64,000 bases of DNA, taken from contig NZ_KB217478.1 of the NCBI RefSeq assembly GCF_000331305.1, forward strand, positions 5,863,595-5,927,594, written 5' to 3'. Below, one piece after another: positions 1-64,000 of this stretch. This stretch comes from Calothrix sp. PCC 7103 (GTDB lineage Bacteria > Cyanobacteriota > Cyanobacteriia > Cyanobacteriales > Nostocaceae). The notes beneath the pieces were generated by a model. That model saw only the letters and a program-made list of their open reading frames with translations. It was not told the origin of the DNA and did not search any database. Position numbers and translations under genes: made by a program. Numbering within the stretch: position 1 is the stretch's first letter; each line of letters starts with the position of its first letter.

Positions 1-88
1 GCACGAGCGTCAAAAACAAGCCAAATATAAGCTGGTTAGAAAAGTTCGGAGAAATAGGTAACGGATTATTATTTTTTTGTGGTGCCAT
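1..88 (-). CDS. N-terminal fragment of an unidentified protein, cut by window edge
   Basis: An ATG at 88 opens a minus-strand frame that stays open for 29 codons to the window edge. The protein begins MAPQKNNNPLP and turns hydrophobic near residue 19 (LIFGLFLTLV), as in a membrane protein or a signal-anchored one. It starts about ten bases after the stop of the kinase gene upstream on the same strand, so the two may be cotranscribed. No clear ribosome binding site is visible. Too little is present to name a family. Confidence 0.5.
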   Translation of the reverse strand, partial: MAPQKNNNPLPISPNFSNQLIFGLFLTLV

Positions 89-97
89 GAGAAAATA

Positions 98-1642
98 CTA
101 TTGCCCAATTACATCATCTAATTGTGACGCTAGTGGTTGAGTTGTGTCCAAGATTTTTATATAACTTTTTTCACTTGCTGTAAATGCTTCTGATGATTGT
201 AGCTGCGATGACAGTAAATCAACTGTTGCATCCGCTATATCTCCACTGCGACTACTCAAGCGCGCGTTCAACACTTCTACAGGCGCCGTACATTGTATTA
301 TCTGTATTGCAATGCCTTTTTCAGTTGCTTTACTTATCGCATCACTACGTAAATTTACTCTATCATATTTTGCATCTAAAATTACTTTAAAGCCTTGTTT
401 AGCAAGCATTATACCCAAATCTACCAATCGAGCATAAGTCTTCTTCGTCATTTCTGGAGTGTATAATTCGCTGCTACCACGTTCATACAATCCCACACCC
501 CCTATATGCTTCCGTACTGCATCACTACGTAAATGAATGGCGCCAATTTGTTTAGCTAAATAACGAGCGGTCGTACTCTTACCAGACCCCGACACCCCTG
601 ACATCAAAATCAATCGTCCTGTTGAAGAGTGGGTATATTCCCATGCTTGGGTGTAATATGCTGCCGCAGTTTTTGCCGACTCTTCTTTTACAGCAGTAGG
701 AACACCTGGGTCATCAAGTAAAAATGAAGTAACCTTAGCACGTACATATGCTTGCCGACTCAAATACAAAGGCAATACCTGTAAACCTTCCCAGTCACCC
801 GTTTGTTCAACATAAGTATTTAAGAATATATTAGCTAAATCCTTACGTCCGCGTGCCTCCAAATCCATCACAGTAAACGCGACATCATACATTACATCAA
901 CAAAACGAAACGGCTCGTTAAACTCAATACAATCAAAGAGTAAAATTTGGTTATGCCATAAACAAATATTCCGCATGTGCAAATCACCATGACACTCACG
1001 GATAAAGTTATTAACAATCCGACTTTGGAATAGTTCGTTGCGTTCTGCAAAAAACTTATCAGTATATTGCTGGGTTTCGTCGAACTGCTGTTGTGTTTGG
1101 GGACCACCTATATAATTAACAGTCTGTTCGTAGTTTTGGTCGAACGCTTCACGAACTTTGGGTATGGTGCCAAAACCGCTAATATAGTCATTACTCTCAG
1201 TCTTACCGTGATAGCGAGCTACAACCCTGCCCAAATCTTCAATATACGACTCGTTTATTTTCCCCGACTCGAACATTGTGCTAAATAAACCATCATCAGG
1301 AAACTGTCGCATCTTTAGGGCATATTCTACAGCATCACCCGTGGCGCCGAATTGGTATCGCTCATTGCTTTGATAAATAGGCAAAACTTCCAAATACAAT
1401 TCAGCAGCACCTCTTTGGTTAAGACGCAACTCCTCATGGCAAAAATGGCGCCGTAAATCTAAAGTAGAATAATTCAAAAAGCCAAAATCCACAGGCTTTT
1501 TTAACTTATATACATAGTCACCAGTTAACAAAACATACGAACAGTGCGTTTGAATTAGTTGTATAGGTTCCTGACACGGATGTGGATAGAAACCCGGTTG
1601 TTGCATTTGCTGAATTAAAGCAGGAAGCGAAGTATCAGACAT
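98..1642 (-). CDS. Fusion of an aminoglycoside-phosphotransferase-like kinase and a P-loop AAA kinase
   Basis: This 514-residue protein has two parts. Residues about 30-330 are an APH/choline-kinase-like fold with the catalytic loop HGDLHMRN near residue 220 and the metal-binding stretch DCIEFNEPFR after it. Residues about 345-510 are a P-loop kinase domain of the zeta-toxin/gluconate-kinase type with Walker A GVSGSGKST near residue 350. The fusion is widespread in bacteria and its physiological substrate is unknown; small-molecule phosphorylation is inferred from the folds, and antibiotic resistance is not implied. The ATG lies in a short AT-rich leader after the rplY terminator. Both catalytic signatures look intact. 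Confidence 0.85.
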   Translation of the reverse strand: MSDTSLPALIQQMQQPGFYPHPCQEPIQLIQTHCSYVLLTGDYVYKLKKPVDFGFLNYSTLDLRRHFCHEELRLNQRGAAELYLEVLPIYQSNERYQFGATGDAVEYALKMRQFPDDGLFSTMFESGKINESYIEDLGRVVARYHGKTESNDYISGFGTIPKVREAFDQNYEQTVNYIGGPQTQQQFDETQQYTDKFFAERNELFQSRIVNNFIRECHGDLHMRNICLWHNQILLFDCIEFNEPFRFVDVMYDVAFTVMDLEARGRKDLANIFLNTYVEQTGDWEGLQVLPLYLSRQAYVRAKVTSFLLDDPGVPTAVKEESAKTAAAYYTQAWEYTHSSTGRLILMSGVSGSGKSTTARYLAKQIGAIHLRSDAVRKHIGGVGLYERGSSELYTPEMTKKTYARLVDLGIMLAKQGFKVILDAKYDRVNLRSDAISKATEKGIAIQIIQCTAPVEVLNARLSSRSGDIADATVDLLSSQLQSSEAFTASEKSYIKILDTTQPLASQLDDVIGQ

Positions 1643-1678
1643 AATATATTGATGCGTTTTTACAAACTTAGACAGCTT

Positions 1679-1709
1679 AACAAAAAAACCAGGGCATTAA
1701 CCCTGGTCT
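1679..1709 (-). terminator. Rho-independent terminator of rplY
   Basis: On the minus strand a perfect 7-bp stem (ACCAGGG / CCCTGGT, six-base loop) is followed directly by a run of seven T. It lies about 60 bases past the rplY stop and before the next minus-strand gene, so it should separate the two transcripts. Confidence 0.85.
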
Positions 1710-1766
1710 AATTATTACTTCGTAGAAACTTCAAATAGCGGAAAATACAGATACTTAGTATCTTTA

Positions 1767-2066
1767 TTAACCTTTTCCAAGAGAAAAGAAGCTCAAATGA
1801 TACAAAGTGCCTTTAGCAGGATGAGCTTGTACTTCTTTAATCACCGTATTACCAACCCATTGTCCATCAGTTATCTTGAGTTCAATTGGTGTATCATTTA
1901 CACGCGCTTTTCTAAGCAACGTTTCAGCGGTTTTTCTGTCAATCACAAGCGATATAGATTCATTACCGTTGTGACCATACAAATTAGCAGGTAATAATCC
2001 TGAACGACGTAAGGCATTTGGTTTACTACCTTCGGGTCGCTTCTTACATTCAACTGTCAGTGGCAT
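1767..2066 (-). CDS. rplY: 50S ribosomal protein L25 (short form)
   Basis: The 99-residue product matches the N-terminal domain of bL25, which binds 5S rRNA in the large ribosomal subunit: [13 protein letters not shown] start, [18 protein letters not shown], and a beta-rich end with KGTLYHLSF. It has only the short domain and no CTC-type C-terminal extension, as usual in cyanobacteria. I chose the ATG at 2066 because the family starts at MPLTVE; an upstream in-frame start would add 23 unrelated, cysteine-containing residues encoded partly by a repeat. It lies downstream of purA on the same strand, with a hairpin repeat between them and a clear terminator after it. Confidence 0.9.
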
Positions 2067-2115
2067 ATCAATATTTTTGTTTTTGCAGCAAATCTTAGTG
2101 TAGCAGAGAATATTT

Positions 2116-3532
<1,417 letters not shown>

Positions 3533-3611
3533 TTATTCTAAAGTTTCCACAAACAACTATTATTAGCAGGCAATTTTAATTATGTCAATACTCCGTTATT
3601 ACCTTTAAAAC

Positions 3612-3677
3612 AAACCGGGTTTCTATGCAAAATTGTTCTTTTTATTACAAGATATCAAAAAGAAACCCGGTTTCTAT
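3612..3677. repeat. AAACCCGGTTTCT inverted-repeat element, long copy
   Basis: Two palindromic cores (AAACCGGGTTTCTA at the left, AGAAACCCGGTTTCTA at the right) bracket an AT-rich spacer containing GCAAAATTGTT. Nearly the same spacer occurs at 21040-21106, so this is one element about 66 bp long and not chance palindromes. It lies in the divergent gap between purA and a histidine kinase. Confidence 0.85.
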
Positions 3678-3790
3678 ACACTTTGAGTAACTTGATACAG
3701 CAAAAGCCATAAAGAAGTAGCTATTGTTATTTTCCCTGAACCGGGAACATCAGCAGTCAAGCTCATCGCTTGTTGGATATCAAGGGACGC

Positions 3791-5530
3791 ATGAAGAAGT
3801 TGTCTAGACTGAAAAAACTGACGACTGTTTTTGGGGTAGCATTAGCAGTCGTCGTGATAAATGCCATAATTTCTTACAGTAATACTTTTAAACTATTTTA
3901 TCATCAACATTCAGTAAACCAAGCTTTACAGGTTATTAGTCAACTCGAACGAACGCTTTGGGAGTTTAATAATACTCAAATATCTTTTCAAACTTACGTA
4001 GTCACAAATAATCAAAATTATCTATCAGATTATACCGTTGGAGTTGAGCAAACGAATACAAGTCTTAAACAGCTTAATACCATCTTTAGCTACGCAAATG
4101 ATAATCAGTATATTAATTTACTTAAAGACAAAATTACTAATAGTTTTAATCTGTTTGAAAGTCAAATAAACGGTAATAAAAATCAAGAATTGTTATCAAC
4201 AGAGGTTTTGACTCGTGATATTCAGCAATTGTTTGAGAAAATCAAAGCAAACAAGTCTAAACAGCTTCAAACAGTTATCAAAGCTTCGCAAATCAGCTTT
4301 GTCCATACAATAACAACTCTTACGATTGCCATATTTGGAAATATCGGGTTATTAGTACTATTCTATTTGCTACTGCGAAGTTCCTTAATGCATTTACAGG
4401 TGACAGAACGGAAGTTATCTTCGTGTGAAAATCGTTTACAAGCGTTAATGGATGCAAGTGAGTGTGTGGAGTTAATTGCTCCCGACACAACGCTATTAGA
4501 GATAAATGCGAATGGAATCAAAATGATGAAAGTTTTAAGTGCAAACGAGCTACTTGGCAAACGAGTTGATACAAGAGTAGAGCGTGAGTACCTAAGCGCA
4601 TTTGCAGCATTGCATGAAAGTGTATGTAGAGGAAACGCAGGAACATTAGAATTTGAGGTTAACCTTGAAGGGACACGTCGTTGGGTGAAAACACAAGCAG
4701 TCCCGTTGAGTTGCGAAGATGGGAGTTTTCTGAATTTATCGGTGACACGTGACATTACCGAAGAAAAGCAACTATTTTCTACAGTGTTACGTTTCCAACG
4801 TCTCGACACAATTGGTTCTTTAGCTGGTGGTATTGCTCATGACTTGAATAACGTGCTTTCTCCAATTCTTTTGTCAGCACAGTTATTAAGAATGAAATTG
4901 CCTAACAACGAATATAACTCTTTGCTAACGACGCTAGAAAACAACGTCAAACGTGGAGCAAACCTAATTAAACAGATATTATTATTTGCTCGTGGTGTTG
5001 ATAAACAGACTGTAATTGACTTGAAAGCTGTATTCAGTGATGTCGAGCTTTTCATCGCCCAAACATTTCCTAAATCTATTACCTGTCAAATCATTGTATC
5101 TCCATATTTAGGCCGTGTGATGGGAAATACCACTCAAATACACCAAGTCTTGATGAACCTTGTTGTCAACGCACGAGATGCAATGCCACAGGGTGGTAAA
5201 TTAACTTTACATTTGAACGGTGCCGACACCGAGAGTAATTTCGTCATCATCACAGTCACAGATACTGGAATTGGAATACCAGCATCTAATTTAGAGCATA
5301 TCTTTGAACCATTTTTCACTACCAAAGAAGTTGGCAAAGGAACTGGTTTAGGACTTTCGACAACAAAAAGCATCATCAATAATCATGGTGGGTTCATTGA
5401 CGTTCATAGCAAAGTCGGTGAAGGTACCTGCTTCAAAGTCTATTTACCTGTAATTAAAAGCAACCCTACCGATACTTTACCAGTACAGTTAACAAGTGTA
5501 CGTAACACAGCCGGAAAACCTGTACGATAA
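3791..5530 (+). CDS. Membrane-bound PAS sensor histidine kinase
   Basis: This is a 579-residue sensor kinase. Transmembrane helices lie near residues 12-32 and 182-202, with a mostly helical periplasmic sensor of about 150 residues between them. A PAS domain follows (about 215-335), then HisKA with the acceptor histidine in [13 protein letters not shown] and a HATPase domain with N box ([11 protein letters not shown]), [25 protein letters not shown]. All catalytic boxes look intact. The ATG at 3791 is preceded by AAGGGA at good spacing; an in-frame TTG at 3770 is less likely. No cognate regulator is adjacent. Confidence 0.9.
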
Positions 5531-5599
5531 ATTTTTACATGTATATAGTGGCGCCTGCGATAGATGGTGTCGATATTCGCAGTGCGCTATAAACTGTGG

Positions 5600-5630
5600 T
5601 AGAGATAGACGCGATTAATTACGTCTCTAC
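5600..5630. repeat. GTAGAGA...ACGTCTCTAC hairpin repeat
   Basis: An imperfect palindrome around GCGATTAATTACG, in the gap between a histidine kinase and the deaminase gene; a member of the dispersed family also seen at 2116, 26498, 33140, 34931 and 46554. Confidence 0.75.
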
Positions 5631-5711
5631 ACGAAAAATTATTCTACGTACAGATTACTTTTTACATTGTTCTTGTTAAGATTAATAAAATTTATACCAA
5701 AAAGTAGCATT

Positions 5712-6743
5712 ATGGCATTATATGCGGAATTGCATCGGCATTTGGGAGGTTCAGTAGTACCTCGCGTACTATGGAGATATTTCCAGCGTCATTCCGAGGA
5801 TATGGTATCTCGCTTTAATGATTACTCAACATTTGAAGAATTTTATACAAAGCCTCGTAATACCCTGGATGAATATCTGGAATTACACACATTAGTTGAA
5901 AGTGTTCAAACTGTAGAAACTCTCCCTTATTTTATTTATCGCTTATTGAGAGGTGCCTATATATTTGAAAATTTAGCGTACTTAGAATTACGTTATACTC
6001 CATATCTACGCACACCCGAACACCTGAGTCAATCAGAAAGAATTGACAAAATGAGAGAAATAGTTGAGGTAGTGGGTAAAGCGAGTCAAATACCAGAGTA
6101 CCCTATTGTCACAAGTCAAATATTGTGTATGCACGCACGTTTACCGTATGAGGTAAATAAAGCAATAGTTGACCTAGCAGCAGAAAACAAAAACTTCGTA
6201 TGTGGGGTAGATGTAGCAGGAGGAGATAGTTACTACGCAGAAAGGTTAGAAGAGTGGATACAACTTTATAATTATGCGCTGTCATTAGGTGTTAAAACCA
6301 CCGGACACTTATATGAAACAACAGCAGGTTGTTATCCAGAACTATTACCTTGTTTAATGCGTATCGGACACGGTATTCAAGTTCCTCTATTACATCCTGA
6401 ATTATTACCTGAACTCACACAGCGTGGACAATGTTTAGAAGTTTGTCCAACAACTTATATTAAAACGGGTACATTAGAAGATATTCGTCAATTAAAAACA
6501 GTATTTGACCGTTGTTTTGAAGCAGGAGTAGATATTGCAATTTGTACGGATAACGCAGGACTACATAACGTGCGCTTACCGTTTGAGTATGAAAACTTGT
6601 TAACCTACGACATCATTAATTTCCAACAACTACAAGCTTGTCAAGATGCTGCGTTTAAACACGCTTTCGCTTGGCCCTACGGTCAACGTCCCGCATCTTT
6701 GTTAAATGGAATACTCAATACTCAACCTATATTGGTTGGCTAG
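5712..6743 (+). CDS. Adenosine deaminase family protein
   Basis: The 343-residue protein is a metal-dependent amidohydrolase of the adenosine/AMP deaminase family. Visible signatures are the N-terminal metal-binding HRHLGGS, the TTGHLYE segment with a histidine in the middle, and the C-terminal CTDNAGLHNVRLPFEYENL, where adenosine deaminases carry an S/T-D-[DN] motif. Adenosine or a modified adenine nucleoside is the likely substrate; N6-methyl-AMP deaminases share this architecture and cannot be excluded. I chose the ATG at 5712 because the family begins just before HRHLGGS; an upstream in-frame start would add 15 hydrophobic, AT-rich residues. Confidence 0.8.
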   Translation: MALYAELHRHLGGSVVPRVLWRYFQRHSEDMVSRFNDYSTFEEFYTKPRNTLDEYLELHTLVESVQTVETLPYFIYRLLRGAYIFENLAYLELRYTPYLRTPEHLSQSERIDKMREIVEVVGKASQIPEYPIVTSQILCMHARLPYEVNKAIVDLAAENKNFVCGVDVAGGDSYYAERLEEWIQLYNYALSLGVKTTGHLYETTAGCYPELLPCLMRIGHGIQVPLLHPELLPELTQRGQCLEVCPTTYIKTGTLEDIRQLKTVFDRCFEAGVDIAICTDNAGLHNVRLPFEYENLLTYDIINFQQLQACQDAAFKHAFAWPYGQRPASLLNGILNTQPILVG

Positions 6744-6750
6744 ACGAATA

Positions 6751-6772
6751 AAGCCTGCCGGGAGCAGGCTAA
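6751..6772. terminator. Hairpin between convergent genes
   Basis: A perfect AGCCTGC/GCAGGCT stem with a five-base loop lies eight bases past the deaminase stop. The flank is A/T-rich in both directions (AAAATATT after, TTTATT on the opposite strand), so it may act as a weak bidirectional terminator. Confidence 0.55.
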
Positions 6773-6783
6773 AATATTATTAT

Positions 6784-6894
6784 CTATATAAATAAGGTGG
6801 GGTCTACGTGAAAGAATTTTCCTAAAGCTTTAGCTTGTTCTTTAGTCATTTCTTGCTTACCATCAACAATTTGAGAAATAATAATATCAACTAA
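6784..6894 (-). pseudogene. Remnant of a HigA-type (XRE) antitoxin, C-terminal part only
   Basis: Minus-strand translation ending at a TAG (6784) gives about 36 residues: LVDIIISQIVDGKQEM, then TKEQAKALGKFFHVDPTLFI. This is the C-terminal half of HigA-type helix-turn-helix antitoxins, where the second DNA-binding helix is followed by an ALxxFFxVxPxLFI ending. No start codon or N-terminal half exists upstream, where the sequence is low-complexity A/T, and no HigB toxin is next to it. It is a decayed toxin-antitoxin locus. Confidence 0.7.
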
Positions 6895-6929
6895 AAAAAT
6901 TTTAATTTTTAATTATACACGGCAAAAAT

Positions 6930-6952
6930 TGTACTGCACACTGTGCAGTACA
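6930..6952. promoter_or_regulatory. Perfect 23-bp palindrome, operator-like
   Basis: Arms TGTACTGCACA and TGTGCAGTACA flank a single central C. It lies between the HigA remnant and the rhodanese stop codon. It could be the old operator of the antitoxin locus or a hairpin at the rhodanese 3' end; nothing else in the window resembles it. Confidence 0.5.
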
Positions 6953-6987
6953 TTGAAAAAACAACTACCAATGAAAATGTAATAAAA

Positions 6988-7323
6988 TTATACACCTTCT
7001 ACAGGTCCACCAGCAGTTTGCCAAGCGCTCAAACCACCAATGATTTCAGAGACATTTACAAATCCTGCATCGCGGAGTAATTGTGCTGCATGAGCAGATT
7101 GCTCGTCGTTTTCACCGTAAACATAAATATCACGTTTTTGGTGTAAACTAGCTTTGGCGCGCTTCGGCAAGTCCTGTAATGGCATTGGCATGGCGCCTGT
7201 AATGTGACCGTGGTTGTAGGTGAGACGGTCGCGAACATCCACAATTGTCAGACCGGGTTGTCCCCATTCTAAACGCGCTCTTAAATCATGAGCATCAGTG
7301 TGAGCAACGAGATGATTCAGCAT
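6988..7323 (-). CDS. Rhodanese-like protein lacking the catalytic cysteine
   Basis: A single rhodanese domain of 111 residues with the CH2A motif TIVDVRDRLTYNHGHITGAMPMP and the C-terminal GFVNVSEIIGGLSAWQTAGGPVEG. In active sulfurtransferases the strand after the central helix ends in a loop starting with cysteine; here it reads YVYGENDEQSAHAA, with no cysteine, and the protein has none at all. Sulfur transfer through a persulfide is therefore unlikely, and a binding or regulatory role is inferred. It is a single gene with its own leader, divergent from mutL. Confidence 0.88.
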   Translation of the reverse strand: MLNHLVAHTDAHDLRARLEWGQPGLTIVDVRDRLTYNHGHITGAMPMPLQDLPKRAKASLHQKRDIYVYGENDEQSAHAAQLLRDAGFVNVSEIIGGLSAWQTAGGPVEGV

Positions 7324-7526
7324 GTATTTATTTTTCCTTGTACTACCAACAGCAATTTATCAAGAAATTGCTGCTATATAAGTGATTTTTAGAATTAATA
7401 AATATTTTTATTCATTTCAATAATTTTGTATTGCTTTTAGTAACAAAATGTAAATTTATATTTGTAACTAAACTTAATAAATTAAACAATTGTATTGGGG
7501 TTTACTTTTGCCGTACACTGTATGTT

Positions 7527-9290
7527 ATGGCTAACACGATTCAAACTTTACCCCAAGAAGTCGTACATCTGATTACGGCAGGAGAAGTAATTGACTCGTT
7601 TGCGGCTGTAGTTCGGGAGCTTGTTGAAAATTCTCTCGACGCAGGTGCAACGCGAATTGTAGTGTATTTATATCCTGAACAGTGGCGAATTCGCGTAGCT
7701 GATAACGGTTGCGGAATGAACTACGAAGATTTGCAGTTTGCAGCGAGCGCCCATAGTACAAGTAAAATACATAGCGGCGCCGATTTGTGGAAAATTCACA
7801 GTTTAGGGTTTCGAGGAGAAGCGCTACATAGTTTAACAATGTTGGCAGACCTAGAAATTATGAGTCGTCCAAGCCAACGTTATATACCTCAAAGTGGAGA
7901 TGATAGAAACAACTGTGGTTTTAAAGTTATATATAGTAACGGTGGAGAAACACAAGAAATAGCGGCAACCGCAATGGCGCCAGGTACAGTTGTGACAGTA
8001 TCAAATTTATTTGGTTATTGTAAAGCACGTAGACAAGGATTACCAAATACATCACAGCAACTTAAAGCAGTACAAGAAACAATTCACCAAATAGCCTTAT
8101 GTCATCCGCAAGTAACATGGCAAGTATGGCATAATGACCGTCTCTGGATAAATACGAGTCCAGCAGCAACAATGGGTCAATTATTACCACAAATATTAAA
8201 TCGAGTTCGGCAAGGAGACTTACACGAAGTAACTTTAGAGTTAGCTTCATATGCGTGTAGAGATAACATATATTTAGTGATTGGATTACCCGACAGATGT
8301 CACCGTCATCGTCCCGACTGGGTAAGACTAGCAGTTAATAACCGCATGGTTAAAGCAGCTGAACTCGAACAGACAGTACTTTCAGCATTTCATCGAACAT
8401 TACCACGTGACCGCTTTCCAGTTTGTTTACTACACTTATCAATATCTCCCGAACACATCAACTGGAACCGCAACCCCACCAAAAGCGAAATATATTTAAA
8501 TAACCTTCATTACTGGCAAGAACAAATAAATCAAGCCATCGAACAAGCACTGCGTATAAACTCCGACACATTAAACGAAACAGTACAAACCAGTCGAGTT
8601 AGTAAACTTATCACAACAGCCGAAAAACAAAACACCTATCGTACCCGTCGTTCAATTCAACACACTCCAAAAACAGATACAGAGGCGCCGGATACAGTAA
8701 ACTCATTACCAGAAACACTCAAAACTCAGCACTCAGAACTCAGCACTCAGAACTCTCTTAAAGTCGTAGCCCAAATCAACAACATGTATATAGTTGTTGA
8801 ACATCCTGGTGGAGTATGGCTAGTAGAACAGCACATTGCCCACGAACGAGTATTATACGAACAAATATGTGATGACTGGCAACTAGTTCCAATGGAACCG
8901 CCATTAATTCTATATCAACTATCAACCGCAAACGTAGAACAACTACAACGCATAGGACTAGAAATAGAACCCTTCGGAGAAAACCTTTGGGCAGTACGCA
9001 CAGTACCCGCAATGCTCAAAGCGCGTGAAGATTGTCATCAAGCAATCCTCGAACTTAGCCAAGGAGGAGACCTAAAAGCAGCACAAGTTGCCGTAGCGTG
9101 TCGCAGTGCCATACGTAACGGTACACATTTAAATATAGAAGAAATGCAAACCTTAATCGAACAATGGCAACGTACCCGTAACCCCCGCACATGTCCCCAC
9201 GGGCGCCCCATCAGCTTATCACTACTAGAAACATCCCTATCCAAATACTTCAAAAGACACTGGGTAATAGGAAAAAGCCACGGCATTTAA
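7527..9290 (+). CDS. mutL: DNA mismatch repair protein MutL
   Basis: MutL couples mismatch recognition by MutS to strand removal. The 587-residue protein has the GHKL ATPase at residues about 5-330 (ENSLDAG, DNGCGM, STSKI, GFRGEAL), a variable linker, and a C-terminal dimerisation domain. The C-terminal part carries EQHIAHERVLYEQ, a variant of the DQHA(X2)E(X4)E endonuclease motif, plus ACRSAIRNG and CPHGRP metal-site motifs, so nicking activity is likely, as in MutLs of bacteria without MutH. I chose the ATG at 7527 (MANTIQTLPQEV) to match the family; the frame extends 32 codons upstream through unrelated AT-rich sequence. Confidence 0.95.
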   Translation: MANTIQTLPQEVVHLITAGEVIDSFAAVVRELVENSLDAGATRIVVYLYPEQWRIRVADNGCGMNYEDLQFAASAHSTSKIHSGADLWKIHSLGFRGEALHSLTMLADLEIMSRPSQRYIPQSGDDRNNCGFKVIYSNGGETQEIAATAMAPGTVVTVSNLFGYCKARRQGLPNTSQQLKAVQETIHQIALCHPQVTWQVWHNDRLWINTSPAATMGQLLPQILNRVRQGDLHEVTLELASYACRDNIYLVIGLPDRCHRHRPDWVRLAVNNRMVKAAELEQTVLSAFHRTLPRDRFPVCLLHLSISPEHINWNRNPTKSEIYLNNLHYWQEQINQAIEQALRINSDTLNETVQTSRVSKLITTAEKQNTYRTRRSIQHTPKTDTEAPDTVNSLPETLKTQHSELSTQNSLKVVAQINNMYIVVEHPGGVWLVEQHIAHERVLYEQICDDWQLVPMEPPLILYQLSTANVEQLQRIGLEIEPFGENLWAVRTVPAMLKAREDCHQAILELSQGGDLKAAQVAVACRSAIRNGTHLNIEEMQTLIEQWQRTRNPRTCPHGRPISLSLLETSLSKYFKRHWVIGKSHGI

Positions 9291-9316
9291 AGAATGTTTA
9301 AAAAGTGTCTTTTATG

Positions 9317-9341
9317 TCATGCTGAACGTAGTGAAGCATCT
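9317..9341. repeat. GTCATGCTGAACG...GAAGCATCT dispersed repeat
   Basis: A short intergenic repeat following mutL. A close copy lies at 26264-26287 (GTCATGCTGAGGAACGAAGCATCT). Such units are common in bacterial intergenic DNA; no function is claimed. Confidence 0.6.
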
Positions 9342-9442
9342 CATAAATATACAGTGTTAATGAAGACTAAAATAATGTACAAAATAGATTTTAAAAAAGC
9401 GAGCGCGAACTTGTTGCTGCAACTCAACTGGAATATAAGCGC

Positions 9443-9787
9443 TCATGCAACCTCTGCCAACGCATCTAGGCACTTAAGCGTATATCGAGCGCGCGCTTTC
9501 AGCACCATTAAATAATCAGCATCTGCTAATAAGCGATCTAACTGAGTCACCTCATCAGAAGAGAGTTGCGACTCTGCATTTCGAGCTATTAAATTATCCA
9601 AATGAGCTTGCTCTCCAGTGGACAATTTAGAATTTGCCAACGCGCGCAACTCATCAACACTTAAGCCAACTAAACAATCCGCATCTAGTGCCAGAGGATT
9701 GGCTAACCGTTGGTAGACATCTAAGTCCAACACAACACCAACCCGCTCTCCACTTTCATTAGTGATATAGCGTACAGACTCAGGCAT
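9443..9787 (-). CDS. Phd/YefM-like orphan antitoxin-type protein
   Basis: The 114-residue protein starts MPESVRYITNESGERVGVVL and continues DLDVYQRL, resembling the Phd/YefM fold N-terminus, then has a leucine-rich helical region with a repeated motif (LSTGEQAHLDNLIARN and LSSDEVTQLDRLLADAD). The ATG at 9787 matches the conserved start; a TTG four codons upstream is possible. I see no toxin gene on either side: the 150 bases past its stop hold only a repeat and AT-rich DNA. DNA binding or toxin neutralisation is inferred from the N-terminus alone; it is otherwise a conserved cyanobacterial protein of unknown role. Confidence 0.65.
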   Translation of the reverse strand: MPESVRYITNESGERVGVVLDLDVYQRLANPLALDADCLVGLSVDELRALANSKLSTGEQAHLDNLIARNAESQLSSDEVTQLDRLLADADYLMVLKARARYTLKCLDALAEVA

Positions 9788-9985
9788 ACCATTTCTCAAA
9801 GAAGATATTTGAATCTAGTTTAGCAACTTTACGTTCTATCGAGAGGCACCTTTCTTCACGCAATTCTCATCTCTGTTACCTCTGTGTCTCTGTGGTAAAT
9901 ATATATACTATTAGAATACATGATATGAACCATTAGTACAGATTATTTATTATAGCTTGAGCAATGTCCTAATTTGGATAAGCTT

Positions 9986-10060
9986 CTTGTGGGATGGGCA
10001 TCCTTGCCCGTCCTTTGCATCATTATTTATAGAGGCGGGCAAGGATGCCCGCTCCACAAG
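9986..10060. repeat. 75-bp near-palindrome (GGGCAAGGATGCCC family)
   Basis: Outer arms CTTGTGG / CCACAAG and inner arms GGGCATCCTTGCCCG / CGGGCAAGGATGCCC enclose an AT-rich loop. It lies 18 bases past the nagZ stop and could terminate nagZ transcription, but partial copies at about 26167 and 36949 show that it is a dispersed repeat. Confidence 0.8.
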
Positions 10061-10077
10061 AGACAAGATATATATTG

Positions 10078-11172
10078 TTACAAGTCACTAAAAACACAAT
10101 CAATTACAATAGAAGCATGGCGCCTTAAAACATCTTTACTTAGCAAATGCGCTTCATACTGTCCAGTCATAGCCAAAAGTTTATCGACTCGTGTTTTAGC
10201 GGTTTCGACAATTTGTTCATCAAGACTACCATTATTTATTGAGTCAGCAAAATCTTGTGCTATAGCAATAGTTCTTTCTACTGAAGATGAGGGTAAATTG
10301 CGCGATACCATTAGTAAATCGCAGCCTGCGTTAAATGTTTGTGTTACCGTTCCTGGTTTTACGTACATATCCGCAACGGCTTTCATGTCTAAATCATCGG
10401 ATACTATTACCCCTTTAAATGCCAACTCTTCGCGAAGTATACCTGTTAATATTGTTTTTGATAATGTTGCTGGCACATTCGCATCTATCTTTGGAAATAA
10501 AATATGTGCCGTCATCACCATTGGAACTTCGGCGCCAATTAATGCTTGAAAAGGTAAAAGTTCACGCGCTTGTAGTTCTTCTTTGGTTAAATGTAATACA
10601 GGTAGCTCTAAATGCGAATCGGTACTTGTATCACCATGTCCAGGAAAATGTTTCGCACAACCAATTATACCTTCATCGCGCAGCCCAGCTAAATATGATA
10701 TGGCGCCTTCGCTTGCAGACTCTGGAGTAGTGCCAAAAGCGCGCGTGCCAATTATTGGATTATTTGGATTAGAATAAATATCAGCATCAGGCGCCCATGA
10801 AACATTGATACCCATCGATTTGAGTTCGATAGCAGCACATGCAGCAATTTCTCGTGCATGAGCAGAAGCTAAATACGCTTCGGGAAAACGAGTAATTGGC
10901 ATTGGGGGACGATGAACACGACCACCTTCATGGTCAAGCGACATAAACATGGCATCACGTTCTGCATATTCCCGAATTTGCACGCTTAGTGATTTAAATG
11001 TTTCTAGCCAAACTTCGTAAGGGCGCCCAGTCACAAAGTTTTTACCGTAAAATACTATTCCTATGGGCTTCACAGTACTGAGTAACTTTTTGTCGTCGTC
11101 GTTTAATTGAGTTCCAGAAATACCGATAAGCAGGTGATTGCCGAATTTTTCTAGTTGAGACGAGGTGGACAT
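10078..11172 (-). CDS. nagZ: Beta-N-acetylhexosaminidase, glycoside hydrolase family 3 (NagZ-type)
   Basis: NagZ removes N-acetylglucosamine from peptidoglycan turnover fragments. The 364-residue protein is a single GH3 TIM barrel with the family signature AKHFPGHGDTSTDSHLELP, whose His-Asp-containing loop supplies the general acid/base in NagZ enzymes, and SDDLDMKAV containing the nucleophile Asp. There is no signal peptide, consistent with a cytoplasmic recycling enzyme. I chose the ATG at 11172 (MSTSSQLEKFG); the upstream frame runs into a GC-rich repeat. It stands alone. Confidence 0.88.
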   Translation of the reverse strand: MSTSSQLEKFGNHLLIGISGTQLNDDDKKLLSTVKPIGIVFYGKNFVTGRPYEVWLETFKSLSVQIREYAERDAMFMSLDHEGGRVHRPPMPITRFPEAYLASAHAREIAACAAIELKSMGINVSWAPDADIYSNPNNPIIGTRAFGTTPESASEGAISYLAGLRDEGIIGCAKHFPGHGDTSTDSHLELPVLHLTKEELQARELLPFQALIGAEVPMVMTAHILFPKIDANVPATLSKTILTGILREELAFKGVIVSDDLDMKAVADMYVKPGTVTQTFNAGCDLLMVSRNLPSSSVERTIAIAQDFADSINNGSLDEQIVETAKTRVDKLLAMTGQYEAHLLSKDVLRRHASIVIDCVFSDL

Positions 11173-11282
11173 TGCTTTCTCCCGTGGTTGTATTTTAAAT
11201 ACCTGCAAGCAGATGATAACCTGCACAGGCAAGATGCCTATGCTACAAGACACAATTAATTAGATATACATCGAATCATATT

Positions 11283-11432
11283 AGTCAAGTACGCAAAACA
11301 AGCTTGGCTGTCGATTGGATTACCAAAGCAATCGCAATAAATCCTAACAAATATTTACCAGCAGCAAGAACCGACCCTAACTTAGAAACTTTACGCCACA
11401 ATAAACGAGTTCAAAAAATTTTCAAATTATGA
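11283..11432 (+). pseudogene. Fragment of a TPR-type protein
   Basis: A plus-strand frame ends at TGA 11430-11432 and reads AVDWITKAIAINPNKYLPAA, then RTDPNLETLRHNKRVQKIF. The A-x(5)-AI-x-NPNKYLPAARTDPNLE pattern is like the last helices of cyanobacterial TPR proteins, where lost repeats end with a TDPDL-type motif. No start codon or upstream domain is present, and the last bases overlap the 3' end of the kinase gene on the other strand. It is probably the leftover 3' end of a deleted gene. Confidence 0.45.
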
Positions 11433-13142
11433 TAAAGAGGCGCAATGATAGTGGTTAGGTAATTTAATTGTAAACTTTGTTTGCCCCGAAGAGCTTTCCA
11501 ACTGCAAAGAGGCGCCTATAACTTCCACCATCTTTTTTACTAATGTTAACCCCAACCCAGTTCCACCATGTTGCCAAGGGTCATTATTCGGAATACGATA
11601 AAACTGGTCAAAAATACGATGCTGTTCTTTTTCAGGAATGACTACACCTGAATTTGTCACGCTTAACTCTATAGCTTGGTCGGTAACTCCAGCTTGTAAT
11701 CCAATAGTCTCTCCTGCGGGAGTATATTTACACGCATTAGTTAGTAGTTCAACTACAATATGTTCTAAAGAAGCAGCATGGGAACTTAGTAGCGGTAAGT
11801 CTTCTGGTAAGTCAATTACTAAATTTTGCTTCTGTTGTTGAGTCCGCGCTGAAAATGATTGGATAATTTCGGGAATAAAGATTTGTAAATTTATTAACTC
11901 TGATGTAAACACTTCTGATTTAACATCTAAATAACATAGCATAAGTAAATTTTCGATTAATCTATTATGACGCCGAGCAGAAGAAGTAAAAATTTCTAAA
12001 ACGCGCGCAAATTTTGGAGATTTATAGTGAGGATACTCCGATTGAAGTAACTTTTCTAAAGTTTGCATCGCAAGTTGCATACTGCTCATTGGACTTCGCA
12101 ACTCATGAGAAATAGTTTTTAGAAAATCATCTTTAAGACGGTTAAGCTTTTCTAATTCTTTAACTTGCTGTTGCGATGCTTCGTAAAGTCGAGCTTGACG
12201 TATCGCAATCGCACATTGACTCGCGACTTGCTGTACTAGTTGCACCTCTAACTCTTCAAATACAGCTTCACTAGGTTTTAATAACCAAAGATTACCCAGA
12301 ATACCTTTGCTAGCACCATTTTCAAAAATTGGACAAGCTAATTTTGTATACTGCACATTGTTAAAATTTGAACTAATACTAACAAATTGTGAAGGAATTT
12401 TTTTTAATAGCTGTTGATATATTGGTTCTATAACTTGTTGTACTTTGCCATGATATCGTAAGTGTTCTGAAGGCACCTCTTTAGTATCTTCTTTAATATA
12501 CTCATATACAACAGTTGCCATCGTCAGCTTTTCATCATAGAGTTCTATTTGACAACTATCTGTATTTAAAACTTTGACTAACTCCTCTGTAACTGTTTGC
12601 AATATCTGAGTTTCATCTAAACTATCGCGAATCTTCTCTGTTATTTTCCCTACTAAAGCTTGTTGACGCTCAACTCGTGTACGTGCGTATACTTCTTGCT
12701 GTAACTTCTCATTTTGAGATGCTAAGGAGAAGCTCATTTTTTTGAGCGTCAAATGCGTTTGAATACGTGCTAAAAGTTCTCGGTGTTCAATTGGTTTTGT
12801 AACATAATCAATTCCTCCCATCTCAAAACCCTTAACTTTGTTGACAGTTTCAGAAAGTGCCGTCAAAAAGATTACAGGAATATGTTGAGTCTCAGATTTC
12901 GCTTTCAGTAAACGACAAACCTCAAAACCATCGATACCAGGCATTAAAATATCTAACAAGATTAAATCAGGAAGAATCGAATTTGCTATTTTTAAAGCAT
13001 TTTCGCCGTTTTGTACCGCTAAAACTCGAAATCCATAACTTTCTAGTAACGCAAACAAAACCTGCAAATTACTAGGATGATCATCCACAATCAAAATTGT
13101 GTCAGCACTGTTTGACTTGACATTGGTATTGTTCGAGTCCAT
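11427..13142 (-). CDS. Receiver-GAF hybrid histidine kinase
   Basis: A soluble 571-residue kinase with an N-terminal receiver (residues about 14-130: acidic pair in ILIVDDHP, acceptor Asp in LILLDILMPG, Lys in YVTKPIEH), a GAF domain (about 165-320), HisKA with TISHELRSPMSS (about 338-405), and a HATPase domain ending GGTGLGLTLVKK. An N-terminal receiver joined to a kinase suggests that it is an intermediate of a phosphorelay, receiving phosphate from another kinase. All boxes look intact. The promoter should lie in the gap up to 13440. Confidence 0.9.
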   Translation of the reverse strand: MDSNNTNVKSNSADTILIVDDHPSNLQVLFALLESYGFRVLAVQNGENALKIANSILPDLILLDILMPGIDGFEVCRLLKAKSETQHIPVIFLTALSETVNKVKGFEMGGIDYVTKPIEHRELLARIQTHLTLKKMSFSLASQNEKLQQEVYARTRVERQQALVGKITEKIRDSLDETQILQTVTEELVKVLNTDSCQIELYDEKLTMATVVYEYIKEDTKEVPSEHLRYHGKVQQVIEPIYQQLLKKIPSQFVSISSNFNNVQYTKLACPIFENGASKGILGNLWLLKPSEAVFEELEVQLVQQVASQCAIAIRQARLYEASQQQVKELEKLNRLKDDFLKTISHELRSPMSSMQLAMQTLEKLLQSEYPHYKSPKFARVLEIFTSSARRHNRLIENLLMLCYLDVKSEVFTSELINLQIFIPEIIQSFSARTQQQKQNLVIDLPEDLPLLSSHAASLEHIVVELLTNACKYTPAGETIGLQAGVTDQAIELSVTNSGVVIPEKEQHRIFDQFYRIPNNDPWQHGGTGLGLTLVKKMVEVIGASLQLESSSGQTKFTIKLPNHYHCASLS

Positions 13143-13440
13143 CGCGAAACCTCACCTTACTTAAATTGCGTTCCGCTTATGTAGTACAAATAGCTTCAGC
13201 GGTTTGGCTTCAGATAAATTCCTTTACCATTAATGTACCGCATAAAACCAATTTCTTAACTTTATTTTTATATTCTACCTGTATCTAAGGAGATTAAACA
13301 TAATTGGTATAAGTTATAAAATCTTAAATAAATTTGATAAAAGTTAGGATGAGAGACATTTTAGAGTAACGCAGCATATTTGGCAACGGATAATAACGGA
13401 TGTAACGGATGTCGTAGAAAAACCATCCGTTACATCCGTT
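13143..13440. repeat. Intergenic region with an AACGGATGTAACGGATG inverted repeat
   Basis: The 298-bp gap holds the promoter region of the receiver-kinase gene. At 13396-13440 a perfect 17-bp inverted repeat (AACGGATGTAACGGATG and its complement, 11-12-base loop) abuts the stop codon of the 1347-residue hybrid gene. The same unit in looser form occurs near 23222. It has no T tract, so it looks like a repeat element more than a classic terminator. Confidence 0.7.
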
Positions 13441-16400
13441 CTATCTGTTGCATAAGAATTGGTGTAGAAAATGTTGAAGTTGGTTTACTTGCAGGTTTTC
13501 TGCTAGCTCTCGCAGTGACCGAACGAATGGTGTAAATTGGGCGCCAAGTTGTTCTAAGATAGACGCTTGTTCTAAAATGCCTCGAATGTCACCTTGTATT
13601 GCAAGGTCGTAGAGTTTATTTAGGTTTTCGGTGCTGGGTGGAACGATGGCAGGTAAAACTGAGTCATTAATAACATCGTCTAGTGTGGGATTTACTGTTT
13701 CTTGGTAAATCCATTCCAGGTTTAGATAAGTTTTTAATATAGATAATAATTCTGTAAAACGTACTGGTTTAGGAAGGAAAGCGTTGCAACCTGCTTGGAT
13801 ACACGCAGTTTGTTCTTCAGGAAGCTGAAGTGCAGAAGTTGCAATTATAACTGTATTTTTGCTCATGTCTTGCCGTCGAAGTCTTTGGGTTACTTCTAAA
13901 CCGTTGACTTCTGGCATTATCCAGTCGAGTAAAATTAAGTCGGGTTGATTTTCATGATTCTTGCGTATAGCTTCTCCCCCATCACTAGCTTGACTAACAT
14001 CAAAACCTAATAGTTCTAAGAAATTCACAATAAACGTTCGGTTATTGGTTTTGTCATCTACGACTAAAATCTTTCGTATGGCGCCTTCATAACCTATAAT
14101 TTTCTGGTCGTTATCTAATTGTCGTACAGCATTGTAATTTTCTGGTAAGTCTAAATCAAACCAAAATACGCTTCCTGTTCCTTGAAGACTGGTAACTTGA
14201 ATCTTTCCACCCATTTGCTGGACAATATTTTGACTAATAGTCAAACCAAGTCCTGTACCTTCTTGGGAAGAATTATTTGGATTCAACTGTTGAAAAGGTA
14301 AAAAGATATCAGTTAATTTATCGCTAGGTATCCCAATACCTGTATCTGTAATTTTAAACCGAATTTTTGTTTGATTGCTTGATTGAAAATCTGATTCAAA
14401 ATCTCGAATGTACCCTACTTGAAATAATACACTCCCAAAGTTTGTAAATTTGATGGCATTACTTAATAAATTCAAGAGAACTTGACGCAACCTAGTTTCA
14501 TCACTACATATAACCACAGGTAGTAGTGACAGCGCTTGATATTTAAAATCAAGACCTTTTTGCTGTGCGCGTAATCTTAACATTGCAATTAAATTATCGA
14601 GAAATGCCAGAAAATGAAAATCATTAACTTCTATTTCGAGTTTTCCAGCTTCGATTTTTGCTAAGTACAAAATATCATTAATAAGTGTCAGTAAATGTTG
14701 TCCTGACTGATGAATTATTTCAAGCTCTTGATAACTCGAATCTATATCTTTATCACGTTGCAGTATTTGTGTAAATCCTAAAATCGCATTTAAAGGAGTT
14801 CTAAGTTCATGACTAATATGAGCGATAAAAGCACTTTTCGCACGGTTGGCAGCTTCAGCAAATTCTTTTGCTTGTGCTAGTTCTGCTGTGCGTTCGGCAA
14901 CTCGTTGTTCTAGCTCTTCGTTAACCCCTCGCAAAGATACTTCTGCTTGAATTAGCTTTTGCTGTACTTGTTTTATTTCATCAATATCAACGAACGTTAG
15001 TACTACCCCATCTAGGCGCCCATCTTCTTGTAAGTAAGGGTTAACACGCATCAAAAAGTTAAAGCCAAAGTTAGACCCAACTCTAGAAATTTTGACTTCT
15101 TGCTCGACTTGTCGCTGAGTTTCGATAACTTGTTGTAGTTTTGCGAGTAAATCACTGCAATTTAAATTATGGGTGATATGCTCTAATGGGCGCCCAATAT
15201 CTGCTTCAACTAAATTAATAGCTACGGTAGCAGCAGGAGTAAACTTGCGAATTTTGAGCGAGCTATCTAGAAAAACAACACCAATATCTGTACTACGCAG
15301 TAAATTATCGATATCGTTATTAAGTTCGGTTAATTCCTCGATTTTAGATTGAAACTCCGCGTTAACAGTATAAAGCTCTTCATTCACAGAGTGTAACTCC
15401 TCGTTAGTGCTTTGCAATTCTTCATTCGAGGCAATTAACTCTTCGTTCGTTGCTTGCTGTTCCTCGTTGGTTGTCTCCAACTCTTCAATAACTGCTTGCA
15501 AATTTTCGCGTGTTTGCTGAAGCTCATACTCTAACTCCATTATTCTTTGCGATGCTTCGTTGTCTGCTTCAAAACGTTCGCTATCGGTGGGTTGTGGTTT
15601 TGTATCCTCCTGAATTATGACCATGAAAAAATCACCCGCGAGTTTGCTCGTTTCGTGATACGTAACTTTCAAAGTCACAACGCGACTATTATCTTCCTCA
15701 CCTAATTTTATTCCACTGTAGGCAACTAGGCGCCGCTCCCGCGAAGCACGATGCAATGCAGTACTCAAAGCTAGCTGCAAACTCGGAACAACTAACTTTG
15801 AAACATCAGTACTAGCTCGCCCTGTAGAAAATTGTAATATTTCAAGCGAATGATTAAAGATGTGGAAAAGCTGATAATCTCGGTCAACAAGCAAGCAAGT
15901 GGCATTTTGTTCGGATAGAAAAATGCTGAATGCTTCATTAAGTATAGGCTCAAGTCGTGCTTCAGCTGTTTGTTGGGGTTTTGACTGAGGTAAAAAACTG
16001 CTTCTTGAAATCTTTTCGACTCCTCTAGTGGGAATGGGTAAACGTACCTCACGTCGCTTTTGGTAAATTTTACTCTTCTTGCTTAGTGGTTTAAACTCTT
16101 CTTCGATATTTCCAAGCGTTTCAGCTTCCCCTAAAAATAATACCCCTTGCGACAATAGCGAAAAGTGTAAATTTCGTAAAACCTGCTGTTGTAATTCCGA
16201 CTGCATATAAATAAGGACATTACGGCAAGTTATCATGTTCATGCGCGTAAAACCCGCATCCTTCGTTATATCGTGAGGGGCAAACAGCACTCGCTCGCGC
16301 AATTTACGAATAACTTGGTAAGATTGTTCTCTACGAATAAAGTAGCGCTGCAAACGTTCGGATGTAATGTCATTAGCAATTGTTTCAGGATAAACCCCGT

Positions 16401-17484
16401 TTGTTGCCTTATCTAAAGCTTCTTTGTCTATATCTGTAGCAAAAATCTTGACTCGAACTTGCCTATCCATCCTTTCCATTGCTTCTTCGAGTAATATCGC
16501 TAGCGAATAAGCTTCTTCACCAGTTGCACAAGCTGTCACCCAAAACCGCATTTCCTCCCCAGGTTTGGCAAGCTCTATCAACTGCGGTATTACCGATGTC
16601 TCCAAATACTTCCATGCTTCCGGGTCACGGAAAAAGTGAGTCACACTAATTAATAAATCATGACGAAGTATCGAGCGTTCTTCAGAAGAAAGCTCTAACA
16701 AGCTGATATACTCTTCTAAATTATTACAGCCACTAATCAAACAACGGCGATGAATACGGCGAGTGAGTGTACTCGTTTTATAATGTGAAAAGTCTGTTTG
16801 CTCATATTTCGCAAGAATATTCGCCACTAATTGAAGTTTATGCGATTCAAACGGTTGAAGTTGGCTTCTACTTGATACTGGTATTTCAACGAATGAACGT
16901 ATTAGCTGATACACAAATGCAGCTAAAGCAGGCGCCGAAAGTACTTGGTCAACAACACCCGTAGCGATTGCGGTACGAGGCATTCCATCAAATTCAGCGG
17001 TTGCGGGGTCTTGTGCCATTGCGAACCCACCAGCTTCATTTATTGCTCTTAACCCGTTGCTACCATCACTACCCGTTCCCGACAAAATTATTCCAACTGC
17101 GTGTTCAGCACCGTTTCTTGCCAAAGACTCAAAAAATATATCAATCGGAAAATTTAACCCGTGACGATTTCTGTCTTCTTGCTCGAGCAAATGTAACTGA
17201 TTATTTTCCACCACTAAATTCTTACCCGGTGGAATCAAATATATCGAATTTGCTTCTAACATCATTCCTTCAGTCACCCGATAAATCGCCATTCGCGTCC
17301 GTCGCTCTAGCAACTCCTTCATCAAACTCTTAAAATCGGGCGATAAATGCTGTATTACCACAAACGCGGCACCGCTATCAACTGGCATATTCTCCAAAAA
17401 CTCTTCCAAAGCACGCAGTCCCCCCGCAGATGCTCCAATCCCGACTACGAATAATTGTGTTTGACTTGGTTTTTGGTTCGTCAT
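13441..17484 (-). CDS. CheB-CheR-PAS-histidine kinase-receiver hybrid
   Basis: At 1347 residues this is the largest protein here. In order: CheB methylesterase (about 10-195; GIGASAGG with the catalytic Ser, VVIQHLS with His, GTGSDGSNG with Asp), CheR methyltransferase (about 210-475; [25 protein letters not shown]), a long coiled coil (about 640-720, Asn-Glu-Glu-Leu heptads), PAS (about 720-840), HisKA ([12 protein letters not shown] near 895), HATPase (to about 1115) and a receiver (about 1140-1260; [11 protein letters not shown]). The CheB part lacks its usual N-terminal receiver. No chemoreceptor is adjacent, so targets of methylation or demethylation are unknown; such fusions occur in several bacterial phyla. 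Five catalytic modules all appear intact. Confidence 0.93.
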
Positions 17485-17566
17485 ACCTACTCTAGGACTT
17501 TCTGTCTTAAATGTTAATTTATTATTAATTTTTGTTAAGTATTGTCAATAATAATTATAAAGCATC

Positions 17567-17632
17567 AGAAACCGGGTTTCTTTATTAAAACTTGTAATAA
17601 AAATAAAGATTGGGTATAAACCTGGTTTCTTG
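17567..17632. repeat. AAACCCGGTTTCT element, diverged copy
   Basis: Cores GAAACCGGGTTTC and AAACCTGGTTTCT lie about 65 bp apart, the same spacing as at 3612 and 21040. The spacer has diverged and one core carries a C-to-T change. It lies in the divergent promoter gap between the CheB-CheR hybrid and the HD protein. Confidence 0.75.
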
Positions 17633-17673
17633 ATTTATATAAGCATTAATTATGTACTATATAAAAAACCTTA

Positions 17674-18315
17674 ATGTTACTACACAAGAAATGGCGGCGC
17701 CTGCTAAGATTATTTGAGATTGATGAAAATATAATCAATCAGACTTTTAGTGAAATAGCAACAGTATACGAGTGTCCAGGTCGTTATTACCACAACTTAA
17801 AACATATTAAAGAAGTATTAGAAATTATAGATAATCTAGATAGTAAGTATAAATTAGATGCATCATTAGAGTTTGCGGTTTGGTTTCACGATATTGTCTA
17901 CGACACACAAGCGCATAATAATGAAGAAAAAAGTGCAGAATATGCGCGAAACTTATTATCATTACTAAATATTCCTAGCTCGACCATAGATAATACTTGT
18001 CGGTTGATTTTAACAACAAAGCATCATAAAGCATCTGAAGATGATTTGGAAAGTCAAATATTACTTGATGCTGATTTAGCGATATTAGGAAGTAACCCAC
18101 AGCGATATTGTGAGTATATGCTGGGTATTCGTCGAGAGTATGCTTGGGCACTGGAAAAAGACTACAATACTAAGAGAAGTGAAGTATTGCAAAAGTTTTT
18201 ACAGCGCCCAAGAATATTTTCAACTTCGGAATTATATCAGCAATTAGAATTGATTGCTAGAAATAATATCAAAGGCGAAATTATAGCGTTAGAATTCCCC
18301 CCTACCCCTCCTTAA
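17674..18315 (+). CDS. HD-domain metal-dependent hydrolase
   Basis: The 213-residue protein belongs to the predicted HD phosphohydrolase group. Metal-binding signatures are YHNLKHI (first His), WFHDIVYD (the HD pair) and a later TKHH with an LLDADLAILG aspartate. The substrate is unknown; nucleotides or phosphate monoesters are usual for the superfamily. The last residues (EFPPTPP) are encoded by a C-rich palindromic repeat and are probably not part of the ancestral protein. The gene is convergent with, and overlaps by 14 bp, the kinase gene on the other strand. Confidence 0.8.
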   Translation: MLLHKKWRRLLRLFEIDENIINQTFSEIATVYECPGRYYHNLKHIKEVLEIIDNLDSKYKLDASLEFAVWFHDIVYDTQAHNNEEKSAEYARNLLSLLNIPSSTIDNTCRLILTTKHHKASEDDLESQILLDADLAILGSNPQRYCEYMLGIRREYAWALEKDYNTKRSEVLQKFLQRPRIFSTSELYQQLELIARNNIKGEIIALEFPPTPP

Positions 18316-18332
18316 TAAGGGGGTTGGGGGAA
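18295..18332. repeat. C-rich/G-rich palindrome shared by two convergent gene ends
   Basis: Arms TTCCCCCCTACCCCTCCTT and AAGGGGGTTGGGGGAA are separated by three bases. The hairpin contains the stop codons of both the HD gene (plus) and the GAF-PAS kinase gene (minus) and may terminate both transcripts. Confidence 0.8.
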
Positions 18333-20569
18333 TCAAGTATTGGAATTTGAATTACAAACTCAGTACCCTGTCCAGGTTCAGAGATACATTCTAACTTTCC
18401 ATTATGCTTCTCAACAATAATTTGTTTACTAATTGAAAGCCCAAGACCAGTACCTTTACCAACTGGCTTAGTAGTAAAAAAGGCGTTAAAAATTTGGTCT
18501 TTCTTCTCATTAGGAATACCCGAACCGTTATCGCTAATTTTTATTATTGCGTATGTATTGCCACACAGAGAAGTAGAAATACGAATAGTCGGTTTATTTA
18601 TATGCTGGCGCGGCGCCTTTTCAACATTTAGAAAGAAAAAGTCTTCTAATGCGTCGATAGCATTAGCAATTAAATTCATAAAAACTTGATTAAGCTGACC
18701 AGGATAACATTTAATTAAAGGCAGAGCGTTATATTGTTTAATAATATTAATGCCAGGGTTATGACCACTTGCTTTAATTCGATGATGTAAAATAAGCAAA
18801 ACACTATCGATAATGGAGTGAATATTAACATTCTGGGTGGTAGTATCATCAATGCGCGAGAAGCATCGTAAACCGTGAATAATTTCATCAATTCTATCGG
18901 TGCCAGTTTGCATAGAAGACAGTATTTTAGGAAAATCTTCTTTGAGATAATCGAGTTCGATAGCTTCAGCTTGTTTTTGTATTTCTGGTTCAGGAATTGG
19001 GTAGTGTTTTTGATAAAGTTCAAGAATATCAAGAAGATTACTTGCATATTCGTTAGCAAAATTGATATTATTGCAAATAAAATTAATTGGGTTATTGATT
19101 TCATGTGCAACCCCCGCAACCAATTGTCCTAACGATGACATTTTCTCGGTTTGAATAAGTTGGGTTTGGGTACGCTGCAATTTGTACAACGTTTGTTCGA
19201 GTTCAGATGCTTTGTATCGCAGTTGCGCTTCCGAATGTTCAAGAGCAGCTTGAGTGCGTTTTGATTCAGTGATATCCATTACCAAGCCATCCCAAAGAAT
19301 ATCACCGTTTGGTTGTTTTGCGGGACGAGCGGCGCCTTTTATCCACTTTTCTTTGCCGGAAGCTGTGACAATTCTTCCCTCCCATTCCCAAGGTTCTAAT
19401 TGAGTAGCACTAAGTTGAATTGAAGTAGCTAAACGTGCCCGCTCTGTGCGTAATACAATATCTAGTAGCCTTTTGGGGTTTTGCTGAATTTCAAAAGGAG
19501 TAAGCTCGTATATTTCGTAACAGCTAGGACTCACAAATAGAAATGAGTAGGAACTATCTGCTTTTAACAAAAATTGATAAATGGCACCTGGTATATTTGC
19601 CGCAAGCTGTTGAAATTGTGCCTGTGTTTGTTTAAGGGTAGACTCAGCACGTGCAAGTTCAATAGCAACTGCTGCCAAATGAACCGCTTTAATAATTAGC
19701 TGTTTGTCAGCATCGCTAGGAGTACGAGGTTGGTCGTAATAAACAGCAAACATCCCCAGTAATTCACCGCTTTTCGCCAAAATAGGCAATGACCAGCAAG
19801 AACGCAACCCAAATTTTAAAGCGAAATCTCGATTTTGACTCCACAATGCGTCTTTTGAAATATCCTCTACAATTACTGACTCTTTAGTTCTCGCTGCCAT
19901 AGTACAAGAACACGCATCGGCGCCAATATCAATACCATCCATGACTTGTACAAATGTATTTTGTAAACTAGGAGCGGCGCCGTGATACAACTGATTGTTT
20001 TTAGGGTCTAACAGTAAAAACGAACACTTCATCTCCTTAGATAACCCTTCAATAACTAGAGCTAAGGCATTTAGCACTTCAGAAAGAGGAGTTCCTCGCA
20101 ATATTAATTCTAAGACCTGGTTTTGCCCGATTAATATGGCTTCTGCGGTTTGCCGTTCTAATTCGAGTTCTTGTGACTGTAGCTGTCGCGATTTTACAGA
20201 CTCCACCTCAAAGTTAATACTTTCGTGCAACCGACTAATTTCTGATATCAAAATAATATCACTTACCCCTGCTTTCAATGAGCGAACAGCGTCAACAGCG
20301 TCAATTTGGTCGGCAATCAAAATTAACGGTATCGAATTAGAAGCTGTACGTAAAATTCTTAATATATCGACATGACACAAATGAGTATCACCAAAATCAG
20401 CGATAATCACATTCCAGTTGCTTGAAAATATCAGGTTCTCAAAAGCAACCACAGTATCGACTTGCTGCCTTGCGACTATATACGACCGGACGTTTTGTAG
20501 TTGTTCAAATACTAAATCCGTATTTGTACCCGATTGCAATAGTAGTATGTGCAACGCTTGATTCACCAT
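18302..20569 (-). CDS. Pseudo-receiver/GAF/PAS histidine kinase
   Basis: A soluble 755-residue kinase. Residues about 5-130 fold like a receiver and keep an aspartate (VIIADFGD), but the acidic pair after strand one is replaced by LLQSG and the conserved lysine is missing, so this part is probably not phosphorylated. A GAF domain (about 150-310) and PAS (about 325-445) follow, then HisKA with GVAHEINNPINF, and a HATPase with [15 protein letters not shown]. The last residues (PNPLIKEG) come from a palindromic repeat. It shares its kinase core layout, including the long HisKA insertion, with the 42538-44040 protein. Confidence 0.9.
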   Translation of the reverse strand: MVNQALHILLLQSGTNTDLVFEQLQNVRSYIVARQQVDTVVAFENLIFSSNWNVIIADFGDTHLCHVDILRILRTASNSIPLILIADQIDAVDAVRSLKAGVSDIILISEISRLHESINFEVESVKSRQLQSQELELERQTAEAILIGQNQVLELILRGTPLSEVLNALALVIEGLSKEMKCSFLLLDPKNNQLYHGAAPSLQNTFVQVMDGIDIGADACSCTMAARTKESVIVEDISKDALWSQNRDFALKFGLRSCWSLPILAKSGELLGMFAVYYDQPRTPSDADKQLIIKAVHLAAVAIELARAESTLKQTQAQFQQLAANIPGAIYQFLLKADSSYSFLFVSPSCYEIYELTPFEIQQNPKRLLDIVLRTERARLATSIQLSATQLEPWEWEGRIVTASGKEKWIKGAARPAKQPNGDILWDGLVMDITESKRTQAALEHSEAQLRYKASELEQTLYKLQRTQTQLIQTEKMSSLGQLVAGVAHEINNPINFICNNINFANEYASNLLDILELYQKHYPIPEPEIQKQAEAIELDYLKEDFPKILSSMQTGTDRIDEIIHGLRCFSRIDDTTTQNVNIHSIIDSVLLILHHRIKASGHNPGINIIKQYNALPLIKCYPGQLNQVFMNLIANAIDALEDFFFLNVEKAPRQHINKPTIRISTSLCGNTYAIIKISDNGSGIPNEKKDQIFNAFFTTKPVGKGTGLGLSISKQIIVEKHNGKLECISEPGQGTEFVIQIPILDSPNPLIKEG

Positions 20570-21146
20570 TTGCTCCTTCTCAAGCCTGCTGTCTAAAAAA
20601 AATGTTTACAATTAGGCAGTTGAAAACGCGCTCCTAACCTAGCTTCATAATGTAAAGTACAAGTCAATACACCGCTGACACAATAAATCTAGCACTACAC
20701 GTTTTCAAAGTTATTGCCTTTGTTATTTTTATTCTATTATCAACCAAACATTTTTGCACTTGCTGTTTTTGATAATACATTTGATTTGCTTAGGTCAAGG
20801 ATAATAATTTTTTAAACTCTTTATTGTGCCTTTTTTTATGCCAAAAAATAAAAATATATTCAGGATACCAAAGATTTTAGCTTATTTTATATTAACTTGA
20901 TTTATACTTGCTAGTTTTGCCATATTGTGTAGCAATACATCAAAGCCAGATTCATTCATTGAAATTAGCTTGATATTTGCTGGTTAGATAAACTATTAGA
21001 TTAGGACTTGTTAATTCTTAGAAACAATGACTCACGCCAAGAAACCCGGTTTCTACGCAAAATTGTTATTTTTATTGTCAGGTTCAACAAAGAAACCGGG
21101 TTTCTAGGATTTTCAACATGGAACAACTCTTTTACACTTAAAACTT
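20570..21146. other. Long AT-rich divergent intergenic region with one repeat element
   Basis: The 577-bp gap must hold promoters for the kinase (leftward) and the NarL regulator (rightward). It is strongly AT-rich, with no convincing gene. The right part (21040-21106) is a full-length AAACCCGGTTTCT element whose spacer nearly matches the copy at 3612. Confidence 0.7.
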
Positions 21147-21797
21147 ATGATAAAAGTGCTGCTGGTAGACGACCAATACTTGATACGTCAAGGCTTGAGA
21201 GCTTTATTAGAACTAGAGCCAGATTTAGAAATTGTAGGAGAAGCTGAGAATGGCAGAGAAGCGATTGATTTAATAGCTCAGTTACATCCTGACGTAGTAT
21301 TAATGGATATGCGAATGCCAGTTATGGATGGGGTGGGCGCCCAGCGAGAAATTCAGCAAAGATTTAGCAATACAAAAACACTAGTATTAACAACATTTGA
21401 CGATACAGAGTATGTAGCAGCAGCTTTACAGTATGGAGCAATGGGTTATTTACTCAAAGATACTCCATCAGAGGAGTTAGCGGTAGCAATTCGTGCAGTA
21501 CATCGAGGTTACACACACTTAGGCCCAGGAATAGCTAAAAAACTATTTGCATTTTCAACGGACGTAGAACCAACACCTCCACCACCAGCTTTAGAACAAC
21601 TAACCCCACGTGAAAAAGAAGTATTACGGTTAATTGCAAATGGCGCCAGTAATCGCGAGATAGCCAAACAGTTATATATTTCTGAAGGAACAGTGAAAAA
21701 TCATGTTACAAATATTCTCAACCGATTAAACTTACGCGACCGCACTCAAGCAGCTTTATTCGCCAAATCATATTCATCTTTTCTCGAAGACACTTGA
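21147..21797 (+). CDS. NarL/FixJ-family response regulator
   Basis: A 216-residue transcriptional regulator with a receiver (VLLVDDQYLIRQG; acceptor Asp in VVLMDMRMPV; Lys in YLLKDTP) and a LuxR-type helix-turn-helix (LTPREKEVLRLIANGASNRE, then EGTVKNHVTNIL). It should bind DNA after phosphorylation. The linker is proline-rich (PTPPPPA). No kinase is in the same operon; the neighbouring divergent kinase (18302-20569) is the nearest candidate partner, which is inference from position only. Confidence 0.92.
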   Translation: MIKVLLVDDQYLIRQGLRALLELEPDLEIVGEAENGREAIDLIAQLHPDVVLMDMRMPVMDGVGAQREIQQRFSNTKTLVLTTFDDTEYVAAALQYGAMGYLLKDTPSEELAVAIRAVHRGYTHLGPGIAKKLFAFSTDVEPTPPPPALEQLTPREKEVLRLIANGASNREIAKQLYISEGTVKNHVTNILNRLNLRDRTQAALFAKSYSSFLEDT

Positions 21798-21860
21798 TTG
21801 TAGGGCACTGCCACCATACTATCTAGTTTATGATGGCTATTTTTCTTTCCTTTCTTTGCG

Positions 21861-21910
21861 CCTTTGCGTTCTTTGCGGTTATTTTTTTACGAACCGCAAA
21901 GGACGCAAAG
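21861..21910. repeat. TTTGCG-type stem-loop between convergent genes
   Basis: Arms CCTTTGCGTTCTTTGCGGTT and GAACCGCAAAGGACGCAAAG enclose a T-rich loop. It lies between the NarL regulator and the deaminase, whose 3' ends face each other, and may terminate both; the sequence resembles a common repeat of this order. Confidence 0.7.
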
Positions 21911-21966
21911 TACGCGAAGGGGAGGAATCTAAGAATAATAAAAAGATGTGTGTACACGGTAGGGGA

Positions 21967-22395
21967 TTATCTTTGAAACAATTCCATACATTCTTTGCGT
22001 AGAACTCCGCGTGTGACTATAATATTTTTAAAGCTCTTGGCAATTATTTCTTCACAAGAGATATCAATTTGTGATTGTTTTACTTCTATTAAATCTTTAA
22101 TCGAGGCGCCGTAAACAATTTGTGATATCCCCGTCCATACACAAGCAGTGGCACACATTGGACAAGGTTCACCAGTTGTATAAATTGTATATCCTTCTAA
22201 AGAAGTATTTTTTAGATTAGCCGTTAATTTACGAATGGCGTTGATTTCTGCATGTGCGGTAGGGTTACAGTCTTGTCGCACGGTGTTATAAGCAATGGTA
22301 ACAACTTCGTTATTTTTGACAATTGCTGCACCATAAGGTGCATCACCTTTTTTTGCTGCTTCAAGTGCTATACGCATAAAATATTCATTATCCAT
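21967..22395 (-). CDS. Zinc-dependent nucleoside/base deaminase (guanine or tRNA-adenosine type)
   Basis: A 142-residue cytidine-deaminase-fold enzyme with zinc ligands HAEINAI (His and catalytic Glu) and PCPMCATACVWTG (two Cys). The N-terminal DNEYFMRIALEAAKKGDAPYGA and the VYGASIKD stretch match the guanine deaminase/TadA branch. Length and lack of the TadA C-terminal helix sequence make guanine deaminase or a broad nucleoside deaminase more likely, but the sequence does not settle it. It is divergent from the channel gene, with 43 bp between start codons. Confidence 0.82.
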   Translation of the reverse strand: MDNEYFMRIALEAAKKGDAPYGAAIVKNNEVVTIAYNTVRQDCNPTAHAEINAIRKLTANLKNTSLEGYTIYTTGEPCPMCATACVWTGISQIVYGASIKDLIEVKQSQIDISCEEIIAKSFKNIIVTRGVLRKECMELFQR

Positions 22396-22438
22396 ATGGT
22401 TTATTTCATGGGTTCTTTGTCTTAATTAAACATTATTT

Positions 22439-23212
22439 ATGCTACTTAGTAGAGAAAAAATCAATTTCTACCTCAAAGACCTTGACACACCAGCGGGAAA
22501 GATTATCAATCTTGCTATAGCTGGTTTAGTACTGATTTCATCTGGTATTTTTGTTGCTCAAACTTATACTTTACGTGCGGATTTTAATGAGTATCTAAAT
22601 ATAGTAGATAAAATTATTTTGGTAATTTTTGTCTTTGAATACAGTTTGCGGTTGTGGAGTAATAAATTTAATATTAGAGATTTATTAAGTTTTTATTCGA
22701 TTATAGATTTACTAGCAATTTTACCTTTCTTTTTAGGCGCCACCGATATCAGTTATATTCGTTTACTACGTTGGTTCAGAATTTTACGTCTCATCAGGTT
22801 TGTAGATAGCAAGTACATGTTTGGTATCAGTAATGAAGATGGCGCCATTTTTGCACGGATACTATTTACATTATTTGCGATTATCTTTGTATTTTCTGGG
22901 TTAATCTACCAAGTAGAGCATCCAGTTAACCCTACTAGCTTTAGAACTTTTTTAGATGCATTTTACTTTTCGGTCGTTACAATGACGACAGTCGGATTTG
23001 GAGATGTAACACCGATATCGCAACCAGGACGTTTGCTTACAGTTTTTATGATTCTGACAGGAATAGCACTTGTTCCTTGGCAGATAGGTGATTTAATTAA
23101 ACGCTTGGTTAAATCAACAACTCAAATCGAAACCATTTGTACTGGTTGTGGTTTAGCGTTTCATGATGCAGATGCCCAGTTTTGTAAAAGATGTGGTACA
23201 AAGTTGGGTTAG
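22439..23212 (+). CDS. Voltage-gated-type potassium channel with C-terminal zinc ribbon
   Basis: The 257-residue protein has an S1-S4 voltage-sensor-like region; S4 is arginine-rich (YIRLLRWFRILRLIRFV, residues about 101-117). S5, a pore loop with the potassium filter TVGFGD, and S6 follow. The C-terminus is a small zinc ribbon (CTGCGLAF, then FCKRCGTKLG). It should form tetramers in the cytoplasmic membrane. The ribbon may be a regulatory or assembly domain; that is inference. It begins a plus-strand run but is followed by its own 60-bp gap. Confidence 0.9.
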   Translation: MLLSREKINFYLKDLDTPAGKIINLAIAGLVLISSGIFVAQTYTLRADFNEYLNIVDKIILVIFVFEYSLRLWSNKFNIRDLLSFYSIIDLLAILPFFLGATDISYIRLLRWFRILRLIRFVDSKYMFGISNEDGAIFARILFTLFAIIFVFSGLIYQVEHPVNPTSFRTFLDAFYFSVVTMTTVGFGDVTPISQPGRLLTVFMILTGIALVPWQIGDLIKRLVKSTTQIETICTGCGLAFHDADAQFCKRCGTKLG

Positions 23213-23273
23213 TAGTGGCAACAGATAGAACTGATGTAACGGATAGTTTTGTTAATTTTTGTGGGGAATAAAT

Positions 23274-24395
23274 ATGAAGGTATCGAAAATTTTAGGTTTG
23301 ATTTTTATATTAGGTGGTATTTTTGGTTTTTCACAGGCGCCTGCAAGTGCAATAAGTCAAAGATTGGTAGCGGCAGGTGATAATGTTGAGAGTGATACGT
23401 TGCCGACTATTAGTAGGAATGCATTTTTCTACTTTCTGCGAGGTAATGAACGTTATGGTAGGGGAGATAAACGTGGAGCAATCGAAAATTTTAATCAAGC
23501 GTTAAAGTTGAAGCCTGATTTTGCCGAGGTTTATTATAATCGGGGTTTAGCGCGTGCGGAGTTGGGAGACAAAAAAGGTGCGGTGGAAGATTTTAATGAA
23601 GCGCTACTAATAAATCCAGGTTATGCTGCTGCTTATAATAATCGAGGTAATGCACGTCGTGAGTCTGGAGACGCGAAGGGAGCAATTGCAGACTATAATA
23701 GGGCACTAAGGTTAAACCCGAATGATGCAGAAACATATAATAATCGTGGACGTGCGCGTTACAGCTTGGGAGAAATGCAAGCAGCAGTTAGCGATTATAA
23801 TCAAGCGTTACAACTGAATCCTAAATTAGCAGAAGTTTACCTGAACCGTGCCAATGCGCGGGTAGACTTACAAGATATGAAAGGGGCAATGTCCGATTAT
23901 AATCAAGCGTTACAGCTTAATCCCAAAGATTATCAAGCATATTACAATCGTGGATTAACTCGACGTGAGTTAGGTGATATGCAAGGGGCAGTTGCTGATT
24001 ATACCCAAGCATTGCAAGTGAATCCAAATTACGTTGATGCTTATAATAACCGGGGAACTACGCATTTACAAATGGGCAACAAGCCAGCGGCAATAGCTGA
24101 TTTTAATCAAGCTTTGCTGCTCAACCCTAATCTTGCTGAAGCTTACTATAACAGAGGTAGAGCGCGCGCGGATATGGGAAATAAAAAAGGTGCGATTCAA
24201 GATTATAGTAGAGCGTTAAAAATAAATCCTGAGCTTGCTCAAGCTTATGGAAATAGAGGAGTTGCTCATTTTCAACTTGGTGACAGAAATAATGGCACTG
24301 CTGATTTACAGAAAGCTGCCCAAATGTTTAAACAGCAAGGACTCCCTGAATTTTCCCAGCGTGCGCTAGAAATCATTAAAAAGTTTGATAATTAA
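23274..24395 (+). CDS. Exported TPR-repeat protein
   Basis: The 373-residue protein has a signal peptide (residues 1 to about 25, hydrophobic GLIFILGGIFGFS, cleavage near ASA) and then about nine 34-residue TPR units with near-identical helices (AxxDYNQALQLNPKxAExYxNRGxAR). The repeats are more alike to each other than usual, implying recent internal duplication. It should act as a protein-binding scaffold in the periplasm. I chose the ATG at 23274, eight bases after GGGGA; an in-frame TTG upstream is weaker. It is followed closely by the beta-helix gene. Confidence 0.9.
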   Translation: MKVSKILGLIFILGGIFGFSQAPASAISQRLVAAGDNVESDTLPTISRNAFFYFLRGNERYGRGDKRGAIENFNQALKLKPDFAEVYYNRGLARAELGDKKGAVEDFNEALLINPGYAAAYNNRGNARRESGDAKGAIADYNRALRLNPNDAETYNNRGRARYSLGEMQAAVSDYNQALQLNPKLAEVYLNRANARVDLQDMKGAMSDYNQALQLNPKDYQAYYNRGLTRRELGDMQGAVADYTQALQVNPNYVDAYNNRGTTHLQMGNKPAAIADFNQALLLNPNLAEAYYNRGRARADMGNKKGAIQDYSRALKINPELAQAYGNRGVAHFQLGDRNNGTADLQKAAQMFKQQGLPEFSQRALEIIKKFDN

Positions 24396-24459
24396 ACATA
24401 TTTACTCCCAATATTGCTTGTTGGGGGTACTATGTTCATGTCTCGATAAATATATAAAT

Positions 24460-26145
24460 ATGCCGACTATTTACGTAAACCCTGAAAGCGGGAACGATAA
24501 TGCGAACGGTAGCCAACAGGCGCCGTTAAAAACGATTACAAAAGCGCTTGAGCGTGCAAATGCAGGTATAACTATTCAGTTAGCTGATGGGAACTATAAT
24601 ACTACAAGTGGAGAAAAATTCCCTCTAAATATTCCAGGCGGCGTTACGATTACTGGCAATGAAGCAAAAAAAGGTAGTGGAATTGTCATTGAAGGAAGCG
24701 GAGAATATCTAAGTCGTTTCTTCGCTCGCCAGAATGTAACTATACTAATGAATAGTGGCGCCGAACTACGGGGTGTTACAGTTACTAACCCAGCAACTCG
24801 TGGAACAGGAGTTTGGATAGAATTAACAACTCCCTTGGTTGCTAACTGTACTTTTACAAAATGTAAGCGCGAAGGAATTTTTGTATCTGGTGATGCCAAC
24901 CCAATTGTTCGAGATAATATTTGCACTGAGAACGCAGCCAATGGAATTGCAATAGCAAAAAACGGTAGAGGTGATATACGTAATAACTCGTGCTTTAAAA
25001 CTGGTTTTGGTATCGTAGTTAGCGATACTGCATCACCAAGATTAACCGACAACAAAATTTACGAAAACCGTTCAGGTTTCATTATCTCTAACGACGCGCG
25101 TCCAATATTGCGAACCAACGTATGTGAACGCAACGTTCAAGATGGCATGACTGTAATAGCCAATGCTCTACCCGACATTGGTAGTACAAATAGCCCAGGT
25201 GGTAATATTTTCCGCAATAACGGGCAATTTGATATACAAAACGTTGGTTCCAATAAATTAGTATCAGTCGGAAACCAAATAGATCCAGCAAAATGCAAAG
25301 GAGAGATTGAATTTGTAGGGAATCAGGCGCCAAACCCTGTACCCACCCCTACACCAACACCTGTACCAACACCTGTACCAATTCCCGTACCAACCCCTAC
25401 ACCACCACCAGTTCCGGCGCCACAACCTGAACCCGAACCTGAGCCAGTACCATCTCCTGTACCAATTCCCGTACCACCTCCAACACCTCCAACACCCGTA
25501 CCACCTCCAACACCTCCAACACCCGTACCATCCCCAGTTCCAATTCCCGTACCACCTCCATCACCAGACAATAGTGAATTAAAAGATATAAATGGACATT
25601 GGGCAGAAGCATTTATTCGAGAATTAAATAAACTTGGTATAGTTACTGGGTTCCGCGATAAGACATTTAAACCAGATGCAACAATGACACGCGCACAGTA
25701 TGCAGCGTTGTTAGTAAAAGCTTTTAACCCAACAGTGAAACGTCAAGCGATAAAATTTAGAGATGTACCTGAAAGTTTTTGGGCACATGGCGCCATTCAA
25801 CAAGCTTACCAAGGACAATTTCTATCTGGATATCCGAACAATACATTCCGTCCTAACGAAAATATTCAACGAGTCCAAATAATAGTTTCGTTGGTTAATG
25901 GACTTGGGTTAGGTAATAACGCAGCTAAATCTTTGAAATCTTACGACGACCAAGGGAAAATACCTGACTATGCGAAAGATGAAGTTGCAATTGCTAGCGA
26001 GAAACGAATCATTGTAAATTACCCAAATATTAAGCAACTTAATCCGACTCGTGAGGCTACACGTGCAGAAGTTGTGGCAATGGTGTATCAAGCTTTGGTG
26101 GATGCTAAACGTGTTGCAGCAATAGAGTCACCTTATATAGCTTAG
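24460..26145 (+). CDS. DUF1565/right-handed beta-helix protein with Pro-rich linker and three SLH domains
   Basis: The 561-residue protein begins MPTIYVNPESGNDNANGSQQ, a DUF1565 start, and continues as a parallel beta-helix (repeated NxxxGI and LxxNxI turns) to about residue 285. A low-complexity linker of Pro-Val/Pro-Thr/Pro-Glu repeats runs to about residue 370. Three SLH domains follow (DINGHWAEAFI; FRDVPESFWAHGAI; the third more divergent), which normally bind secondary cell-wall polymers. No signal peptide is visible at the chosen start, which is odd for an SLH protein; the 25 codons upstream in frame do not form a convincing one. It may be cotranscribed with the TPR gene. Confidence 0.88.
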   Translation: MPTIYVNPESGNDNANGSQQAPLKTITKALERANAGITIQLADGNYNTTSGEKFPLNIPGGVTITGNEAKKGSGIVIEGSGEYLSRFFARQNVTILMNSGAELRGVTVTNPATRGTGVWIELTTPLVANCTFTKCKREGIFVSGDANPIVRDNICTENAANGIAIAKNGRGDIRNNSCFKTGFGIVVSDTASPRLTDNKIYENRSGFIISNDARPILRTNVCERNVQDGMTVIANALPDIGSTNSPGGNIFRNNGQFDIQNVGSNKLVSVGNQIDPAKCKGEIEFVGNQAPNPVPTPTPTPVPTPVPIPVPTPTPPPVPAPQPEPEPEPVPSPVPIPVPPPTPPTPVPPPTPPTPVPSPVPIPVPPPSPDNSELKDINGHWAEAFIRELNKLGIVTGFRDKTFKPDATMTRAQYAALLVKAFNPTVKRQAIKFRDVPESFWAHGAIQQAYQGQFLSGYPNNTFRPNENIQRVQIIVSLVNGLGLGNNAAKSLKSYDDQGKIPDYAKDEVAIASEKRIIVNYPNIKQLNPTREATRAEVVAMVYQALVDAKRVAAIESPYIA

Positions 26146-26318
26146 AGGTTGAATATATTGCTTTGGAATGGGACGGGCAAGGATGCCCATCCCACAAGAT
26201 ATACTGCACTTCTGTCATGAGTCGTGAACGTTAACGCAGTTTTCCCGCAGGGTAGCATCTCTTGTCATGCTGAGGAACGAAGCATCTAGAAGATTTTAAC
26301 GGTTATTAAAAGTATGGT

Positions 26319-26496
26319 TTATAAATCTTCTTCGAGAAGTTCAAGTACAGCAGCATCTAATCTTTTATTAGCATTTTCAGATAATTTAAAACAATAAGCA
26401 CTGACGGCGCCTGATATTAGTCCCAAAGCTGCTGTTGCTCTTTCGATGTTTATAGGATTTATATCATGTCCGGGTACATAACCATAATAAAATCAT
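26319..26496 (-). pseudogene. 3' remnant of an unidentified gene
   Basis: Minus-strand translation ending at TAA (26319) gives GYVPGHDINPINIERATAAL, then GLISGAVSAYCFKLSENANK and a leucine/glutamate-rich end (VLELLEEDL). It has a protein-like composition and one GGCGCC site, but no start codon: the frame is closed upstream by a stop contributed by the inserted hairpin repeat. It looks like the C-terminus of a gene disrupted by the repeat, or a chance frame; the family is unknown. Confidence 0.35.
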
Positions 26497-26563
26497 CGTA
26501 GAGACGCGATTAATCGCGTCTCTACATTGTCGGGAATTATGGGCAAGCAACCGGACATGATAT
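26461..26563. repeat. 103-bp composite palindrome (repeat inside repeat)
   Basis: Perfect 13-bp outer arms ATATCATGTCCGG and CCGGACATGATAT enclose a partly paired middle whose centre (26498-26525) is a perfect 28-bp palindrome with arms GTAGAGACGCGATT and AATCGCGTCTCTAC. It resembles one palindromic element inserted in the loop of another, or a MITE-like element. Confidence 0.8.
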
Positions 26564-26573
26564 TAGTTGAGTT

Positions 26574-27383
26574 ATGAGTACTTACATTTCTAAGGGTTAT
26601 ATTCCTGAACGTTCGAGTATAAAATTAAAAACTTTTATGCATGTAAATCAGCAACTACAAAAATTAGCTGAAAAATATTATATATTAATGAATCTTGAGG
26701 AACCGTCTGATTCGGAGCTTAATCAGCTAGAAGAAATATTAAAGTTAGCCACGATTGATGAAGAGGTAAATGATTTACTTATTAAAATAGATGAACATAT
26801 TGCTATAGAAGCGGGTTTGATTCGTAATGAAGTCGCATCAAAATCTTGGTTAGCAAGTTTAGCTTTATTCATTACAGAGAAGCATTTCTCTCAACGGAAT
26901 AAAAAATTAGTCAATCTTTCATTACTTAGCGTTATGTCGGTAGGAACATTACTGTTACTTCAACAATGCGATAGTATGCAAGCAAAGATAACGTATAATA
27001 CATTATTTAATTATCACCAAGGTACGGCGCCTGTACACAAAAAAGAAACGAAGCAACAAAAAGATGTAGCATTAGAGACTTTAAGTATAAATGCTGATAC
27101 CGCAAGACCGAATGTGCCGCAAAATATAGCTTTGTTACAAAAACAACTAGAGTATGAATCGAAACAAATAAAATATGAACATCAGCAAATAAATTTTCAG
27201 AGGTGCCAGCTTAGTTTTGAAGCGAAACAAAAGCAAGCAGAGTCAAAGCATTTATTTGAACAAGCACAGCAATATTTGCAACAAGCTCAACAATGTAAAA
27301 AAGAATCTAAACAATCATTATCTTTATCAAAGCAATATGAAATGAAAGCCGAACAATCATTATCAATGGCTCAAGAAACATAA
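26574..27383 (+). CDS. Hypothetical single-pass membrane protein with Gln/Lys-rich coiled coil
   Basis: A 269-residue protein I do not recognise. The N-terminal 110 residues are helical and charged (LEEPSDSELNQLEEILKLA), a hydrophobic stretch near 122-140 (LVNLSLLSVMSVGTLLLLQQ) is a likely membrane helix or an internal signal anchor, and residues about 195-269 form a Gln/Lys/Glu-rich coiled coil (KQLEYESKQIKYEHQQINF). It starts at an ATG just after the composite palindrome and is followed by a repeat. Function unknown. Confidence 0.65.
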   Translation: MSTYISKGYIPERSSIKLKTFMHVNQQLQKLAEKYYILMNLEEPSDSELNQLEEILKLATIDEEVNDLLIKIDEHIAIEAGLIRNEVASKSWLASLALFITEKHFSQRNKKLVNLSLLSVMSVGTLLLLQQCDSMQAKITYNTLFNYHQGTAPVHKKETKQQKDVALETLSINADTARPNVPQNIALLQKQLEYESKQIKYEHQQINFQRCQLSFEAKQKQAESKHLFEQAQQYLQQAQQCKKESKQSLSLSKQYEMKAEQSLSMAQET

Positions 27384-27390
27384 TGAGTGT

Positions 27391-27427
27391 AAACCGGGTT
27401 TCTATCAACAAAGAAACCCGGTTTCTA
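27391..27427. repeat. AAACCCGGTTTCT element, short copy
   Basis: Cores AAACCGGGTTTCTA and AGAAACCCGGTTTCTA lie almost adjacent here (short ACAA spacer), making a single hairpin eight bases after the hypothetical gene. It may act as its terminator. Confidence 0.75.
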
Positions 27428-27469
27428 TTGAGAATTAGTCAACTCTTGAATTAACTGTTCAGGAGTTAT

Positions 27470-27596
27470 AAGTAGGTGGACGGGAAAATTTACCGCTATG
27501 TAACGAAATGTAAATCGGCTATAATCCTTTCACAGTATGCCTTTAGCGCTCTTAACCGGAAAACCCCAAGTGTGGTTTATTTCCACCCACCTACTT
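27470..27596. mobile_element. Candidate 127-bp MITE overlapping the PIN toxin stop codon
   Basis: The ends are inverted repeats: AAGTAGGTGGACGGGAAA at the left and the complement of AAGTAGGTGGGTGGAAAT at the right, 13 of 18 matching, perfect over the first ten. The interior has no coding potential. The right end supplies the last codons and stop of the PIN-domain gene. No clear target duplication is visible. Confidence 0.6.
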
Positions 27597-27971
27597 AATT
27601 CGCGGAGTAGTAACAGGATAATCCCTAGGGTTGCGAGTAATAATTGCATCAAAGTTATTGTTTACAGCAGTACTGTATTGAATAGCATCTTCAAAGTCTT
27701 TAAAGTTGCTGCTCAGTGCCATATTTATTGATGCGCTATCAACGTTAGCAATTTGACAGAACAAAACCAACTGCCTTAAGTAAGCAATTGTCCAATCTCG
27801 ACCTCGTGCTTTGCGGATAATATAATATAAATCACTAAAAGTCGAAGCTGAAATAAAACCTTCAACCTGTCTTTGTTCAATTAGTACTAAAACTTGTTCG
27901 CTTGTTTGCCAAAAAGGTTCGCGCTCAAGTGCATCATCCACGATAATGTTAGTGTCTAACAAAACTCTCAC
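27591..27971 (-). CDS. PIN-domain toxin (VapC-like)
   Basis: A 126-residue PIN-domain ribonuclease: MRVLLDTNIIVDDALERE carries the first acidic residue, FSDLYY the second, and FEDAIQYSTAV plus IITRNPRDYP the C-terminal acidic cluster and R-x-x-D motif. VapC-type toxins cleave RNA when free of antitoxin. It overlaps the upstream antitoxin by four bases (ATGA), typical of a cotranscribed pair. The last residues (RIK) and stop come from a MITE-like element, so the native C-terminus may have been longer. Confidence 0.88.
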   Translation of the reverse strand: MRVLLDTNIIVDDALEREPFWQTSEQVLVLIEQRQVEGFISASTFSDLYYIIRKARGRDWTIAYLRQLVLFCQIANVDSASINMALSSNFKDFEDAIQYSTAVNNNFDAIITRNPRDYPVTTPRIK

Positions 27972-28252
27972 AGATTATGTTTCTCCTTTAAAGCTTCCCA
28001 CCTTGCTTCATCTGGGTCAAAATCAGGAGGAACATCTGGAGCGTTTTCAAATAATCCCTCAAATGCTTTAACTTTAGATTTTCTTTTTGGTTTATCTAAT
28101 GGTGGGTAACATTTTTCGTTCGTGTAACTCGAACTGGGTTCAAGAGTTTGTAAGATAATCAATTCCACTTTACCAGGAGCAATATTCAACGGTTCGTTAA
28201 CAATTAGGCTTCCTGATTCGTCAATTGTTGCATTTAGCTTATAAGCTTGCAT
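27968..28252 (-). CDS. Antitoxin partner of the PIN toxin
   Basis: A 94-residue protein with an N-terminal beta strand region (YKLNATIDESGSLIVNEPL, resembling AbrB-like or other small antitoxin folds) and a disordered, acidic C-terminus (FENAPDVPPDFDPDEARWEA) that should wrap the toxin. It lies upstream of, and overlaps, the PIN gene, the usual antitoxin position. It is assigned mainly by that arrangement; the family is common in cyanobacteria. Confidence 0.8.
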   Translation of the reverse strand: MQAYKLNATIDESGSLIVNEPLNIAPGKVELIILQTLEPSSSYTNEKCYPPLDKPKRKSKVKAFEGLFENAPDVPPDFDPDEARWEALKEKHNL

Positions 28253-28778
28253 TCTTCTGTTCCTTTTTACTTATAGTATAAAATGTCCAGCATGAAATTG
28301 TTTTAGAGTTGTTTACAAATTATATTATTGATTCTATTTTTGTAAACCTACTGGTTCATGTCATAAGTTTTGGAAGGTTGTAGGGTGGGCACTGCCAGCC
28401 CTTTCAACGCGAACTAGTGAACTAGTGTAGCAAGGCAGATGGCAGAGGGCAGATGGCAGAAGTGAAAAGCCTTATGAAACATACGCTTTTTACTCTTTCA
28501 ACTGTACTACTATTTTAGTCAAGCTGCACTAGTAACATAAGTACTAAAAGCTTAAGTAATTGGTTGCTTAAAAATAAGGTATTTTTTATAAAATATTAAA
28601 TATACGAACTTTCAAAGTGGCAAGTATGTTTTCTTATTTATACATCTTATCAAATACGGTTTTATTCATAACTTTGTCTTAGATAAAACATCATATTTGA
28701 TAAATTGTTGACATGAAAAATATGCACGAAAATATTTTACGTGCGGTAAGCAGTTAAAAAATATTCTTTCTTTTATAA
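28253..28778. other. Intergenic region containing the left end of the IS element
   Basis: The first 140 bp hold the antitoxin promoter region and a TAGGGTGGGCACTGCC repeat fragment. The IS left end begins at 28395. Past it are short tandem GGCAGATGGCAGAGG units (28435-28463) and AT-rich DNA without a gene up to the transposase stop. Confidence 0.6.
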
Positions 28779-30277
28779 CTAACTTTGTGATTTCTTTTTT
28801 TGGTGGGTCTCTAAAAGTCGTGCGGTAGAAACATGGCGATGGTTACTATTAACTATTAAAGGTTCTCGCTTTTTTTTCTTACCTCTCGTTGCTTTTAAAA
28901 AACGTTTCAAATGTACACCATCTGCAAGTCGTTGTAGAAGTTCTGCTATTTGGTCAAGAGAATATGTACCAAACACTTCCCACTTTGGTGGTGGTATCGC
29001 AATCATCATCCCTCTATATATTCCTTGAATCTCATCTACCAAATAAAAATCAGATAAGCCAACTTCAATTTTATTAACTCCATGTACACTTCCCAAGGCA
29101 CCTCGTAAAGTCGCAAGTATATTGTATGCAACTAATGCCATTGAAAAAGAAAATAATGCAGCTTTGGGGTAGGCTAAAGTCTGAATTTCGCCGTTAAAAT
29201 TTTCAGTGACAGTTTGAAAAAGTGTTTCTATTTTCCAACGATTGCGGTATATTTCAGCAACTTCGACTGCGTTTGCATCGCTACTTGGTAAGTTAGTAAA
29301 AATCGCTATTTCCCATTCTTTATCTCGCGTCGGTACATTTAGCTTTACCAAAACCCGCCTGAGTTGTAGGATTTCCCCTTCATATGATATTTCTATTTTC
29401 TGCTCAAACACTTTTCCTGTTTCAGTTTCTCCTATATACTTTAATTCACTTAATTCTTTAAATCCTAATGAACCATGTTGGCGAATTACAAAAAACGCTC
29501 CTTTCAATATTATTGTATATAAGAACTTTGCTGTACAAAAGTTACGGTCTCCACACCAAATATCTTTCGGTTTAACTAAAGCCAGTATTTGGTCAAATGA
29601 CGCGCGCTCTTGAGCGTGACCGTCCTCAACTAATAAAACATCTGTTACTAACTTTGATGCTTGGTCTAATATTGCTATTGCTTTACCTGGTAGAGAAGAA
29701 GCTGCATAAGCGCGGATTGCATCTAGTCTATGGTCTGTTGCCGCAAGGCAGGTACCATCTACAAATTTCAGTTTATAACCTGTCAATAAATCTGCTTGTT
29801 CTCCACCCATTGCTTGAATTAAATACATTAAATCACTTGCTGTTTCTCGTAATAATGCTTGACTTACATTTAATTCAATTCCAGAGAGCTTGTTATATAA
29901 TGCGGTTGTACTTACTATTTTTTCTATTGCTTTCGCTCTATAAGCAGCATGGACTGACTTATGAATCCCACATACGACCAAACTCATTAAATCGACCTGA
30001 CTTGAAAACAATAAATCTTGCTGATATTGAACAGTCGCATGTGCCTCAAATATTTTATCCAAGCGTTCTGGCATGAAAATACACTCCATTAACACTCGTG
30101 CCATCACACTTATGGGACTTTCTTCTACAAATTGCTCAAAGACAGTAGATAACATTTTGATGCACCACAATTATTAATACTGTCAAGAATACCTTGAAGT
30201 CGTTCTTAATAATCAATACCAGGAGCGGCTTACAGGCGCCGTCCTAGTAGTGCATTAGTTCGCGTTGAAAGGGCTGG
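28395..30277 (-). mobile_element. IS4-family insertion element with 22-bp perfect terminal inverted repeats
   Basis: A perfect 22-bp inverted repeat begins CCAGCCCTTTCAACGCGAAC at 28395-28416 and returns in reverse at 30256-30277, with weaker similarity for about 12 bp further inward; outside these points similarity stops at once. Between them is one transposase gene. The 1.88-kb span is long for this family because about 380 bp of non-coding DNA lies on the transposase 3' side. No direct target duplication is seen, and the right end cuts into an ATP-grasp gene, so the insertion was followed by a deletion, or the true ends differ. Confidence 0.65.
28779..30155 (-). CDS. IS4-family transposase
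   Basis: The 458-residue transposase has the DDE core: the first Asp in KFVDGTCLAATDHR, the second in WCGDRNFCT, and the Glu in the signature YRNRWKIETLF, which fits the IS4 pattern Y-(2)-R-(3)-E. Length is full and no frameshift is seen, so it may be active. The C-terminus is lysine-rich (ATRGKKKKREP). The ATG at 30155 is preferred over a start five codons upstream. The coding region contains no GGCGCC, unlike almost every resident gene here. Confidence 0.9.
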   Translation of the reverse strand: MLSTVFEQFVEESPISVMARVLMECIFMPERLDKIFEAHATVQYQQDLLFSSQVDLMSLVVCGIHKSVHAAYRAKAIEKIVSTTALYNKLSGIELNVSQALLRETASDLMYLIQAMGGEQADLLTGYKLKFVDGTCLAATDHRLDAIRAYAASSLPGKAIAILDQASKLVTDVLLVEDGHAQERASFDQILALVKPKDIWCGDRNFCTAKFLYTIILKGAFFVIRQHGSLGFKELSELKYIGETETGKVFEQKIEISYEGEILQLRRVLVKLNVPTRDKEWEIAIFTNLPSSDANAVEVAEIYRNRWKIETLFQTVTENFNGEIQTLAYPKAALFSFSMALVAYNILATLRGALGSVHGVNKIEVGLSDFYLVDEIQGIYRGMMIAIPPPKWEVFGTYSLDQIAELLQRLADGVHLKRFLKATRGKKKKREPLIVNSNHRHVSTARLLETHQKKKSQS

Positions 30278-31128
30278 TGTACTATAGCCATAACTATGAG
30301 CGTCAGATTTTAACAGTCGATGATGCAACTTTGGATTTGAGTGAAGTCTCTTCTGTTTGGTATCGTCGTATTGCAATGGGCGCCAAAATTCCGATGACAA
30401 TGGAAAAGCAATTTCGGGAAGCCTCAATTGGGGAGTCGCGCGCAACAATTGGAGGTATGATTGCTTCGATTCGAGGTTTTCATCTTGATGCTTTACCAAG
30501 TATTCGTTTAGCTGATAACAAACAGTTACAGTTGCAAGTCGCTCGCTCTATAGGTTTAGACACACCACGTACCTTAATCACTAACAACCCCCAAACTGTA
30601 AAAGAATTTGCTAGTAAATGCGAGCAAGGTATGATTGCAAAAATGCTTTCATCGTTTGCCATCTATGACGAGCAAGGGGAAGAATTAGTAGTTTTTACCA
30701 ACCCTGTTACAACAGAGGACTTAGAACATCTTGATGGGTTGTGCTTCTGCCCAATGACGTTTCAAGAAAAAATACCCAAAGCATTGGAACTCCGCACAAT
30801 TATTGTGGGAGAGCATTTATTTACTGCTGCTGTAGATTCGCAACGCTTACAAAAAGCGAAGATCGACTGGCGAAAACAAGGGGTGAACTTACTTAACTCT
30901 TGGCAAAAGTACGATTTACCTGAAGACGTAAAGCAAAAGTTGCTTCAATTAATGGCTTACTTTGGGTTACACTATGGCGCCATAGATATTATCGTCACCC
31001 CTAATGGTCAGCATATATTCCTAGAAGTTAACCCAGTTGGAGAATTCTTCTGGCTGGAATGCTATCCACCAAACTTTCCTATTTCTCAGGCATTAGCAGA
31101 AATCCTCATTCATAATAGTAAAAAGTAA
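30265..31128 (+). pseudogene. 5'-truncated ATP-grasp ribosomal-peptide ligase (MvdD/MvdC type)
   Basis: The readable protein matches graspetide (microviridin) ATP-grasp ligases: LDLSEVSSVWYRRIAMGAKI, ADNKQLQLQVARSIGLDTPR, MTFQEKIPKALELRT and FLEVNPVGEFFWLE are family landmarks, including the metal-binding E-x-N near the C-terminus. These enzymes make ester or amide cross-links in a precursor peptide. Family members are about 320-330 residues and start with about 45 residues (a TVLIVTxSxD-type strand) that are absent here: similarity begins at about VYYSHNYERQIL, right after the IS end. The only upstream start is a TTG inside the IS repeat. No precursor peptide gene was recognised nearby. Confidence 0.75.
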
Positions 31129-31302
31129 AAAAATATACACTTTATTCTAAGTAAATAAATTCAATCCAACAAAGTTTCTATTTAGTACATATAAACCAAT
31201 GCAATAAAATAAAATAAATCATCGCCTAAACCGTCACATGTGTTGCAAAATTTACTTTGATGAAAAAAATTTTCAATATATTGCATTTCCACTTCGATGC
31301 AA

Positions 31303-32142
31303 TCATGAATTATTTAGCCTGGATTTACGCTTGATTCTTGATATTATAATCATTAATCCCCCAGCTATAACGAAAGCAATACTATTAGTATTTTCTGGAA
31401 CTGCAACAGCCGCACGATTCGATTTGAACTCAACTAATCTTACACTTGTCTCGGAATCAAAAATTCGCGAATAACGTCCACTGACATCCGTTCGAGCAAA
31501 TTCTTCATTACTGCCGAACGAATTTTGCGTCAATGCCTTTGATAACGAAAAATTTCCAGCATTTGTATAAGTAATAAAGTCTCCATTATTTGGAGTTGCA
31601 ATTCTACCCTCTAGAGATATTGAGTCTAAAAGACTGCCATCTTTTTCGTCATATAACATCAACGAAACTAGACCTTGAGAAATAGCACTCTCTTCTACAG
31701 GATTATCAATTGAAGCCAGTAGCTTTAAAAAACCACTGTAATCAAAAGAAAAAGTACCACCCTTCGGAACTGAGAAATTATACCCAATCACTCCTGCAAT
31801 GCTTTCGGCTAAAGCAATATCATCCGCGCGCTTACCAGTCACTTGACTAAAAGAAGTGTTATTTGCTTTGGTCTGATTAGGATTGTCGGGTATAATCTTA
31901 AAGTTAGCAATGGCGCTAGCAACTGCGGTGGCGCCACCAATATCACTCGGACTAATAGTTTTTGTAAAAGTTCCTGCGTCAGTGAAAATATTTGTTGGGT
32001 TAATACTGAAATTCTTTAGCTGAAACTTTGCTTCTGAAGATGCTAAAGTTGCAGCTTGGGCAGGTACGCTAACAATTAGCGTTGCAATCGCAGGAGTTAC
32101 CACTAGTAAAAAATCTTTTACTAGCCCTAAATATCTTTGCAT
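31303..32142 (-). CDS. Exported PEP-CTERM-like surface protein
   Basis: A 279-residue secreted protein. Residues 1-30 are a signal peptide ending VPAQAAT. The body is beta-rich with Gly, Ser and Asn. The C-terminus has the three parts of a PEP-CTERM sorting signal: VPENTNS, a hydrophobic helix (IAFVIAGGLMIIIS) and a basic tail (RIKRKSR), with N in place of the second P. It should be processed by an exosortase and end up in or on the cell envelope. I chose the ATG at 32142 because it places the signal peptide at the start. Role unknown. Confidence 0.75.
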   Translation of the reverse strand: MQRYLGLVKDFLLVVTPAIATLIVSVPAQAATLASSEAKFQLKNFSINPTNIFTDAGTFTKTISPSDIGGATAVASAIANFKIIPDNPNQTKANNTSFSQVTGKRADDIALAESIAGVIGYNFSVPKGGTFSFDYSGFLKLLASIDNPVEESAISQGLVSLMLYDEKDGSLLDSISLEGRIATPNNGDFITYTNAGNFSLSKALTQNSFGSNEEFARTDVSGRYSRIFDSETSVRLVEFKSNRAAVAVPENTNSIAFVIAGGLMIIISRIKRKSRLNNS

Positions 32143-32649
32143 TCGATAATTCCAATTAATTGTTAAATAAATTACAACATGCAAGCTTAAATAACTGCCT
32201 TATGGGTAAGACAGTCAGCAAGATTGTGAATTAAAGCATATAGTTTGACTACTAAATCAAGCTACGCACGCAATCTCTACAGTTTTATATTTGATGCCTG
32301 AATTTCTTGCTGGCAAACAATACATGCATTGCGGCATTCTCAACTAGGTAATAAACCTTGCTGGTAGATGTGCTTATGTAACTATACTAAGGCCGTAACC
32401 GTATTAAAAGTGTAATACTTGTATAAAAATAGATAATAATATTTTAAACAAATATAAAGTTAGCAGTAATAATACTAAGCTCATATTATAAAATTTTGGG
32501 TTTGACAAGAGTTAATATACTGATTTTTCTTATTTATGATTCTAATTGTCTACTATAAGGGCATACCCTTAAAACATAGGCAGAGAGCATATATACGGCG
32601 CCCTCTGCCTTCTGTTTACAAATAGTGATAACATTTAAAACCAAAACAG
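32143..32649. other. AT-rich intergenic region with one hairpin
   Basis: The 507-bp gap holds the promoter of the PEP-CTERM-like gene. At 32579-32610 a GGCAGAG / CTCTGCC stem with a 15-17-base loop lies 40 bases past the stop of the 136-residue gene and may end its transcript. No gene is visible. Confidence 0.55.
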
Positions 32650-33060
32650 CTAATGTTTCATTAACCGATTGCGAATGCTAAAAAGTTTTTCCTGGCTGTT
32701 AACAGGCCCTCGTGGTGCTGGTATTTCGGTGTTAGGCCAAGTTGCTAAATCAAAGCAAGGACATGATGTAGCTGGCATTCCCATATGCCGCATGGGAACT
32801 GGCATATTGCACCGCGCGCAAGACTCAATATCCCATTCGGGTTGCAGAAGTTGAGCAATAGTCTCATGCGTACCATCAAGATGACAAATATTCGGCGCCT
32901 CAATTACCTTCTGCCAACATTCTTCAAATTCTGAGCTATAGCCATTTCCTACAAAAATCTGTCGCGGCAGCAAGGTCGCCGTTCCATTACAAATAACAAT
33001 ACCTTTACCTAGCTGAAACCAATAAGCTAGATATTTCTTAACTTCTGCTGTTGTTGCCAT
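32650..33060 (-). CDS. Conserved hypothetical with CxxC-type metal site
   Basis: A 136-residue protein not matched to a named family. The N-terminal half (KKYLAYWFQLGKGIVICNG to about residue 75) is alpha/beta; the C-terminal half carries CARCNMP, then a CPCF motif about 18 residues later, giving four cysteines suited to one zinc or iron site, plus a histidine (MRHMG). It has no signal peptide. It lies between a surface protein and cobU on the same strand without a tight operon. Function unknown. Confidence 0.65.
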   Translation of the reverse strand: MATTAEVKKYLAYWFQLGKGIVICNGTATLLPRQIFVGNGYSSEFEECWQKVIEAPNICHLDGTHETIAQLLQPEWDIESCARCNMPVPMRHMGMPATSCPCFDLATWPNTEIPAPRGPVNSQEKLFSIRNRLMKH

Positions 33061-33139
33061 GCCCTCATTATAAATTTTAATAATCAGACCTAGTAGCTAC
33101 AATCATAAATAAAGAATTAAGAATATACATCTGACTTAA

Positions 33140-33167
33140 GTAAAGACGTGATTAATCATGTCTCTAC
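33140..33167. repeat. GTAAAGACGTGATTAATCATGTCTCTAC hairpin repeat
   Basis: An imperfect copy of the GTAGAGACG palindrome family, about 28 bp, ending close to the cobU stop at 33164; the stop codon lies inside it. Confidence 0.75.
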
Positions 33168-33697
33168 TCTAATGGTGTACCTAGTGTACTGAGATTAAGA
33201 GCATATCCACCTGTAACTAGGTATACCGTATCAGAAATTTTGGAGAGGCGCCGTACTAATGAACTCAAACGGTCACGAAACGTTCTCCCTATCGGATACG
33301 CGGGCACAACTCCCCACCCTGTTTCTTCAGCAACAAATATAATATCACTTGCAACTAGTTCTACTGTATTTAAAAAATCCTGCACAGTGTTATTCCATTC
33401 GAGTTCTTCCTGTTCGAGCAGATTTGCCACCCAGGTTCCCAAAGAATCAACCAAAATACAAGTTTGCGGCTTGACATTAGCTAATGCCTGTGATACAAAA
33501 AATGGCACTTCTAACGTTGACCAGTTTTGCGGGCGCCTAATAATATGTCGCTGAATCCGAGAAAGCCACTCAACATCATTAGAATCTCTGTTTGCAGTAG
33601 CTATATATACAACGTCATTTGAATTTGAAGCAAGTTTTTCAGCCCACTCGCTTTTGCCAGAGCGTGCTGGCCCTGTGACTAATATAACTTTACCCAA
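33164..33697 (-). CDS. cobU: Adenosylcobinamide kinase / guanylyltransferase
   Basis: CobU phosphorylates adenosylcobinamide and transfers GMP to it in the late steps of cobalamin (pseudocobalamin in most cyanobacteria) assembly. The 177-residue protein has the Walker A GPARSGKSEWAE, YIATA, a WxTxEVP region (NWSTLEVP), ILVDSLGTW (Walker B) and VAEETGWGVVPAYPIGRTFR, all family hallmarks. Length is normal. The histidine guanylylation site is in the IQRHIIRRP segment. No other cob gene is adjacent. Confidence 0.93.
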   Translation of the reverse strand: MGKVILVTGPARSGKSEWAEKLASNSNDVVYIATANRDSNDVEWLSRIQRHIIRRPQNWSTLEVPFFVSQALANVKPQTCILVDSLGTWVANLLEQEELEWNNTVQDFLNTVELVASDIIFVAEETGWGVVPAYPIGRTFRDRLSSLVRRLSKISDTVYLVTGGYALNLSTLGTPLE

Positions 33698-34023
33698 AGT
33701 TCTTCCTTAGTATATGCGTTTAGGTAACCATATTAAGTTTATCTAAAAATATTTAACTATTTTTATGTATAAATAGTCTTTTCGTGCTGAAATAATTTTT
33801 AATGGATAAAAATACTATCAGTGTTTTCGTCTATAAAATGTAAGTTATACAGGTTGAAGCGATTATCAGGGTTATTCGGCAATGGTTAAGAGTGGAAGAT
33901 TGGTAATATTTAAAATACGGTGTCCCTATAAATTCTTCTTTGTGCCTTCCACTAATATTTAGGTACTTTTGCACTACTAATTTTTATTTCCTCTTCTGGC
34001 GTTTATTAACACAGGAATTACTT
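33698..34023. other. AT-rich divergent intergenic region
   Basis: The 326-bp gap contains the divergent promoters of cobU and the next hypothetical gene. I see no repeat, RNA gene or riboswitch fold; a cobalamin riboswitch upstream of cobU was looked for by eye and not recognised. Confidence 0.5.
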
Positions 34024-34833
34024 ATGAAAGCAGGCATCAAGCGTATTGAGACGACTCTACAAAATTTAGTACCACAAAGCACTACACAAGAGATTCATCA
34101 AGGGACACCATCACCGACATTATCTTTTGAAATCAATGCTAGCAGGCAGACAACGCACACACAACTTTCGCAAGAAGTAATCAGTAAAGTTACTGAAATC
34201 TCTAACCAAAATATCTCAAATCCAAATATATTTAATCCACATACGCATGAATCAGTGCAAGCTTTTTCTGTAGAATCTGCACAAGATGATGAATGGAAGG
34301 CGCCGGATTTACCAAAATTTAAAACACCTGCTTTCACTAGTCATCGTAATGGCGCCAATCCAGCACTCGCAAGTAACCTTCTTTCCGAAATTCAGCAAAT
34401 TGTCACAGGTTGGCAAGTTGAATTACAAACAGTAATTAGACAAATTCAAGATGTTTATATCGAGGGTCCCATCGTTAACGGTTGGCTAGAGTCGCAATCA
34501 GTACAAGCGACCGATGCCACAATTGGAACCGCAGCACTACGTCACGCTGAAGTTGACCGATTAATGGACTATGTTGAAGAAATTTGTGCCACACACGGAC
34601 AAACAAAGTCAAAAGAATCACTACGCACTGGCTATCGTTTGTGTGGGTTAGATGCAGCGGGTAAAGTATGGAGTCGTCCTTGTCCACCCGAACAAGTCGC
34701 TAATGTCAGTATGGCTATTGCGCGCTATCAAAAATTGCGCCACCTATTAGAACGTAAACAGTATTTAGAAAATCGCCTTTCCCAATTGTCAGAAACCCTT
34801 GTAATGTTACATGGACATCTTCAGTCTCCGTAG
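34024..34833 (+). CDS. Conserved hypothetical protein, cyanobacterial
   Basis: A 269-residue soluble protein I cannot name. Residues 1-110 are low-complexity and Ser/Thr/Gln-rich; residues about 115-269 look folded and helical (EIQQIVTGWQVELQTVIRQI, then GYRLCGLDAAGKVWSRPCPP and a leucine-heptad end RLSQLSETLVMLHGHL). Two cysteines lie in the conserved-looking centre. The ATG at 34024 follows AGGA at eight bases; the longer in-frame start would add a hydrophobic but unsupported leader. It is the first of a plus-strand run leading into a polysaccharide cluster, but a 190-bp gap makes cotranscription uncertain. Confidence 0.65.
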   Translation: MKAGIKRIETTLQNLVPQSTTQEIHQGTPSPTLSFEINASRQTTHTQLSQEVISKVTEISNQNISNPNIFNPHTHESVQAFSVESAQDDEWKAPDLPKFKTPAFTSHRNGANPALASNLLSEIQQIVTGWQVELQTVIRQIQDVYIEGPIVNGWLESQSVQATDATIGTAALRHAEVDRLMDYVEEICATHGQTKSKESLRTGYRLCGLDAAGKVWSRPCPPEQVANVSMAIARYQKLRHLLERKQYLENRLSQLSETLVMLHGHLQSP

Positions 34834-34930
34834 TATCTAGGGATAGAAATAAAGAATTAGAAGTTTTTCCGAAAAAACTCGGTTGGTAAGCTTCTGAATT
34901 TTGGTATAGATTAGCATCATCAGCACAAAT

Positions 34931-34960
34931 CGTAGAGACGCAGTGAACTGGGTCTTTACG
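34931..34960. repeat. GTAGAGACGCAGTGAACTGGGTCTTTACG repeat, degenerate
   Basis: A diverged member of the GTAGAGACG palindrome family, with arms still pairing over about 11 bp, in the gap before the glycosyltransferase genes. Confidence 0.65.
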
Positions 34961-35026
34961 ATGTAAATATGGAGATGTGTATCGCATCTTCGCGTTCGTT
35001 GGCTGTGCCACACACTTTACATTTTT

Positions 35027-35950
35027 ATGCCTGAAACGCTTATCTCAGCCATCATCTGTACCCACAACCGAGACACCTACTTGGGCGCCGCGATTGATAG
35101 CCTTGTCGCACAACAAACTACCGTTGGTTTTGAAGTTGTAGTCGTCGATAACGGTTCAACCGACCGTACTCGCGAAGTCGTTGAACAGCGACTTGCAGAT
35201 GCGCGCCTGCGTTACGTTTTTGAACCAGTTCTTGGTTTATCAGTCGCACGAAATACAGGCGCGTCATCATCCAGAGGCAAAATCCTAGCTTATCTGGATG
35301 ATGACGCCGAAGCTAGCGTTTCATGGTTAGACACTTTGCACTCAGCGTTTGAAGCTAACTCTAAACTAGCAATAGCTGGTGGTAAAGTTACGCTTATTTA
35401 TCCGCCAGGACAGGAGGCACCTGCATGGCTATCCCCTGGTTTGGCGGCTAACTTGGGTGCATACGATTTAGGCGATAAAGTTATATATATAGATAATCCT
35501 GGTTTAACTCCAAGAGGATTAAATTATGCGATTCGTCGCAGTTTCCTAGAGGAAGTTGGAGGTTTTGACGCTAATCTTGGTCGAGTCGGCAAAAAATTAT
35601 TGTCGAACGAAGAACTACAAATGACCGAGCTTGCCATTGGTCGAGGTTGGCAAGTTGCTTACCTTCCTGATGCACTAGCTGCACACAACGTCCAAACAGA
35701 ACGTTTACAACGCAGTTGGTTTTTTAGTCGCGGTTGGTGGCAAGGAATTAGCGAGTGTTATCGTGAACAGCTAGCAGGAAAAGCGGGCATTGGACAGTTA
35801 CAGCGTGGCAGCGAGCGATTTTTACGCGGTTTATATAAATCAGTGCAGTATATATCTGACCCAGCAGAGCGCTTTGACAAACTCGTATACGCTTATGGTC
35901 AAATAGGATATTTAAACGCCGCCCTTCAAGGTCTTCTATCAAAAAAATAA
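35027..35950 (+). CDS. Family 2 glycosyltransferase
   Basis: A 307-residue GT2 enzyme: ISAIICTHNRDTYLGAAIDS opens the GT-A fold, VVVDNGSTD binds the nucleotide, AYLDDDAEAS is the DxD metal site and GFDANLGRVGKKLLSNEELQ holds the catalytic acidic residues. There is no membrane span, so it should act on the cytoplasmic face on a lipid-linked acceptor. It begins a three-gene polysaccharide cluster (30 bp to the next gene). Donor and acceptor sugars are unknown. Confidence 0.9.
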   Translation: MPETLISAIICTHNRDTYLGAAIDSLVAQQTTVGFEVVVVDNGSTDRTREVVEQRLADARLRYVFEPVLGLSVARNTGASSSRGKILAYLDDDAEASVSWLDTLHSAFEANSKLAIAGGKVTLIYPPGQEAPAWLSPGLAANLGAYDLGDKVIYIDNPGLTPRGLNYAIRRSFLEEVGGFDANLGRVGKKLLSNEELQMTELAIGRGWQVAYLPDALAAHNVQTERLQRSWFFSRGWWQGISECYREQLAGKAGIGQLQRGSERFLRGLYKSVQYISDPAERFDKLVYAYGQIGYLNAALQGLLSKK

Positions 35951-35980
35951 TTACTAATTAAATAAATAACTGTAAATATT

Positions 35981-36943
35981 ATGTCTAATAAAATACCAGT
36001 TTCCGTCATTATCCCAGCTAAAAACGAAGAAGCTAATCTCCCCGCTTGTTTAGCTAGCTTACAGCGAGCCGATGAAATTTTCGTCGTAGACTCCCAAAGC
36101 ACAGATAAAAGTGCAGAAATAGCTACTAGTTACGGCGCCAAAGTCGTTCAATTCCACTTCAACGGACGTTGGCCCAAAAAGAAAAACTGGTCATTAGACA
36201 ATTTACCATTCCGCAACGAGTGGATATTAATAGTCGATTGTGATGAGCGCATTACCCCAGAATTATGGGATGAAATTGCTGTATCCATCCAAAATGACCA
36301 ACAATCTGACCAAAAATCTCAATTTGATGGTTTCTACCTTAACCGTCGCGTATTCTTCATGGGTAAATGGATTCGCCACGGTGGTAAATATCCTGACTGG
36401 AATTTACGTTTATTCAAGCATAAACTCGGACGTTACGAAAACCTCAACACCGAAGAAATCCGCAACACAGGCGATAACGAAGTTCACGAACACGTCATCC
36501 TAAAAGGGGAAGTCGGCTACCTCAAAAACGACATGCTTCACGAAGATTTTCGTGACTTATTCCACTGGTTAGAAAGACACAACCGTTATTCCAACTGGGA
36601 AGCGCGCGTTTACTATAATATCCTCACAGGAAAAGATGACGACGGCACAATCGGCGCCTCACTATTTGGTGATGCCGTTCAACGCAAACGCTTTTTAAAG
36701 AAAATCTGGGTAAGACTACCATTCAAACCCTTACTACGCTTCATTTTGTTTTACATCATTCAACGTGGTTTCAAGGACGGCAAAGCCGGTTACATATACG
36801 CCCGCTTACTAAGTCAATACGAATACCAAATTGGAGTAAAACTCTACGAATTACGTAGCTGTAACGGTCAACTAAACACAGCCAAAAAGTCAGCCAAGCC
36901 AGCCCCAAAATTCCAACAACAAGAAGCAGAAACAGCAGTCTAA
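35981..36943 (+). CDS. Family 2 glycosyltransferase (WaaE/KdtX-like)
   Basis: A 320-residue GT2 protein with VSVIIPAKNEEANLPACLAS, VVDSQSTDKSAEIA, the acidic metal motif ILIVDCDERITPELW, and the WIRHGGKYPDWNLRLFKH and LHEDFRDLFHWLERHNRYS blocks typical of the LPS core glucosyltransferase WaaE type. It acts in the cytoplasm on polysaccharide or lipid-linked intermediates. It sits 30 bp behind the first glycosyltransferase, probably in one operon. The last 20 residues are low-complexity. Confidence 0.9.
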   Translation: MSNKIPVSVIIPAKNEEANLPACLASLQRADEIFVVDSQSTDKSAEIATSYGAKVVQFHFNGRWPKKKNWSLDNLPFRNEWILIVDCDERITPELWDEIAVSIQNDQQSDQKSQFDGFYLNRRVFFMGKWIRHGGKYPDWNLRLFKHKLGRYENLNTEEIRNTGDNEVHEHVILKGEVGYLKNDMLHEDFRDLFHWLERHNRYSNWEARVYYNILTGKDDDGTIGASLFGDAVQRKRFLKKIWVRLPFKPLLRFILFYIIQRGFKDGKAGYIYARLLSQYEYQIGVKLYELRSCNGQLNTAKKSAKPAPKFQQQEAETAV

Positions 36944-36948
36944 CACCA

Positions 36949-36979
36949 TCTTGTGGAGCGGGCATCCCTTGCCTACCCA
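36949..36979. repeat. GGGCATCCCTTGCC repeat fragment
   Basis: CTTGTGGAGCGGGCATCCCT, then TGCCTACCC, half of the 75-bp palindrome family seen at 9986, in the 65-bp gap between glycosyltransferase and acetyltransferase genes. Confidence 0.6.
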
Positions 36980-37008
36980 CATACTTATAATAAATATTTA
37001 CTATATTC

Positions 37009-37602
37009 ATGATTAGTGACATCAAAAACCCAGAACAAATAAAATCATTTACCGATTTAAGCAAATATGACCAATCTTGGTTTGACCGAGGGCGGCCAAC
37101 TTGGTACATATTACTGTGGTGGTTCGTGCAAGCAGTAACTTTTCCCTTAACTCTCCATCCATTCAATGGGTTACGTTGTGCCATCCTACGATTATTCGGC
37201 GCCCGTATTGGTAAAAAAGTTCTAATTAGACCAACCGCACGTTTTACATATCCTTGGAAAGTAACAATCGGAGATTATAGTTGGGTTGGTGATGACGTTG
37301 TTTTTTACAGTTTAGACCATATAAATATCGGTAGTAACTGCGTCATCTCTCAAAAAAGCTATCTATGCACAGGTAGTCACAACATGAAAGACCCAGCATT
37401 TGGACTCAAAACTGCTGCCATTACTATTCATGATGGCGCCTGGGTTGCCGCAGACTGCTTTGTCGCACCAGGTGTAAATATTGGTACAAACGCAGTTATT
37501 GGTGCCCGTAGTAGTGTTTTTGCTAACATGCCCGCTGGACAAGTTTGTGTAGGTAGCCCATGTCGTCCCAGACACCCACGCATCAAAACTTCTAACTCCT
37601 AA
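37009..37602 (+). CDS. Left-handed beta-helix acetyltransferase (WcaF-like)
   Basis: A 197-residue hexapeptide-repeat acyltransferase close to colanic acid acetyltransferase WcaF. It has a helical N-terminus (FDRGRPTWYILLWWFVQAVT) and hexapeptide turns (IGDYSWVGDDVVF, IGSNCVISQKSYLCTGSHN, VAPGVNIGTNAVIGARSSVF); the His of TGSHN is the likely catalytic base. It should O-acetylate a sugar of an exported polysaccharide. Proteins of this type (HpsU) occur in the hormogonium polysaccharide system of Nostocales; that specific assignment is possible but not shown by this sequence. Confidence 0.88.
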   Translation: MISDIKNPEQIKSFTDLSKYDQSWFDRGRPTWYILLWWFVQAVTFPLTLHPFNGLRCAILRLFGARIGKKVLIRPTARFTYPWKVTIGDYSWVGDDVVFYSLDHINIGSNCVISQKSYLCTGSHNMKDPAFGLKTAAITIHDGAWVAADCFVAPGVNIGTNAVIGARSSVFANMPAGQVCVGSPCRPRHPRIKTSNS

Positions 37603-37612
37603 CTCCTAACTT

Positions 37613-39970
37613 TTATTCCCTTTTGCCGATTAATAAATAAGTCGTCATCTTGCCTTTACCCTTAACTTCTATTTCACCACGTTCTTCAAAGATAAATTTA
37701 TCACGCAAAAGCTTATATGTAGTTTCCGATACTTGTATCTTGCCAATCAAACCGTGTGATTCCATGCGGCTGGCTATATTAACAGTATCCCCCCAAAGGT
37801 CGTAGGCAAACTTTTTAATCCCAATTACACCCGCAACCACAGCACCACTGTGAATGCCAATACGAATATTAAAGTTCTGGTGATTATCATTATTAAAAAT
37901 TTTGATTGCGTTTTGCATGTCAAGTGCCATACAAGCTATGCAAACGGCATGGTCAAGGCGCCGTTTTGGTAAACCACCGACCACCATATAAGCATCACCA
38001 ATAGTTTTGATTTTTTCTAACCCATAATGCTCGCTCAGTCGGTCAAAGGCTGAAAAAATTTGGTTGAGTAAGTTTACAAGTTGAATAGCACTCAACTGTG
38101 ATGATATTTGTGTAAAACCAACTATATCAGCAAACAAAACCGATACATCGGTAAAATTCTCCGCGATGTTGCCTGGTTTGTTTTTAAGCCTATTCGCTAT
38201 CGTTTCTGGTAGAATATTTAATAACAAACGTTCGGTTTGTTCTTGCTGCTGACGTAGGGCTGTTTCTGTAGCGACCCGTTGCGTAATATTACGAAAAATA
38301 CCGCGTGTTGCCACTGGCTTATTATCAACAAATTTACAACTAATATTACCTTCTACAATAATTTTCTGACCCTCCTTAGTTAAAAACGCTGTTTGTACAG
38401 TATCAATTTTTTCACCTGTTAAAACTTTGCAAAAAAGTCGGCGACTATGTTGTTGATACTCAGGATGGATAATTTCAAACATATTTAAATCGACAATATC
38501 AGCTTCGCTATATCCCAACGTTTCACACCAAGCACGATTTACATATATAAACTGTCCATAAGAAGTTACTGACTGTATCAAATCATTTGCGTTTTCAAAT
38601 AAATCTCGGTAGCGTTCTTCACTTTCTAACAAAGCTTCTTCTGCGTGTTTACGCTTAATGAATTCCGCAATTTGATTACCAGTCGATACCAGTATTTGTA
38701 ATAAATCAACATCAGCGATTTGTACATCGCGACTAAAAAAAGTCATTACCCCAAACACTTGATAATCGTCCAGGATAGGAAAACCAAATGCACCTCGTAA
38801 TCCTGCCATTTTAGCAGCAGTCGCGCGCGTATCAATTTCAGACTGTATATCTCGTATCCATAATGGAGAGCGTGTTTCCCAAATTTGACCTGGTAAACCA
38901 ACACCACTTGTATATGTAGTTTGCCAACTTACTGACTTAAAACTACGTGCAGCAATAGTACGTGCAGACCACACTTCTACACATCTAAGAGTTGGATTTA
39001 CATATGAAGAAGCTACACGTTTATAAGGCGCCGTGATATGCTGGTTTGGTGTCCATAGTTCTCCTAAATCCCATCCTAAATTTTCGCAAATTGCCTGGAT
39101 AATTTTTGGTATCGTCACAGCAATACTCAAAGACTCTGATAATACACGAGTTACCGCAAATTGAACGGCATGATGCTGCTGTCTACGTCTACGAGTTGTA
39201 ACATCTCGACCGACATACACAATATCTTCTAAACCTTTAATTTTTTTCTCAACTACCGAACACGAAAAAGCAACTAATATTTTTTCTTTAGTTTTAGTAC
39301 GACAAATAACTTCTATATTTTGGAAATATTTTTGAAACAAATTAGGCTGTTGAATTCCTTTCTGTAATAAACTATTATCGTCGATCAAAATTGAAATCGG
39401 TTCCTCTATCAGTTCAGCTTCGCTATATCCAAATAATTCAGTTGCAGATCGATTCACCTTTTTAATAATGCCAAATTTGTTTGTAACTATAAAAGCATCC
39501 GCCATCGAAGTGATAATTTTGTCCATATAATTTTTATATGACATCAAAACACTCGATAGTAAATTTGCCTCTTTTATATGTTGCGAAAACCCTTGCTCTA
39601 TTAGCATCTTACTTGTAACATCTTCAATTAAAATAATCAATCGGGAAGCAAAATTATCTTCTTTTTCAGCCAGGATATAAACATCAATATATAAATCACC
39701 TTGATTTTCATTGCATCGGTGAACTCCTTCAATCTCAAATAATTCTTCTTCACCGTGCAATATAGATAACAAAACATCTTCCAAACCAATAAGTTCTGGA
39801 AAACCTTGTCGAACATCTTGACCGATAGTTACCTGTTCAGGGTTTTGAGCAAATTGCTCAACTCCTTCAGATGTACTAATAATATTAAAATTGGCATCCA
39901 CTTCTAAACGTTCAAATTTACGTGGTACCTGATATTTGTTAAAAATTCGGTTGAGTACCTGGTATTTCAT
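37613..39970 (-). CDS. PAS/GAF-regulated class III adenylate cyclase
   Basis: The 785-residue protein has sensory modules followed by a cyclase: PAS-like segments (to about 265), a GAF domain (about 275-440), another PAS (about 450-575), and a class III cyclase (about 600-785). Metal-binding aspartates lie in SVLFADIVGFT and IGDAYMVVGG; the substrate-specifying Lys (KTIGDAY) and Asp (DLWGDTVN) are those of adenylate cyclases. Product is therefore predicted to be cAMP. It is soluble, convergent with the acetyltransferase gene (10 bp apart). Confidence 0.92.
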   Translation of the reverse strand: MKYQVLNRIFNKYQVPRKFERLEVDANFNIISTSEGVEQFAQNPEQVTIGQDVRQGFPELIGLEDVLLSILHGEEELFEIEGVHRCNENQGDLYIDVYILAEKEDNFASRLIILIEDVTSKMLIEQGFSQHIKEANLLSSVLMSYKNYMDKIITSMADAFIVTNKFGIIKKVNRSATELFGYSEAELIEEPISILIDDNSLLQKGIQQPNLFQKYFQNIEVICRTKTKEKILVAFSCSVVEKKIKGLEDIVYVGRDVTTRRRRQQHHAVQFAVTRVLSESLSIAVTIPKIIQAICENLGWDLGELWTPNQHITAPYKRVASSYVNPTLRCVEVWSARTIAARSFKSVSWQTTYTSGVGLPGQIWETRSPLWIRDIQSEIDTRATAAKMAGLRGAFGFPILDDYQVFGVMTFFSRDVQIADVDLLQILVSTGNQIAEFIKRKHAEEALLESEERYRDLFENANDLIQSVTSYGQFIYVNRAWCETLGYSEADIVDLNMFEIIHPEYQQHSRRLFCKVLTGEKIDTVQTAFLTKEGQKIIVEGNISCKFVDNKPVATRGIFRNITQRVATETALRQQQEQTERLLLNILPETIANRLKNKPGNIAENFTDVSVLFADIVGFTQISSQLSAIQLVNLLNQIFSAFDRLSEHYGLEKIKTIGDAYMVVGGLPKRRLDHAVCIACMALDMQNAIKIFNNDNHQNFNIRIGIHSGAVVAGVIGIKKFAYDLWGDTVNIASRMESHGLIGKIQVSETTYKLLRDKFIFEERGEIEVKGKGKMTTYLLIGKRE

Positions 39971-40044
39971 TATGGTACAAAATAACTATTATGATTAATC
40001 TACTTCTGTGGCGCCAGTAAGTAAAGCTTATGTGTCTTTCTCCT

Positions 40045-42036
40045 TTAGCCAAGAACGACTTTATCGCGTCCTCGACGCTTTGCAAGATTTAGTGCTTTTT
40101 CAGCAGCTGTGACAATACTGTCAGGTTCAGTTTGTGCTGTTGGCACAATACTGGCAACTCCAATACTGACGGTAAGAACATTGGCAGGAAGTCCTCCGAT
40201 TCCAGGATAATCACAAAGTATTGCTAGTTCTTTAATTAAAGCGCGAATTTTCTCAGCAATACTAACTGCTGTTACAGCATCCATACGGGTAAGAACAGCA
40301 AACTCCTCGCCACTATAGCGCGCAACTAATACCGACTTGAATAACTCCCGCATATTTACAGTAGTAGATGCGTTCAAATTATACTTACTGCCATCATCAA
40401 CTAAATTGTTAACTACATTCTGAATTACCCTAGCAATTTGACGCAAACAGTCATCACCAGCGGTTTCTCCGTAGGTTTTATTGTAGATTTTGAAGTAGTC
40501 GATATCACATATTATCAATGATAACGGTGTTCTTTCATTCAGTGTACCTTTTTCGCTTTCACCAACATAACGCTGCCATTCAATTTGTAGGTAAGTATTA
40601 AAGTAACGACGAGTGGCAAGCTGTGTTAGTTCGTCAATACTCGAACGATATCGCAACTGCTGGTTCTCTCGTTCTAATGCTTCAACACGAGTAATCGTTG
40701 TTTTTTGGCTAAAATCAAGTTGAGGCAGAAAGTAAAGCCGAAATAATTCACATGTGCTCACCGCACGCTCACCTTCCAAATTTACTAATCCTAAACTTTC
40801 TAAACGTTGTGCTGCCATTGTTTCTAACTTTACCGGAGCAGAAGCCGTAATTACCTCATAAAAAGCTGCTGCAATTTCAGGTTGTTGACGTAACAATAAT
40901 AAATATTGACGCAAATATGCATCATAAATCCCTGTATCTGTTGGTGCCTGTTGTAGCAATTTCTGTAAATTCCCAGCTAGTCCTCCTTGTCCAACCAAAT
41001 AGTATAAAGCCAATCGAATTAAGTAAGGATGTCCTCCTACCATCGCCATCAAACTTTCAACTTCTACTCCGCTATGCCAATCCAAACCATGTAGCTTTGC
41101 TAAAACCTGAACTTCTTCTTTGGTAAACGGCTTTAGCTTGATTGGTAAACCAATATTAAACGGTGAATCAGTCAAACGCAACGGGATAATGATTTCCTCT
41201 GAATGCACAAGCACCAAGCGTAGTTTCTGCCAAACATCATGAGATTTTGCCTGCTCGTACCACGAACGTAACAAAGGTAAAAAATCTCTGGCGATTTCCG
41301 GATACTCTAGCACTATATCTACTTCATTCAGCACCAACACCACAGGATTTTTTAACGGAGCTAGCAAATAATCCTGAAAATAAATGGAGCAGCTAATTTT
41401 GCTACCCATATCTTTATCCCAATAATTATCTAACTCCGAAGAAATTCCTAACTCTCGACTTACGTTAGCGCAAAACCAGCGTAAAAACTTGTCAATATTG
41501 GTACATACTGCTGTGTCCGCTTGCTGAAAATCCAAACTCACAGTCTGATAACCAACATCGTTCGCATGTGCCAAAATTCTCAGTACCAGCGAACTTTTAC
41601 CCATTTTTTTGGCTGCTTTTATACATATAGCCCCTCCTGATTCGGTAATTTGAGTACGAGCAACTTCCTCAATCGGGGCACGATTAATATAAAATGGTGA
41701 ATCAAGTGATACTGGACCATTCGGAAATTCTAACGCTATAGGTGTTACTGGACGACTAAACAAAGCAATGGTTTGCTGCTGCTTCTTATTCAATGGGCGC
41801 GCTTCCAATAATTGACGAAAGTTGGATTTCTGAATTGGTTCCTCCCACAAATCGCTCAAAGATTGCCATAAAGAGGAAGCAACTTTTCTAACTCGTTCTT
41901 CTCCGTAGTGCGCTTCTAGTGCGATACTTGTATAAGTTTTACCTTCCCATGAAGCGCGCAACACAAGTTCTTGAAGTGGAGTTAAACCATTAGGAAAGCT
42001 TGCTTTTACTAGCTGTAAAACTTCTTCAATTGTCAT
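40045..42036 (-). CDS. Novel-architecture protein: HTH-like N-terminus, AAA-type ATPase and GGDEF domain
   Basis: A 663-residue protein. Residues 1-90 resemble the helical N-terminus of cyanobacterial AAA_35/vWA-MoxR-associated proteins (LTPLQELVLRASWEGKTYTS). Residues about 110-440 are an AAA/STAND-like ATPase with Walker A AAKKMGKSSL and Walker B-like VVLVLNEVD. Residues about 470-663 are a GGDEF domain (DELTQLATRRYFN, IICDIDYFKIYN); the active motif reads SGEEF, with Ser for the first Gly, a variant known in active diguanylate cyclases. Cyclic-di-GMP synthesis gated by ATPase conformation is inferred. No GGCGCC lies in the gene. Confidence 0.85.
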   Translation of the reverse strand: MTIEEVLQLVKASFPNGLTPLQELVLRASWEGKTYTSIALEAHYGEERVRKVASSLWQSLSDLWEEPIQKSNFRQLLEARPLNKKQQQTIALFSRPVTPIALEFPNGPVSLDSPFYINRAPIEEVARTQITESGGAICIKAAKKMGKSSLVLRILAHANDVGYQTVSLDFQQADTAVCTNIDKFLRWFCANVSRELGISSELDNYWDKDMGSKISCSIYFQDYLLAPLKNPVVLVLNEVDIVLEYPEIARDFLPLLRSWYEQAKSHDVWQKLRLVLVHSEEIIIPLRLTDSPFNIGLPIKLKPFTKEEVQVLAKLHGLDWHSGVEVESLMAMVGGHPYLIRLALYYLVGQGGLAGNLQKLLQQAPTDTGIYDAYLRQYLLLLRQQPEIAAAFYEVITASAPVKLETMAAQRLESLGLVNLEGERAVSTCELFRLYFLPQLDFSQKTTITRVEALERENQQLRYRSSIDELTQLATRRYFNTYLQIEWQRYVGESEKGTLNERTPLSLIICDIDYFKIYNKTYGETAGDDCLRQIARVIQNVVNNLVDDGSKYNLNASTTVNMRELFKSVLVARYSGEEFAVLTRMDAVTAVSIAEKIRALIKELAILCDYPGIGGLPANVLTVSIGVASIVPTAQTEPDSIVTAAEKALNLAKRRGRDKVVLG

Positions 42037-42537
42037 CAGTCATTTGGTTGAGAAAAGGTGATTGTAAATGGATTTGATAAGTTTTTATCTATGAACTTAA
42101 AAATGCTGCTAAGTATTTATGTAGCTTCAGCTTCTCGAACTGCATAGCGCTATTGTTCAAGAAACTACAGTAGGGTATTGACTTTTTGACTAAGTTATGA
42201 AACATTTGTCCTGGTTAGATTACAGACACTTACAAAACTAGCCAGACGAGTCTATCAATAGGTTTAATCTTATTTTCATGTAAACATGTATACTTCATTT
42301 TGCCATTACTTGGAACATATGGCGAATTTAATGTAGTCTTTTTTTGGTTTTTTTTTTTGAAGCGTGTGTGGAAAGTAACGAGATTGATTACATTTTTCAG
42401 TTTACGTCCAAACAACTTAAGTACACGATTGGTAATAGTCGTTAACAATTAATGCGCGCAGCAATGAGTGTAAGTTTACAGTCAGGGTGAATTGACCGCG
42501 TAGAGCTACAAGATACTTGAACCATCGTACAGCAGCT
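42037..42537. other. Intergenic region, no supported gene
   Basis: The 501-bp divergent gap between the AAA-GGDEF gene and the kinase-like gene has only a short Lys-rich minus-strand frame (42230-42448) without a family match, ribosome binding site or GGCGCC. I treat it as non-coding promoter DNA. Confidence 0.5.
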
Positions 42538-44040
42538 ATGCACATTGAAGAACCAGCCACCCATAATTTTATTGAGGTTGATTTTCAACCCCAACAATTA
42601 GCACCACTCCAAACTCTTTTAAAGAGCAACCAGTCATGTCAACTCTTACTAAGACAAGTCACTCAAATCATCGATGCAAACCCAGCATCAGAACTTGCAA
42701 CGACTTTACAAGCTATCGCTGAAAAGTTACGACAGTTTTTAGATACGCAACAAGTCGTAATTTATTCGATTCATGGCAACGACTCAACAATTGATCCAAA
42801 TTCTTTAATTTCCTCCCCTAACCTCAATCATACAAACAGCAATCACTCAATCGCTGTACCCATTTTTACACGTAACTTCAGTATGTCAGGCACCTCAACT
42901 TTGGAGCGTGTTCTTTGGGGAATGTTAATTGCGAATGGTTCTCATATGCTAAGTTGCGAGCAACAGGAATGCAGCATACTTAAATTAATTGCACGAGAAA
43001 TTAGTGTTGCAATTCAACAAGCTCAACTTTTAACAAAACTACAAGCTGAAACCGAAGCACGCAACCGCATCGAAACGCAAGCAAACCAATATTTACAACA
43101 AATCGACCATCAAAGCTTATATATTGAACAAATTCAGCGGCAGTTGCTCTCGAAAGAAAAAATAGCCACACTTGGAGAACTAATCGTCGATTTAGTCAAA
43201 GAAATTCAAGATCCTGTTGAATTTATCTTTAACACTCTATACTCTGCAAGTCAATACGCTGAAGATTTAATACAATTGCTCGAACATTACGAACATTACT
43301 ACCCAACACCCCCTGCGACACTACCTACTTTTCTTCAGTCTCTTGATACCAACTTTATTAAAACCGACTTTATTAAATTACTATGGTCGTTACGAGCAGG
43401 TTCAGAACAACTTCAAAAAAAAGTTTCTGCACTGCACAACTTTTCTGATGACTCACGTCAAATCAAGAAAATCAATTTAAATCATACAATCTCAGGCGCC
43501 ATCGCAATTTTAGAGCATCGCCTCAAACAACAGCAAAATCGACCTGGCATTGAAATCGTCAAAGAATTTGGAGATATTCCACTCGTCGAATGTCTACCAA
43601 GTGAGATAAATCAAGTTTTTATATCACTCCTCACAAATGCCATCGAAGCTCTAGAAGAACGCATGAACTATGACAGCTCTTTCATGCCCAAAATTTGGGT
43701 TAGCACAGAAATACTAAGCAGCCATTTATCATTACTAAGTAATACCTCGGTCTTATCTAATAAGCAAAAACAAAAAGTCTTAATACACATCTACGATAAT
43801 GGAACGGGTATTCTTCCTCATATACAGCGACGCATGTTTGAACCATTCTTTACAACAAAACCAATCGCTAAAAGTATGGGACTAGGACTAGCCATTAGCA
43901 AGCAAATTATTGAACAAAACCATCGTGGTAAACTTCGTTGCAACTCTCAATTAGGTCATGGGGCAGAATTTGTCATTGAAATTTGCACGTCTGGTAGACA
44001 TAATGCCGATATCAAAAAGCACGCTAATTTTTCAATATAA
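42538..44040 (+). CDS. GAF histidine-kinase homologue with Lys in place of the phospho-acceptor His
   Basis: About 500 residues: a GAF-like domain (about 30-165), a coiled coil, a HisKA-like dimerisation helix and a HATPase domain ([44 protein letters not shown]). Where its relative at 18302-20569 reads GVAHEINNP, this reads DLVKEIQDP: the acceptor is Lys221 (codon 43198-43200). The G2 box is SMGLGL, not GTGLGL. It therefore cannot autophosphorylate in the usual way but may still bind ATP or pair with another kinase. The ATG at 42538 is preferred to a TTG seven codons upstream. Confidence 0.85.
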   Translation: MHIEEPATHNFIEVDFQPQQLAPLQTLLKSNQSCQLLLRQVTQIIDANPASELATTLQAIAEKLRQFLDTQQVVIYSIHGNDSTIDPNSLISSPNLNHTNSNHSIAVPIFTRNFSMSGTSTLERVLWGMLIANGSHMLSCEQQECSILKLIAREISVAIQQAQLLTKLQAETEARNRIETQANQYLQQIDHQSLYIEQIQRQLLSKEKIATLGELIVDLVKEIQDPVEFIFNTLYSASQYAEDLIQLLEHYEHYYPTPPATLPTFLQSLDTNFIKTDFIKLLWSLRAGSEQLQKKVSALHNFSDDSRQIKKINLNHTISGAIAILEHRLKQQQNRPGIEIVKEFGDIPLVECLPSEINQVFISLLTNAIEALEERMNYDSSFMPKIWVSTEILSSHLSLLSNTSVLSNKQKQKVLIHIYDNGTGILPHIQRRMFEPFFTTKPIAKSMGLGLAISKQIIEQNHRGKLRCNSQLGHGAEFVIEICTSGRHNADIKKHANFSI

Positions 44041-44828
44041 ATAAAAATTTTTACTATATTCGCACAATAATAATTTTAACTGTAAATCTCAACTATCTAA
44101 AAGAGGGTTTTAACCCCTTTTTATTTGATAAAAGTTAATTGCTTGATATTTAGTTTTTATTATTTGTATTCTTCGCATTGCTCATAATTCAACTAGCATG
44201 ATATTTGCTGCTACATAGTACAAGCAAAATTAAATTGCTTATACTCATAATGGTCTATTTTATGCTAGTACTTATGACATAATTTAAAGTAACTATATAG
44301 TTATAAGTTGAAATAACATATCTCAGCCAATGTTGCAAAAAAGACCAATAATGATAGTTATTTTCATTGATATGTAAGTATTATTTTTAATCAAGTATTT
44401 AGGTAGTCAATACTTAATTAGGTAGTATATTTACCAATATTTATGTAAAATAGATAACAAATATAATCATAATAATAAGAATTAAATATTACTACTGAGA
44501 GCCTAGTAAATAGCTAGAATGCTTATATACAGAGAGTTTTATTTTTTAAAGCAGTAAGTATTCATCTGATTAGAATAAATTTATATGGGTTTTATATATA
44601 ATTAAAAAAAAATAAAAATCACATCATAAAAAAGTAATATTCTAAGTAATTATTTTGATAATAAAAATAACAAAGGACATAAGTTTACAAAAACTTCATA
44701 AATGTTTCATGTTTTTTTTAAAAAATAGTGAAATACAGATGCAATCGATATATACACTGTGAAATGAGATAAAAAAGTTCCCTATGGCTCAAAAGACTAA
44801 ATCATTTTGAAATTGAGTTATTAAAGCC
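44041..44828. other. Very AT-rich 788-bp leader region upstream of the HetP-family gene
   Basis: No gene is visible. Apart from one GC-rich palindrome (44097-44127) the region is extreme in A/T content, with many poly-A/T runs. It should contain the promoter and possibly a long untranslated leader of the HetP-family gene. I found no clear NtcA site (GTA-N8-TAC) by eye. Confidence 0.55.
44097..44127. promoter_or_regulatory. GAGGGTTTTAACCCCTT palindrome: terminator or HetR-site-like element
   Basis: AAAAGAGGG and CCCCTTTTT arms flank TTTTAA, followed by TTTATTTG. It lies about 60 bp past the kinase-like gene, so it can serve as its Rho-independent terminator. It also matches 14 of 17 positions of the palindrome I recall as the HetR target upstream of Anabaena hetP (GAGGGGTCTAACCCCTC), and it lies upstream of a HetP-family gene. 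Sequence alone does not separate these roles. Confidence 0.55.
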
Positions 44829-45023
44829 ATGAATAAAAAGCAGATTGAAGAAGTTATCAAGGCAATTATCGCTGGTAAGTACTCTTGGGCTTGTGTTCTT
44901 ATCCTACGTTTTAATGGGTATGACCCCTTGCATTATATTCCTTACCGTACTTACATACGATTGCTCAAAGATAATTATCAAATCGATAGAGAAAATGCGA
45001 GTTTGACGAATAGTAGAACTTGA
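44829..45023 (+). CDS. Short HetP-family protein (Asl1930-like)
   Basis: The 64-residue protein is almost entirely the conserved HetP core: [20 protein letters not shown] followed by [18 protein letters not shown]. HetP of Anabaena promotes commitment to heterocyst differentiation, and its homologues, including the short Asl1930, modulate the timing; the short length and missing C-terminal extension fit the Asl1930 type. It acts in the cytoplasm by an unknown mechanism. It stands alone after a long AT-rich leader and is followed by a strong terminator. hetR lies 2.8 kb further on. Confidence 0.9.
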
Positions 45024-45176
45024 GTGTTCTTGATGCCAAAATGTGAGAAGACCGAAAACATAACAAATAAGCACAAAATTAAAATCATTACATAGTCCAC
45101 ATTTTGAACTGGTACAAGCTAGACTTGACAGTTACTAAAAGCCAATTGGTTAGCACAGAAATAATGGTATTAATAT

Positions 45177-45201
45177 AGGTGGGTATACATCCCACCTTTT
45201 T
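45177..45201 (+). terminator. Rho-independent terminator after the HetP-family gene
   Basis: Perfect AGGTGGG / CCCACCT stem, seven-base loop, then TTTTT and a second T run. It lies 22 bp before the cytochrome b gene, so it ends the HetP-family transcript and could also attenuate read-through into the cytochrome operon. Confidence 0.8.
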
Positions 45202-45223
45202 AATGGCTTTTTTTTAAGTGACT

Positions 45224-45817
45224 ATGACCACCCTACCGAAACCACAGAAAATTCCCAAAATTGCTATTGCGGCAAAAGTATTCCACTGGATAAACATCGT
45301 GAGTTTATCAACTATGCTTACCAGTGGACTACAAATTTATAACGCCAACCCAGTATTTGGAGGACGTGCAGGTTTACATATTCCTCCAATTTTTGCCTTG
45401 GGAGGTTGGTTAGCTGGTGGTAGACATTGGCACTTTGCGGCAATGTGGGTCTTTTCTCTGAATTTACTCTGGTATGGTATTTTTGTTTTAGTGACTCGAC
45501 GCTGGCGCCATCGTTATGTAGGATTACTAGACATCAAAGCATTGCAAAAAAGTCAAAACCCCAAACGTTTAACATTTGCTTGGCATCGAATCGCCTACAC
45601 TAGTATCATTCCAATTCTTTTATTTGCGATATTTACTGGAATAGGAATGTACAAACCTGCTCAATTTCCGTGGATTGTAGACTTTTTTGGAAGTTGGCAA
45701 GCTTTGCGTATAGTTCATTTTGCTACAGTACCACTCGTAATAATTTTCGCGTTTGTCCACTCGTACTTAGCGCGCAAAGTTGGTGGCACAGAATTTACAG
45801 AATCAATGTTTTGGTAA
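45224..45817 (+). CDS. Membrane cytochrome b subunit partnered with a molybdoenzyme
   Basis: About 197 residues with four or five membrane helices and paired histidines for b-type haem: KVFHWINIVSLSTMLTSGLQ in the first helix, FAWHRIAYTSIIPILLFAIF and LRIVHFATVPLVIIFAFVHS in later helices. It matches the cytochrome b561/thiosulfate-reductase-type subunits that pass electrons between quinones and a periplasmic molybdenum enzyme, encoded six bases downstream. The ATG at 45224 is two codons after a GTG that could also serve. Confidence 0.85.
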   Translation: MTTLPKPQKIPKIAIAAKVFHWINIVSLSTMLTSGLQIYNANPVFGGRAGLHIPPIFALGGWLAGGRHWHFAAMWVFSLNLLWYGIFVLVTRRWRHRYVGLLDIKALQKSQNPKRLTFAWHRIAYTSIIPILLFAIFTGIGMYKPAQFPWIVDFFGSWQALRIVHFATVPLVIIFAFVHSYLARKVGGTEFTESMFW

Positions 45818-45823
45818 TTCACT

Positions 45824-46552
45824 ATGGGTCTAATTCATGCACCGAGTCTCAAATTAACACGGCGCCAGTTTTTAACGATATCAGGAATATCAGGCGGCAG
45901 TCTACTACTTTCTGGTTGTGGTTCACCGCTGTTTGAAGATGTTGCAGGTGCAATTTCCGAACCGTTGAATCAAAAAGTCGAATCATTTATTTTTGGACTG
46001 AAACCGCAAAAACTCGTACCCGAATTCTCGGTGTCAGAAATCGACAATAAAGCACTAATCGTCAATACCTTTCGTAATACACCAATTATCGATGTAGAAA
46101 AGTACCGTTTGGTAGTAGATGGAGATGTAAATAATCCTTTAAGCTTGAGCATGGCAGAAATACAAAAGCTGCCGCTAACTTCAATGATTATCCGTCATGT
46201 TTGTGTAGAGGGGTGGGCAGCAATCGTGCAATGGGCAGGTGTGCGTCTACGTGATATTATTGCATTATCACAGCCTAAACAAAATGTCAAATACGCATAT
46301 TTTATATCGGCAGACAAATATTATTCAAGTTGGGATATTGCTTCCTCTGTACACCCACAAACATTACTAGCTTATCAAAAAAACGGTGAACCATTACCAA
46401 TAGATAACGGGGCGCCTCTACGGTTAGCGTCACCAGTTAAACTTGGTTATAAACAAAGCAAATGGGTGACTCAAATAAGTTTAGTCAGTAATTTATCCCA
46501 CTACAAAGGATACTGGGAAGACCAAGGTTACGAATGGTTTGCAGGATTATAA
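45824..46552 (+). CDS. Molybdopterin-dependent oxidoreductase, Tat-exported lipoprotein (MsrP/YedY-like)
   Basis: A 242-residue sulfite-oxidase-fold protein. The N-terminus has a twin-arginine motif (LTRRQFLTISG) and then LLLSGCG, a lipobox-like end, implying Tat export and lipid anchoring. The molybdenum-ligating cysteine is in IIRHVCVEGWAAIVQW, and the GAPLRLASPVKLGYKQSKWV block matches the family. Substrate is unknown; methionine sulfoxide reductases and sulfite-oxidase relatives share this fold. With the cytochrome b gene it forms a two-gene membrane electron-transfer unit. Confidence 0.9.
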   Translation: MGLIHAPSLKLTRRQFLTISGISGGSLLLSGCGSPLFEDVAGAISEPLNQKVESFIFGLKPQKLVPEFSVSEIDNKALIVNTFRNTPIIDVEKYRLVVDGDVNNPLSLSMAEIQKLPLTSMIIRHVCVEGWAAIVQWAGVRLRDIIALSQPKQNVKYAYFISADKYYSSWDIASSVHPQTLLAYQKNGEPLPIDNGAPLRLASPVKLGYKQSKWVTQISLVSNLSHYKGYWEDQGYEWFAGL

Positions 46553-46553
46553 A

Positions 46554-46582
46554 TGTAGAGACGTGATATATTACGTCTCTAC
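46554..46582. repeat. GTAGAGACGTGATATATTACGTCTCTAC palindrome
   Basis: A near-perfect 28-bp palindrome of the dispersed family, starting at the molybdoenzyme stop and ending 27 bp before the transporter start. Confidence 0.85.
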
Positions 46583-46608
46583 AAAATTTGTTTCAAATTT
46601 AGAAAAAT

Positions 46609-47691
46609 ATGAATTCGCTGAATCGACTAGTGCAATTATTGATAATCACGCTGCTGTTTCCGTTAGTGTTTTTGAATGGGTGGTTAGCTTTTCGCGTTTT
46701 TGATTATTTTAAACCGATAATTACAACAATTGTACTAGCTTCGCTACTGGCGTTTATATTAAACTTTCCGGTATCAATACTTCATGCTCGTGGTGTCAAA
46801 CGTGGATATGCTGTTGGAATCGTATTTATTTCAACTTTGTTACTTATATTTACCCTAGGTGTAACTATACTACCGCTGGGTTATGAACAGTTTAACGAAA
46901 TGACAAAAGTCATTCCAGAATGGATAGACTCTGGACAGCAAAAGTTACTAGTTGCAAATAGTTGGGCAGAAAATCGTGGTTTTGACGTAGATTTTAGCAG
47001 AATTGCCACAGAATTAACCGATAAATTACCTTCGGAAGTAGAATTTTTTGGCAACCGACTTTTTACTTTTGCTGTTGAAGCTATTGATAGTGTTTCTGAA
47101 GCTTTAGTGACCGTCGTGTTTACATTTTACCTTTTGAGTGACGGCGCCCGTATTTGGGATGGGATATTTAGAAAATTGCCAGCTAGTTTTGCCGTCAAAT
47201 TACAGGAATCATTCCAGCAAAATTTCCGAAACTATTTAATCGGGCAAGTCGCTTTAGCTTTGTTGATGGGAGTATCGCTAACAGTAGTATTTCTTATTCT
47301 ACAAGTCCCATTCGGTTTAGTATTTGGTTTAGGAATAGGTGTTTTAAGCTTAATCCCGTTTGGTGATGTCGTTAGCCTTGCGGTTATCACCTTAATTATT
47401 GCATCTCATGATATTTGGTTGGCAGCAAGAGTATTAGCTGTTTCTGTTGTCATCGACCAATTAATCGACCAAGCTGTGGCGCCTCGTCTTTTAGGTAGTT
47501 TTACTGGCTTACGTCCAATATGGGTATTAACTTCGCTACTTGTTGGTACTTACGTTGGTGGATTATTAGGACTACTAATTGCCGTCCCTGTTGCGGGTGT
47601 AATTAAAGATGCTCTTTCTGGGTGGGTCGATAAAACTAATGCAGTTGAGGGAGATGCACCCTCGATTTTAACAACAGAATCTGCACCATAA
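46609..47691 (+). CDS. AI-2E family (PerM-like) transporter
   Basis: A 360-residue membrane protein with about eight helices, the first pair at residues about 8-55, a soluble loop at about 85-150, and the conserved late region VFLILQVPFGLVFGLGIGVL, LIPFGDVVSLAV and DQLIDQAVAPRLLGS followed by GLRPIWVLTSLLVG, hallmarks of the AI-2E exporter family. Substrates vary across the family (autoinducer-2, sodium/proton exchange, others), so none is assigned. It is convergent with hetR, with a hairpin between them. Confidence 0.9.
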   Translation: MNSLNRLVQLLIITLLFPLVFLNGWLAFRVFDYFKPIITTIVLASLLAFILNFPVSILHARGVKRGYAVGIVFISTLLLIFTLGVTILPLGYEQFNEMTKVIPEWIDSGQQKLLVANSWAENRGFDVDFSRIATELTDKLPSEVEFFGNRLFTFAVEAIDSVSEALVTVVFTFYLLSDGARIWDGIFRKLPASFAVKLQESFQQNFRNYLIGQVALALLMGVSLTVVFLILQVPFGLVFGLGIGVLSLIPFGDVVSLAVITLIIASHDIWLAARVLAVSVVIDQLIDQAVAPRLLGSFTGLRPIWVLTSLLVGTYVGGLLGLLIAVPVAGVIKDALSGWVDKTNAVEGDAPSILTTESAP

Positions 47692-47749
47692 TGAATCATT
47701 AAATAAGTAAATAAAGTAATCAGACTAAAAAATTACAATCCCATTGACA

Positions 47750-47769
47750 AATCCACCAAATGGTGGATT
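47750..47769. terminator. Hairpin between the transporter and hetR
   Basis: A perfect 9-bp inverted repeat AATCCACCA / TGGTGGATT with two central bases, in the 146-bp gap between convergent genes. There is no T tract on either side, so terminator function is a guess. Confidence 0.45.
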
Positions 47770-47837
47770 CGACATGGATTCTTATTAATTAGTATTTTTA
47801 TTAGAAAAACCAATACCAATCTTATTGGGATTAAATA

Positions 47838-49321
<1,484 letters not shown>

Positions 49322-51433
49322 TTAAGCGGTAGTTCTGGAACTTCTAGAGCGAGTACGTATTTTCTCTAAGTTGAAAGCAGCAGCACCGACTGTCACAACT
49401 AAAACGCCTATAACTTGAATTAATTCCAAGTTTTCTTGGATTATCAATCCAGCAAAAAGCACTGTCAAAGCTGGGACACAGGCACCAATGAGCGCAGAGC
49501 GGATGGCGCCAAATTTACGGATACCAAGGTTGTTAAGCACGTATCCAGCTAAGGTTAACACACCTAAAATAAAAGCGCTGAGAATGAGTTCAATAAAATT
49601 GGTGTTATTAACTTGTACACCCATGTTAACGGGTAGCGGAATAATTAAAGCCACAAAGCACAGCAGCAACATCGTAGTAAAGTTAAGCAAAGTAAACGAA
49701 ACAGGATGTAAGCGTGCAGCACAAATACGAGTCAGGACAATATAAATAGCAAAAGTCACACCCGACACAATCGCAGCAGTACTTCCGAATGATATACTTG
49801 GGTTATCTGTATTTGAACCTAAAACAAGTAACTGACCAAAGCAAATACAAGCAATAGCGCTAACCCGTGACAAAGTAGGACGTTCGCGGTCACTCCTAAA
49901 TATTAACCAGCCAAAGAAACCACTGATGACAGGGTAAATAAAGAAAAGCGAAATTGCGACACCCGTGGCAACTTGACCAATAGCCAAGTAAATTAGCACC
50001 TGAGACAAAAACAAGAAAAACCCACTAATAAGCGACAGCACCAACACTTGCTTAGTAATAGCGCGTGGCATTGCCGTAGCATGGGATGCAGAACCCTTAT
50101 TATTACGTAATGAATCTACCAAACCTCTAATATCATTCCAAATACCTTGATGCATAATAGGCGCCATTACCAACATTAGCGGTACAACGACCAACATTCG
50201 CAGCATCAAAATTAAAAAACAATTACCAAGGGTTGGGACAATAAGCTGCTGGACATCAAAAACTCCGAAAATTTGCGATTTTTGGAAAAACATCGCTTTA
50301 ACAGAAACGTTATACAGCGCAGAAGCAGCAACCGATAGCATAATCAGTATAAACCCAGCCCGAAGCGAAGTAGGAAGTTCTCGACTGTTCACTTCCACTT
50401 CAGGTGGGGTCTGTGGTCTTCTAGCTTCAACACGTCTTCGACGTATACTTGGAGTTGGAATTGGCGTAGGTACAATTGTTTCAACAACAGGAGTTTCAGG
50501 TAGTGAAGATTCTTGAGGTCTCAATAATTTGACTCTTTCTAAAGATTCTTGGGGTTGTGATTCGACAAATTCTGTATTTTCAACAGGTTCTAGGGAAGCT
50601 TCAACTTGAGCGCGCGTTACAGGGTTAGGAATAACAGTATTAGGAAACTGATTATGAGGTGGTTCCGAAGCACCTTGAGTTTCTAATTGGCTCGATGGTG
50701 CATTTATATCTATATTATTAAGGGTGTAAAATTCGGCAGTTTCGGGGTTTTCAAGTGCTTCTTCAAATTCAACCGAGGCAAACTCTTCGACTCTGTTACC
50801 GACATTTTGAGGCGCCGCATCAAGTTCGTTGCGGAGACGGTACACTAACTCAGCTAAAATAGCTTCACCTTGTTCCTGTTCGCTATACATCCGGGAAAGC
50901 TGCACAGAAAAACTACTTTGGTAATTTTTTAACTCACTCTGTAGTTCTTCAAAGGTACTTGTAACAGCAGCTTTGAGGGAAGTTATTAAATTATCAACAT
51001 CAGAATCCGGATTCGCAGTAATTTCTGTTTCAGTATAAGGCTGTATAGTATTATTCTTTGAAACACGCACGATAGCAGACTCAAACAACTGCTCTAACGA
51101 CGACTGCAATTGTATAGAGACGTGGTTGGCAAGAACTTGTACTAATTGTCGAATTAATACCTGTTGCTGTTGTTCAATTTGCGAGGACTGTAAATTATTC
51201 TTTTGTACAGAGAGCTTTTGAACATCATCAGTTAGCTGACGCTTTTCCTCAACTAGACGCTTCACATCTTCCTGCAAAGAGTTGAGAACGTTTGATTGAA
51301 GAACGATTAGCTCACTAGTTAATTTTTGCACAGTATTCTGTGCATCAATAGAAGCTTCGAGCGAAGCATCTAATTGTGGCGCCGAGTTATTTTCTCGGTG
51401 ATTTACATTTATATTGTTCTCAGACTGACCCAT
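49322..51433 (-). CDS. DMT (EamA) transporter with long N-terminal coiled coil
   Basis: The 703-residue protein has two halves. Residues 1 to about 360 are cytoplasmic: a coiled coil (TSELIVLQSNVLNSLQEDVK onward) and a Pro/Glu-rich linker ending in a basic patch (SIRRRRVEARRPQ). Residues about 365-690 hold ten helices forming two EamA repeats (LITGFFLFLSQVLIYLAIGQ-like and LTLAGYVLNNLGIRKFGAIR stretches), as in drug/metabolite exporters. DMT exporters are normally about 300 residues, so the soluble half is a real fusion. The substrate is unknown. It lies just upstream of hetR on the same strand. Confidence 0.88.
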   Translation of the reverse strand: MGQSENNINVNHRENNSAPQLDASLEASIDAQNTVQKLTSELIVLQSNVLNSLQEDVKRLVEEKRQLTDDVQKLSVQKNNLQSSQIEQQQQVLIRQLVQVLANHVSIQLQSSLEQLFESAIVRVSKNNTIQPYTETEITANPDSDVDNLITSLKAAVTSTFEELQSELKNYQSSFSVQLSRMYSEQEQGEAILAELVYRLRNELDAAPQNVGNRVEEFASVEFEEALENPETAEFYTLNNIDINAPSSQLETQGASEPPHNQFPNTVIPNPVTRAQVEASLEPVENTEFVESQPQESLERVKLLRPQESSLPETPVVETIVPTPIPTPSIRRRRVEARRPQTPPEVEVNSRELPTSLRAGFILIMLSVAASALYNVSVKAMFFQKSQIFGVFDVQQLIVPTLGNCFLILMLRMLVVVPLMLVMAPIMHQGIWNDIRGLVDSLRNNKGSASHATAMPRAITKQVLVLSLISGFFLFLSQVLIYLAIGQVATGVAISLFFIYPVISGFFGWLIFRSDRERPTLSRVSAIACICFGQLLVLGSNTDNPSISFGSTAAIVSGVTFAIYIVLTRICAARLHPVSFTLLNFTTMLLLCFVALIIPLPVNMGVQVNNTNFIELILSAFILGVLTLAGYVLNNLGIRKFGAIRSALIGACVPALTVLFAGLIIQENLELIQVIGVLVVTVGAAAFNLEKIRTRSRSSRTTA

Positions 51434-51851
51434 TAGTTCTACACCTCTGGCCTGTTGTGGAAGAGTAAGCAGTTAATCGTTCGTAGTTTTATGGAACTAT
51501 TGTGTCAGATAAAGCCCAAACAATAAATCCAATTTTGGCAAGATACCATATTTTTTCTGATAAAAAAAAATCATTAAATATTCATTAATTTCTTTACGGG
51601 TAAATAATGAATACCAGTATTCTAAATTAACCATAGTCATAAAAAGCCCCGTAAAGCTTATTAAATATAGGTTTCAGAAGCAAAAAGAGATATTATAAAA
51701 ACTTACTGAATATAAAATAATGTTTGCTAGTCTACAAACCTTCTCAGGCTTTACCCCTATAAATAAGTTTACAAATTTATCAACAAAGCGATGAACGTAG
51801 GCGCCTGTACAGCAAGTTATATTTATTAAGTCTCAACACAAACTTTAAACG
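51434..51851. other. AT-rich divergent intergenic region
   Basis: The 418-bp gap carries the promoters of the DMT transporter and the small gene before GUN4. One GGCGCC is present at 51800. No repeat family or RNA gene is recognised. Confidence 0.5.
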
Positions 51852-52112
51852 ATGCGGCAACCAGACGACCACTTTAGGGACATCGAAGCCATCATGCAAA
51901 AACATAGCAGCGCACTTCAAGCAGAAATACGCGCACTTCAAGCAGCAGATGAAACAAGGCAATGGTCAAGCGCATGGAAAAGAATATATAATTGGCGTTT
52001 TGCTAATGCTTTTGCTAAACAAAAAATATTTCGCAACTGGGCAGCAGACGCAGAAGCATGGGGACTACTACCAACGCGCGAGTACCCAAACCAAGGAAAT
52101 CAAAAATTATAG
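51852..52112 (+). CDS. Small hypothetical protein upstream of the GUN4 gene
   Basis: An 86-residue, probably helical protein (MRQPDDHFRDIEAIMQKHSS, then an Ala/Gln/Glu coiled coil) ending two bases before the GUN4 start, an arrangement typical of translational coupling. Trp and Arg content (RQWSSAWKRIYNWRF) looks like a real protein, but I know no family. A role with GUN4 is inferred only from position. Confidence 0.6.
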   Translation: MRQPDDHFRDIEAIMQKHSSALQAEIRALQAADETRQWSSAWKRIYNWRFANAFAKQKIFRNWAADAEAWGLLPTREYPNQGNQKL

Positions 52113-52114
52113 AT

Positions 52115-52591
52115 ATGGGCATTACTCATCAATTAATCAGCGAGGTAGGTGTAAATTACGATAGCCTAGCCAAATTACTAGCATCGAAAATGTGGCGCCA
52201 AGCAGACGAAGAAACAAGAGCGGTAATGTTAAAAATATCACGACGTGTGGATGCAGGATGGCTTAGAGAAGAAGATTTTACTAGTTTTCCCTGTAGTGAT
52301 CTAGATACTATAGATTACTTATGGACTTACTACAGTAACGAACGTTTTGGCTTTACCGTGCAAAGTCGGGTTTGGGATAATACACAACAAGACTACATGA
52401 AATTTAGCAATACGGTAGGATGGCGCCACTCAGGTAACTGGCAACGATACCCCCAACTTCAATTTAACTTACAAGCTGCCACTGGACATTTACCTGCTGC
52501 ACCATTCTATAAAGCAGGGGATGATATAGCCATCGGTTGGGCTGCAACACTGGCGCCGAAACTCGTACAATGTTTAGAAGAAAGTTTTTAG
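52115..52591 (+). CDS. GUN4-domain protein
   Basis: A 158-residue GUN4 domain without the N-terminal helical bundle of full GUN4: LLASKMWRQADEETRAVMLK, FPCSDLDTIDYLWTYYSNER, FGFTVQSRVW and NTVGWRHSGNWQRYPQLQFN match the family. GUN4 binds porphyrins and stimulates magnesium chelatase in chlorophyll synthesis; many short paralogues occur in filamentous cyanobacteria with unknown roles, and this one may be such a paralogue. I chose the ATG at 52115, directly after the upstream small gene. Its 3' end is duplicated at 53407-53587. Confidence 0.9.
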   Translation: MGITHQLISEVGVNYDSLAKLLASKMWRQADEETRAVMLKISRRVDAGWLREEDFTSFPCSDLDTIDYLWTYYSNERFGFTVQSRVWDNTQQDYMKFSNTVGWRHSGNWQRYPQLQFNLQAATGHLPAAPFYKAGDDIAIGWAATLAPKLVQCLEESF

Positions 52592-52640
52592 TATTTAAAT
52601 TTAGAATTTAAAAAAGCCCTTCTCGCGAATCAAGTAAACA

Positions 52641-53060
52641 TCAATCAACCCAATTTTCCACTCGTAGACCAGGTACTTGTTTGAAATGACGAGTGTTCCG
52701 TGTTACTAAGGTAGCTCTATTAGCCAGAGCCACACTAGCAATTAACAAATCAGCTCTTCCAATTTTGCGTAGATTGGACACTGCACGTAATCGCTCAAAT
52801 TCTAATGATGCTGCTTGATTAATTGGAATAATTAAAAGTTCGCGCAAAAACTCTTCAGTACGAAATAGAAGCTCTTGCGCTTTAAGTAAATCTCCCCCTG
52901 TCTCAGCTTTAAGAAGATAATCAATGCGTCCACGTAAAACTTCGGCTTTTGTAATAATAGTTATTCCGACTTCAGACTCTTCTACAGCCTTTAATCGTGC
53001 AACTACATTTATATTTCCAGCATAAAGGCGTGATAGCGTATCAGTGTCAAGTAAATACAT
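52641..53060 (-). CDS. PIN-domain toxin (VapC-like)
   Basis: A 139-residue PIN-domain protein: MYLLDTDTLSRLYAGN carries the first acidic pair, KAEVLRGR the second acidic residue, and GRADLLIASVALANRATLVT with RNTRHF the C-terminal active-site region. It is predicted to be a ribonuclease. It shares one base with the stop of the antitoxin gene (TAATG), so the pair is translationally coupled. It is unlike the PIN gene at 27591 beyond the motif level. Confidence 0.88.
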   Translation of the reverse strand: MYLLDTDTLSRLYAGNINVVARLKAVEESEVGITIITKAEVLRGRIDYLLKAETGGDLLKAQELLFRTEEFLRELLIIPINQAASLEFERLRAVSNLRKIGRADLLIASVALANRATLVTRNTRHFKQVPGLRVENWVD

Positions 53061-53359
53061 TAATTATCTGGCTTCTCATCAACTTCAGAACGTCCCCTTG
53101 CCTCATAAATTTTTGTCGTCAAATCCACAAGAGAATCATCATCTGCAAAGGCACCTGCTTGACCTAAAAGAATGGAACGGCTGTTCTTAGGACTCAACCA
53201 ACTGTCAATTGTTACCTTTAAAAATCTCCACTCGTCTCCAATTTTTCGACCTGGAATGTTACCTATTTGAGCCTGATGTAACACCAATTCAATAGGTAGG
53301 CGTAAATACTGAGATGTTTCTTCAAGTGTTAAAACTGATGGTAAGGTAACTTGTTCCAT
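53060..53359 (-). CDS. Excisionase-like DNA-binding antitoxin
   Basis: A 99-residue protein with an excisionase/MerR-like winged helix (LTLEETSQYLRLPIELVLHQ, then GNIPGRKIGDEWRFLKVTID) and an acidic, disordered tail (FADDDSLVDLTTKIYEARGR). Position upstream of the PIN gene and the TAATG overlap mark it as the antitoxin and probable autorepressor. Confidence 0.82.
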   Translation of the reverse strand: MEQVTLPSVLTLEETSQYLRLPIELVLHQAQIGNIPGRKIGDEWRFLKVTIDSWLSPKNSRSILLGQAGAFADDDSLVDLTTKIYEARGRSEVDEKPDN

Positions 53360-53406
53360 GATTTACAACCGCATAATTATACAATATATTTTATCGTATG
53401 CAACAA

Positions 53407-53587
53407 AAGGTAGTGGGATGGCGCCACTCAGGTAACTGGCAACGATACCTCCAACTTCAATTTAACTTACAAGCTCCCACTGGACATTTACCTGCTGCAC
53501 GTTTTATAAAGCAGGAGATGATAAGCCATCGGTTGGGCTGCAACACTGGCGCCGAAACTCATACAATGCTTAGAAGAAAGTTTTTAA
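53407..53587 (+). pseudogene. Partial, frameshifted duplicate of the GUN4 gene 3' end
   Basis: About 180 bp match 52405-52591 with few substitutions, from the GWRHSGNWQRY codons to the stop. Two single-base deletions (in the CACCATTCTATAAAG and GATGATATAG segments) break the frame. It lacks the first two-thirds of the domain. The two copies are direct repeats flanking the PIN toxin-antitoxin pair. Confidence 0.9.
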
Positions 53588-53616
53588 ATCAGTTGTAACT
53601 TACCATCAACGCAAAA

Positions 53617-54270
53617 ATGCTTACAAATACTGCTATCTCACCCATGAAAATTTTAATTGTTGAAGATGATTTAATAATGCGGTTGGGATTAAAGCAGTAT
53701 TTAAACTCCCAACCTAACATAGAAGTAATTGGTGTTGCAGAACATGGTTATGCTGCAATTGAGATGTCAAAACAATTACAACCCGATTTAATTGTAATGG
53801 ATGTGGGACTACCACGTTTAGATGGAATAGCAGCAACACAAGAGATTAAAACACTACTTCCTGATGTGCGTGTAGTAGTACTAACATCCCACAAATCAGA
53901 AACAGAAATTATCGCAGCTCTTAGCAGTGGCGCCGATGCTTACTGCATTAAAGGAACTACAATGAATGGATTGTTAGTTGCGCTTGCAGCAGTACAAGAA
54001 GGTGCTGTTTATCTCGACCCACAAATTGCACGTCAAGTTTTGGAACATCTCAAACCACCTTCTCCAAAAGATTCTATACCAGAGCTTTCGGCAAGAGAAC
54101 TAGAAATTTTGCGTTTAATTGTAGATGGAATGAGTAATACAGAAATTGCGGCAAAATTATTTTTAAGTCCAAACACCATTAAGACTTATATAAAAAATCT
54201 CATGAAGAAATTATCTGTGAATGACCGAGTGCAAGCTGCGGTTGTCGCACTTCGTAACGGCTTAGTTTAA
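53617..54270 (+). CDS. NarL/FixJ-family response regulator
   Basis: A 217-residue regulator with a receiver (ILIVEDDLIMRLGLK; acceptor Asp in LIVMDVGLPRLDG; Lys in AYCIKGTT) and a LuxR-type DNA-binding domain (LSARELEILRLIVDGMSNTE, NTIKTYIKNLMKKL). It may start at 53617 or at an in-frame ATG nine codons later. The convergent and then divergent genes beyond it include a membrane histidine kinase (55035-56486), a possible partner by proximity only. Confidence 0.92.
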   Translation: MLTNTAISPMKILIVEDDLIMRLGLKQYLNSQPNIEVIGVAEHGYAAIEMSKQLQPDLIVMDVGLPRLDGIAATQEIKTLLPDVRVVVLTSHKSETEIIAALSSGADAYCIKGTTMNGLLVALAAVQEGAVYLDPQIARQVLEHLKPPSPKDSIPELSARELEILRLIVDGMSNTEIAAKLFLSPNTIKTYIKNLMKKLSVNDRVQAAVVALRNGLV

Positions 54271-54292
54271 TATATAAGCAACTTGGTGTGTT

Positions 54293-54916
54293 TTACTTAA
54301 GCAATGCTAGACGTTTTTCTAAATGCTGAATTTGTTCATTTATGGCACCGATATTTGCGCTGTCACGAGAATAGACGTTTTGCAATTTTGCTCTTTGTAC
54401 TCTCAATTGTGATATTTTATTTTTGATTGACTGCGACACCGTGCGATTAACTAAAGCTTGAGAATTTCGAGGTTGAATTTGTGCAAAGCGTTGACGTAAA
54501 CCTTTAATATCTTCTGCCAGTACCATGAGAACAGGACTATGTTCTACATAAGCAGTAGCTTTGACTACTCGCTCTACTTCTAATTCAGCTATTTTTTCTT
54601 TAATTGCTTTAGATATGGCTGAATTCAAAATATTTTTACTATTTGATTTTAATTGTTGTCGCAAATTTTGGAGTTTTTTATTTGCACTTGTAACTTGTGA
54701 AGATTTCGTTGTATACCTTGAATTTAAAAGTACTATTTCCACTTCTAAATTTGCTATTTCCTTAATTAGCTTATTTTCGTTGACTGTACTTGTTGAGATT
54801 GAGCTTTTTGTTGCGACCTGAACTATAAATGCTCGTACTAGTTCTTGATTACTTATCGTTAAAGTAGAAAATAAAACCGAGCTAAGTGTCAAATAAGTAA
54901 AAAATTGGAATTTCAT
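54293..54916 (-). CDS. Exported coiled-coil protein with an internal repeat
   Basis: A 207-residue protein with a signal peptide (MKFQFFTYLTLSSVLFSTLT) and then two related helical halves: SAISKAIKEKIAELEVERVV and TVSQSIKNKISQLRVQRAKL are clearly alike and about 70 residues apart. Each half ends in a leucine-heptad coil. It is probably periplasmic; no family name. It lies tail-to-tail with the NarL regulator (22 bp). Confidence 0.75.
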   Translation of the reverse strand: MKFQFFTYLTLSSVLFSTLTISNQELVRAFIVQVATKSSISTSTVNENKLIKEIANLEVEIVLLNSRYTTKSSQVTSANKKLQNLRQQLKSNSKNILNSAISKAIKEKIAELEVERVVKATAYVEHSPVLMVLAEDIKGLRQRFAQIQPRNSQALVNRTVSQSIKNKISQLRVQRAKLQNVYSRDSANIGAINEQIQHLEKRLALLK

Positions 54917-55034
54917 TGTTCACAAATGAATAGTTTTGTATATGCAGACTTGTAACTGAATTTCTAAGTTCCTAAGTTGATACACCCACTAGGGTATTTA
55001 CTATTCACCTTATTGGGTGTATTTACTATTCATA

Positions 55035-56486
55035 CTAAAGTAAATTACTATATTGATCAACTCCAATAGGTAACGTAAACCAAAAAGTGGCGCCATTACC
55101 AGGACTGCTATTTACACCAATATCACCACTATGTGCAATAATAATTTGTTGACAAATATATAAACCTAAACCCAATCCCAAAGATTGTTGTATATTTTGC
55201 CCGCGCGCGTATAATTGAAATAACTTTGCAGCTTGTTGTTGACTCATACCAACACCATTATCCGCAACGATACATTGTACTTTATTTTTTTCTAGCCATG
55301 CATCAATAGTAATTTGTAATCCAACTTGATTAACATTAATTGCATTAATAATCAAATTATGATAAACTCGTGATAATTGTAAGGGATCAGCAAAAACTTC
55401 TGGTAATTCAGAATTAACTAAGTTAACAATAGTAGTTCTTTCTTTATTTAATACTGGCGATAAGTCTGTAATTATTGATTGTACTACAGGAAATAATTTT
55501 ATAGATTGAGGATATATTTTTATTCCTTGTGTTTCGCTAGCATGAGCTTCGAGCATCGAATCAATTAAATTCAGTTGTCTTTTGTTTCCTGTAATTACAT
55601 CTTCAACAAGCGCTCTATCTACTTCAATTTTTGGTTGACGTTGAGTTAAAAGATTCTCTAAAACTAAAATTGTACCTAAGACTGGGTTACGTAAGTCATG
55701 TGCTACAGCATTTACAAATAATCGCAATTGCCACCAGTATTTAAACTCTGTTTTCAAAGTCAGTTCATAAAGATATATACCATAATCAACAACTATACAT
55801 GGCAAAAGGTTAAAGATTAAACTATATATAGCATCAGTCGAGCAAGCAACTTGCTGTTCTTGACTCAATGTCCAAAAATTATAAGTTGGGTTGTTAAATC
55901 TATAAGCAAGAAGACCAAATATAAAAACACTTATTTGAGAAGTAATATGTAGACGTAAACAAACGGGTACTAATACCCCAATTATTGGAAAAAGTAGATG
56001 ATAGTATTTAGTATCTATGCCTAAACGAATTTGATTTAGTGCTAGGCAATGTATTATATCTACCTCTTCGCCAAGAGAAGCAATTATATCAATAGATTGT
56101 GATTCAGGTGTTTTTAGCCCGATTAAATAGGGAATTGTAGTAATTATGACCTGAAAGTAATGATAAAACGGTATTGAGCAAGCAAATATTATAAATATAG
56201 TTTTGAGGTATTTTCTCGTTTTCGGTAGACGTAGTAAAATTAGGCAGCCAATAAATAATAGTTCTTGTAGGAACAAATCTCTAGAAGAATTAAAAAGAAA
56301 AATTACAGCACTAACCGCACCACGCTTATAATACTTACCCAGAAATTCAGGAATTTTAAAGTTAAGCTCAATAGCTGCATGGAAACATGACCAAATAATG
56401 ATTGCTAGTTGCAGTTTTTGATAAAGAAATGTGTCTCGCCACTTTTGATAGTCGATAGAAATTGCCTGCTGTCCTGGTTTTTGCAT
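55035..56486 (-). CDS. Multi-pass membrane histidine kinase
   Basis: A 483-residue kinase. Residues about 20-245 form seven or eight membrane helices with aromatic and basic loops, a sensor of unknown signal; residues about 255-330 are HisKA with VNAVAHDLRNPVLGTILVLE, and 360-480 are a HATPase (IINAINVNQVGL, VADNGVGMSQQQ, GLGLGLYICQQ). It is close to the membrane-embedded kinases that sense quinone or membrane state, but that is speculative. The 287-bp region upstream has the start of a WD40 gene on the other strand. Confidence 0.88.
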   Translation of the reverse strand: MQKPGQQAISIDYQKWRDTFLYQKLQLAIIIWSCFHAAIELNFKIPEFLGKYYKRGAVSAVIFLFNSSRDLFLQELLFIGCLILLRLPKTRKYLKTIFIIFACSIPFYHYFQVIITTIPYLIGLKTPESQSIDIIASLGEEVDIIHCLALNQIRLGIDTKYYHLLFPIIGVLVPVCLRLHITSQISVFIFGLLAYRFNNPTYNFWTLSQEQQVACSTDAIYSLIFNLLPCIVVDYGIYLYELTLKTEFKYWWQLRLFVNAVAHDLRNPVLGTILVLENLLTQRQPKIEVDRALVEDVITGNKRQLNLIDSMLEAHASETQGIKIYPQSIKLFPVVQSIITDLSPVLNKERTTIVNLVNSELPEVFADPLQLSRVYHNLIINAINVNQVGLQITIDAWLEKNKVQCIVADNGVGMSQQQAAKLFQLYARGQNIQQSLGLGLGLYICQQIIIAHSGDIGVNSSPGNGATFWFTLPIGVDQYSNLL

Positions 56487-56772
56487 ATAGGTAAACGGAA
56501 CTTACGCGCTGTTATGATTGCGGTACTGGAGAGAGCATTGATAATTGTTTGTGTAAAAAGATTATACCCTCTAATTGAGGCGCCCGTTGGGGTATTACAC
56601 TTTCACCCAGTTAGGTGTATGTTTAAAAAGTATAAATATGGTATGTCTAAATTTAATCGTTCCATAAAACTGTTTTAGATACTTTTAAAAGTTTTTGGAA
56701 CTTTCAAATTATGGTTGATGTCATTGACAATATATTCAGATATTTACAATTCAATAAAATAGAAATAAAGTT

Positions 56773-57957
56773 ATGATATCTATAAACAAATCTATAGTTT
56801 TTTCTGCTATTATTTATGGAATTATCTCTACACTTGTCGGGACTCCCATTGCTACCCAAGCATCAATTGATCAAAAAGTGGCGCCACAGCAAGTATTAAC
56901 AAAACAAAATAAACCCCTAAACCCAGAAGAAGGTATAGAATTTTTAAAAGAAAGTAAACATGGCTATGATATAGAATCTTTGGTATTTAGCCGTGATGGA
57001 CAAACATTAGTTAGCAGTAGTTTGTACGATAAAATTCATGTTTGGAACATGAAAAATAAAAAACTTATCCGTATCATTAACCCTGGTAAAAATGGAAGTA
57101 CAACTTTAGCGCTAAGTCCCGATGGCCAAAATCTATATACAGGAACGTATTTAGAATCAGGAATTGTTCAAGTTTGGAATATAAAGACAGGGAAATTAAT
57201 TCGTCGAATTAATTCTCACAAATCAGGAATTAGTAATTTAACACTAACTCCTGATGGTAAAACCTTAATTGCTGCTGGTCAAGACAAAACGATTAAACTT
57301 TGGAATACGCAGACAGGAAAACTCATTCATACCCTGAAGGGACATAATGCTCCTGTTAGTGCTATTGCGGTTAGTCCTAATAAAAACATTTTTGCAACTT
57401 CTGCGGGTATTCAAGGAGACAGTAGAGACCTAACGATTCGTTTGTGGGATATCAAAACGGGAAAATTATTAAAAACATTAACAAATAGTATACAAGCAGC
57501 AGGTTTTCTTACTTTTAGCCCAGATGGAAAAAACCTTATTTCCGCGCGGGGTAAAAGTTCAGATTACGGTAGAACAAATATATGGAATCTTAGTACCGGA
57601 AAAATTACAACTACTATTGCCAAAAGTTTAATATACATAGGTTTTACTTCTGATGGCAAACGTCTTTTAAGTGTAGATTCACTATATGGAGTTGATTTAT
57701 GGGATGCTGCAACAGGCGCCAATATTCGTCAAATTGTTGAACAGGTAAAATTTGAGGATGACCGTACTTATAGCCGTGTATATCCAAATACTGCGGTAAT
57801 GTCTCCAGATAACAAAACTCTTGTAATTGGTGAGGGTGGTGTTTTATCTGGTTACAGAATTGGAATAAGACAGTTAAATTTGCAACCTATAAAATCAACC
57901 TCACTAGTAGATACTAGCGCACCAAAAAGAAACCCGGTTTCTAATATTTTAAACTAA
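56773..57957 (+). CDS. Exported WD40-repeat protein
   Basis: A 394-residue protein with a signal peptide (residues 1 to about 29, SAIIYGIISTLVGTPIATQA) and six or seven WD40 blades (SPDGQ...LYTGT, SPDGKNLISA, TLKGHNAPVSAIAVSP, IRLWDIKTGKLLKTL). It should fold as a beta-propeller in the periplasm. The last residues KRNPVSN come from an AAACCCGGTTTCT repeat that lies inside the 3' end of the gene. It is followed by two further genes for exported or membrane proteins with 9 and 16 bp gaps, making one operon. Confidence 0.88.
   Translation: MISINKSIVFSAIIYGIISTLVGTPIATQASIDQKVAPQQVLTKQNKPLNPEEGIEFLKESKHGYDIESLVFSRDGQTLVSSSLYDKIHVWNMKNKKLIRIINPGKNGSTTLALSPDGQNLYTGTYLESGIVQVWNIKTGKLIRRINSHKSGISNLTLTPDGKTLIAAGQDKTIKLWNTQTGKLIHTLKGHNAPVSAIAVSPNKNIFATSAGIQGDSRDLTIRLWDIKTGKLLKTLTNSIQAAGFLTFSPDGKNLISARGKSSDYGRTNIWNLSTGKITTTIAKSLIYIGFTSDGKRLLSVDSLYGVDLWDAATGANIRQIVEQVKFEDDRTYSRVYPNTAVMSPDNKTLVIGEGGVLSGYRIGIRQLNLQPIKSTSLVDTSAPKRNPVSNILN
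57928..57943. repeat. AAACCCGGTTTCT palindrome within the WD40 gene 3' end
   Basis: AGAAACCCGGTTTCTA, the core of the element family, is translated as part of the WD40 protein C-terminus. Confidence 0.8.
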
Positions 57958-57966
57958 AGGTAAATT

Positions 57967-59187
57967 ATGTTGAAAACAAAACTTTCATTAGCTATCTTAA
58001 CAACTTGTACTCTTATCTCAAATTTCATCGCAATTAAAACTCCTAGCGTAAGCGCAAATTCAGTATCTCAAACACCTACAAATATCACCAGACAAAAACA
58101 AAATAAATCGGACGAGTTACCCAATTCGGTTGTCAATAAAATTGCTCAAGCGACCCGTTCAGATTATGCTGGTGGCTTAAAAAGAATAGTCAAATTCGAG
58201 CGTGTACCTTATCCATATTACTGCGATGAAATACGAGAAGGTAAAAAACAGCCTTTAACCTGCGACCCACCAAATATCAAAGATACATGGAAAGCTACCG
58301 TCGATACATATTTTGAGCGTCTGGTTTATTACGTGCGAGACGGTGGAAAAACGAAACTAGCTTCTAGAGAATATTTAGCAAAATCAAATAAAGCTCCTTT
58401 GCGTGTGCAGCAAGCAGTGCTACAAGATGCTCAAAAAAATTGGGGTTTAGCAAAAAATACACTAAAAATTGTCAGTGTGCGTGAAACCCTACAACCATCA
58501 GGAGCAGATTTTACAGCATTACCTGTTGAACCCAGGTTTGATGGACAAGTTTCCAAAGCACGCTTTTGGGAAATTATAATTGAACAGAACCAAACACAAT
58601 GGATTTATTATGTAGATAAAAATAACCCTAACAAACTTCAACTGTGGTCACGCTTAAATTATGCTAAACAAGCTAAATTACCTGTTGATGTTGCATTAGA
58701 ATTAATTTCTCGTGCTAGTGCAAACTTTAATTTAACCAATGGTCAAGCTTTAATTACAAACGTTGAAGAGGCAAAGTATGATAGTTGTTTAGGTTTAGCG
58801 GCACCTTGGGAAACTTGTCAAAACGCTTCACTTTTAGGGTACCGTGTTACCATACAGGCACAAAATAACACCCAAGCAGTCTATCGTATTGCCAGAAAAA
58901 ACAAATATATAGCGATGGAAGGTACTCGAAACATGCCACCTCGGAATGATATATTATCTAACACCTTAGCCGAAAAAATTATCAAAGATGCAAGTAATCG
59001 ATTAAAAACATCAACAATATACCTGCGTATTAGTTCAATAGAAAATTCCAGAGAGTGTATTTCGGCAAATCCTGAAATCAGTCGTAAATGCCAAGTTACA
59101 GTACATGTTAGAAATGGTCAACAAGAATTAGCTTACACTCTTGACCGTAATCGGCAAAATTTTAGCAAAGTCCAAGCAAGAAAATAG
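57967..59187 (+). CDS. Exported protein with four degenerate repeats, unknown family
   Basis: A 406-residue secreted protein with a signal peptide (SLAILTTCTLISNFIA). The rest is four tandem units of about 70-100 residues, each starting with a helix of the LPxxVxxxIxxxA type (LPNSVVNKIAQATRSDYAGG; APLRVQQAVLQDAQKNWGLA; LPVDVALELISRASANFNLT; LSNTLAEKIIKDASNRLKTS) and ending in a beta strand with W/Y-x-Y-x-[VR]-D/R. Three units carry a cysteine pair in the middle (YYCDE..LTCDP; SCLGL..ETCQN; RECIS..RKCQV), suited to disulfides; the second lacks it. PepSY-like topology is suggested but not certain. It is the middle gene of a three-gene operon. Confidence 0.75.
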   Translation: MLKTKLSLAILTTCTLISNFIAIKTPSVSANSVSQTPTNITRQKQNKSDELPNSVVNKIAQATRSDYAGGLKRIVKFERVPYPYYCDEIREGKKQPLTCDPPNIKDTWKATVDTYFERLVYYVRDGGKTKLASREYLAKSNKAPLRVQQAVLQDAQKNWGLAKNTLKIVSVRETLQPSGADFTALPVEPRFDGQVSKARFWEIIIEQNQTQWIYYVDKNNPNKLQLWSRLNYAKQAKLPVDVALELISRASANFNLTNGQALITNVEEAKYDSCLGLAAPWETCQNASLLGYRVTIQAQNNTQAVYRIARKNKYIAMEGTRNMPPRNDILSNTLAEKIIKDASNRLKTSTIYLRISSIENSRECISANPEISRKCQVTVHVRNGQQELAYTLDRNRQNFSKVQARK

Positions 59188-59203
59188 GATTAATGATTAA
59201 ATA

Positions 59204-59494
59204 ATGAAAACAGTTCTCTGTAAATTACTAAAATACTATATTTATATTTTAGTTGCTTTCGAGCTAATATTAACTGGATATCTCGGATTTGTCTATGTTC
59301 TTGCACTTGAACCAAAGCCTGTTGGAATTAGGGGAGAAGGAGTAACAATGGCAGAAATTAGAGCCAGTTTAATTAAAGAAGCAAGCGCATCTCAAAAAGA
59401 TATTGTAATTAAAGCTGGTTTAATTAATACTGGGTTTTTGGGTATAGAAATATTAAGCAAAAAAATTGCAAATAAAGTCAAAACAAGAGAGTAA
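59204..59494 (+). CDS. Small single-pass membrane protein
   Basis: A 96-residue protein with one membrane helix (YYIYILVAFELILTGYLGFV) and a soluble tail of helical, Lys/Glu-rich sequence. It starts 16 bp after the four-repeat protein. No family known. Confidence 0.6.
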   Translation: MKTVLCKLLKYYIYILVAFELILTGYLGFVYVLALEPKPVGIRGEGVTMAEIRASLIKEASASQKDIVIKAGLINTGFLGIEILSKKIANKVKTRE

Positions 59495-59548
59495 AATAAA
59501 TAAACTCTTAGCCCCTCTGAATTCGCGTTATTGTTGGGGGGATCACCA

Positions 59549-60793
59549 TCAAAATATTAATTTCAAAAAAGAAAAAATTAGCGCACTCAATAATGCACTA
59601 ATCGGAACAGTAACCACCCAAGCAGCAGCAATATTTTTTAGCGTAGAAAACTTAATTGACTTCAAATCTTGTACCAACCCAATACCCACAACACCACCAA
59701 CAAGTGCATGAGAAGTAGAAACAGGTAAACCAAAGCGAGAAGCAAGCAAAATTGTAATAGCGGTAGCAAGTTCAGCACAGAAACCACTGCTAGGTTGTAA
59801 AGTAATAATACTTTCACCAATAGTCGCAATCACATTTTTACCCAATATCGCCAAACCAGTAACAATACCAGCGGCGCCAAGTACTAAAATCCATAAAGGC
59901 ACATCTACCCCCGTTATTGGTACTTTAGTGCTATTAACCGTATAAACAATAGCTGCCAATGGTGCTATAGCATTTCCCACATCATTAGAACCATGTGCAA
60001 ACGCAACAAAGCAAGCACTCAATAATTGATAGCGTGCGAATATTTTTTCGATTAATAAATTATTACCCGCCTTCTCTACCAGGCGCCAGCTATAAACAGT
60101 TAAACTGACAACAGCAACGGTGCCTGTTAGCAGTGAGTAATCATAAAAAGGTATATTGATACCGAACTTATTTGTAAACAACTCAGCGATAGGATGAGTT
60201 AAAGTTGGTAATACAATAACACCAAAAGCACCCACTAAAGCACTACTTAACCAAGGAATCCACTCATTTAATTGTATTATTTGATTCGGCTGATTTAAAA
60301 TCCAACGTTGAATTTGACTGTAAAATAAAGCTGCAACTATACCGCTAATAATAGGTGTTAATACCCAACCAATAGTAATTAACTTAATCGAAGACCAATC
60401 AATGGCGCCAACTCCCAACGCTACCCAACTAAACCCAGCAATAGCGCCAACCACAGCATGAGAACTCGACACAGGTAAACCGCGTGAAGTTGCCAGTTGT
60501 AACCATAACCCACATGCTATCAGTACAGACACCATCCCAGTCACAAACAACTGAGGAGTATCCACAAATAACACTGGGTTCGCAACACCTGTAGCTAGCG
60601 TCTGTGTTACCTCACCACCAAACAAAACGGCGCCAGCAAACTCTAATACACCTGCAATAATTAAAGCCTGCCTCAAAGTAACCGCTTTAGAACCTACCGA
60701 AGTGCCCATTGCATTAGCAACATCATTGGCGCCAAGGTTAAAAGCAAGGTAAAAAGCCAGAACAGCTACAATAATCAATATACCAATAGACAT
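59549..60793 (-). CDS. PiT-family inorganic phosphate transporter
   Basis: A 414-residue membrane carrier with about eleven helices. The two PiT signatures are present: YLAFNLGANDVANAMGTSVG in the first half and FVAFAHGSNDVGNAIAPLAA in the second, with the LPVSSSHAVVGAIAG and LPVSTSHALVGGVVG repeats. It transports phosphate with protons or sodium at low affinity. The ATG at 60793 is chosen because the family starts at the first helix. It is convergent with the preceding operon; no PhoU-like partner is beside it. Confidence 0.93.
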   Translation of the reverse strand: MSIGILIIVAVLAFYLAFNLGANDVANAMGTSVGSKAVTLRQALIIAGVLEFAGAVLFGGEVTQTLATGVANPVLFVDTPQLFVTGMVSVLIACGLWLQLATSRGLPVSSSHAVVGAIAGFSWVALGVGAIDWSSIKLITIGWVLTPIISGIVAALFYSQIQRWILNQPNQIIQLNEWIPWLSSALVGAFGVIVLPTLTHPIAELFTNKFGINIPFYDYSLLTGTVAVVSLTVYSWRLVEKAGNNLLIEKIFARYQLLSACFVAFAHGSNDVGNAIAPLAAIVYTVNSTKVPITGVDVPLWILVLGAAGIVTGLAILGKNVIATIGESIITLQPSSGFCAELATAITILLASRFGLPVSTSHALVGGVVGIGLVQDLKSIKFSTLKNIAAAWVVTVPISALLSALIFSFLKLIF

Positions 60794-60919
60794 TTTTATA
60801 CCACACACTTACAACAGCAATGATAAAGCAAAGGCGCCGGAAATTGATTAAAATATATGATGTAATTGTACTATATAGTTTTAATGGAAAATGCAAATCA
60901 GGGATAACAAGCTCGGTCT

Positions 60920-61162
60920 ATGCCCAAGAAAGTCAGAGAGTTGAAAAGTATACTCAAACAAGCAGGGTTCACGTATAAACCAGCGAAAGGTAGTCATAGT
61001 AAATGGAAACATCCAAAATTGTCTACATCTATAATCATTGCTGGTAAGGATGGTGACGATGCAAAATCATATTTAGAAAAAGAAGTAAATGAAGCATTGG
61101 AAGAATTGAATAAAATAGAACAAGAGGAACAACGGAAAAAAGAGGAAAGGGAGAAACAATAA
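60920..61162 (+). CDS. hicA: HicA toxin
   Basis: An 80-residue HicA-type mRNA interferase: KKVRELKSILKQAGFTYKPA and GSHSKWKHP with the conserved catalytic histidine. The C-terminus is a charged extension (EEQRKKEEREKQ). It precedes hicB by two bases, the classic order. Confidence 0.92.
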   Translation: MPKKVRELKSILKQAGFTYKPAKGSHSKWKHPKLSTSIIIAGKDGDDAKSYLEKEVNEALEELNKIEQEEQRKKEEREKQ

Positions 61163-61164
61163 GA

Positions 61165-61389
61165 ATGAAATATACAATTGTAATTCAGTGGTCAGATGAA
61201 GATAAATGCTATGTTGTTTACTTACCTGAATTTACTGACGTGTATCAACCCTGTACTCATGGGGATACTTATGAAGAAGCGTTAAAAAATGCTCAAGAAG
61301 TGATAGAGATGCTTGTAGAGTCATACATAGAGGACGGTCAACCTCTACCAGAACCTAAAATTTTAGGACAGTTAATTCCAGCAGCTTAA
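61165..61389 (+). CDS. hicB: HicB antitoxin
   Basis: A 74-residue partial-RNase-H-fold antitoxin: YTIVIQWSDEDKCYVVYLPE and THGDTYEEALKNAQEVIEML are standard HicB features. It has no C-terminal DNA-binding domain, so autoregulation, if any, uses another protein or site. Confidence 0.92.
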   Translation: MKYTIVIQWSDEDKCYVVYLPEFTDVYQPCTHGDTYEEALKNAQEVIEMLVESYIEDGQPLPEPKILGQLIPAA

Positions 61390-61523
61390 CATTGGCAATA
61401 AATAAATAACAGATTTTATTGATGGTTGATGGTGGGTGAAAGCAGTTTGACTTTGCGTTTGATTTATGTATAGTAAAGGCTTTCACGCACCCTACTTTTA
61501 TAATAAATAGGACAATAACTAAA

Positions 61524-62891
61524 ATGGTTGATATATTTGCCACGGCAGAACAAGCACTTATTACTAGACAGCAGTTACCACAAAGCTTTGGCACCAACAA
61601 TGTCCGACCCAGTTACGATGGACTGGGTTTGGCAAATATTGCTGCACTACCAATAAATTGGCTATGTCCAGAGGCGCCAACTTTAAGCGAACAACCTGCA
61701 TTACCTCCATTCAATCCAAGTTTATTAGGAATTGATGCTGTAACTCAAGCTTGGGAAAACTGGCTCTTGCAGGCGCCTATTAACCATGTAGTGTTATTAG
61801 TGCTGGATGCTTTTGGTTATGACCAGTTACAAAGTTTAATTACAAATAATGTAGTACCTGGATTTGCGAATGCTTGTAGCAGTGACAAAGCTTTTTTCAT
61901 GCCAGCTACTACAGTATTTCCTAGCACAACTGTTACTGCTCTAACTTCTGCGGCAACTGCTTACGCAACTGCTCAACATGGTGTTAGTTCTACAACTGCC
62001 TATTTAGGAGAAATTGGCGCCTTGGTTAGTTTACTGCGTTGGTGCCCTTATACTGCTCCAACTTCGGCAAGTTATACAGACGAACAACTCAACCCAGATA
62101 CATTTGTCAAAGTTCCTAATATCTACCTACGCATGGAGCAAGCTGGAATAGATGTAGGAATAGTTAATTACAATGGATTTAAAAATACTAGTATTAGCCG
62201 CTATACAACTGTAGGTAGCGAAGCTGGCAAAGAAAAATATACTGGATACTTAACTTACGCCGATGGGTTTGCTCAGTTACGTGACCGCATATTAACCAGT
62301 TACGATAACGGTAAAAGCTTTACATATATATATGTACCTAATATCGACAGTGCAGCGCATCGTTATGCACCGTTGACTCCTTATTATCAAGCACAAGTCG
62401 CAACTATTGATTTTGCGTTAAAGCGAGAATTATTAGACCCTTTAGCTGGTCGAGGTGATGTTGTTTTATTAGTAACTGCCGACCACGGTCAAATGACCTC
62501 AGACCCAGAAAAAGTACTTTGGCTACATGAATATCCAGAACTGACGAAGCTATTATGGGTTCCATCTGTTACTGGTGAAGCACGCGCGCGCTTTTTATAT
62601 GTTAAAAATGGCGCCGAAGAAGCTGTTAAAGCTTACGTTCACTCACATTTTAACGATAATTTCTTGCTTGTGTCTAAAGCCGAAGCTATCGCATTAGGTT
62701 TATTTGGCTTACCAAATGAACCTTTGAGTCCAGAATCTGATGACCGGATCGGAGATTTTATATTATTACCGCGTCAAGATTGGATTTGTTACCAGTCTTT
62801 AACTGGAGAACGTCGGACACATAATGTTGGAAAACACGGTGGGTTAAGTCGCGCGGAGATGCTCATTCCATTCTTAGCATATCGATTTTAA
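61524..62891 (+). CDS. Alkaline-phosphatase-superfamily phosphodiesterase (nucleotide pyrophosphatase type)
   Basis: A 455-residue cytoplasmic enzyme of the type I phosphodiesterase family: VVLLVLDAFGYDQLQ (first metal ligands), PATTVFPSTTVTALTSAATA with the nucleophile Thr, IYVPNIDSAAHRYAP and LVTADHGQM (metal-binding Asp-His). The last His is in GKHGGLSRAEM. There is no signal peptide. Substrate is unknown. It is an independent transcription unit after hicAB. Confidence 0.85.
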   Translation: MVDIFATAEQALITRQQLPQSFGTNNVRPSYDGLGLANIAALPINWLCPEAPTLSEQPALPPFNPSLLGIDAVTQAWENWLLQAPINHVVLLVLDAFGYDQLQSLITNNVVPGFANACSSDKAFFMPATTVFPSTTVTALTSAATAYATAQHGVSSTTAYLGEIGALVSLLRWCPYTAPTSASYTDEQLNPDTFVKVPNIYLRMEQAGIDVGIVNYNGFKNTSISRYTTVGSEAGKEKYTGYLTYADGFAQLRDRILTSYDNGKSFTYIYVPNIDSAAHRYAPLTPYYQAQVATIDFALKRELLDPLAGRGDVVLLVTADHGQMTSDPEKVLWLHEYPELTKLLWVPSVTGEARARFLYVKNGAEEAVKAYVHSHFNDNFLLVSKAEAIALGLFGLPNEPLSPESDDRIGDFILLPRQDWICYQSLTGERRTHNVGKHGGLSRAEMLIPFLAYRF

Positions 62892-62959
62892 GCATATGTA
62901 AATCAAATCGTACAGCTTCAGATTTAACAATCCTGATTTGGCTGCTAAATTTGAATAAT

Positions 62960-64000
62960 ATGCCGCAGCCAAAATTATGGAGATACATTGGCATGATGCT
63001 CTTTAATCAAATCATCGGCGCCTTCGCATTCAAAAGTACTACAGTCTTTACCGCTGTTTTACTGTCTATTAGTGGCGCCAGCATTCAAAGCACTGCATTA
63101 GCAACTAAAACGCAAGACTCATATTTGGCACAACTGGCGCCAGCAACAGAACGCACTAACAGTACAAATACTCTAACAAATATTGGTATAATTATTTGGA
63201 TATTGTTTCCAGTAGCAGCGCTCGCATCATTTTGGCTGCTGCGACGTGCAGCACTACGGGAAATTGTAAATAGGGCTACTTCGGAGGTTCAAGGGGTGAC
63301 AGAATTGCAAAAACAACTAGCCATTGTTGAAAAGCAAGCCGAAAAAGCGATTCAAAGAAATAAGGCAATAGTACACGAACTAGAACAGGAAGGAGAAAAG
63401 CTACGCAACAGCATTAAATTAGAAAAACAAAATTTACCGTTAGTTACCTCTGAGCTTTCTCAATCAAAAGATCAGTTATTATCACAGCTAGAAACAGTAA
63501 TTAAATCTGCTCAACAAAAAATAGATAATTTAGTAGATAATTTAGAAATACAATTCGAGACTCAACTTAATAACGAAAATTTAGGCGTCAAGCAAAAAGC
63601 TGATGAGACTTTAAAAAATATACTAAAATTAGAGTCTCAAATAGCATCTCATTTTTCTAGTTTGCAATTAGATGCTCAACAACAAAAGGACTTAGCAGTT
63701 ACCGATATAGCTAAATATAAAGATGAAGCCAAAAATCTAGTTATAACATTTCAATCCGATATACAGCAAGAAAAGAACTTAGCGACATCAGATATAGCTA
63801 AATCTAAAGATGAAATTAAATCTTTAATTTCCGGGTTACAATCTCAAGCTCAACAGCAACTTTTCCAAATTTCAGGAGAGTTACAGTTACAATATGCTTC
63901 TCAACTACAAGCTTTACAAACAGATACTAAACAAGAGCGTGACAAAATAATTCAGCATTTAGAAAAAATGCAGTCAGAATTTGCTTCTTTACTTTCAGAA
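62960..64000 (+). CDS. Coiled-coil membrane protein, cut by window end
   Basis: A plus-strand frame opens at ATG 62960 (MPQPKLWRYIGMMLFNQIIG) and runs open for 347 codons to the window edge. It has one hydrophobic N-terminal segment (to about residue 45), a second at about 75-95 (IIIWILFPVAALASFWLLRR), then a long Gln/Lys/Glu-rich coiled coil with repeated units (DLAVTDIAKYKDEAKNL and NLATSDIAKSKDEIKSL). Three GGCGCC sites lie in its first 180 bases. The C-terminus, which would name the family, is outside the window. Confidence 0.7.
   Translation, partial: MPQPKLWRYIGMMLFNQIIGAFAFKSTTVFTAVLLSISGASIQSTALATKTQDSYLAQLAPATERTNSTNTLTNIGIIIWILFPVAALASFWLLRRAALREIVNRATSEVQGVTELQKQLAIVEKQAEKAIQRNKAIVHELEQEGEKLRNSIKLEKQNLPLVTSELSQSKDQLLSQLETVIKSAQQKIDNLVDNLEIQFETQLNNENLGVKQKADETLKNILKLESQIASHFSSLQLDAQQQKDLAVTDIAKYKDEAKNLVITFQSDIQQEKNLATSDIAKSKDEIKSLISGLQSQAQQQLFQISGELQLQYASQLQALQTDTKQERDKIIQHLEKMQSEFASLLSE

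Follow-up and report, generated by a model that had tools for sequence, protein, structure and literature searches.

Abundant, constrained GGCGCC and a methyltransferase of predicted GRCGYC type without a detected endonuclease in seven genomes of a cyanobacterial genus

Elhai (2015; PMC4390886) described GGCGCC as an alternative HIP in Calothrix PCC 7103 and in sequence fragments of Calothrix D253. The same paper argued that HIP replacements are sporadic and do not occur in clades, and the lack of clades using another HIP was one of its arguments for selection keeping HIP1. In the GRCGYC restriction-modification setting, the base modified by M.BsaHI is the central C, and GGCGCC carrying this modification resists cleavage by HhaI (PMC2413257). 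How HIP words arise and what purpose they serve is an unsettled matter, for which a genus with GGCGCC gives a natural comparison. The Calothrix PCC 7103 studied by Elhai is very probably the strain and genome analysed here, because HIP1 occurs at 14 per million in both. The first-pass annotation of our sequence had proposed that another palindrome replaces HIP1, and this agrees with the 2015 report (PMC4390886), in which this role of GGCGCC in Calothrix PCC 7103 is already in print. New beyond the published case is that all seven genomes of the genus share GGCGCC, constrain the word and carry a methyltransferase with no endonuclease found.

The window, the whole stretch of 64,000 bases that was analysed (C7:5863595-5927594; GC 0.380), contained 96 copies of GGCGCC, where about 95 had been counted by eye, and all six positions cited at that time (282, 2273, 10531, 24519, 52422 and 63136) read GGCGCC. 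The HIP1 word GCGATCGC was indeed absent, as was CGATCG, and GATC occurred 20 times; CCGCGG, the reversed control with the same letters, was not found in the window. The expected number of GGCGCC was 3.0 from base composition, 3.6 under an order-2 Markov model (a 27-fold excess) and 45.9 under the maximal-order model (a 2.1-fold excess), which absorbs the signal because the word itself raises GGCGC and GCGCC. Under all three models, GGCGCC was the top palindromic hexamer of the window. The copies were randomly spaced (CV 0.97, KS p 0.54, dispersion 0.93). The features referred to below are as follows.

1..64000, no strand: set of 96 GGCGCC copies by direct count, first at 282, last at 63136; no GCGATCGC
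27026..30235, no strand: second-longest GGCGCC-free stretch, 3209 bases, GC 0.355, no GATC; contains a DDE transposase ORF
28779..30170, minus strand: DDE_Tnp_1 transposase ORF, 463 aa (Pfam PF01609, E 1.8e-17), within that gap
32628..42000, plus strand: stretch with long congener matches (93-95% to G060, G061, G064 and G065; 84% to G062; 79% to G063)
40010..43495, no strand: longest GGCGCC-free stretch, 3485 bases; holds AAA_35/GGDEF and HATPase ORFs
40045-42036, minus strand: AAA_35/GGDEF ORF, in the longest GGCGCC-free stretch
42517-44040, plus strand: HATPase (kinase-type) ORF, at the longest GGCGCC-free stretch

A count over the whole genome (11,584,393 bases in 12 contigs), the check suggested by the first-pass annotation, gave 17,704 copies of GGCGCC (1528 per Mb) against 8 of CCGCGG. 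Thus, as for HIP-class words, the palindrome stands far above expectation genome-wide. GGCGCC density was 1.71 per kb in predicted coding and 0.97 per kb in non-coding sequence (92 kb examined). GCGATCGC was rare but present in the 11.58-Mb genome, with 163 copies (14 per Mb) that were clustered among the matches listed, and it is not the abundant word here. Of the two outcomes that had been named as speaking against the proposal, namely GGCGCC unenriched outside the window and GCGATCGC common elsewhere, neither occurred.

It had also been proposed that missing GGCGCC flags foreign DNA. This held for the four HIP1 runs tested, which had 6 GGCGCC in 24.7 kb against 37.7 expected, so that HIP1-rich islands are GGCGCC-poor; such islands illustrate how the prevailing word may aid in dating recently acquired genes and in tracing their source. 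A few kb without GGCGCC are, taken alone, weak evidence of foreign DNA: the set of gaps in the window was compatible with random placement. Likewise, family membership of the AAA/GGDEF and kinase-type genes of the longest gap gives, by itself, no foreign sign.

Across the seven genomes examined of the genus, GGCGCC reached 1150-1711 per Mb, within the density of HIP-class words (about 1000-2000 per million), with 1-8 copies of CCGCGG per genome. HIP1 lay at 3.6-23 per Mb in all seven, low as expected where another HIP is used. The other 210 genomes of the family had at most 111 GGCGCC per Mb. Besides Dulcicalothrix desertica (PCC 7102), the genus includes strains that retain the name Calothrix (PCC 7103, PCC 7716 and NIES-4105 among them); since several members have PCC or NIES numbers, cultured material could be assayed directly for methylation. 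We also screened a sample of 388 genomes of the class for other GGCGCC-rich genomes. G448, G519 and G512 were rejected as HIP1 genomes in the pieces read, as was G561, which looked like a HIP1 genome from 14 kb. G435 was GC-rich with CGGCGCCG raised, and many further genomes had more than 400 GGCGCC per Mb alongside many CCGCGG.

Homologues of the methyltransferase L009 were found in all seven genus genomes, 81-99% identical and at one shared locus, with a RuBisCO-like gene adjoining in all seven and an SLH/GHL10 gene on the other side in six (the G061 locus is cut by a contig end). The 313-aa enzyme has a C5 cytosine methyltransferase domain (PF00145, E 5.9e-66), with PPCQ, ENV, QxRxR and GNAVP segments corresponding to the catalytic motifs of this class. 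Its target segment was 55-74% identical to that of 14 non-g1 sequences, 7 of which were labelled as neighbours of an endonuclease ORF, and the RR[GA]..TI..NRP residues were kept; in this alignment, the target-recognition segment resembles that of HindVP-endonuclease-linked enzymes. The recognition residues discussed in PMC2413257 appear to be kept in A1. Directly upstream of the homologue, 28 of the 41 non-g1 loci examined (26 of 39 once two doubly fetched loci were removed) carried an ORF family of which all three members tested were PF09519 (RE_HindVP); this upstream ORF was absent from all 12 g1 loci. Such a neighbour in its relatives places the genus enzyme with the BsaHI/HgiDI/HindVP family, M.BsaHI itself standing outside the alignment, and by homology the enzyme is predicted to be of GRCGYC type. 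The first-pass annotation had expected a methyltransferase matching the word: a solitary enzyme is present, but homology points to GRCGYC rather than to GGCGCC alone. All seven genomes thus carry an enzyme predicted, from homology, to be able to act on the word.

A match to the HindVP-type endonuclease was found in 42 of 217 family genomes and in none of the seven of the genus (E <= 1e-10), where no cognate partner for a GRCGYC restriction-modification system was detected. L009 matched 58 of the 210 other family genomes at E <= 1e-30, 57 at 55-73% identity and one (G055) at 32-36%, and 40 of these 58 carriers also had an endonuclease match. Median GGCGCC was 0.73 per Mb in carriers of both genes (n=40) versus 5.45 in those with the methyltransferase alone (n=18; p=0.0018), and the latter had at most 42.6 per Mb. 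Genus g26, whose methyltransferase has no accompanying endonuclease match, had 20-43 GGCGCC per Mb together with full HIP1 and may represent an early stage.

Conservation was assessed in alignments with congeners, part of the material being the stretch at 32628..42000. Alignment pieces shorter than 200 bases (one count) or 400 bases (two others), gapped columns and any position at which fewer than three further species were aligned were dropped before counting; the codon test also excluded TGG and every codon with under five occurrences. In the synonymous-position test, 283 of 318 GGCGCC codons had stayed the same in an 86%-identical congener, with 177 expected; the constraint extended over up to 20% divergence, although GGCGCC ranked only 64th of 1661 for conservation in G064. 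A genus that uses another word and constrains it at synonymous positions removes Elhai's argument from missing clades. In a first polarised count, 19 losses stood against 0 gains, but gains had little chance of being seen, with no more than 12 ancestral one-off words eligible.

C>T at the central C was the main route of GGCGCC loss, accounting, at position 3, for 62 of 90 single-base departures in a first spectrum. The change was seen at 41 of 1034 central, 4 of 691 last and 1 of 806 penultimate Cs. At wobble sites, the central C (28/421) exceeded the last C (3/320; p 5.7e-5). Compared with other GCG sites, the central C was higher over all sites (41/1034 versus 70/2915, p 0.012) and similar at wobble sites (28/421 versus 56/1065, p 0.32). 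The wobble-site rate is thus ordinary for a GCG context, and we rejected a plain deamination hotspot at position 3; GGCGCC is unusual instead in that every other change within it is suppressed. By lineage, the central-C counts were 22/288 in G000, 14/252 in G064, 4/226 in G065, 1/234 in G060 and 0/34 in G061. The excess was high only in the first two, to which a deamination reading is limited. Vsr-type repair did not appear as a lineage difference: PF03852 was absent from all seven genus genomes. The central-C changes look mostly real, since 38 were synonymous and 18 not, compared with 83 and 123 possible, which speaks against a base-calling artefact.

Taking these results together, we think it probable that GGCGCC is the alternative HIP of the genus, tied to a solitary GRCGYC-type C5 methyltransferase after endonuclease loss and held by constraint. 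In the most likely history, the genus ancestor would have carried a GRCGYC restriction-modification pair, as many relatives do, lost the endonuclease and retained the methyltransferase; HIP1 (GCGATCGC) would have decayed, and GGCGCC, formerly avoided, would have climbed to about 1.5 per kb and stayed there. On each strand, the central cytosine would be the base that the enzyme methylates (GG-mC-GCC), GGCGCC being one form of GRCGYC, and some force would preserve the methylatable word by suppressing substitution within it. That force may be selection, if methylated sites serve repair, replication or the organisation of the nucleoid, or else a repair bias such as Elhai's GmeC-directed mismatch repair. 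We infer activity with GRCGYC specificity, the causal role in enrichment, the maintaining force and the order of events. Speaking against this explanation, the enzyme is insufficient, as the 58 matching genomes outside the genus, 18 of them lacking an endonuclease match, indicate; the correlation of enzyme and word rests on one clade and so perhaps on one event. Also weighing against it are the similar C>T rate of other GCG sites at wobble positions, the confinement of the central-C excess to two lineages, the conservation rank in G064 and the failure to match a second methyltransferase copy in G060 and G063.

A possible but less likely account is repair bias alone, Elhai's ratchet, in which GmeC-directed mismatch repair drives newly mutated GGmCGCC sites to fixation, the word being functionless. 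It predicts m5C at the central C, which is biochemically so for M.BsaHI and is suggested by the C>T pattern in G000 and G064, and it predicts GGCGCC over GACGTC, which occurred 0-4 times in each of the seven g1 samples (47-263 kb). However, if the ratchet settles near one site per kb, spacing should probably be over-even, whereas random spacing was observed; the losses came without recent gains (though the starting words needed were very rare), and the nicking enzyme is hypothetical.

We consider it rather improbable that selection acts on a function of GGCGCC itself, for instance recognition by a nucleoid, segregation or DNA-uptake protein, and that methylation only accompanies it. The synonymous-position constraint favours this view, and neither random spacing nor the non-coding sites contradict it, yet it leaves unexplained why a solitary methyltransferase (7/7, with matches in 58/210 others) should have just this word as its predicted target and why C>T differs so much between Cs within GGCGCC.

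The 370-aa C5 methyltransferase L014 is very unlikely to be responsible. Among the clustered sequences (of 74 PF00145 rows, 16 were left out: 13 covered short fragments, and the other three belonged to two full-length genes, one each in G062 and G060), it is the only other C5 family in all seven genomes, but it occurs in 167 of 217 family genomes, 160 of these without high GGCGCC density, and was rejected as a cause because it does not discriminate. An origin as a by-product of composition or glycine-alanine codon pairs was refuted: 59 of 141 sites were in frame as GGC-GCC, but 60 used one or other of the remaining frames and 22 fell at the boundary of a predicted gene or beyond it, the same codons elsewhere were far less conserved, and the reversed word was almost absent genome-wide.

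More tentatively, falling somewhat short of an even chance in our judgement, an orphaned restriction-modification methyltransferase may have turned its own avoided target into the commonest and most constrained palindrome, a state stable since the genus ancestor. If so, HIP words would be long-term features, driven by methyltransferases and themselves constrained, rather than transient accidents, and the solitary methyltransferase that is retained would decide a lineage's HIP word.

Compared with known systems, GGCGCC resembles HIP1 as a GC-rich palindrome with a density near 1 per kb and a link to orphan methyltransferases (Elhai 2015), and differs in its letters and methyltransferase type. 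In the BsaHI/HgiDI/HindVP restriction-modification systems (GRCGYC), relatives of the genus enzyme adjoin a PF09519 endonuclease; in the genus none was found (0/7), and the target, far from being avoided, outnumbers every other palindrome. The rCCGGy case of Oscillatoria PCC 10802 and the GCsGC case of Cyanothece PCC 7822 likewise combine low HIP1, a high GC-rich palindrome and a fitting methyltransferase, each reported from a single genome (Elhai 2015). Closest are Elhai's Calothrix PCC 7103 and D253, with the same word, HIP1 at 14 per million and a GRCGYC-type methyltransferase (PMC4390886). Elhai thought that a second methyltransferase copy may have been critical; here, two genomes (G060 and G063) gave no match to one. 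That study covered one genome and fragments of a second strain, whereas here all seven genomes of a genus show the word, the enzyme stands alone at one shared locus, and both the constraint and the mutation spectrum were measured.

Direct counting over the 64,000 bases of the window found 96 copies of GGCGCC and none of HIP1 (GCGATCGC), the iterated palindrome usual in cyanobacteria. In genome coordinates of Calothrix sp. PCC 7103 (G000), the stretch is:

G000:C7:5863595-5927594, window

The first-pass annotation had estimated about 95 GGCGCC against some four expected and had seen no HIP1; all six positions it cited were correct, and expectations were 3.0 from base composition and 3.6 from an order-2 Markov model. 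Under a maximal-order model the expectation was 45.9, with the observed count still 2.1-fold higher, and GGCGCC was the top-ranked palindromic hexamer under all three models. The genome-wide count that the annotation had proposed confirmed enrichment beyond the window: the 11,584,393 bases hold 17,704 GGCGCC versus 8 copies of the reversed control word CCGCGG, and 163 copies of GCGATCGC (14.07 per Mb).

The trait was shared by the whole genus, comprising PCC 7103, Dulcicalothrix desertica PCC 7102 (G060), Calothrix sp. HK-06 NIES-2101 (G061), NIES-4105 (G062), the metagenome-assembled genomes C42_A2020_038 (G063) and FI2-JRJ7 (G064), and PCC 7716 (G065). These seven genomes each contained 7,475-20,380 GGCGCC (1150-1711 per Mb), 1-8 CCGCGG and 31-163 HIP1, and the remaining 210 of the 217 family genomes had at most 111 GGCGCC per Mb. 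Across 388 genomes sampled evenly from the class, the GGCGCC/CCGCGG ratio was 2213 in PCC 7103 and at most 47 elsewhere; the value of 47 belongs to G448, which uses HIP1 in the pieces examined, and other GGCGCC-abundant genomes were also abundant in CCGCGG. In the available text of Elhai (PMC4390886), exceptional HIPs are described as sporadic and not in clades, an argument for selection on HIP1. With GGCGCC as the HIP of all seven genomes, sporadic occurrence can no longer be assumed for this word.

Several observations concerned other words or genomes. G435 (L117-L120), from another family and with a GC content of 0.55 (44 kb read), carried CGGCGCCG about 30-fold above composition and 9489 GGCGCC in 3.8 Mb, with only 304-343 in three sampled congeners; it possibly has a second alternative HIP. 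GATC was scarce in all seven genus genomes (9-135 in samples of 47-263 kb) and in the low-HIP1 relatives G194 and G184 (3 and 7 in 40 kb each), neither of which showed an evident HIP of its own in the 40 kb read.

We aligned DNA of the six congeners to PCC 7103 and scored the word's conservation. The four close species retained other all-GC hexamers at 0.67-0.72, G062 at 0.48 and G063 at 0.34. In a codon test restricted to conserved amino acids with the third base inside GGCGCC, the expectation came from the same codons elsewhere. The excess of identical codons (z 12.1 in G062) indicates that the word is maintained beyond protein constraint, and GGCGCC ranked high among hexamers, but only 64th in G064.

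Conservation of PCC 7103 GGCGCC in congeners (DNA aligned; GGCGCC intact; rank among hexamers with 25 or more occurrences; identical codons versus expected)
G060: 136 kb; 210/225; 1st/1729; 385/396 vs 323.5
G061: 24 kb; 36/39; 2nd/162; 66/70 vs 58.0
G062: 105 kb; 146/185; 1st/1567; 283/318 vs 177.4
G063: 27 kb; 27/45; 7th/206; 55/77 vs 28.0
G064: 120 kb; 166/196; 64th/1661; 321/346 vs 282.5
G065: 119 kb; 178/198; 7th/1653; 337/351 vs 281.5

Among changes present in one species only, C>T inside GGCGCC affected the central C in 41/1034 cases, the last C in 4/691 and the penultimate C in 1/806, with no transversions at the central C; other GCG and other CG sites gave 70/2915 and 168/8999, respectively. 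At wobble sites the central C changed in 28/421 cases versus 3/320 for the last C (p 5.7e-5). The last two C underwent C>T 4-fold less often than ordinary non-CG C (5/1497 vs 755/54263, p 1e-4). Read most simply, these counts mean that all change in the word is suppressed, with extra mutation at the putatively methylated central C. Against this reading, the central C changed more often than other GCG when every position was counted (p 0.012), whereas wobble sites gave no such difference (p 0.32). The excess came from G000 (22/288) and G064 (14/252) only; G060 (1/234), G065 (4/226) and G061 (0/34) lacked it. No Vsr gene that could account for this lineage difference was found in any of the seven.

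A PF00145 profile search gave 15 matches in PCC 7103 and 74 in the six congeners, 16 of the latter, mostly fragments, being omitted from clustering. Two C5 methyltransferase families were common to all seven genomes. A 370-aa C5 methyltransferase was ruled out as the discriminating enzyme because 167 of the 217 family genomes carry it. The other family's enzyme, A1, is encoded in PCC 7103 at:

G000:C7:8004469-8005407, 313-aa C5 methyltransferase (PF00145)

A1 was 81-99% identical across the genus and flanked by a RuBisCO-like gene and an SLH/GHL10 gene in six of seven genomes (the SLH/GHL10 match being partial in G064). In G061 the same order reached a contig end, the first 85 residues (98% identical) following the RuBisCO-like gene; a fragment of the other end started another contig, and an intact copy, 83% identical, lay elsewhere. 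A1 matches occurred in 58 of the 210 other family genomes, that in G055 being only 32-36% identical. In an alignment read by eye, A1 kept the target-recognition residues discussed in the accessible part of the BsaHI paper (PMC2413257), and its specificity is predicted to be of GRCGYC type. The same part of that paper shows M.BsaHI to methylate the central C of GRCGYC, and found no activity for HindVP itself, which is missing a catalytic motif. Elhai's available text (PMC4390886) states that the methylation site had not been known for any GRCGYC enzyme, and RIMS-seq, as accessible in PMC8565308, gave GRCGYC as an m5C motif of Haemophilus influenzae Rd that stayed under the usual threshold.

Homologues 53-64% identical to A1 occurred in Chloroflexi, Poribacteria, Planctomycetaceae, Olsenella, Clostridia and Helicobacter (L203, L205-L209, L211, L213, L214, L217), pointing to wide horizontal spread of such enzymes. 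Close to A1 in PCC 7103, a 658-aa C5 methyltransferase (L100:7672-9648) is followed by a 435-aa ORF (L100:9656-10963), similarly placed after a second C5 methyltransferase in G060 and G061; it had no Pfam or NCBIfam match and is a candidate unrecognised restriction endonuclease. Another ORF (L013, G000:C7:7965087-7965596) matched only the first half of PF00145 and is perhaps the truncated CGATCG methyltransferase that the available text of Elhai describes in PCC 7103 (PMC4390886).

Across 53 methyltransferase loci (12 from the genus and 41 outside, two of these fetched twice), a related ORF, mostly of 350-380 aa, lay directly upstream at 28/41 non-genus loci (26/39 distinct) and 0/12 genus loci; three of three tested were PF09519 (RE_HindVP). 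RE_HindVP-type endonucleases were matched in 42 of the 217 family genomes and in 0/7 genus genomes; of the 58 methyltransferase carriers outside the genus, 40 had such a match, several of them to broken or partial genes. The annotation's matching solitary methyltransferase was thus borne out as a solitary enzyme at one locus with no nuclease found, its predicted type being GRCGYC and not GGCGCC-specific. Median GGCGCC per Mb was 0.73 in carriers of both enzymes versus 5.45 with methyltransferase alone (p=0.0018, kinship ignored) and 5.07 without any methyltransferase match; the target is therefore avoided with the nuclease, unavoided without it, and enormously enriched in this genus only. Genomes G076-G079 (genus g26) had a GRCGYC methyltransferase, no endonuclease match, full HIP1, 20-43 GGCGCC per Mb and 9-42 control words per genome, possibly an intermediate state.

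Elhai's methylation-directed mismatch-repair ratchet is favoured by the base predicted to be methylated and by the scarcity of GACGTC, but GGCGCC spacing was random and not evened out, which is against the model or neutral. So is the lack of a match in G060 and G063 to the second methyltransferase copy, which the available text (PMC4390886) suggests may have been critical; G060 nevertheless had the second-highest GGCGCC density.

The annotation had also proposed that missing GGCGCC flags foreign DNA. Five PCC 7103 places were chosen for HIP1 among the matches listed, and four had runs in which four or more HIP1 lie no further than 3 kb apart, where the proposal held: 6 GGCGCC versus 37.7 expected in 24.7 kb together (P 2e-10). 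HIP1-rich, GGCGCC-poor islands were:

G000:C7:2862001-2882000 (L114), island
L111, island
L112, island

Among the genes in the runs are those of a cyanobactin-type cluster, with YcaO, ThcOx and PatG, together with a group of amidase/abhydrolase genes and one for a PAS histidine kinase; the islands are probably recent transfers from HIP1-using cyanobacteria. Within the window the GGCGCC-free gaps were consistent with chance, although one of the two largest contains a transposase.

Among the matches listed, in a search mostly outside subscription literature, we found no later paper on GGCGCC as a HIP besides Elhai 2015. The annotation rightly recognised an alternative-HIP case of the kind Elhai described, and the accessible text (PMC4390886) already lists GGCGCC for Calothrix PCC 7103 as its alternative HIP, beside a HIP1 frequency of 14 per million. 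In 264 kb of PCC 7103, CAGGCGCC reached 178 per Mb, versus 159 there. GGCGCC as a HIP was therefore already published in 2015, for PCC 7103 or a near twin; what is added here is its occurrence throughout the genus, a methyltransferase that is solitary, no nuclease having been found, and measurements of the constraint on the word and of its loss spectrum.
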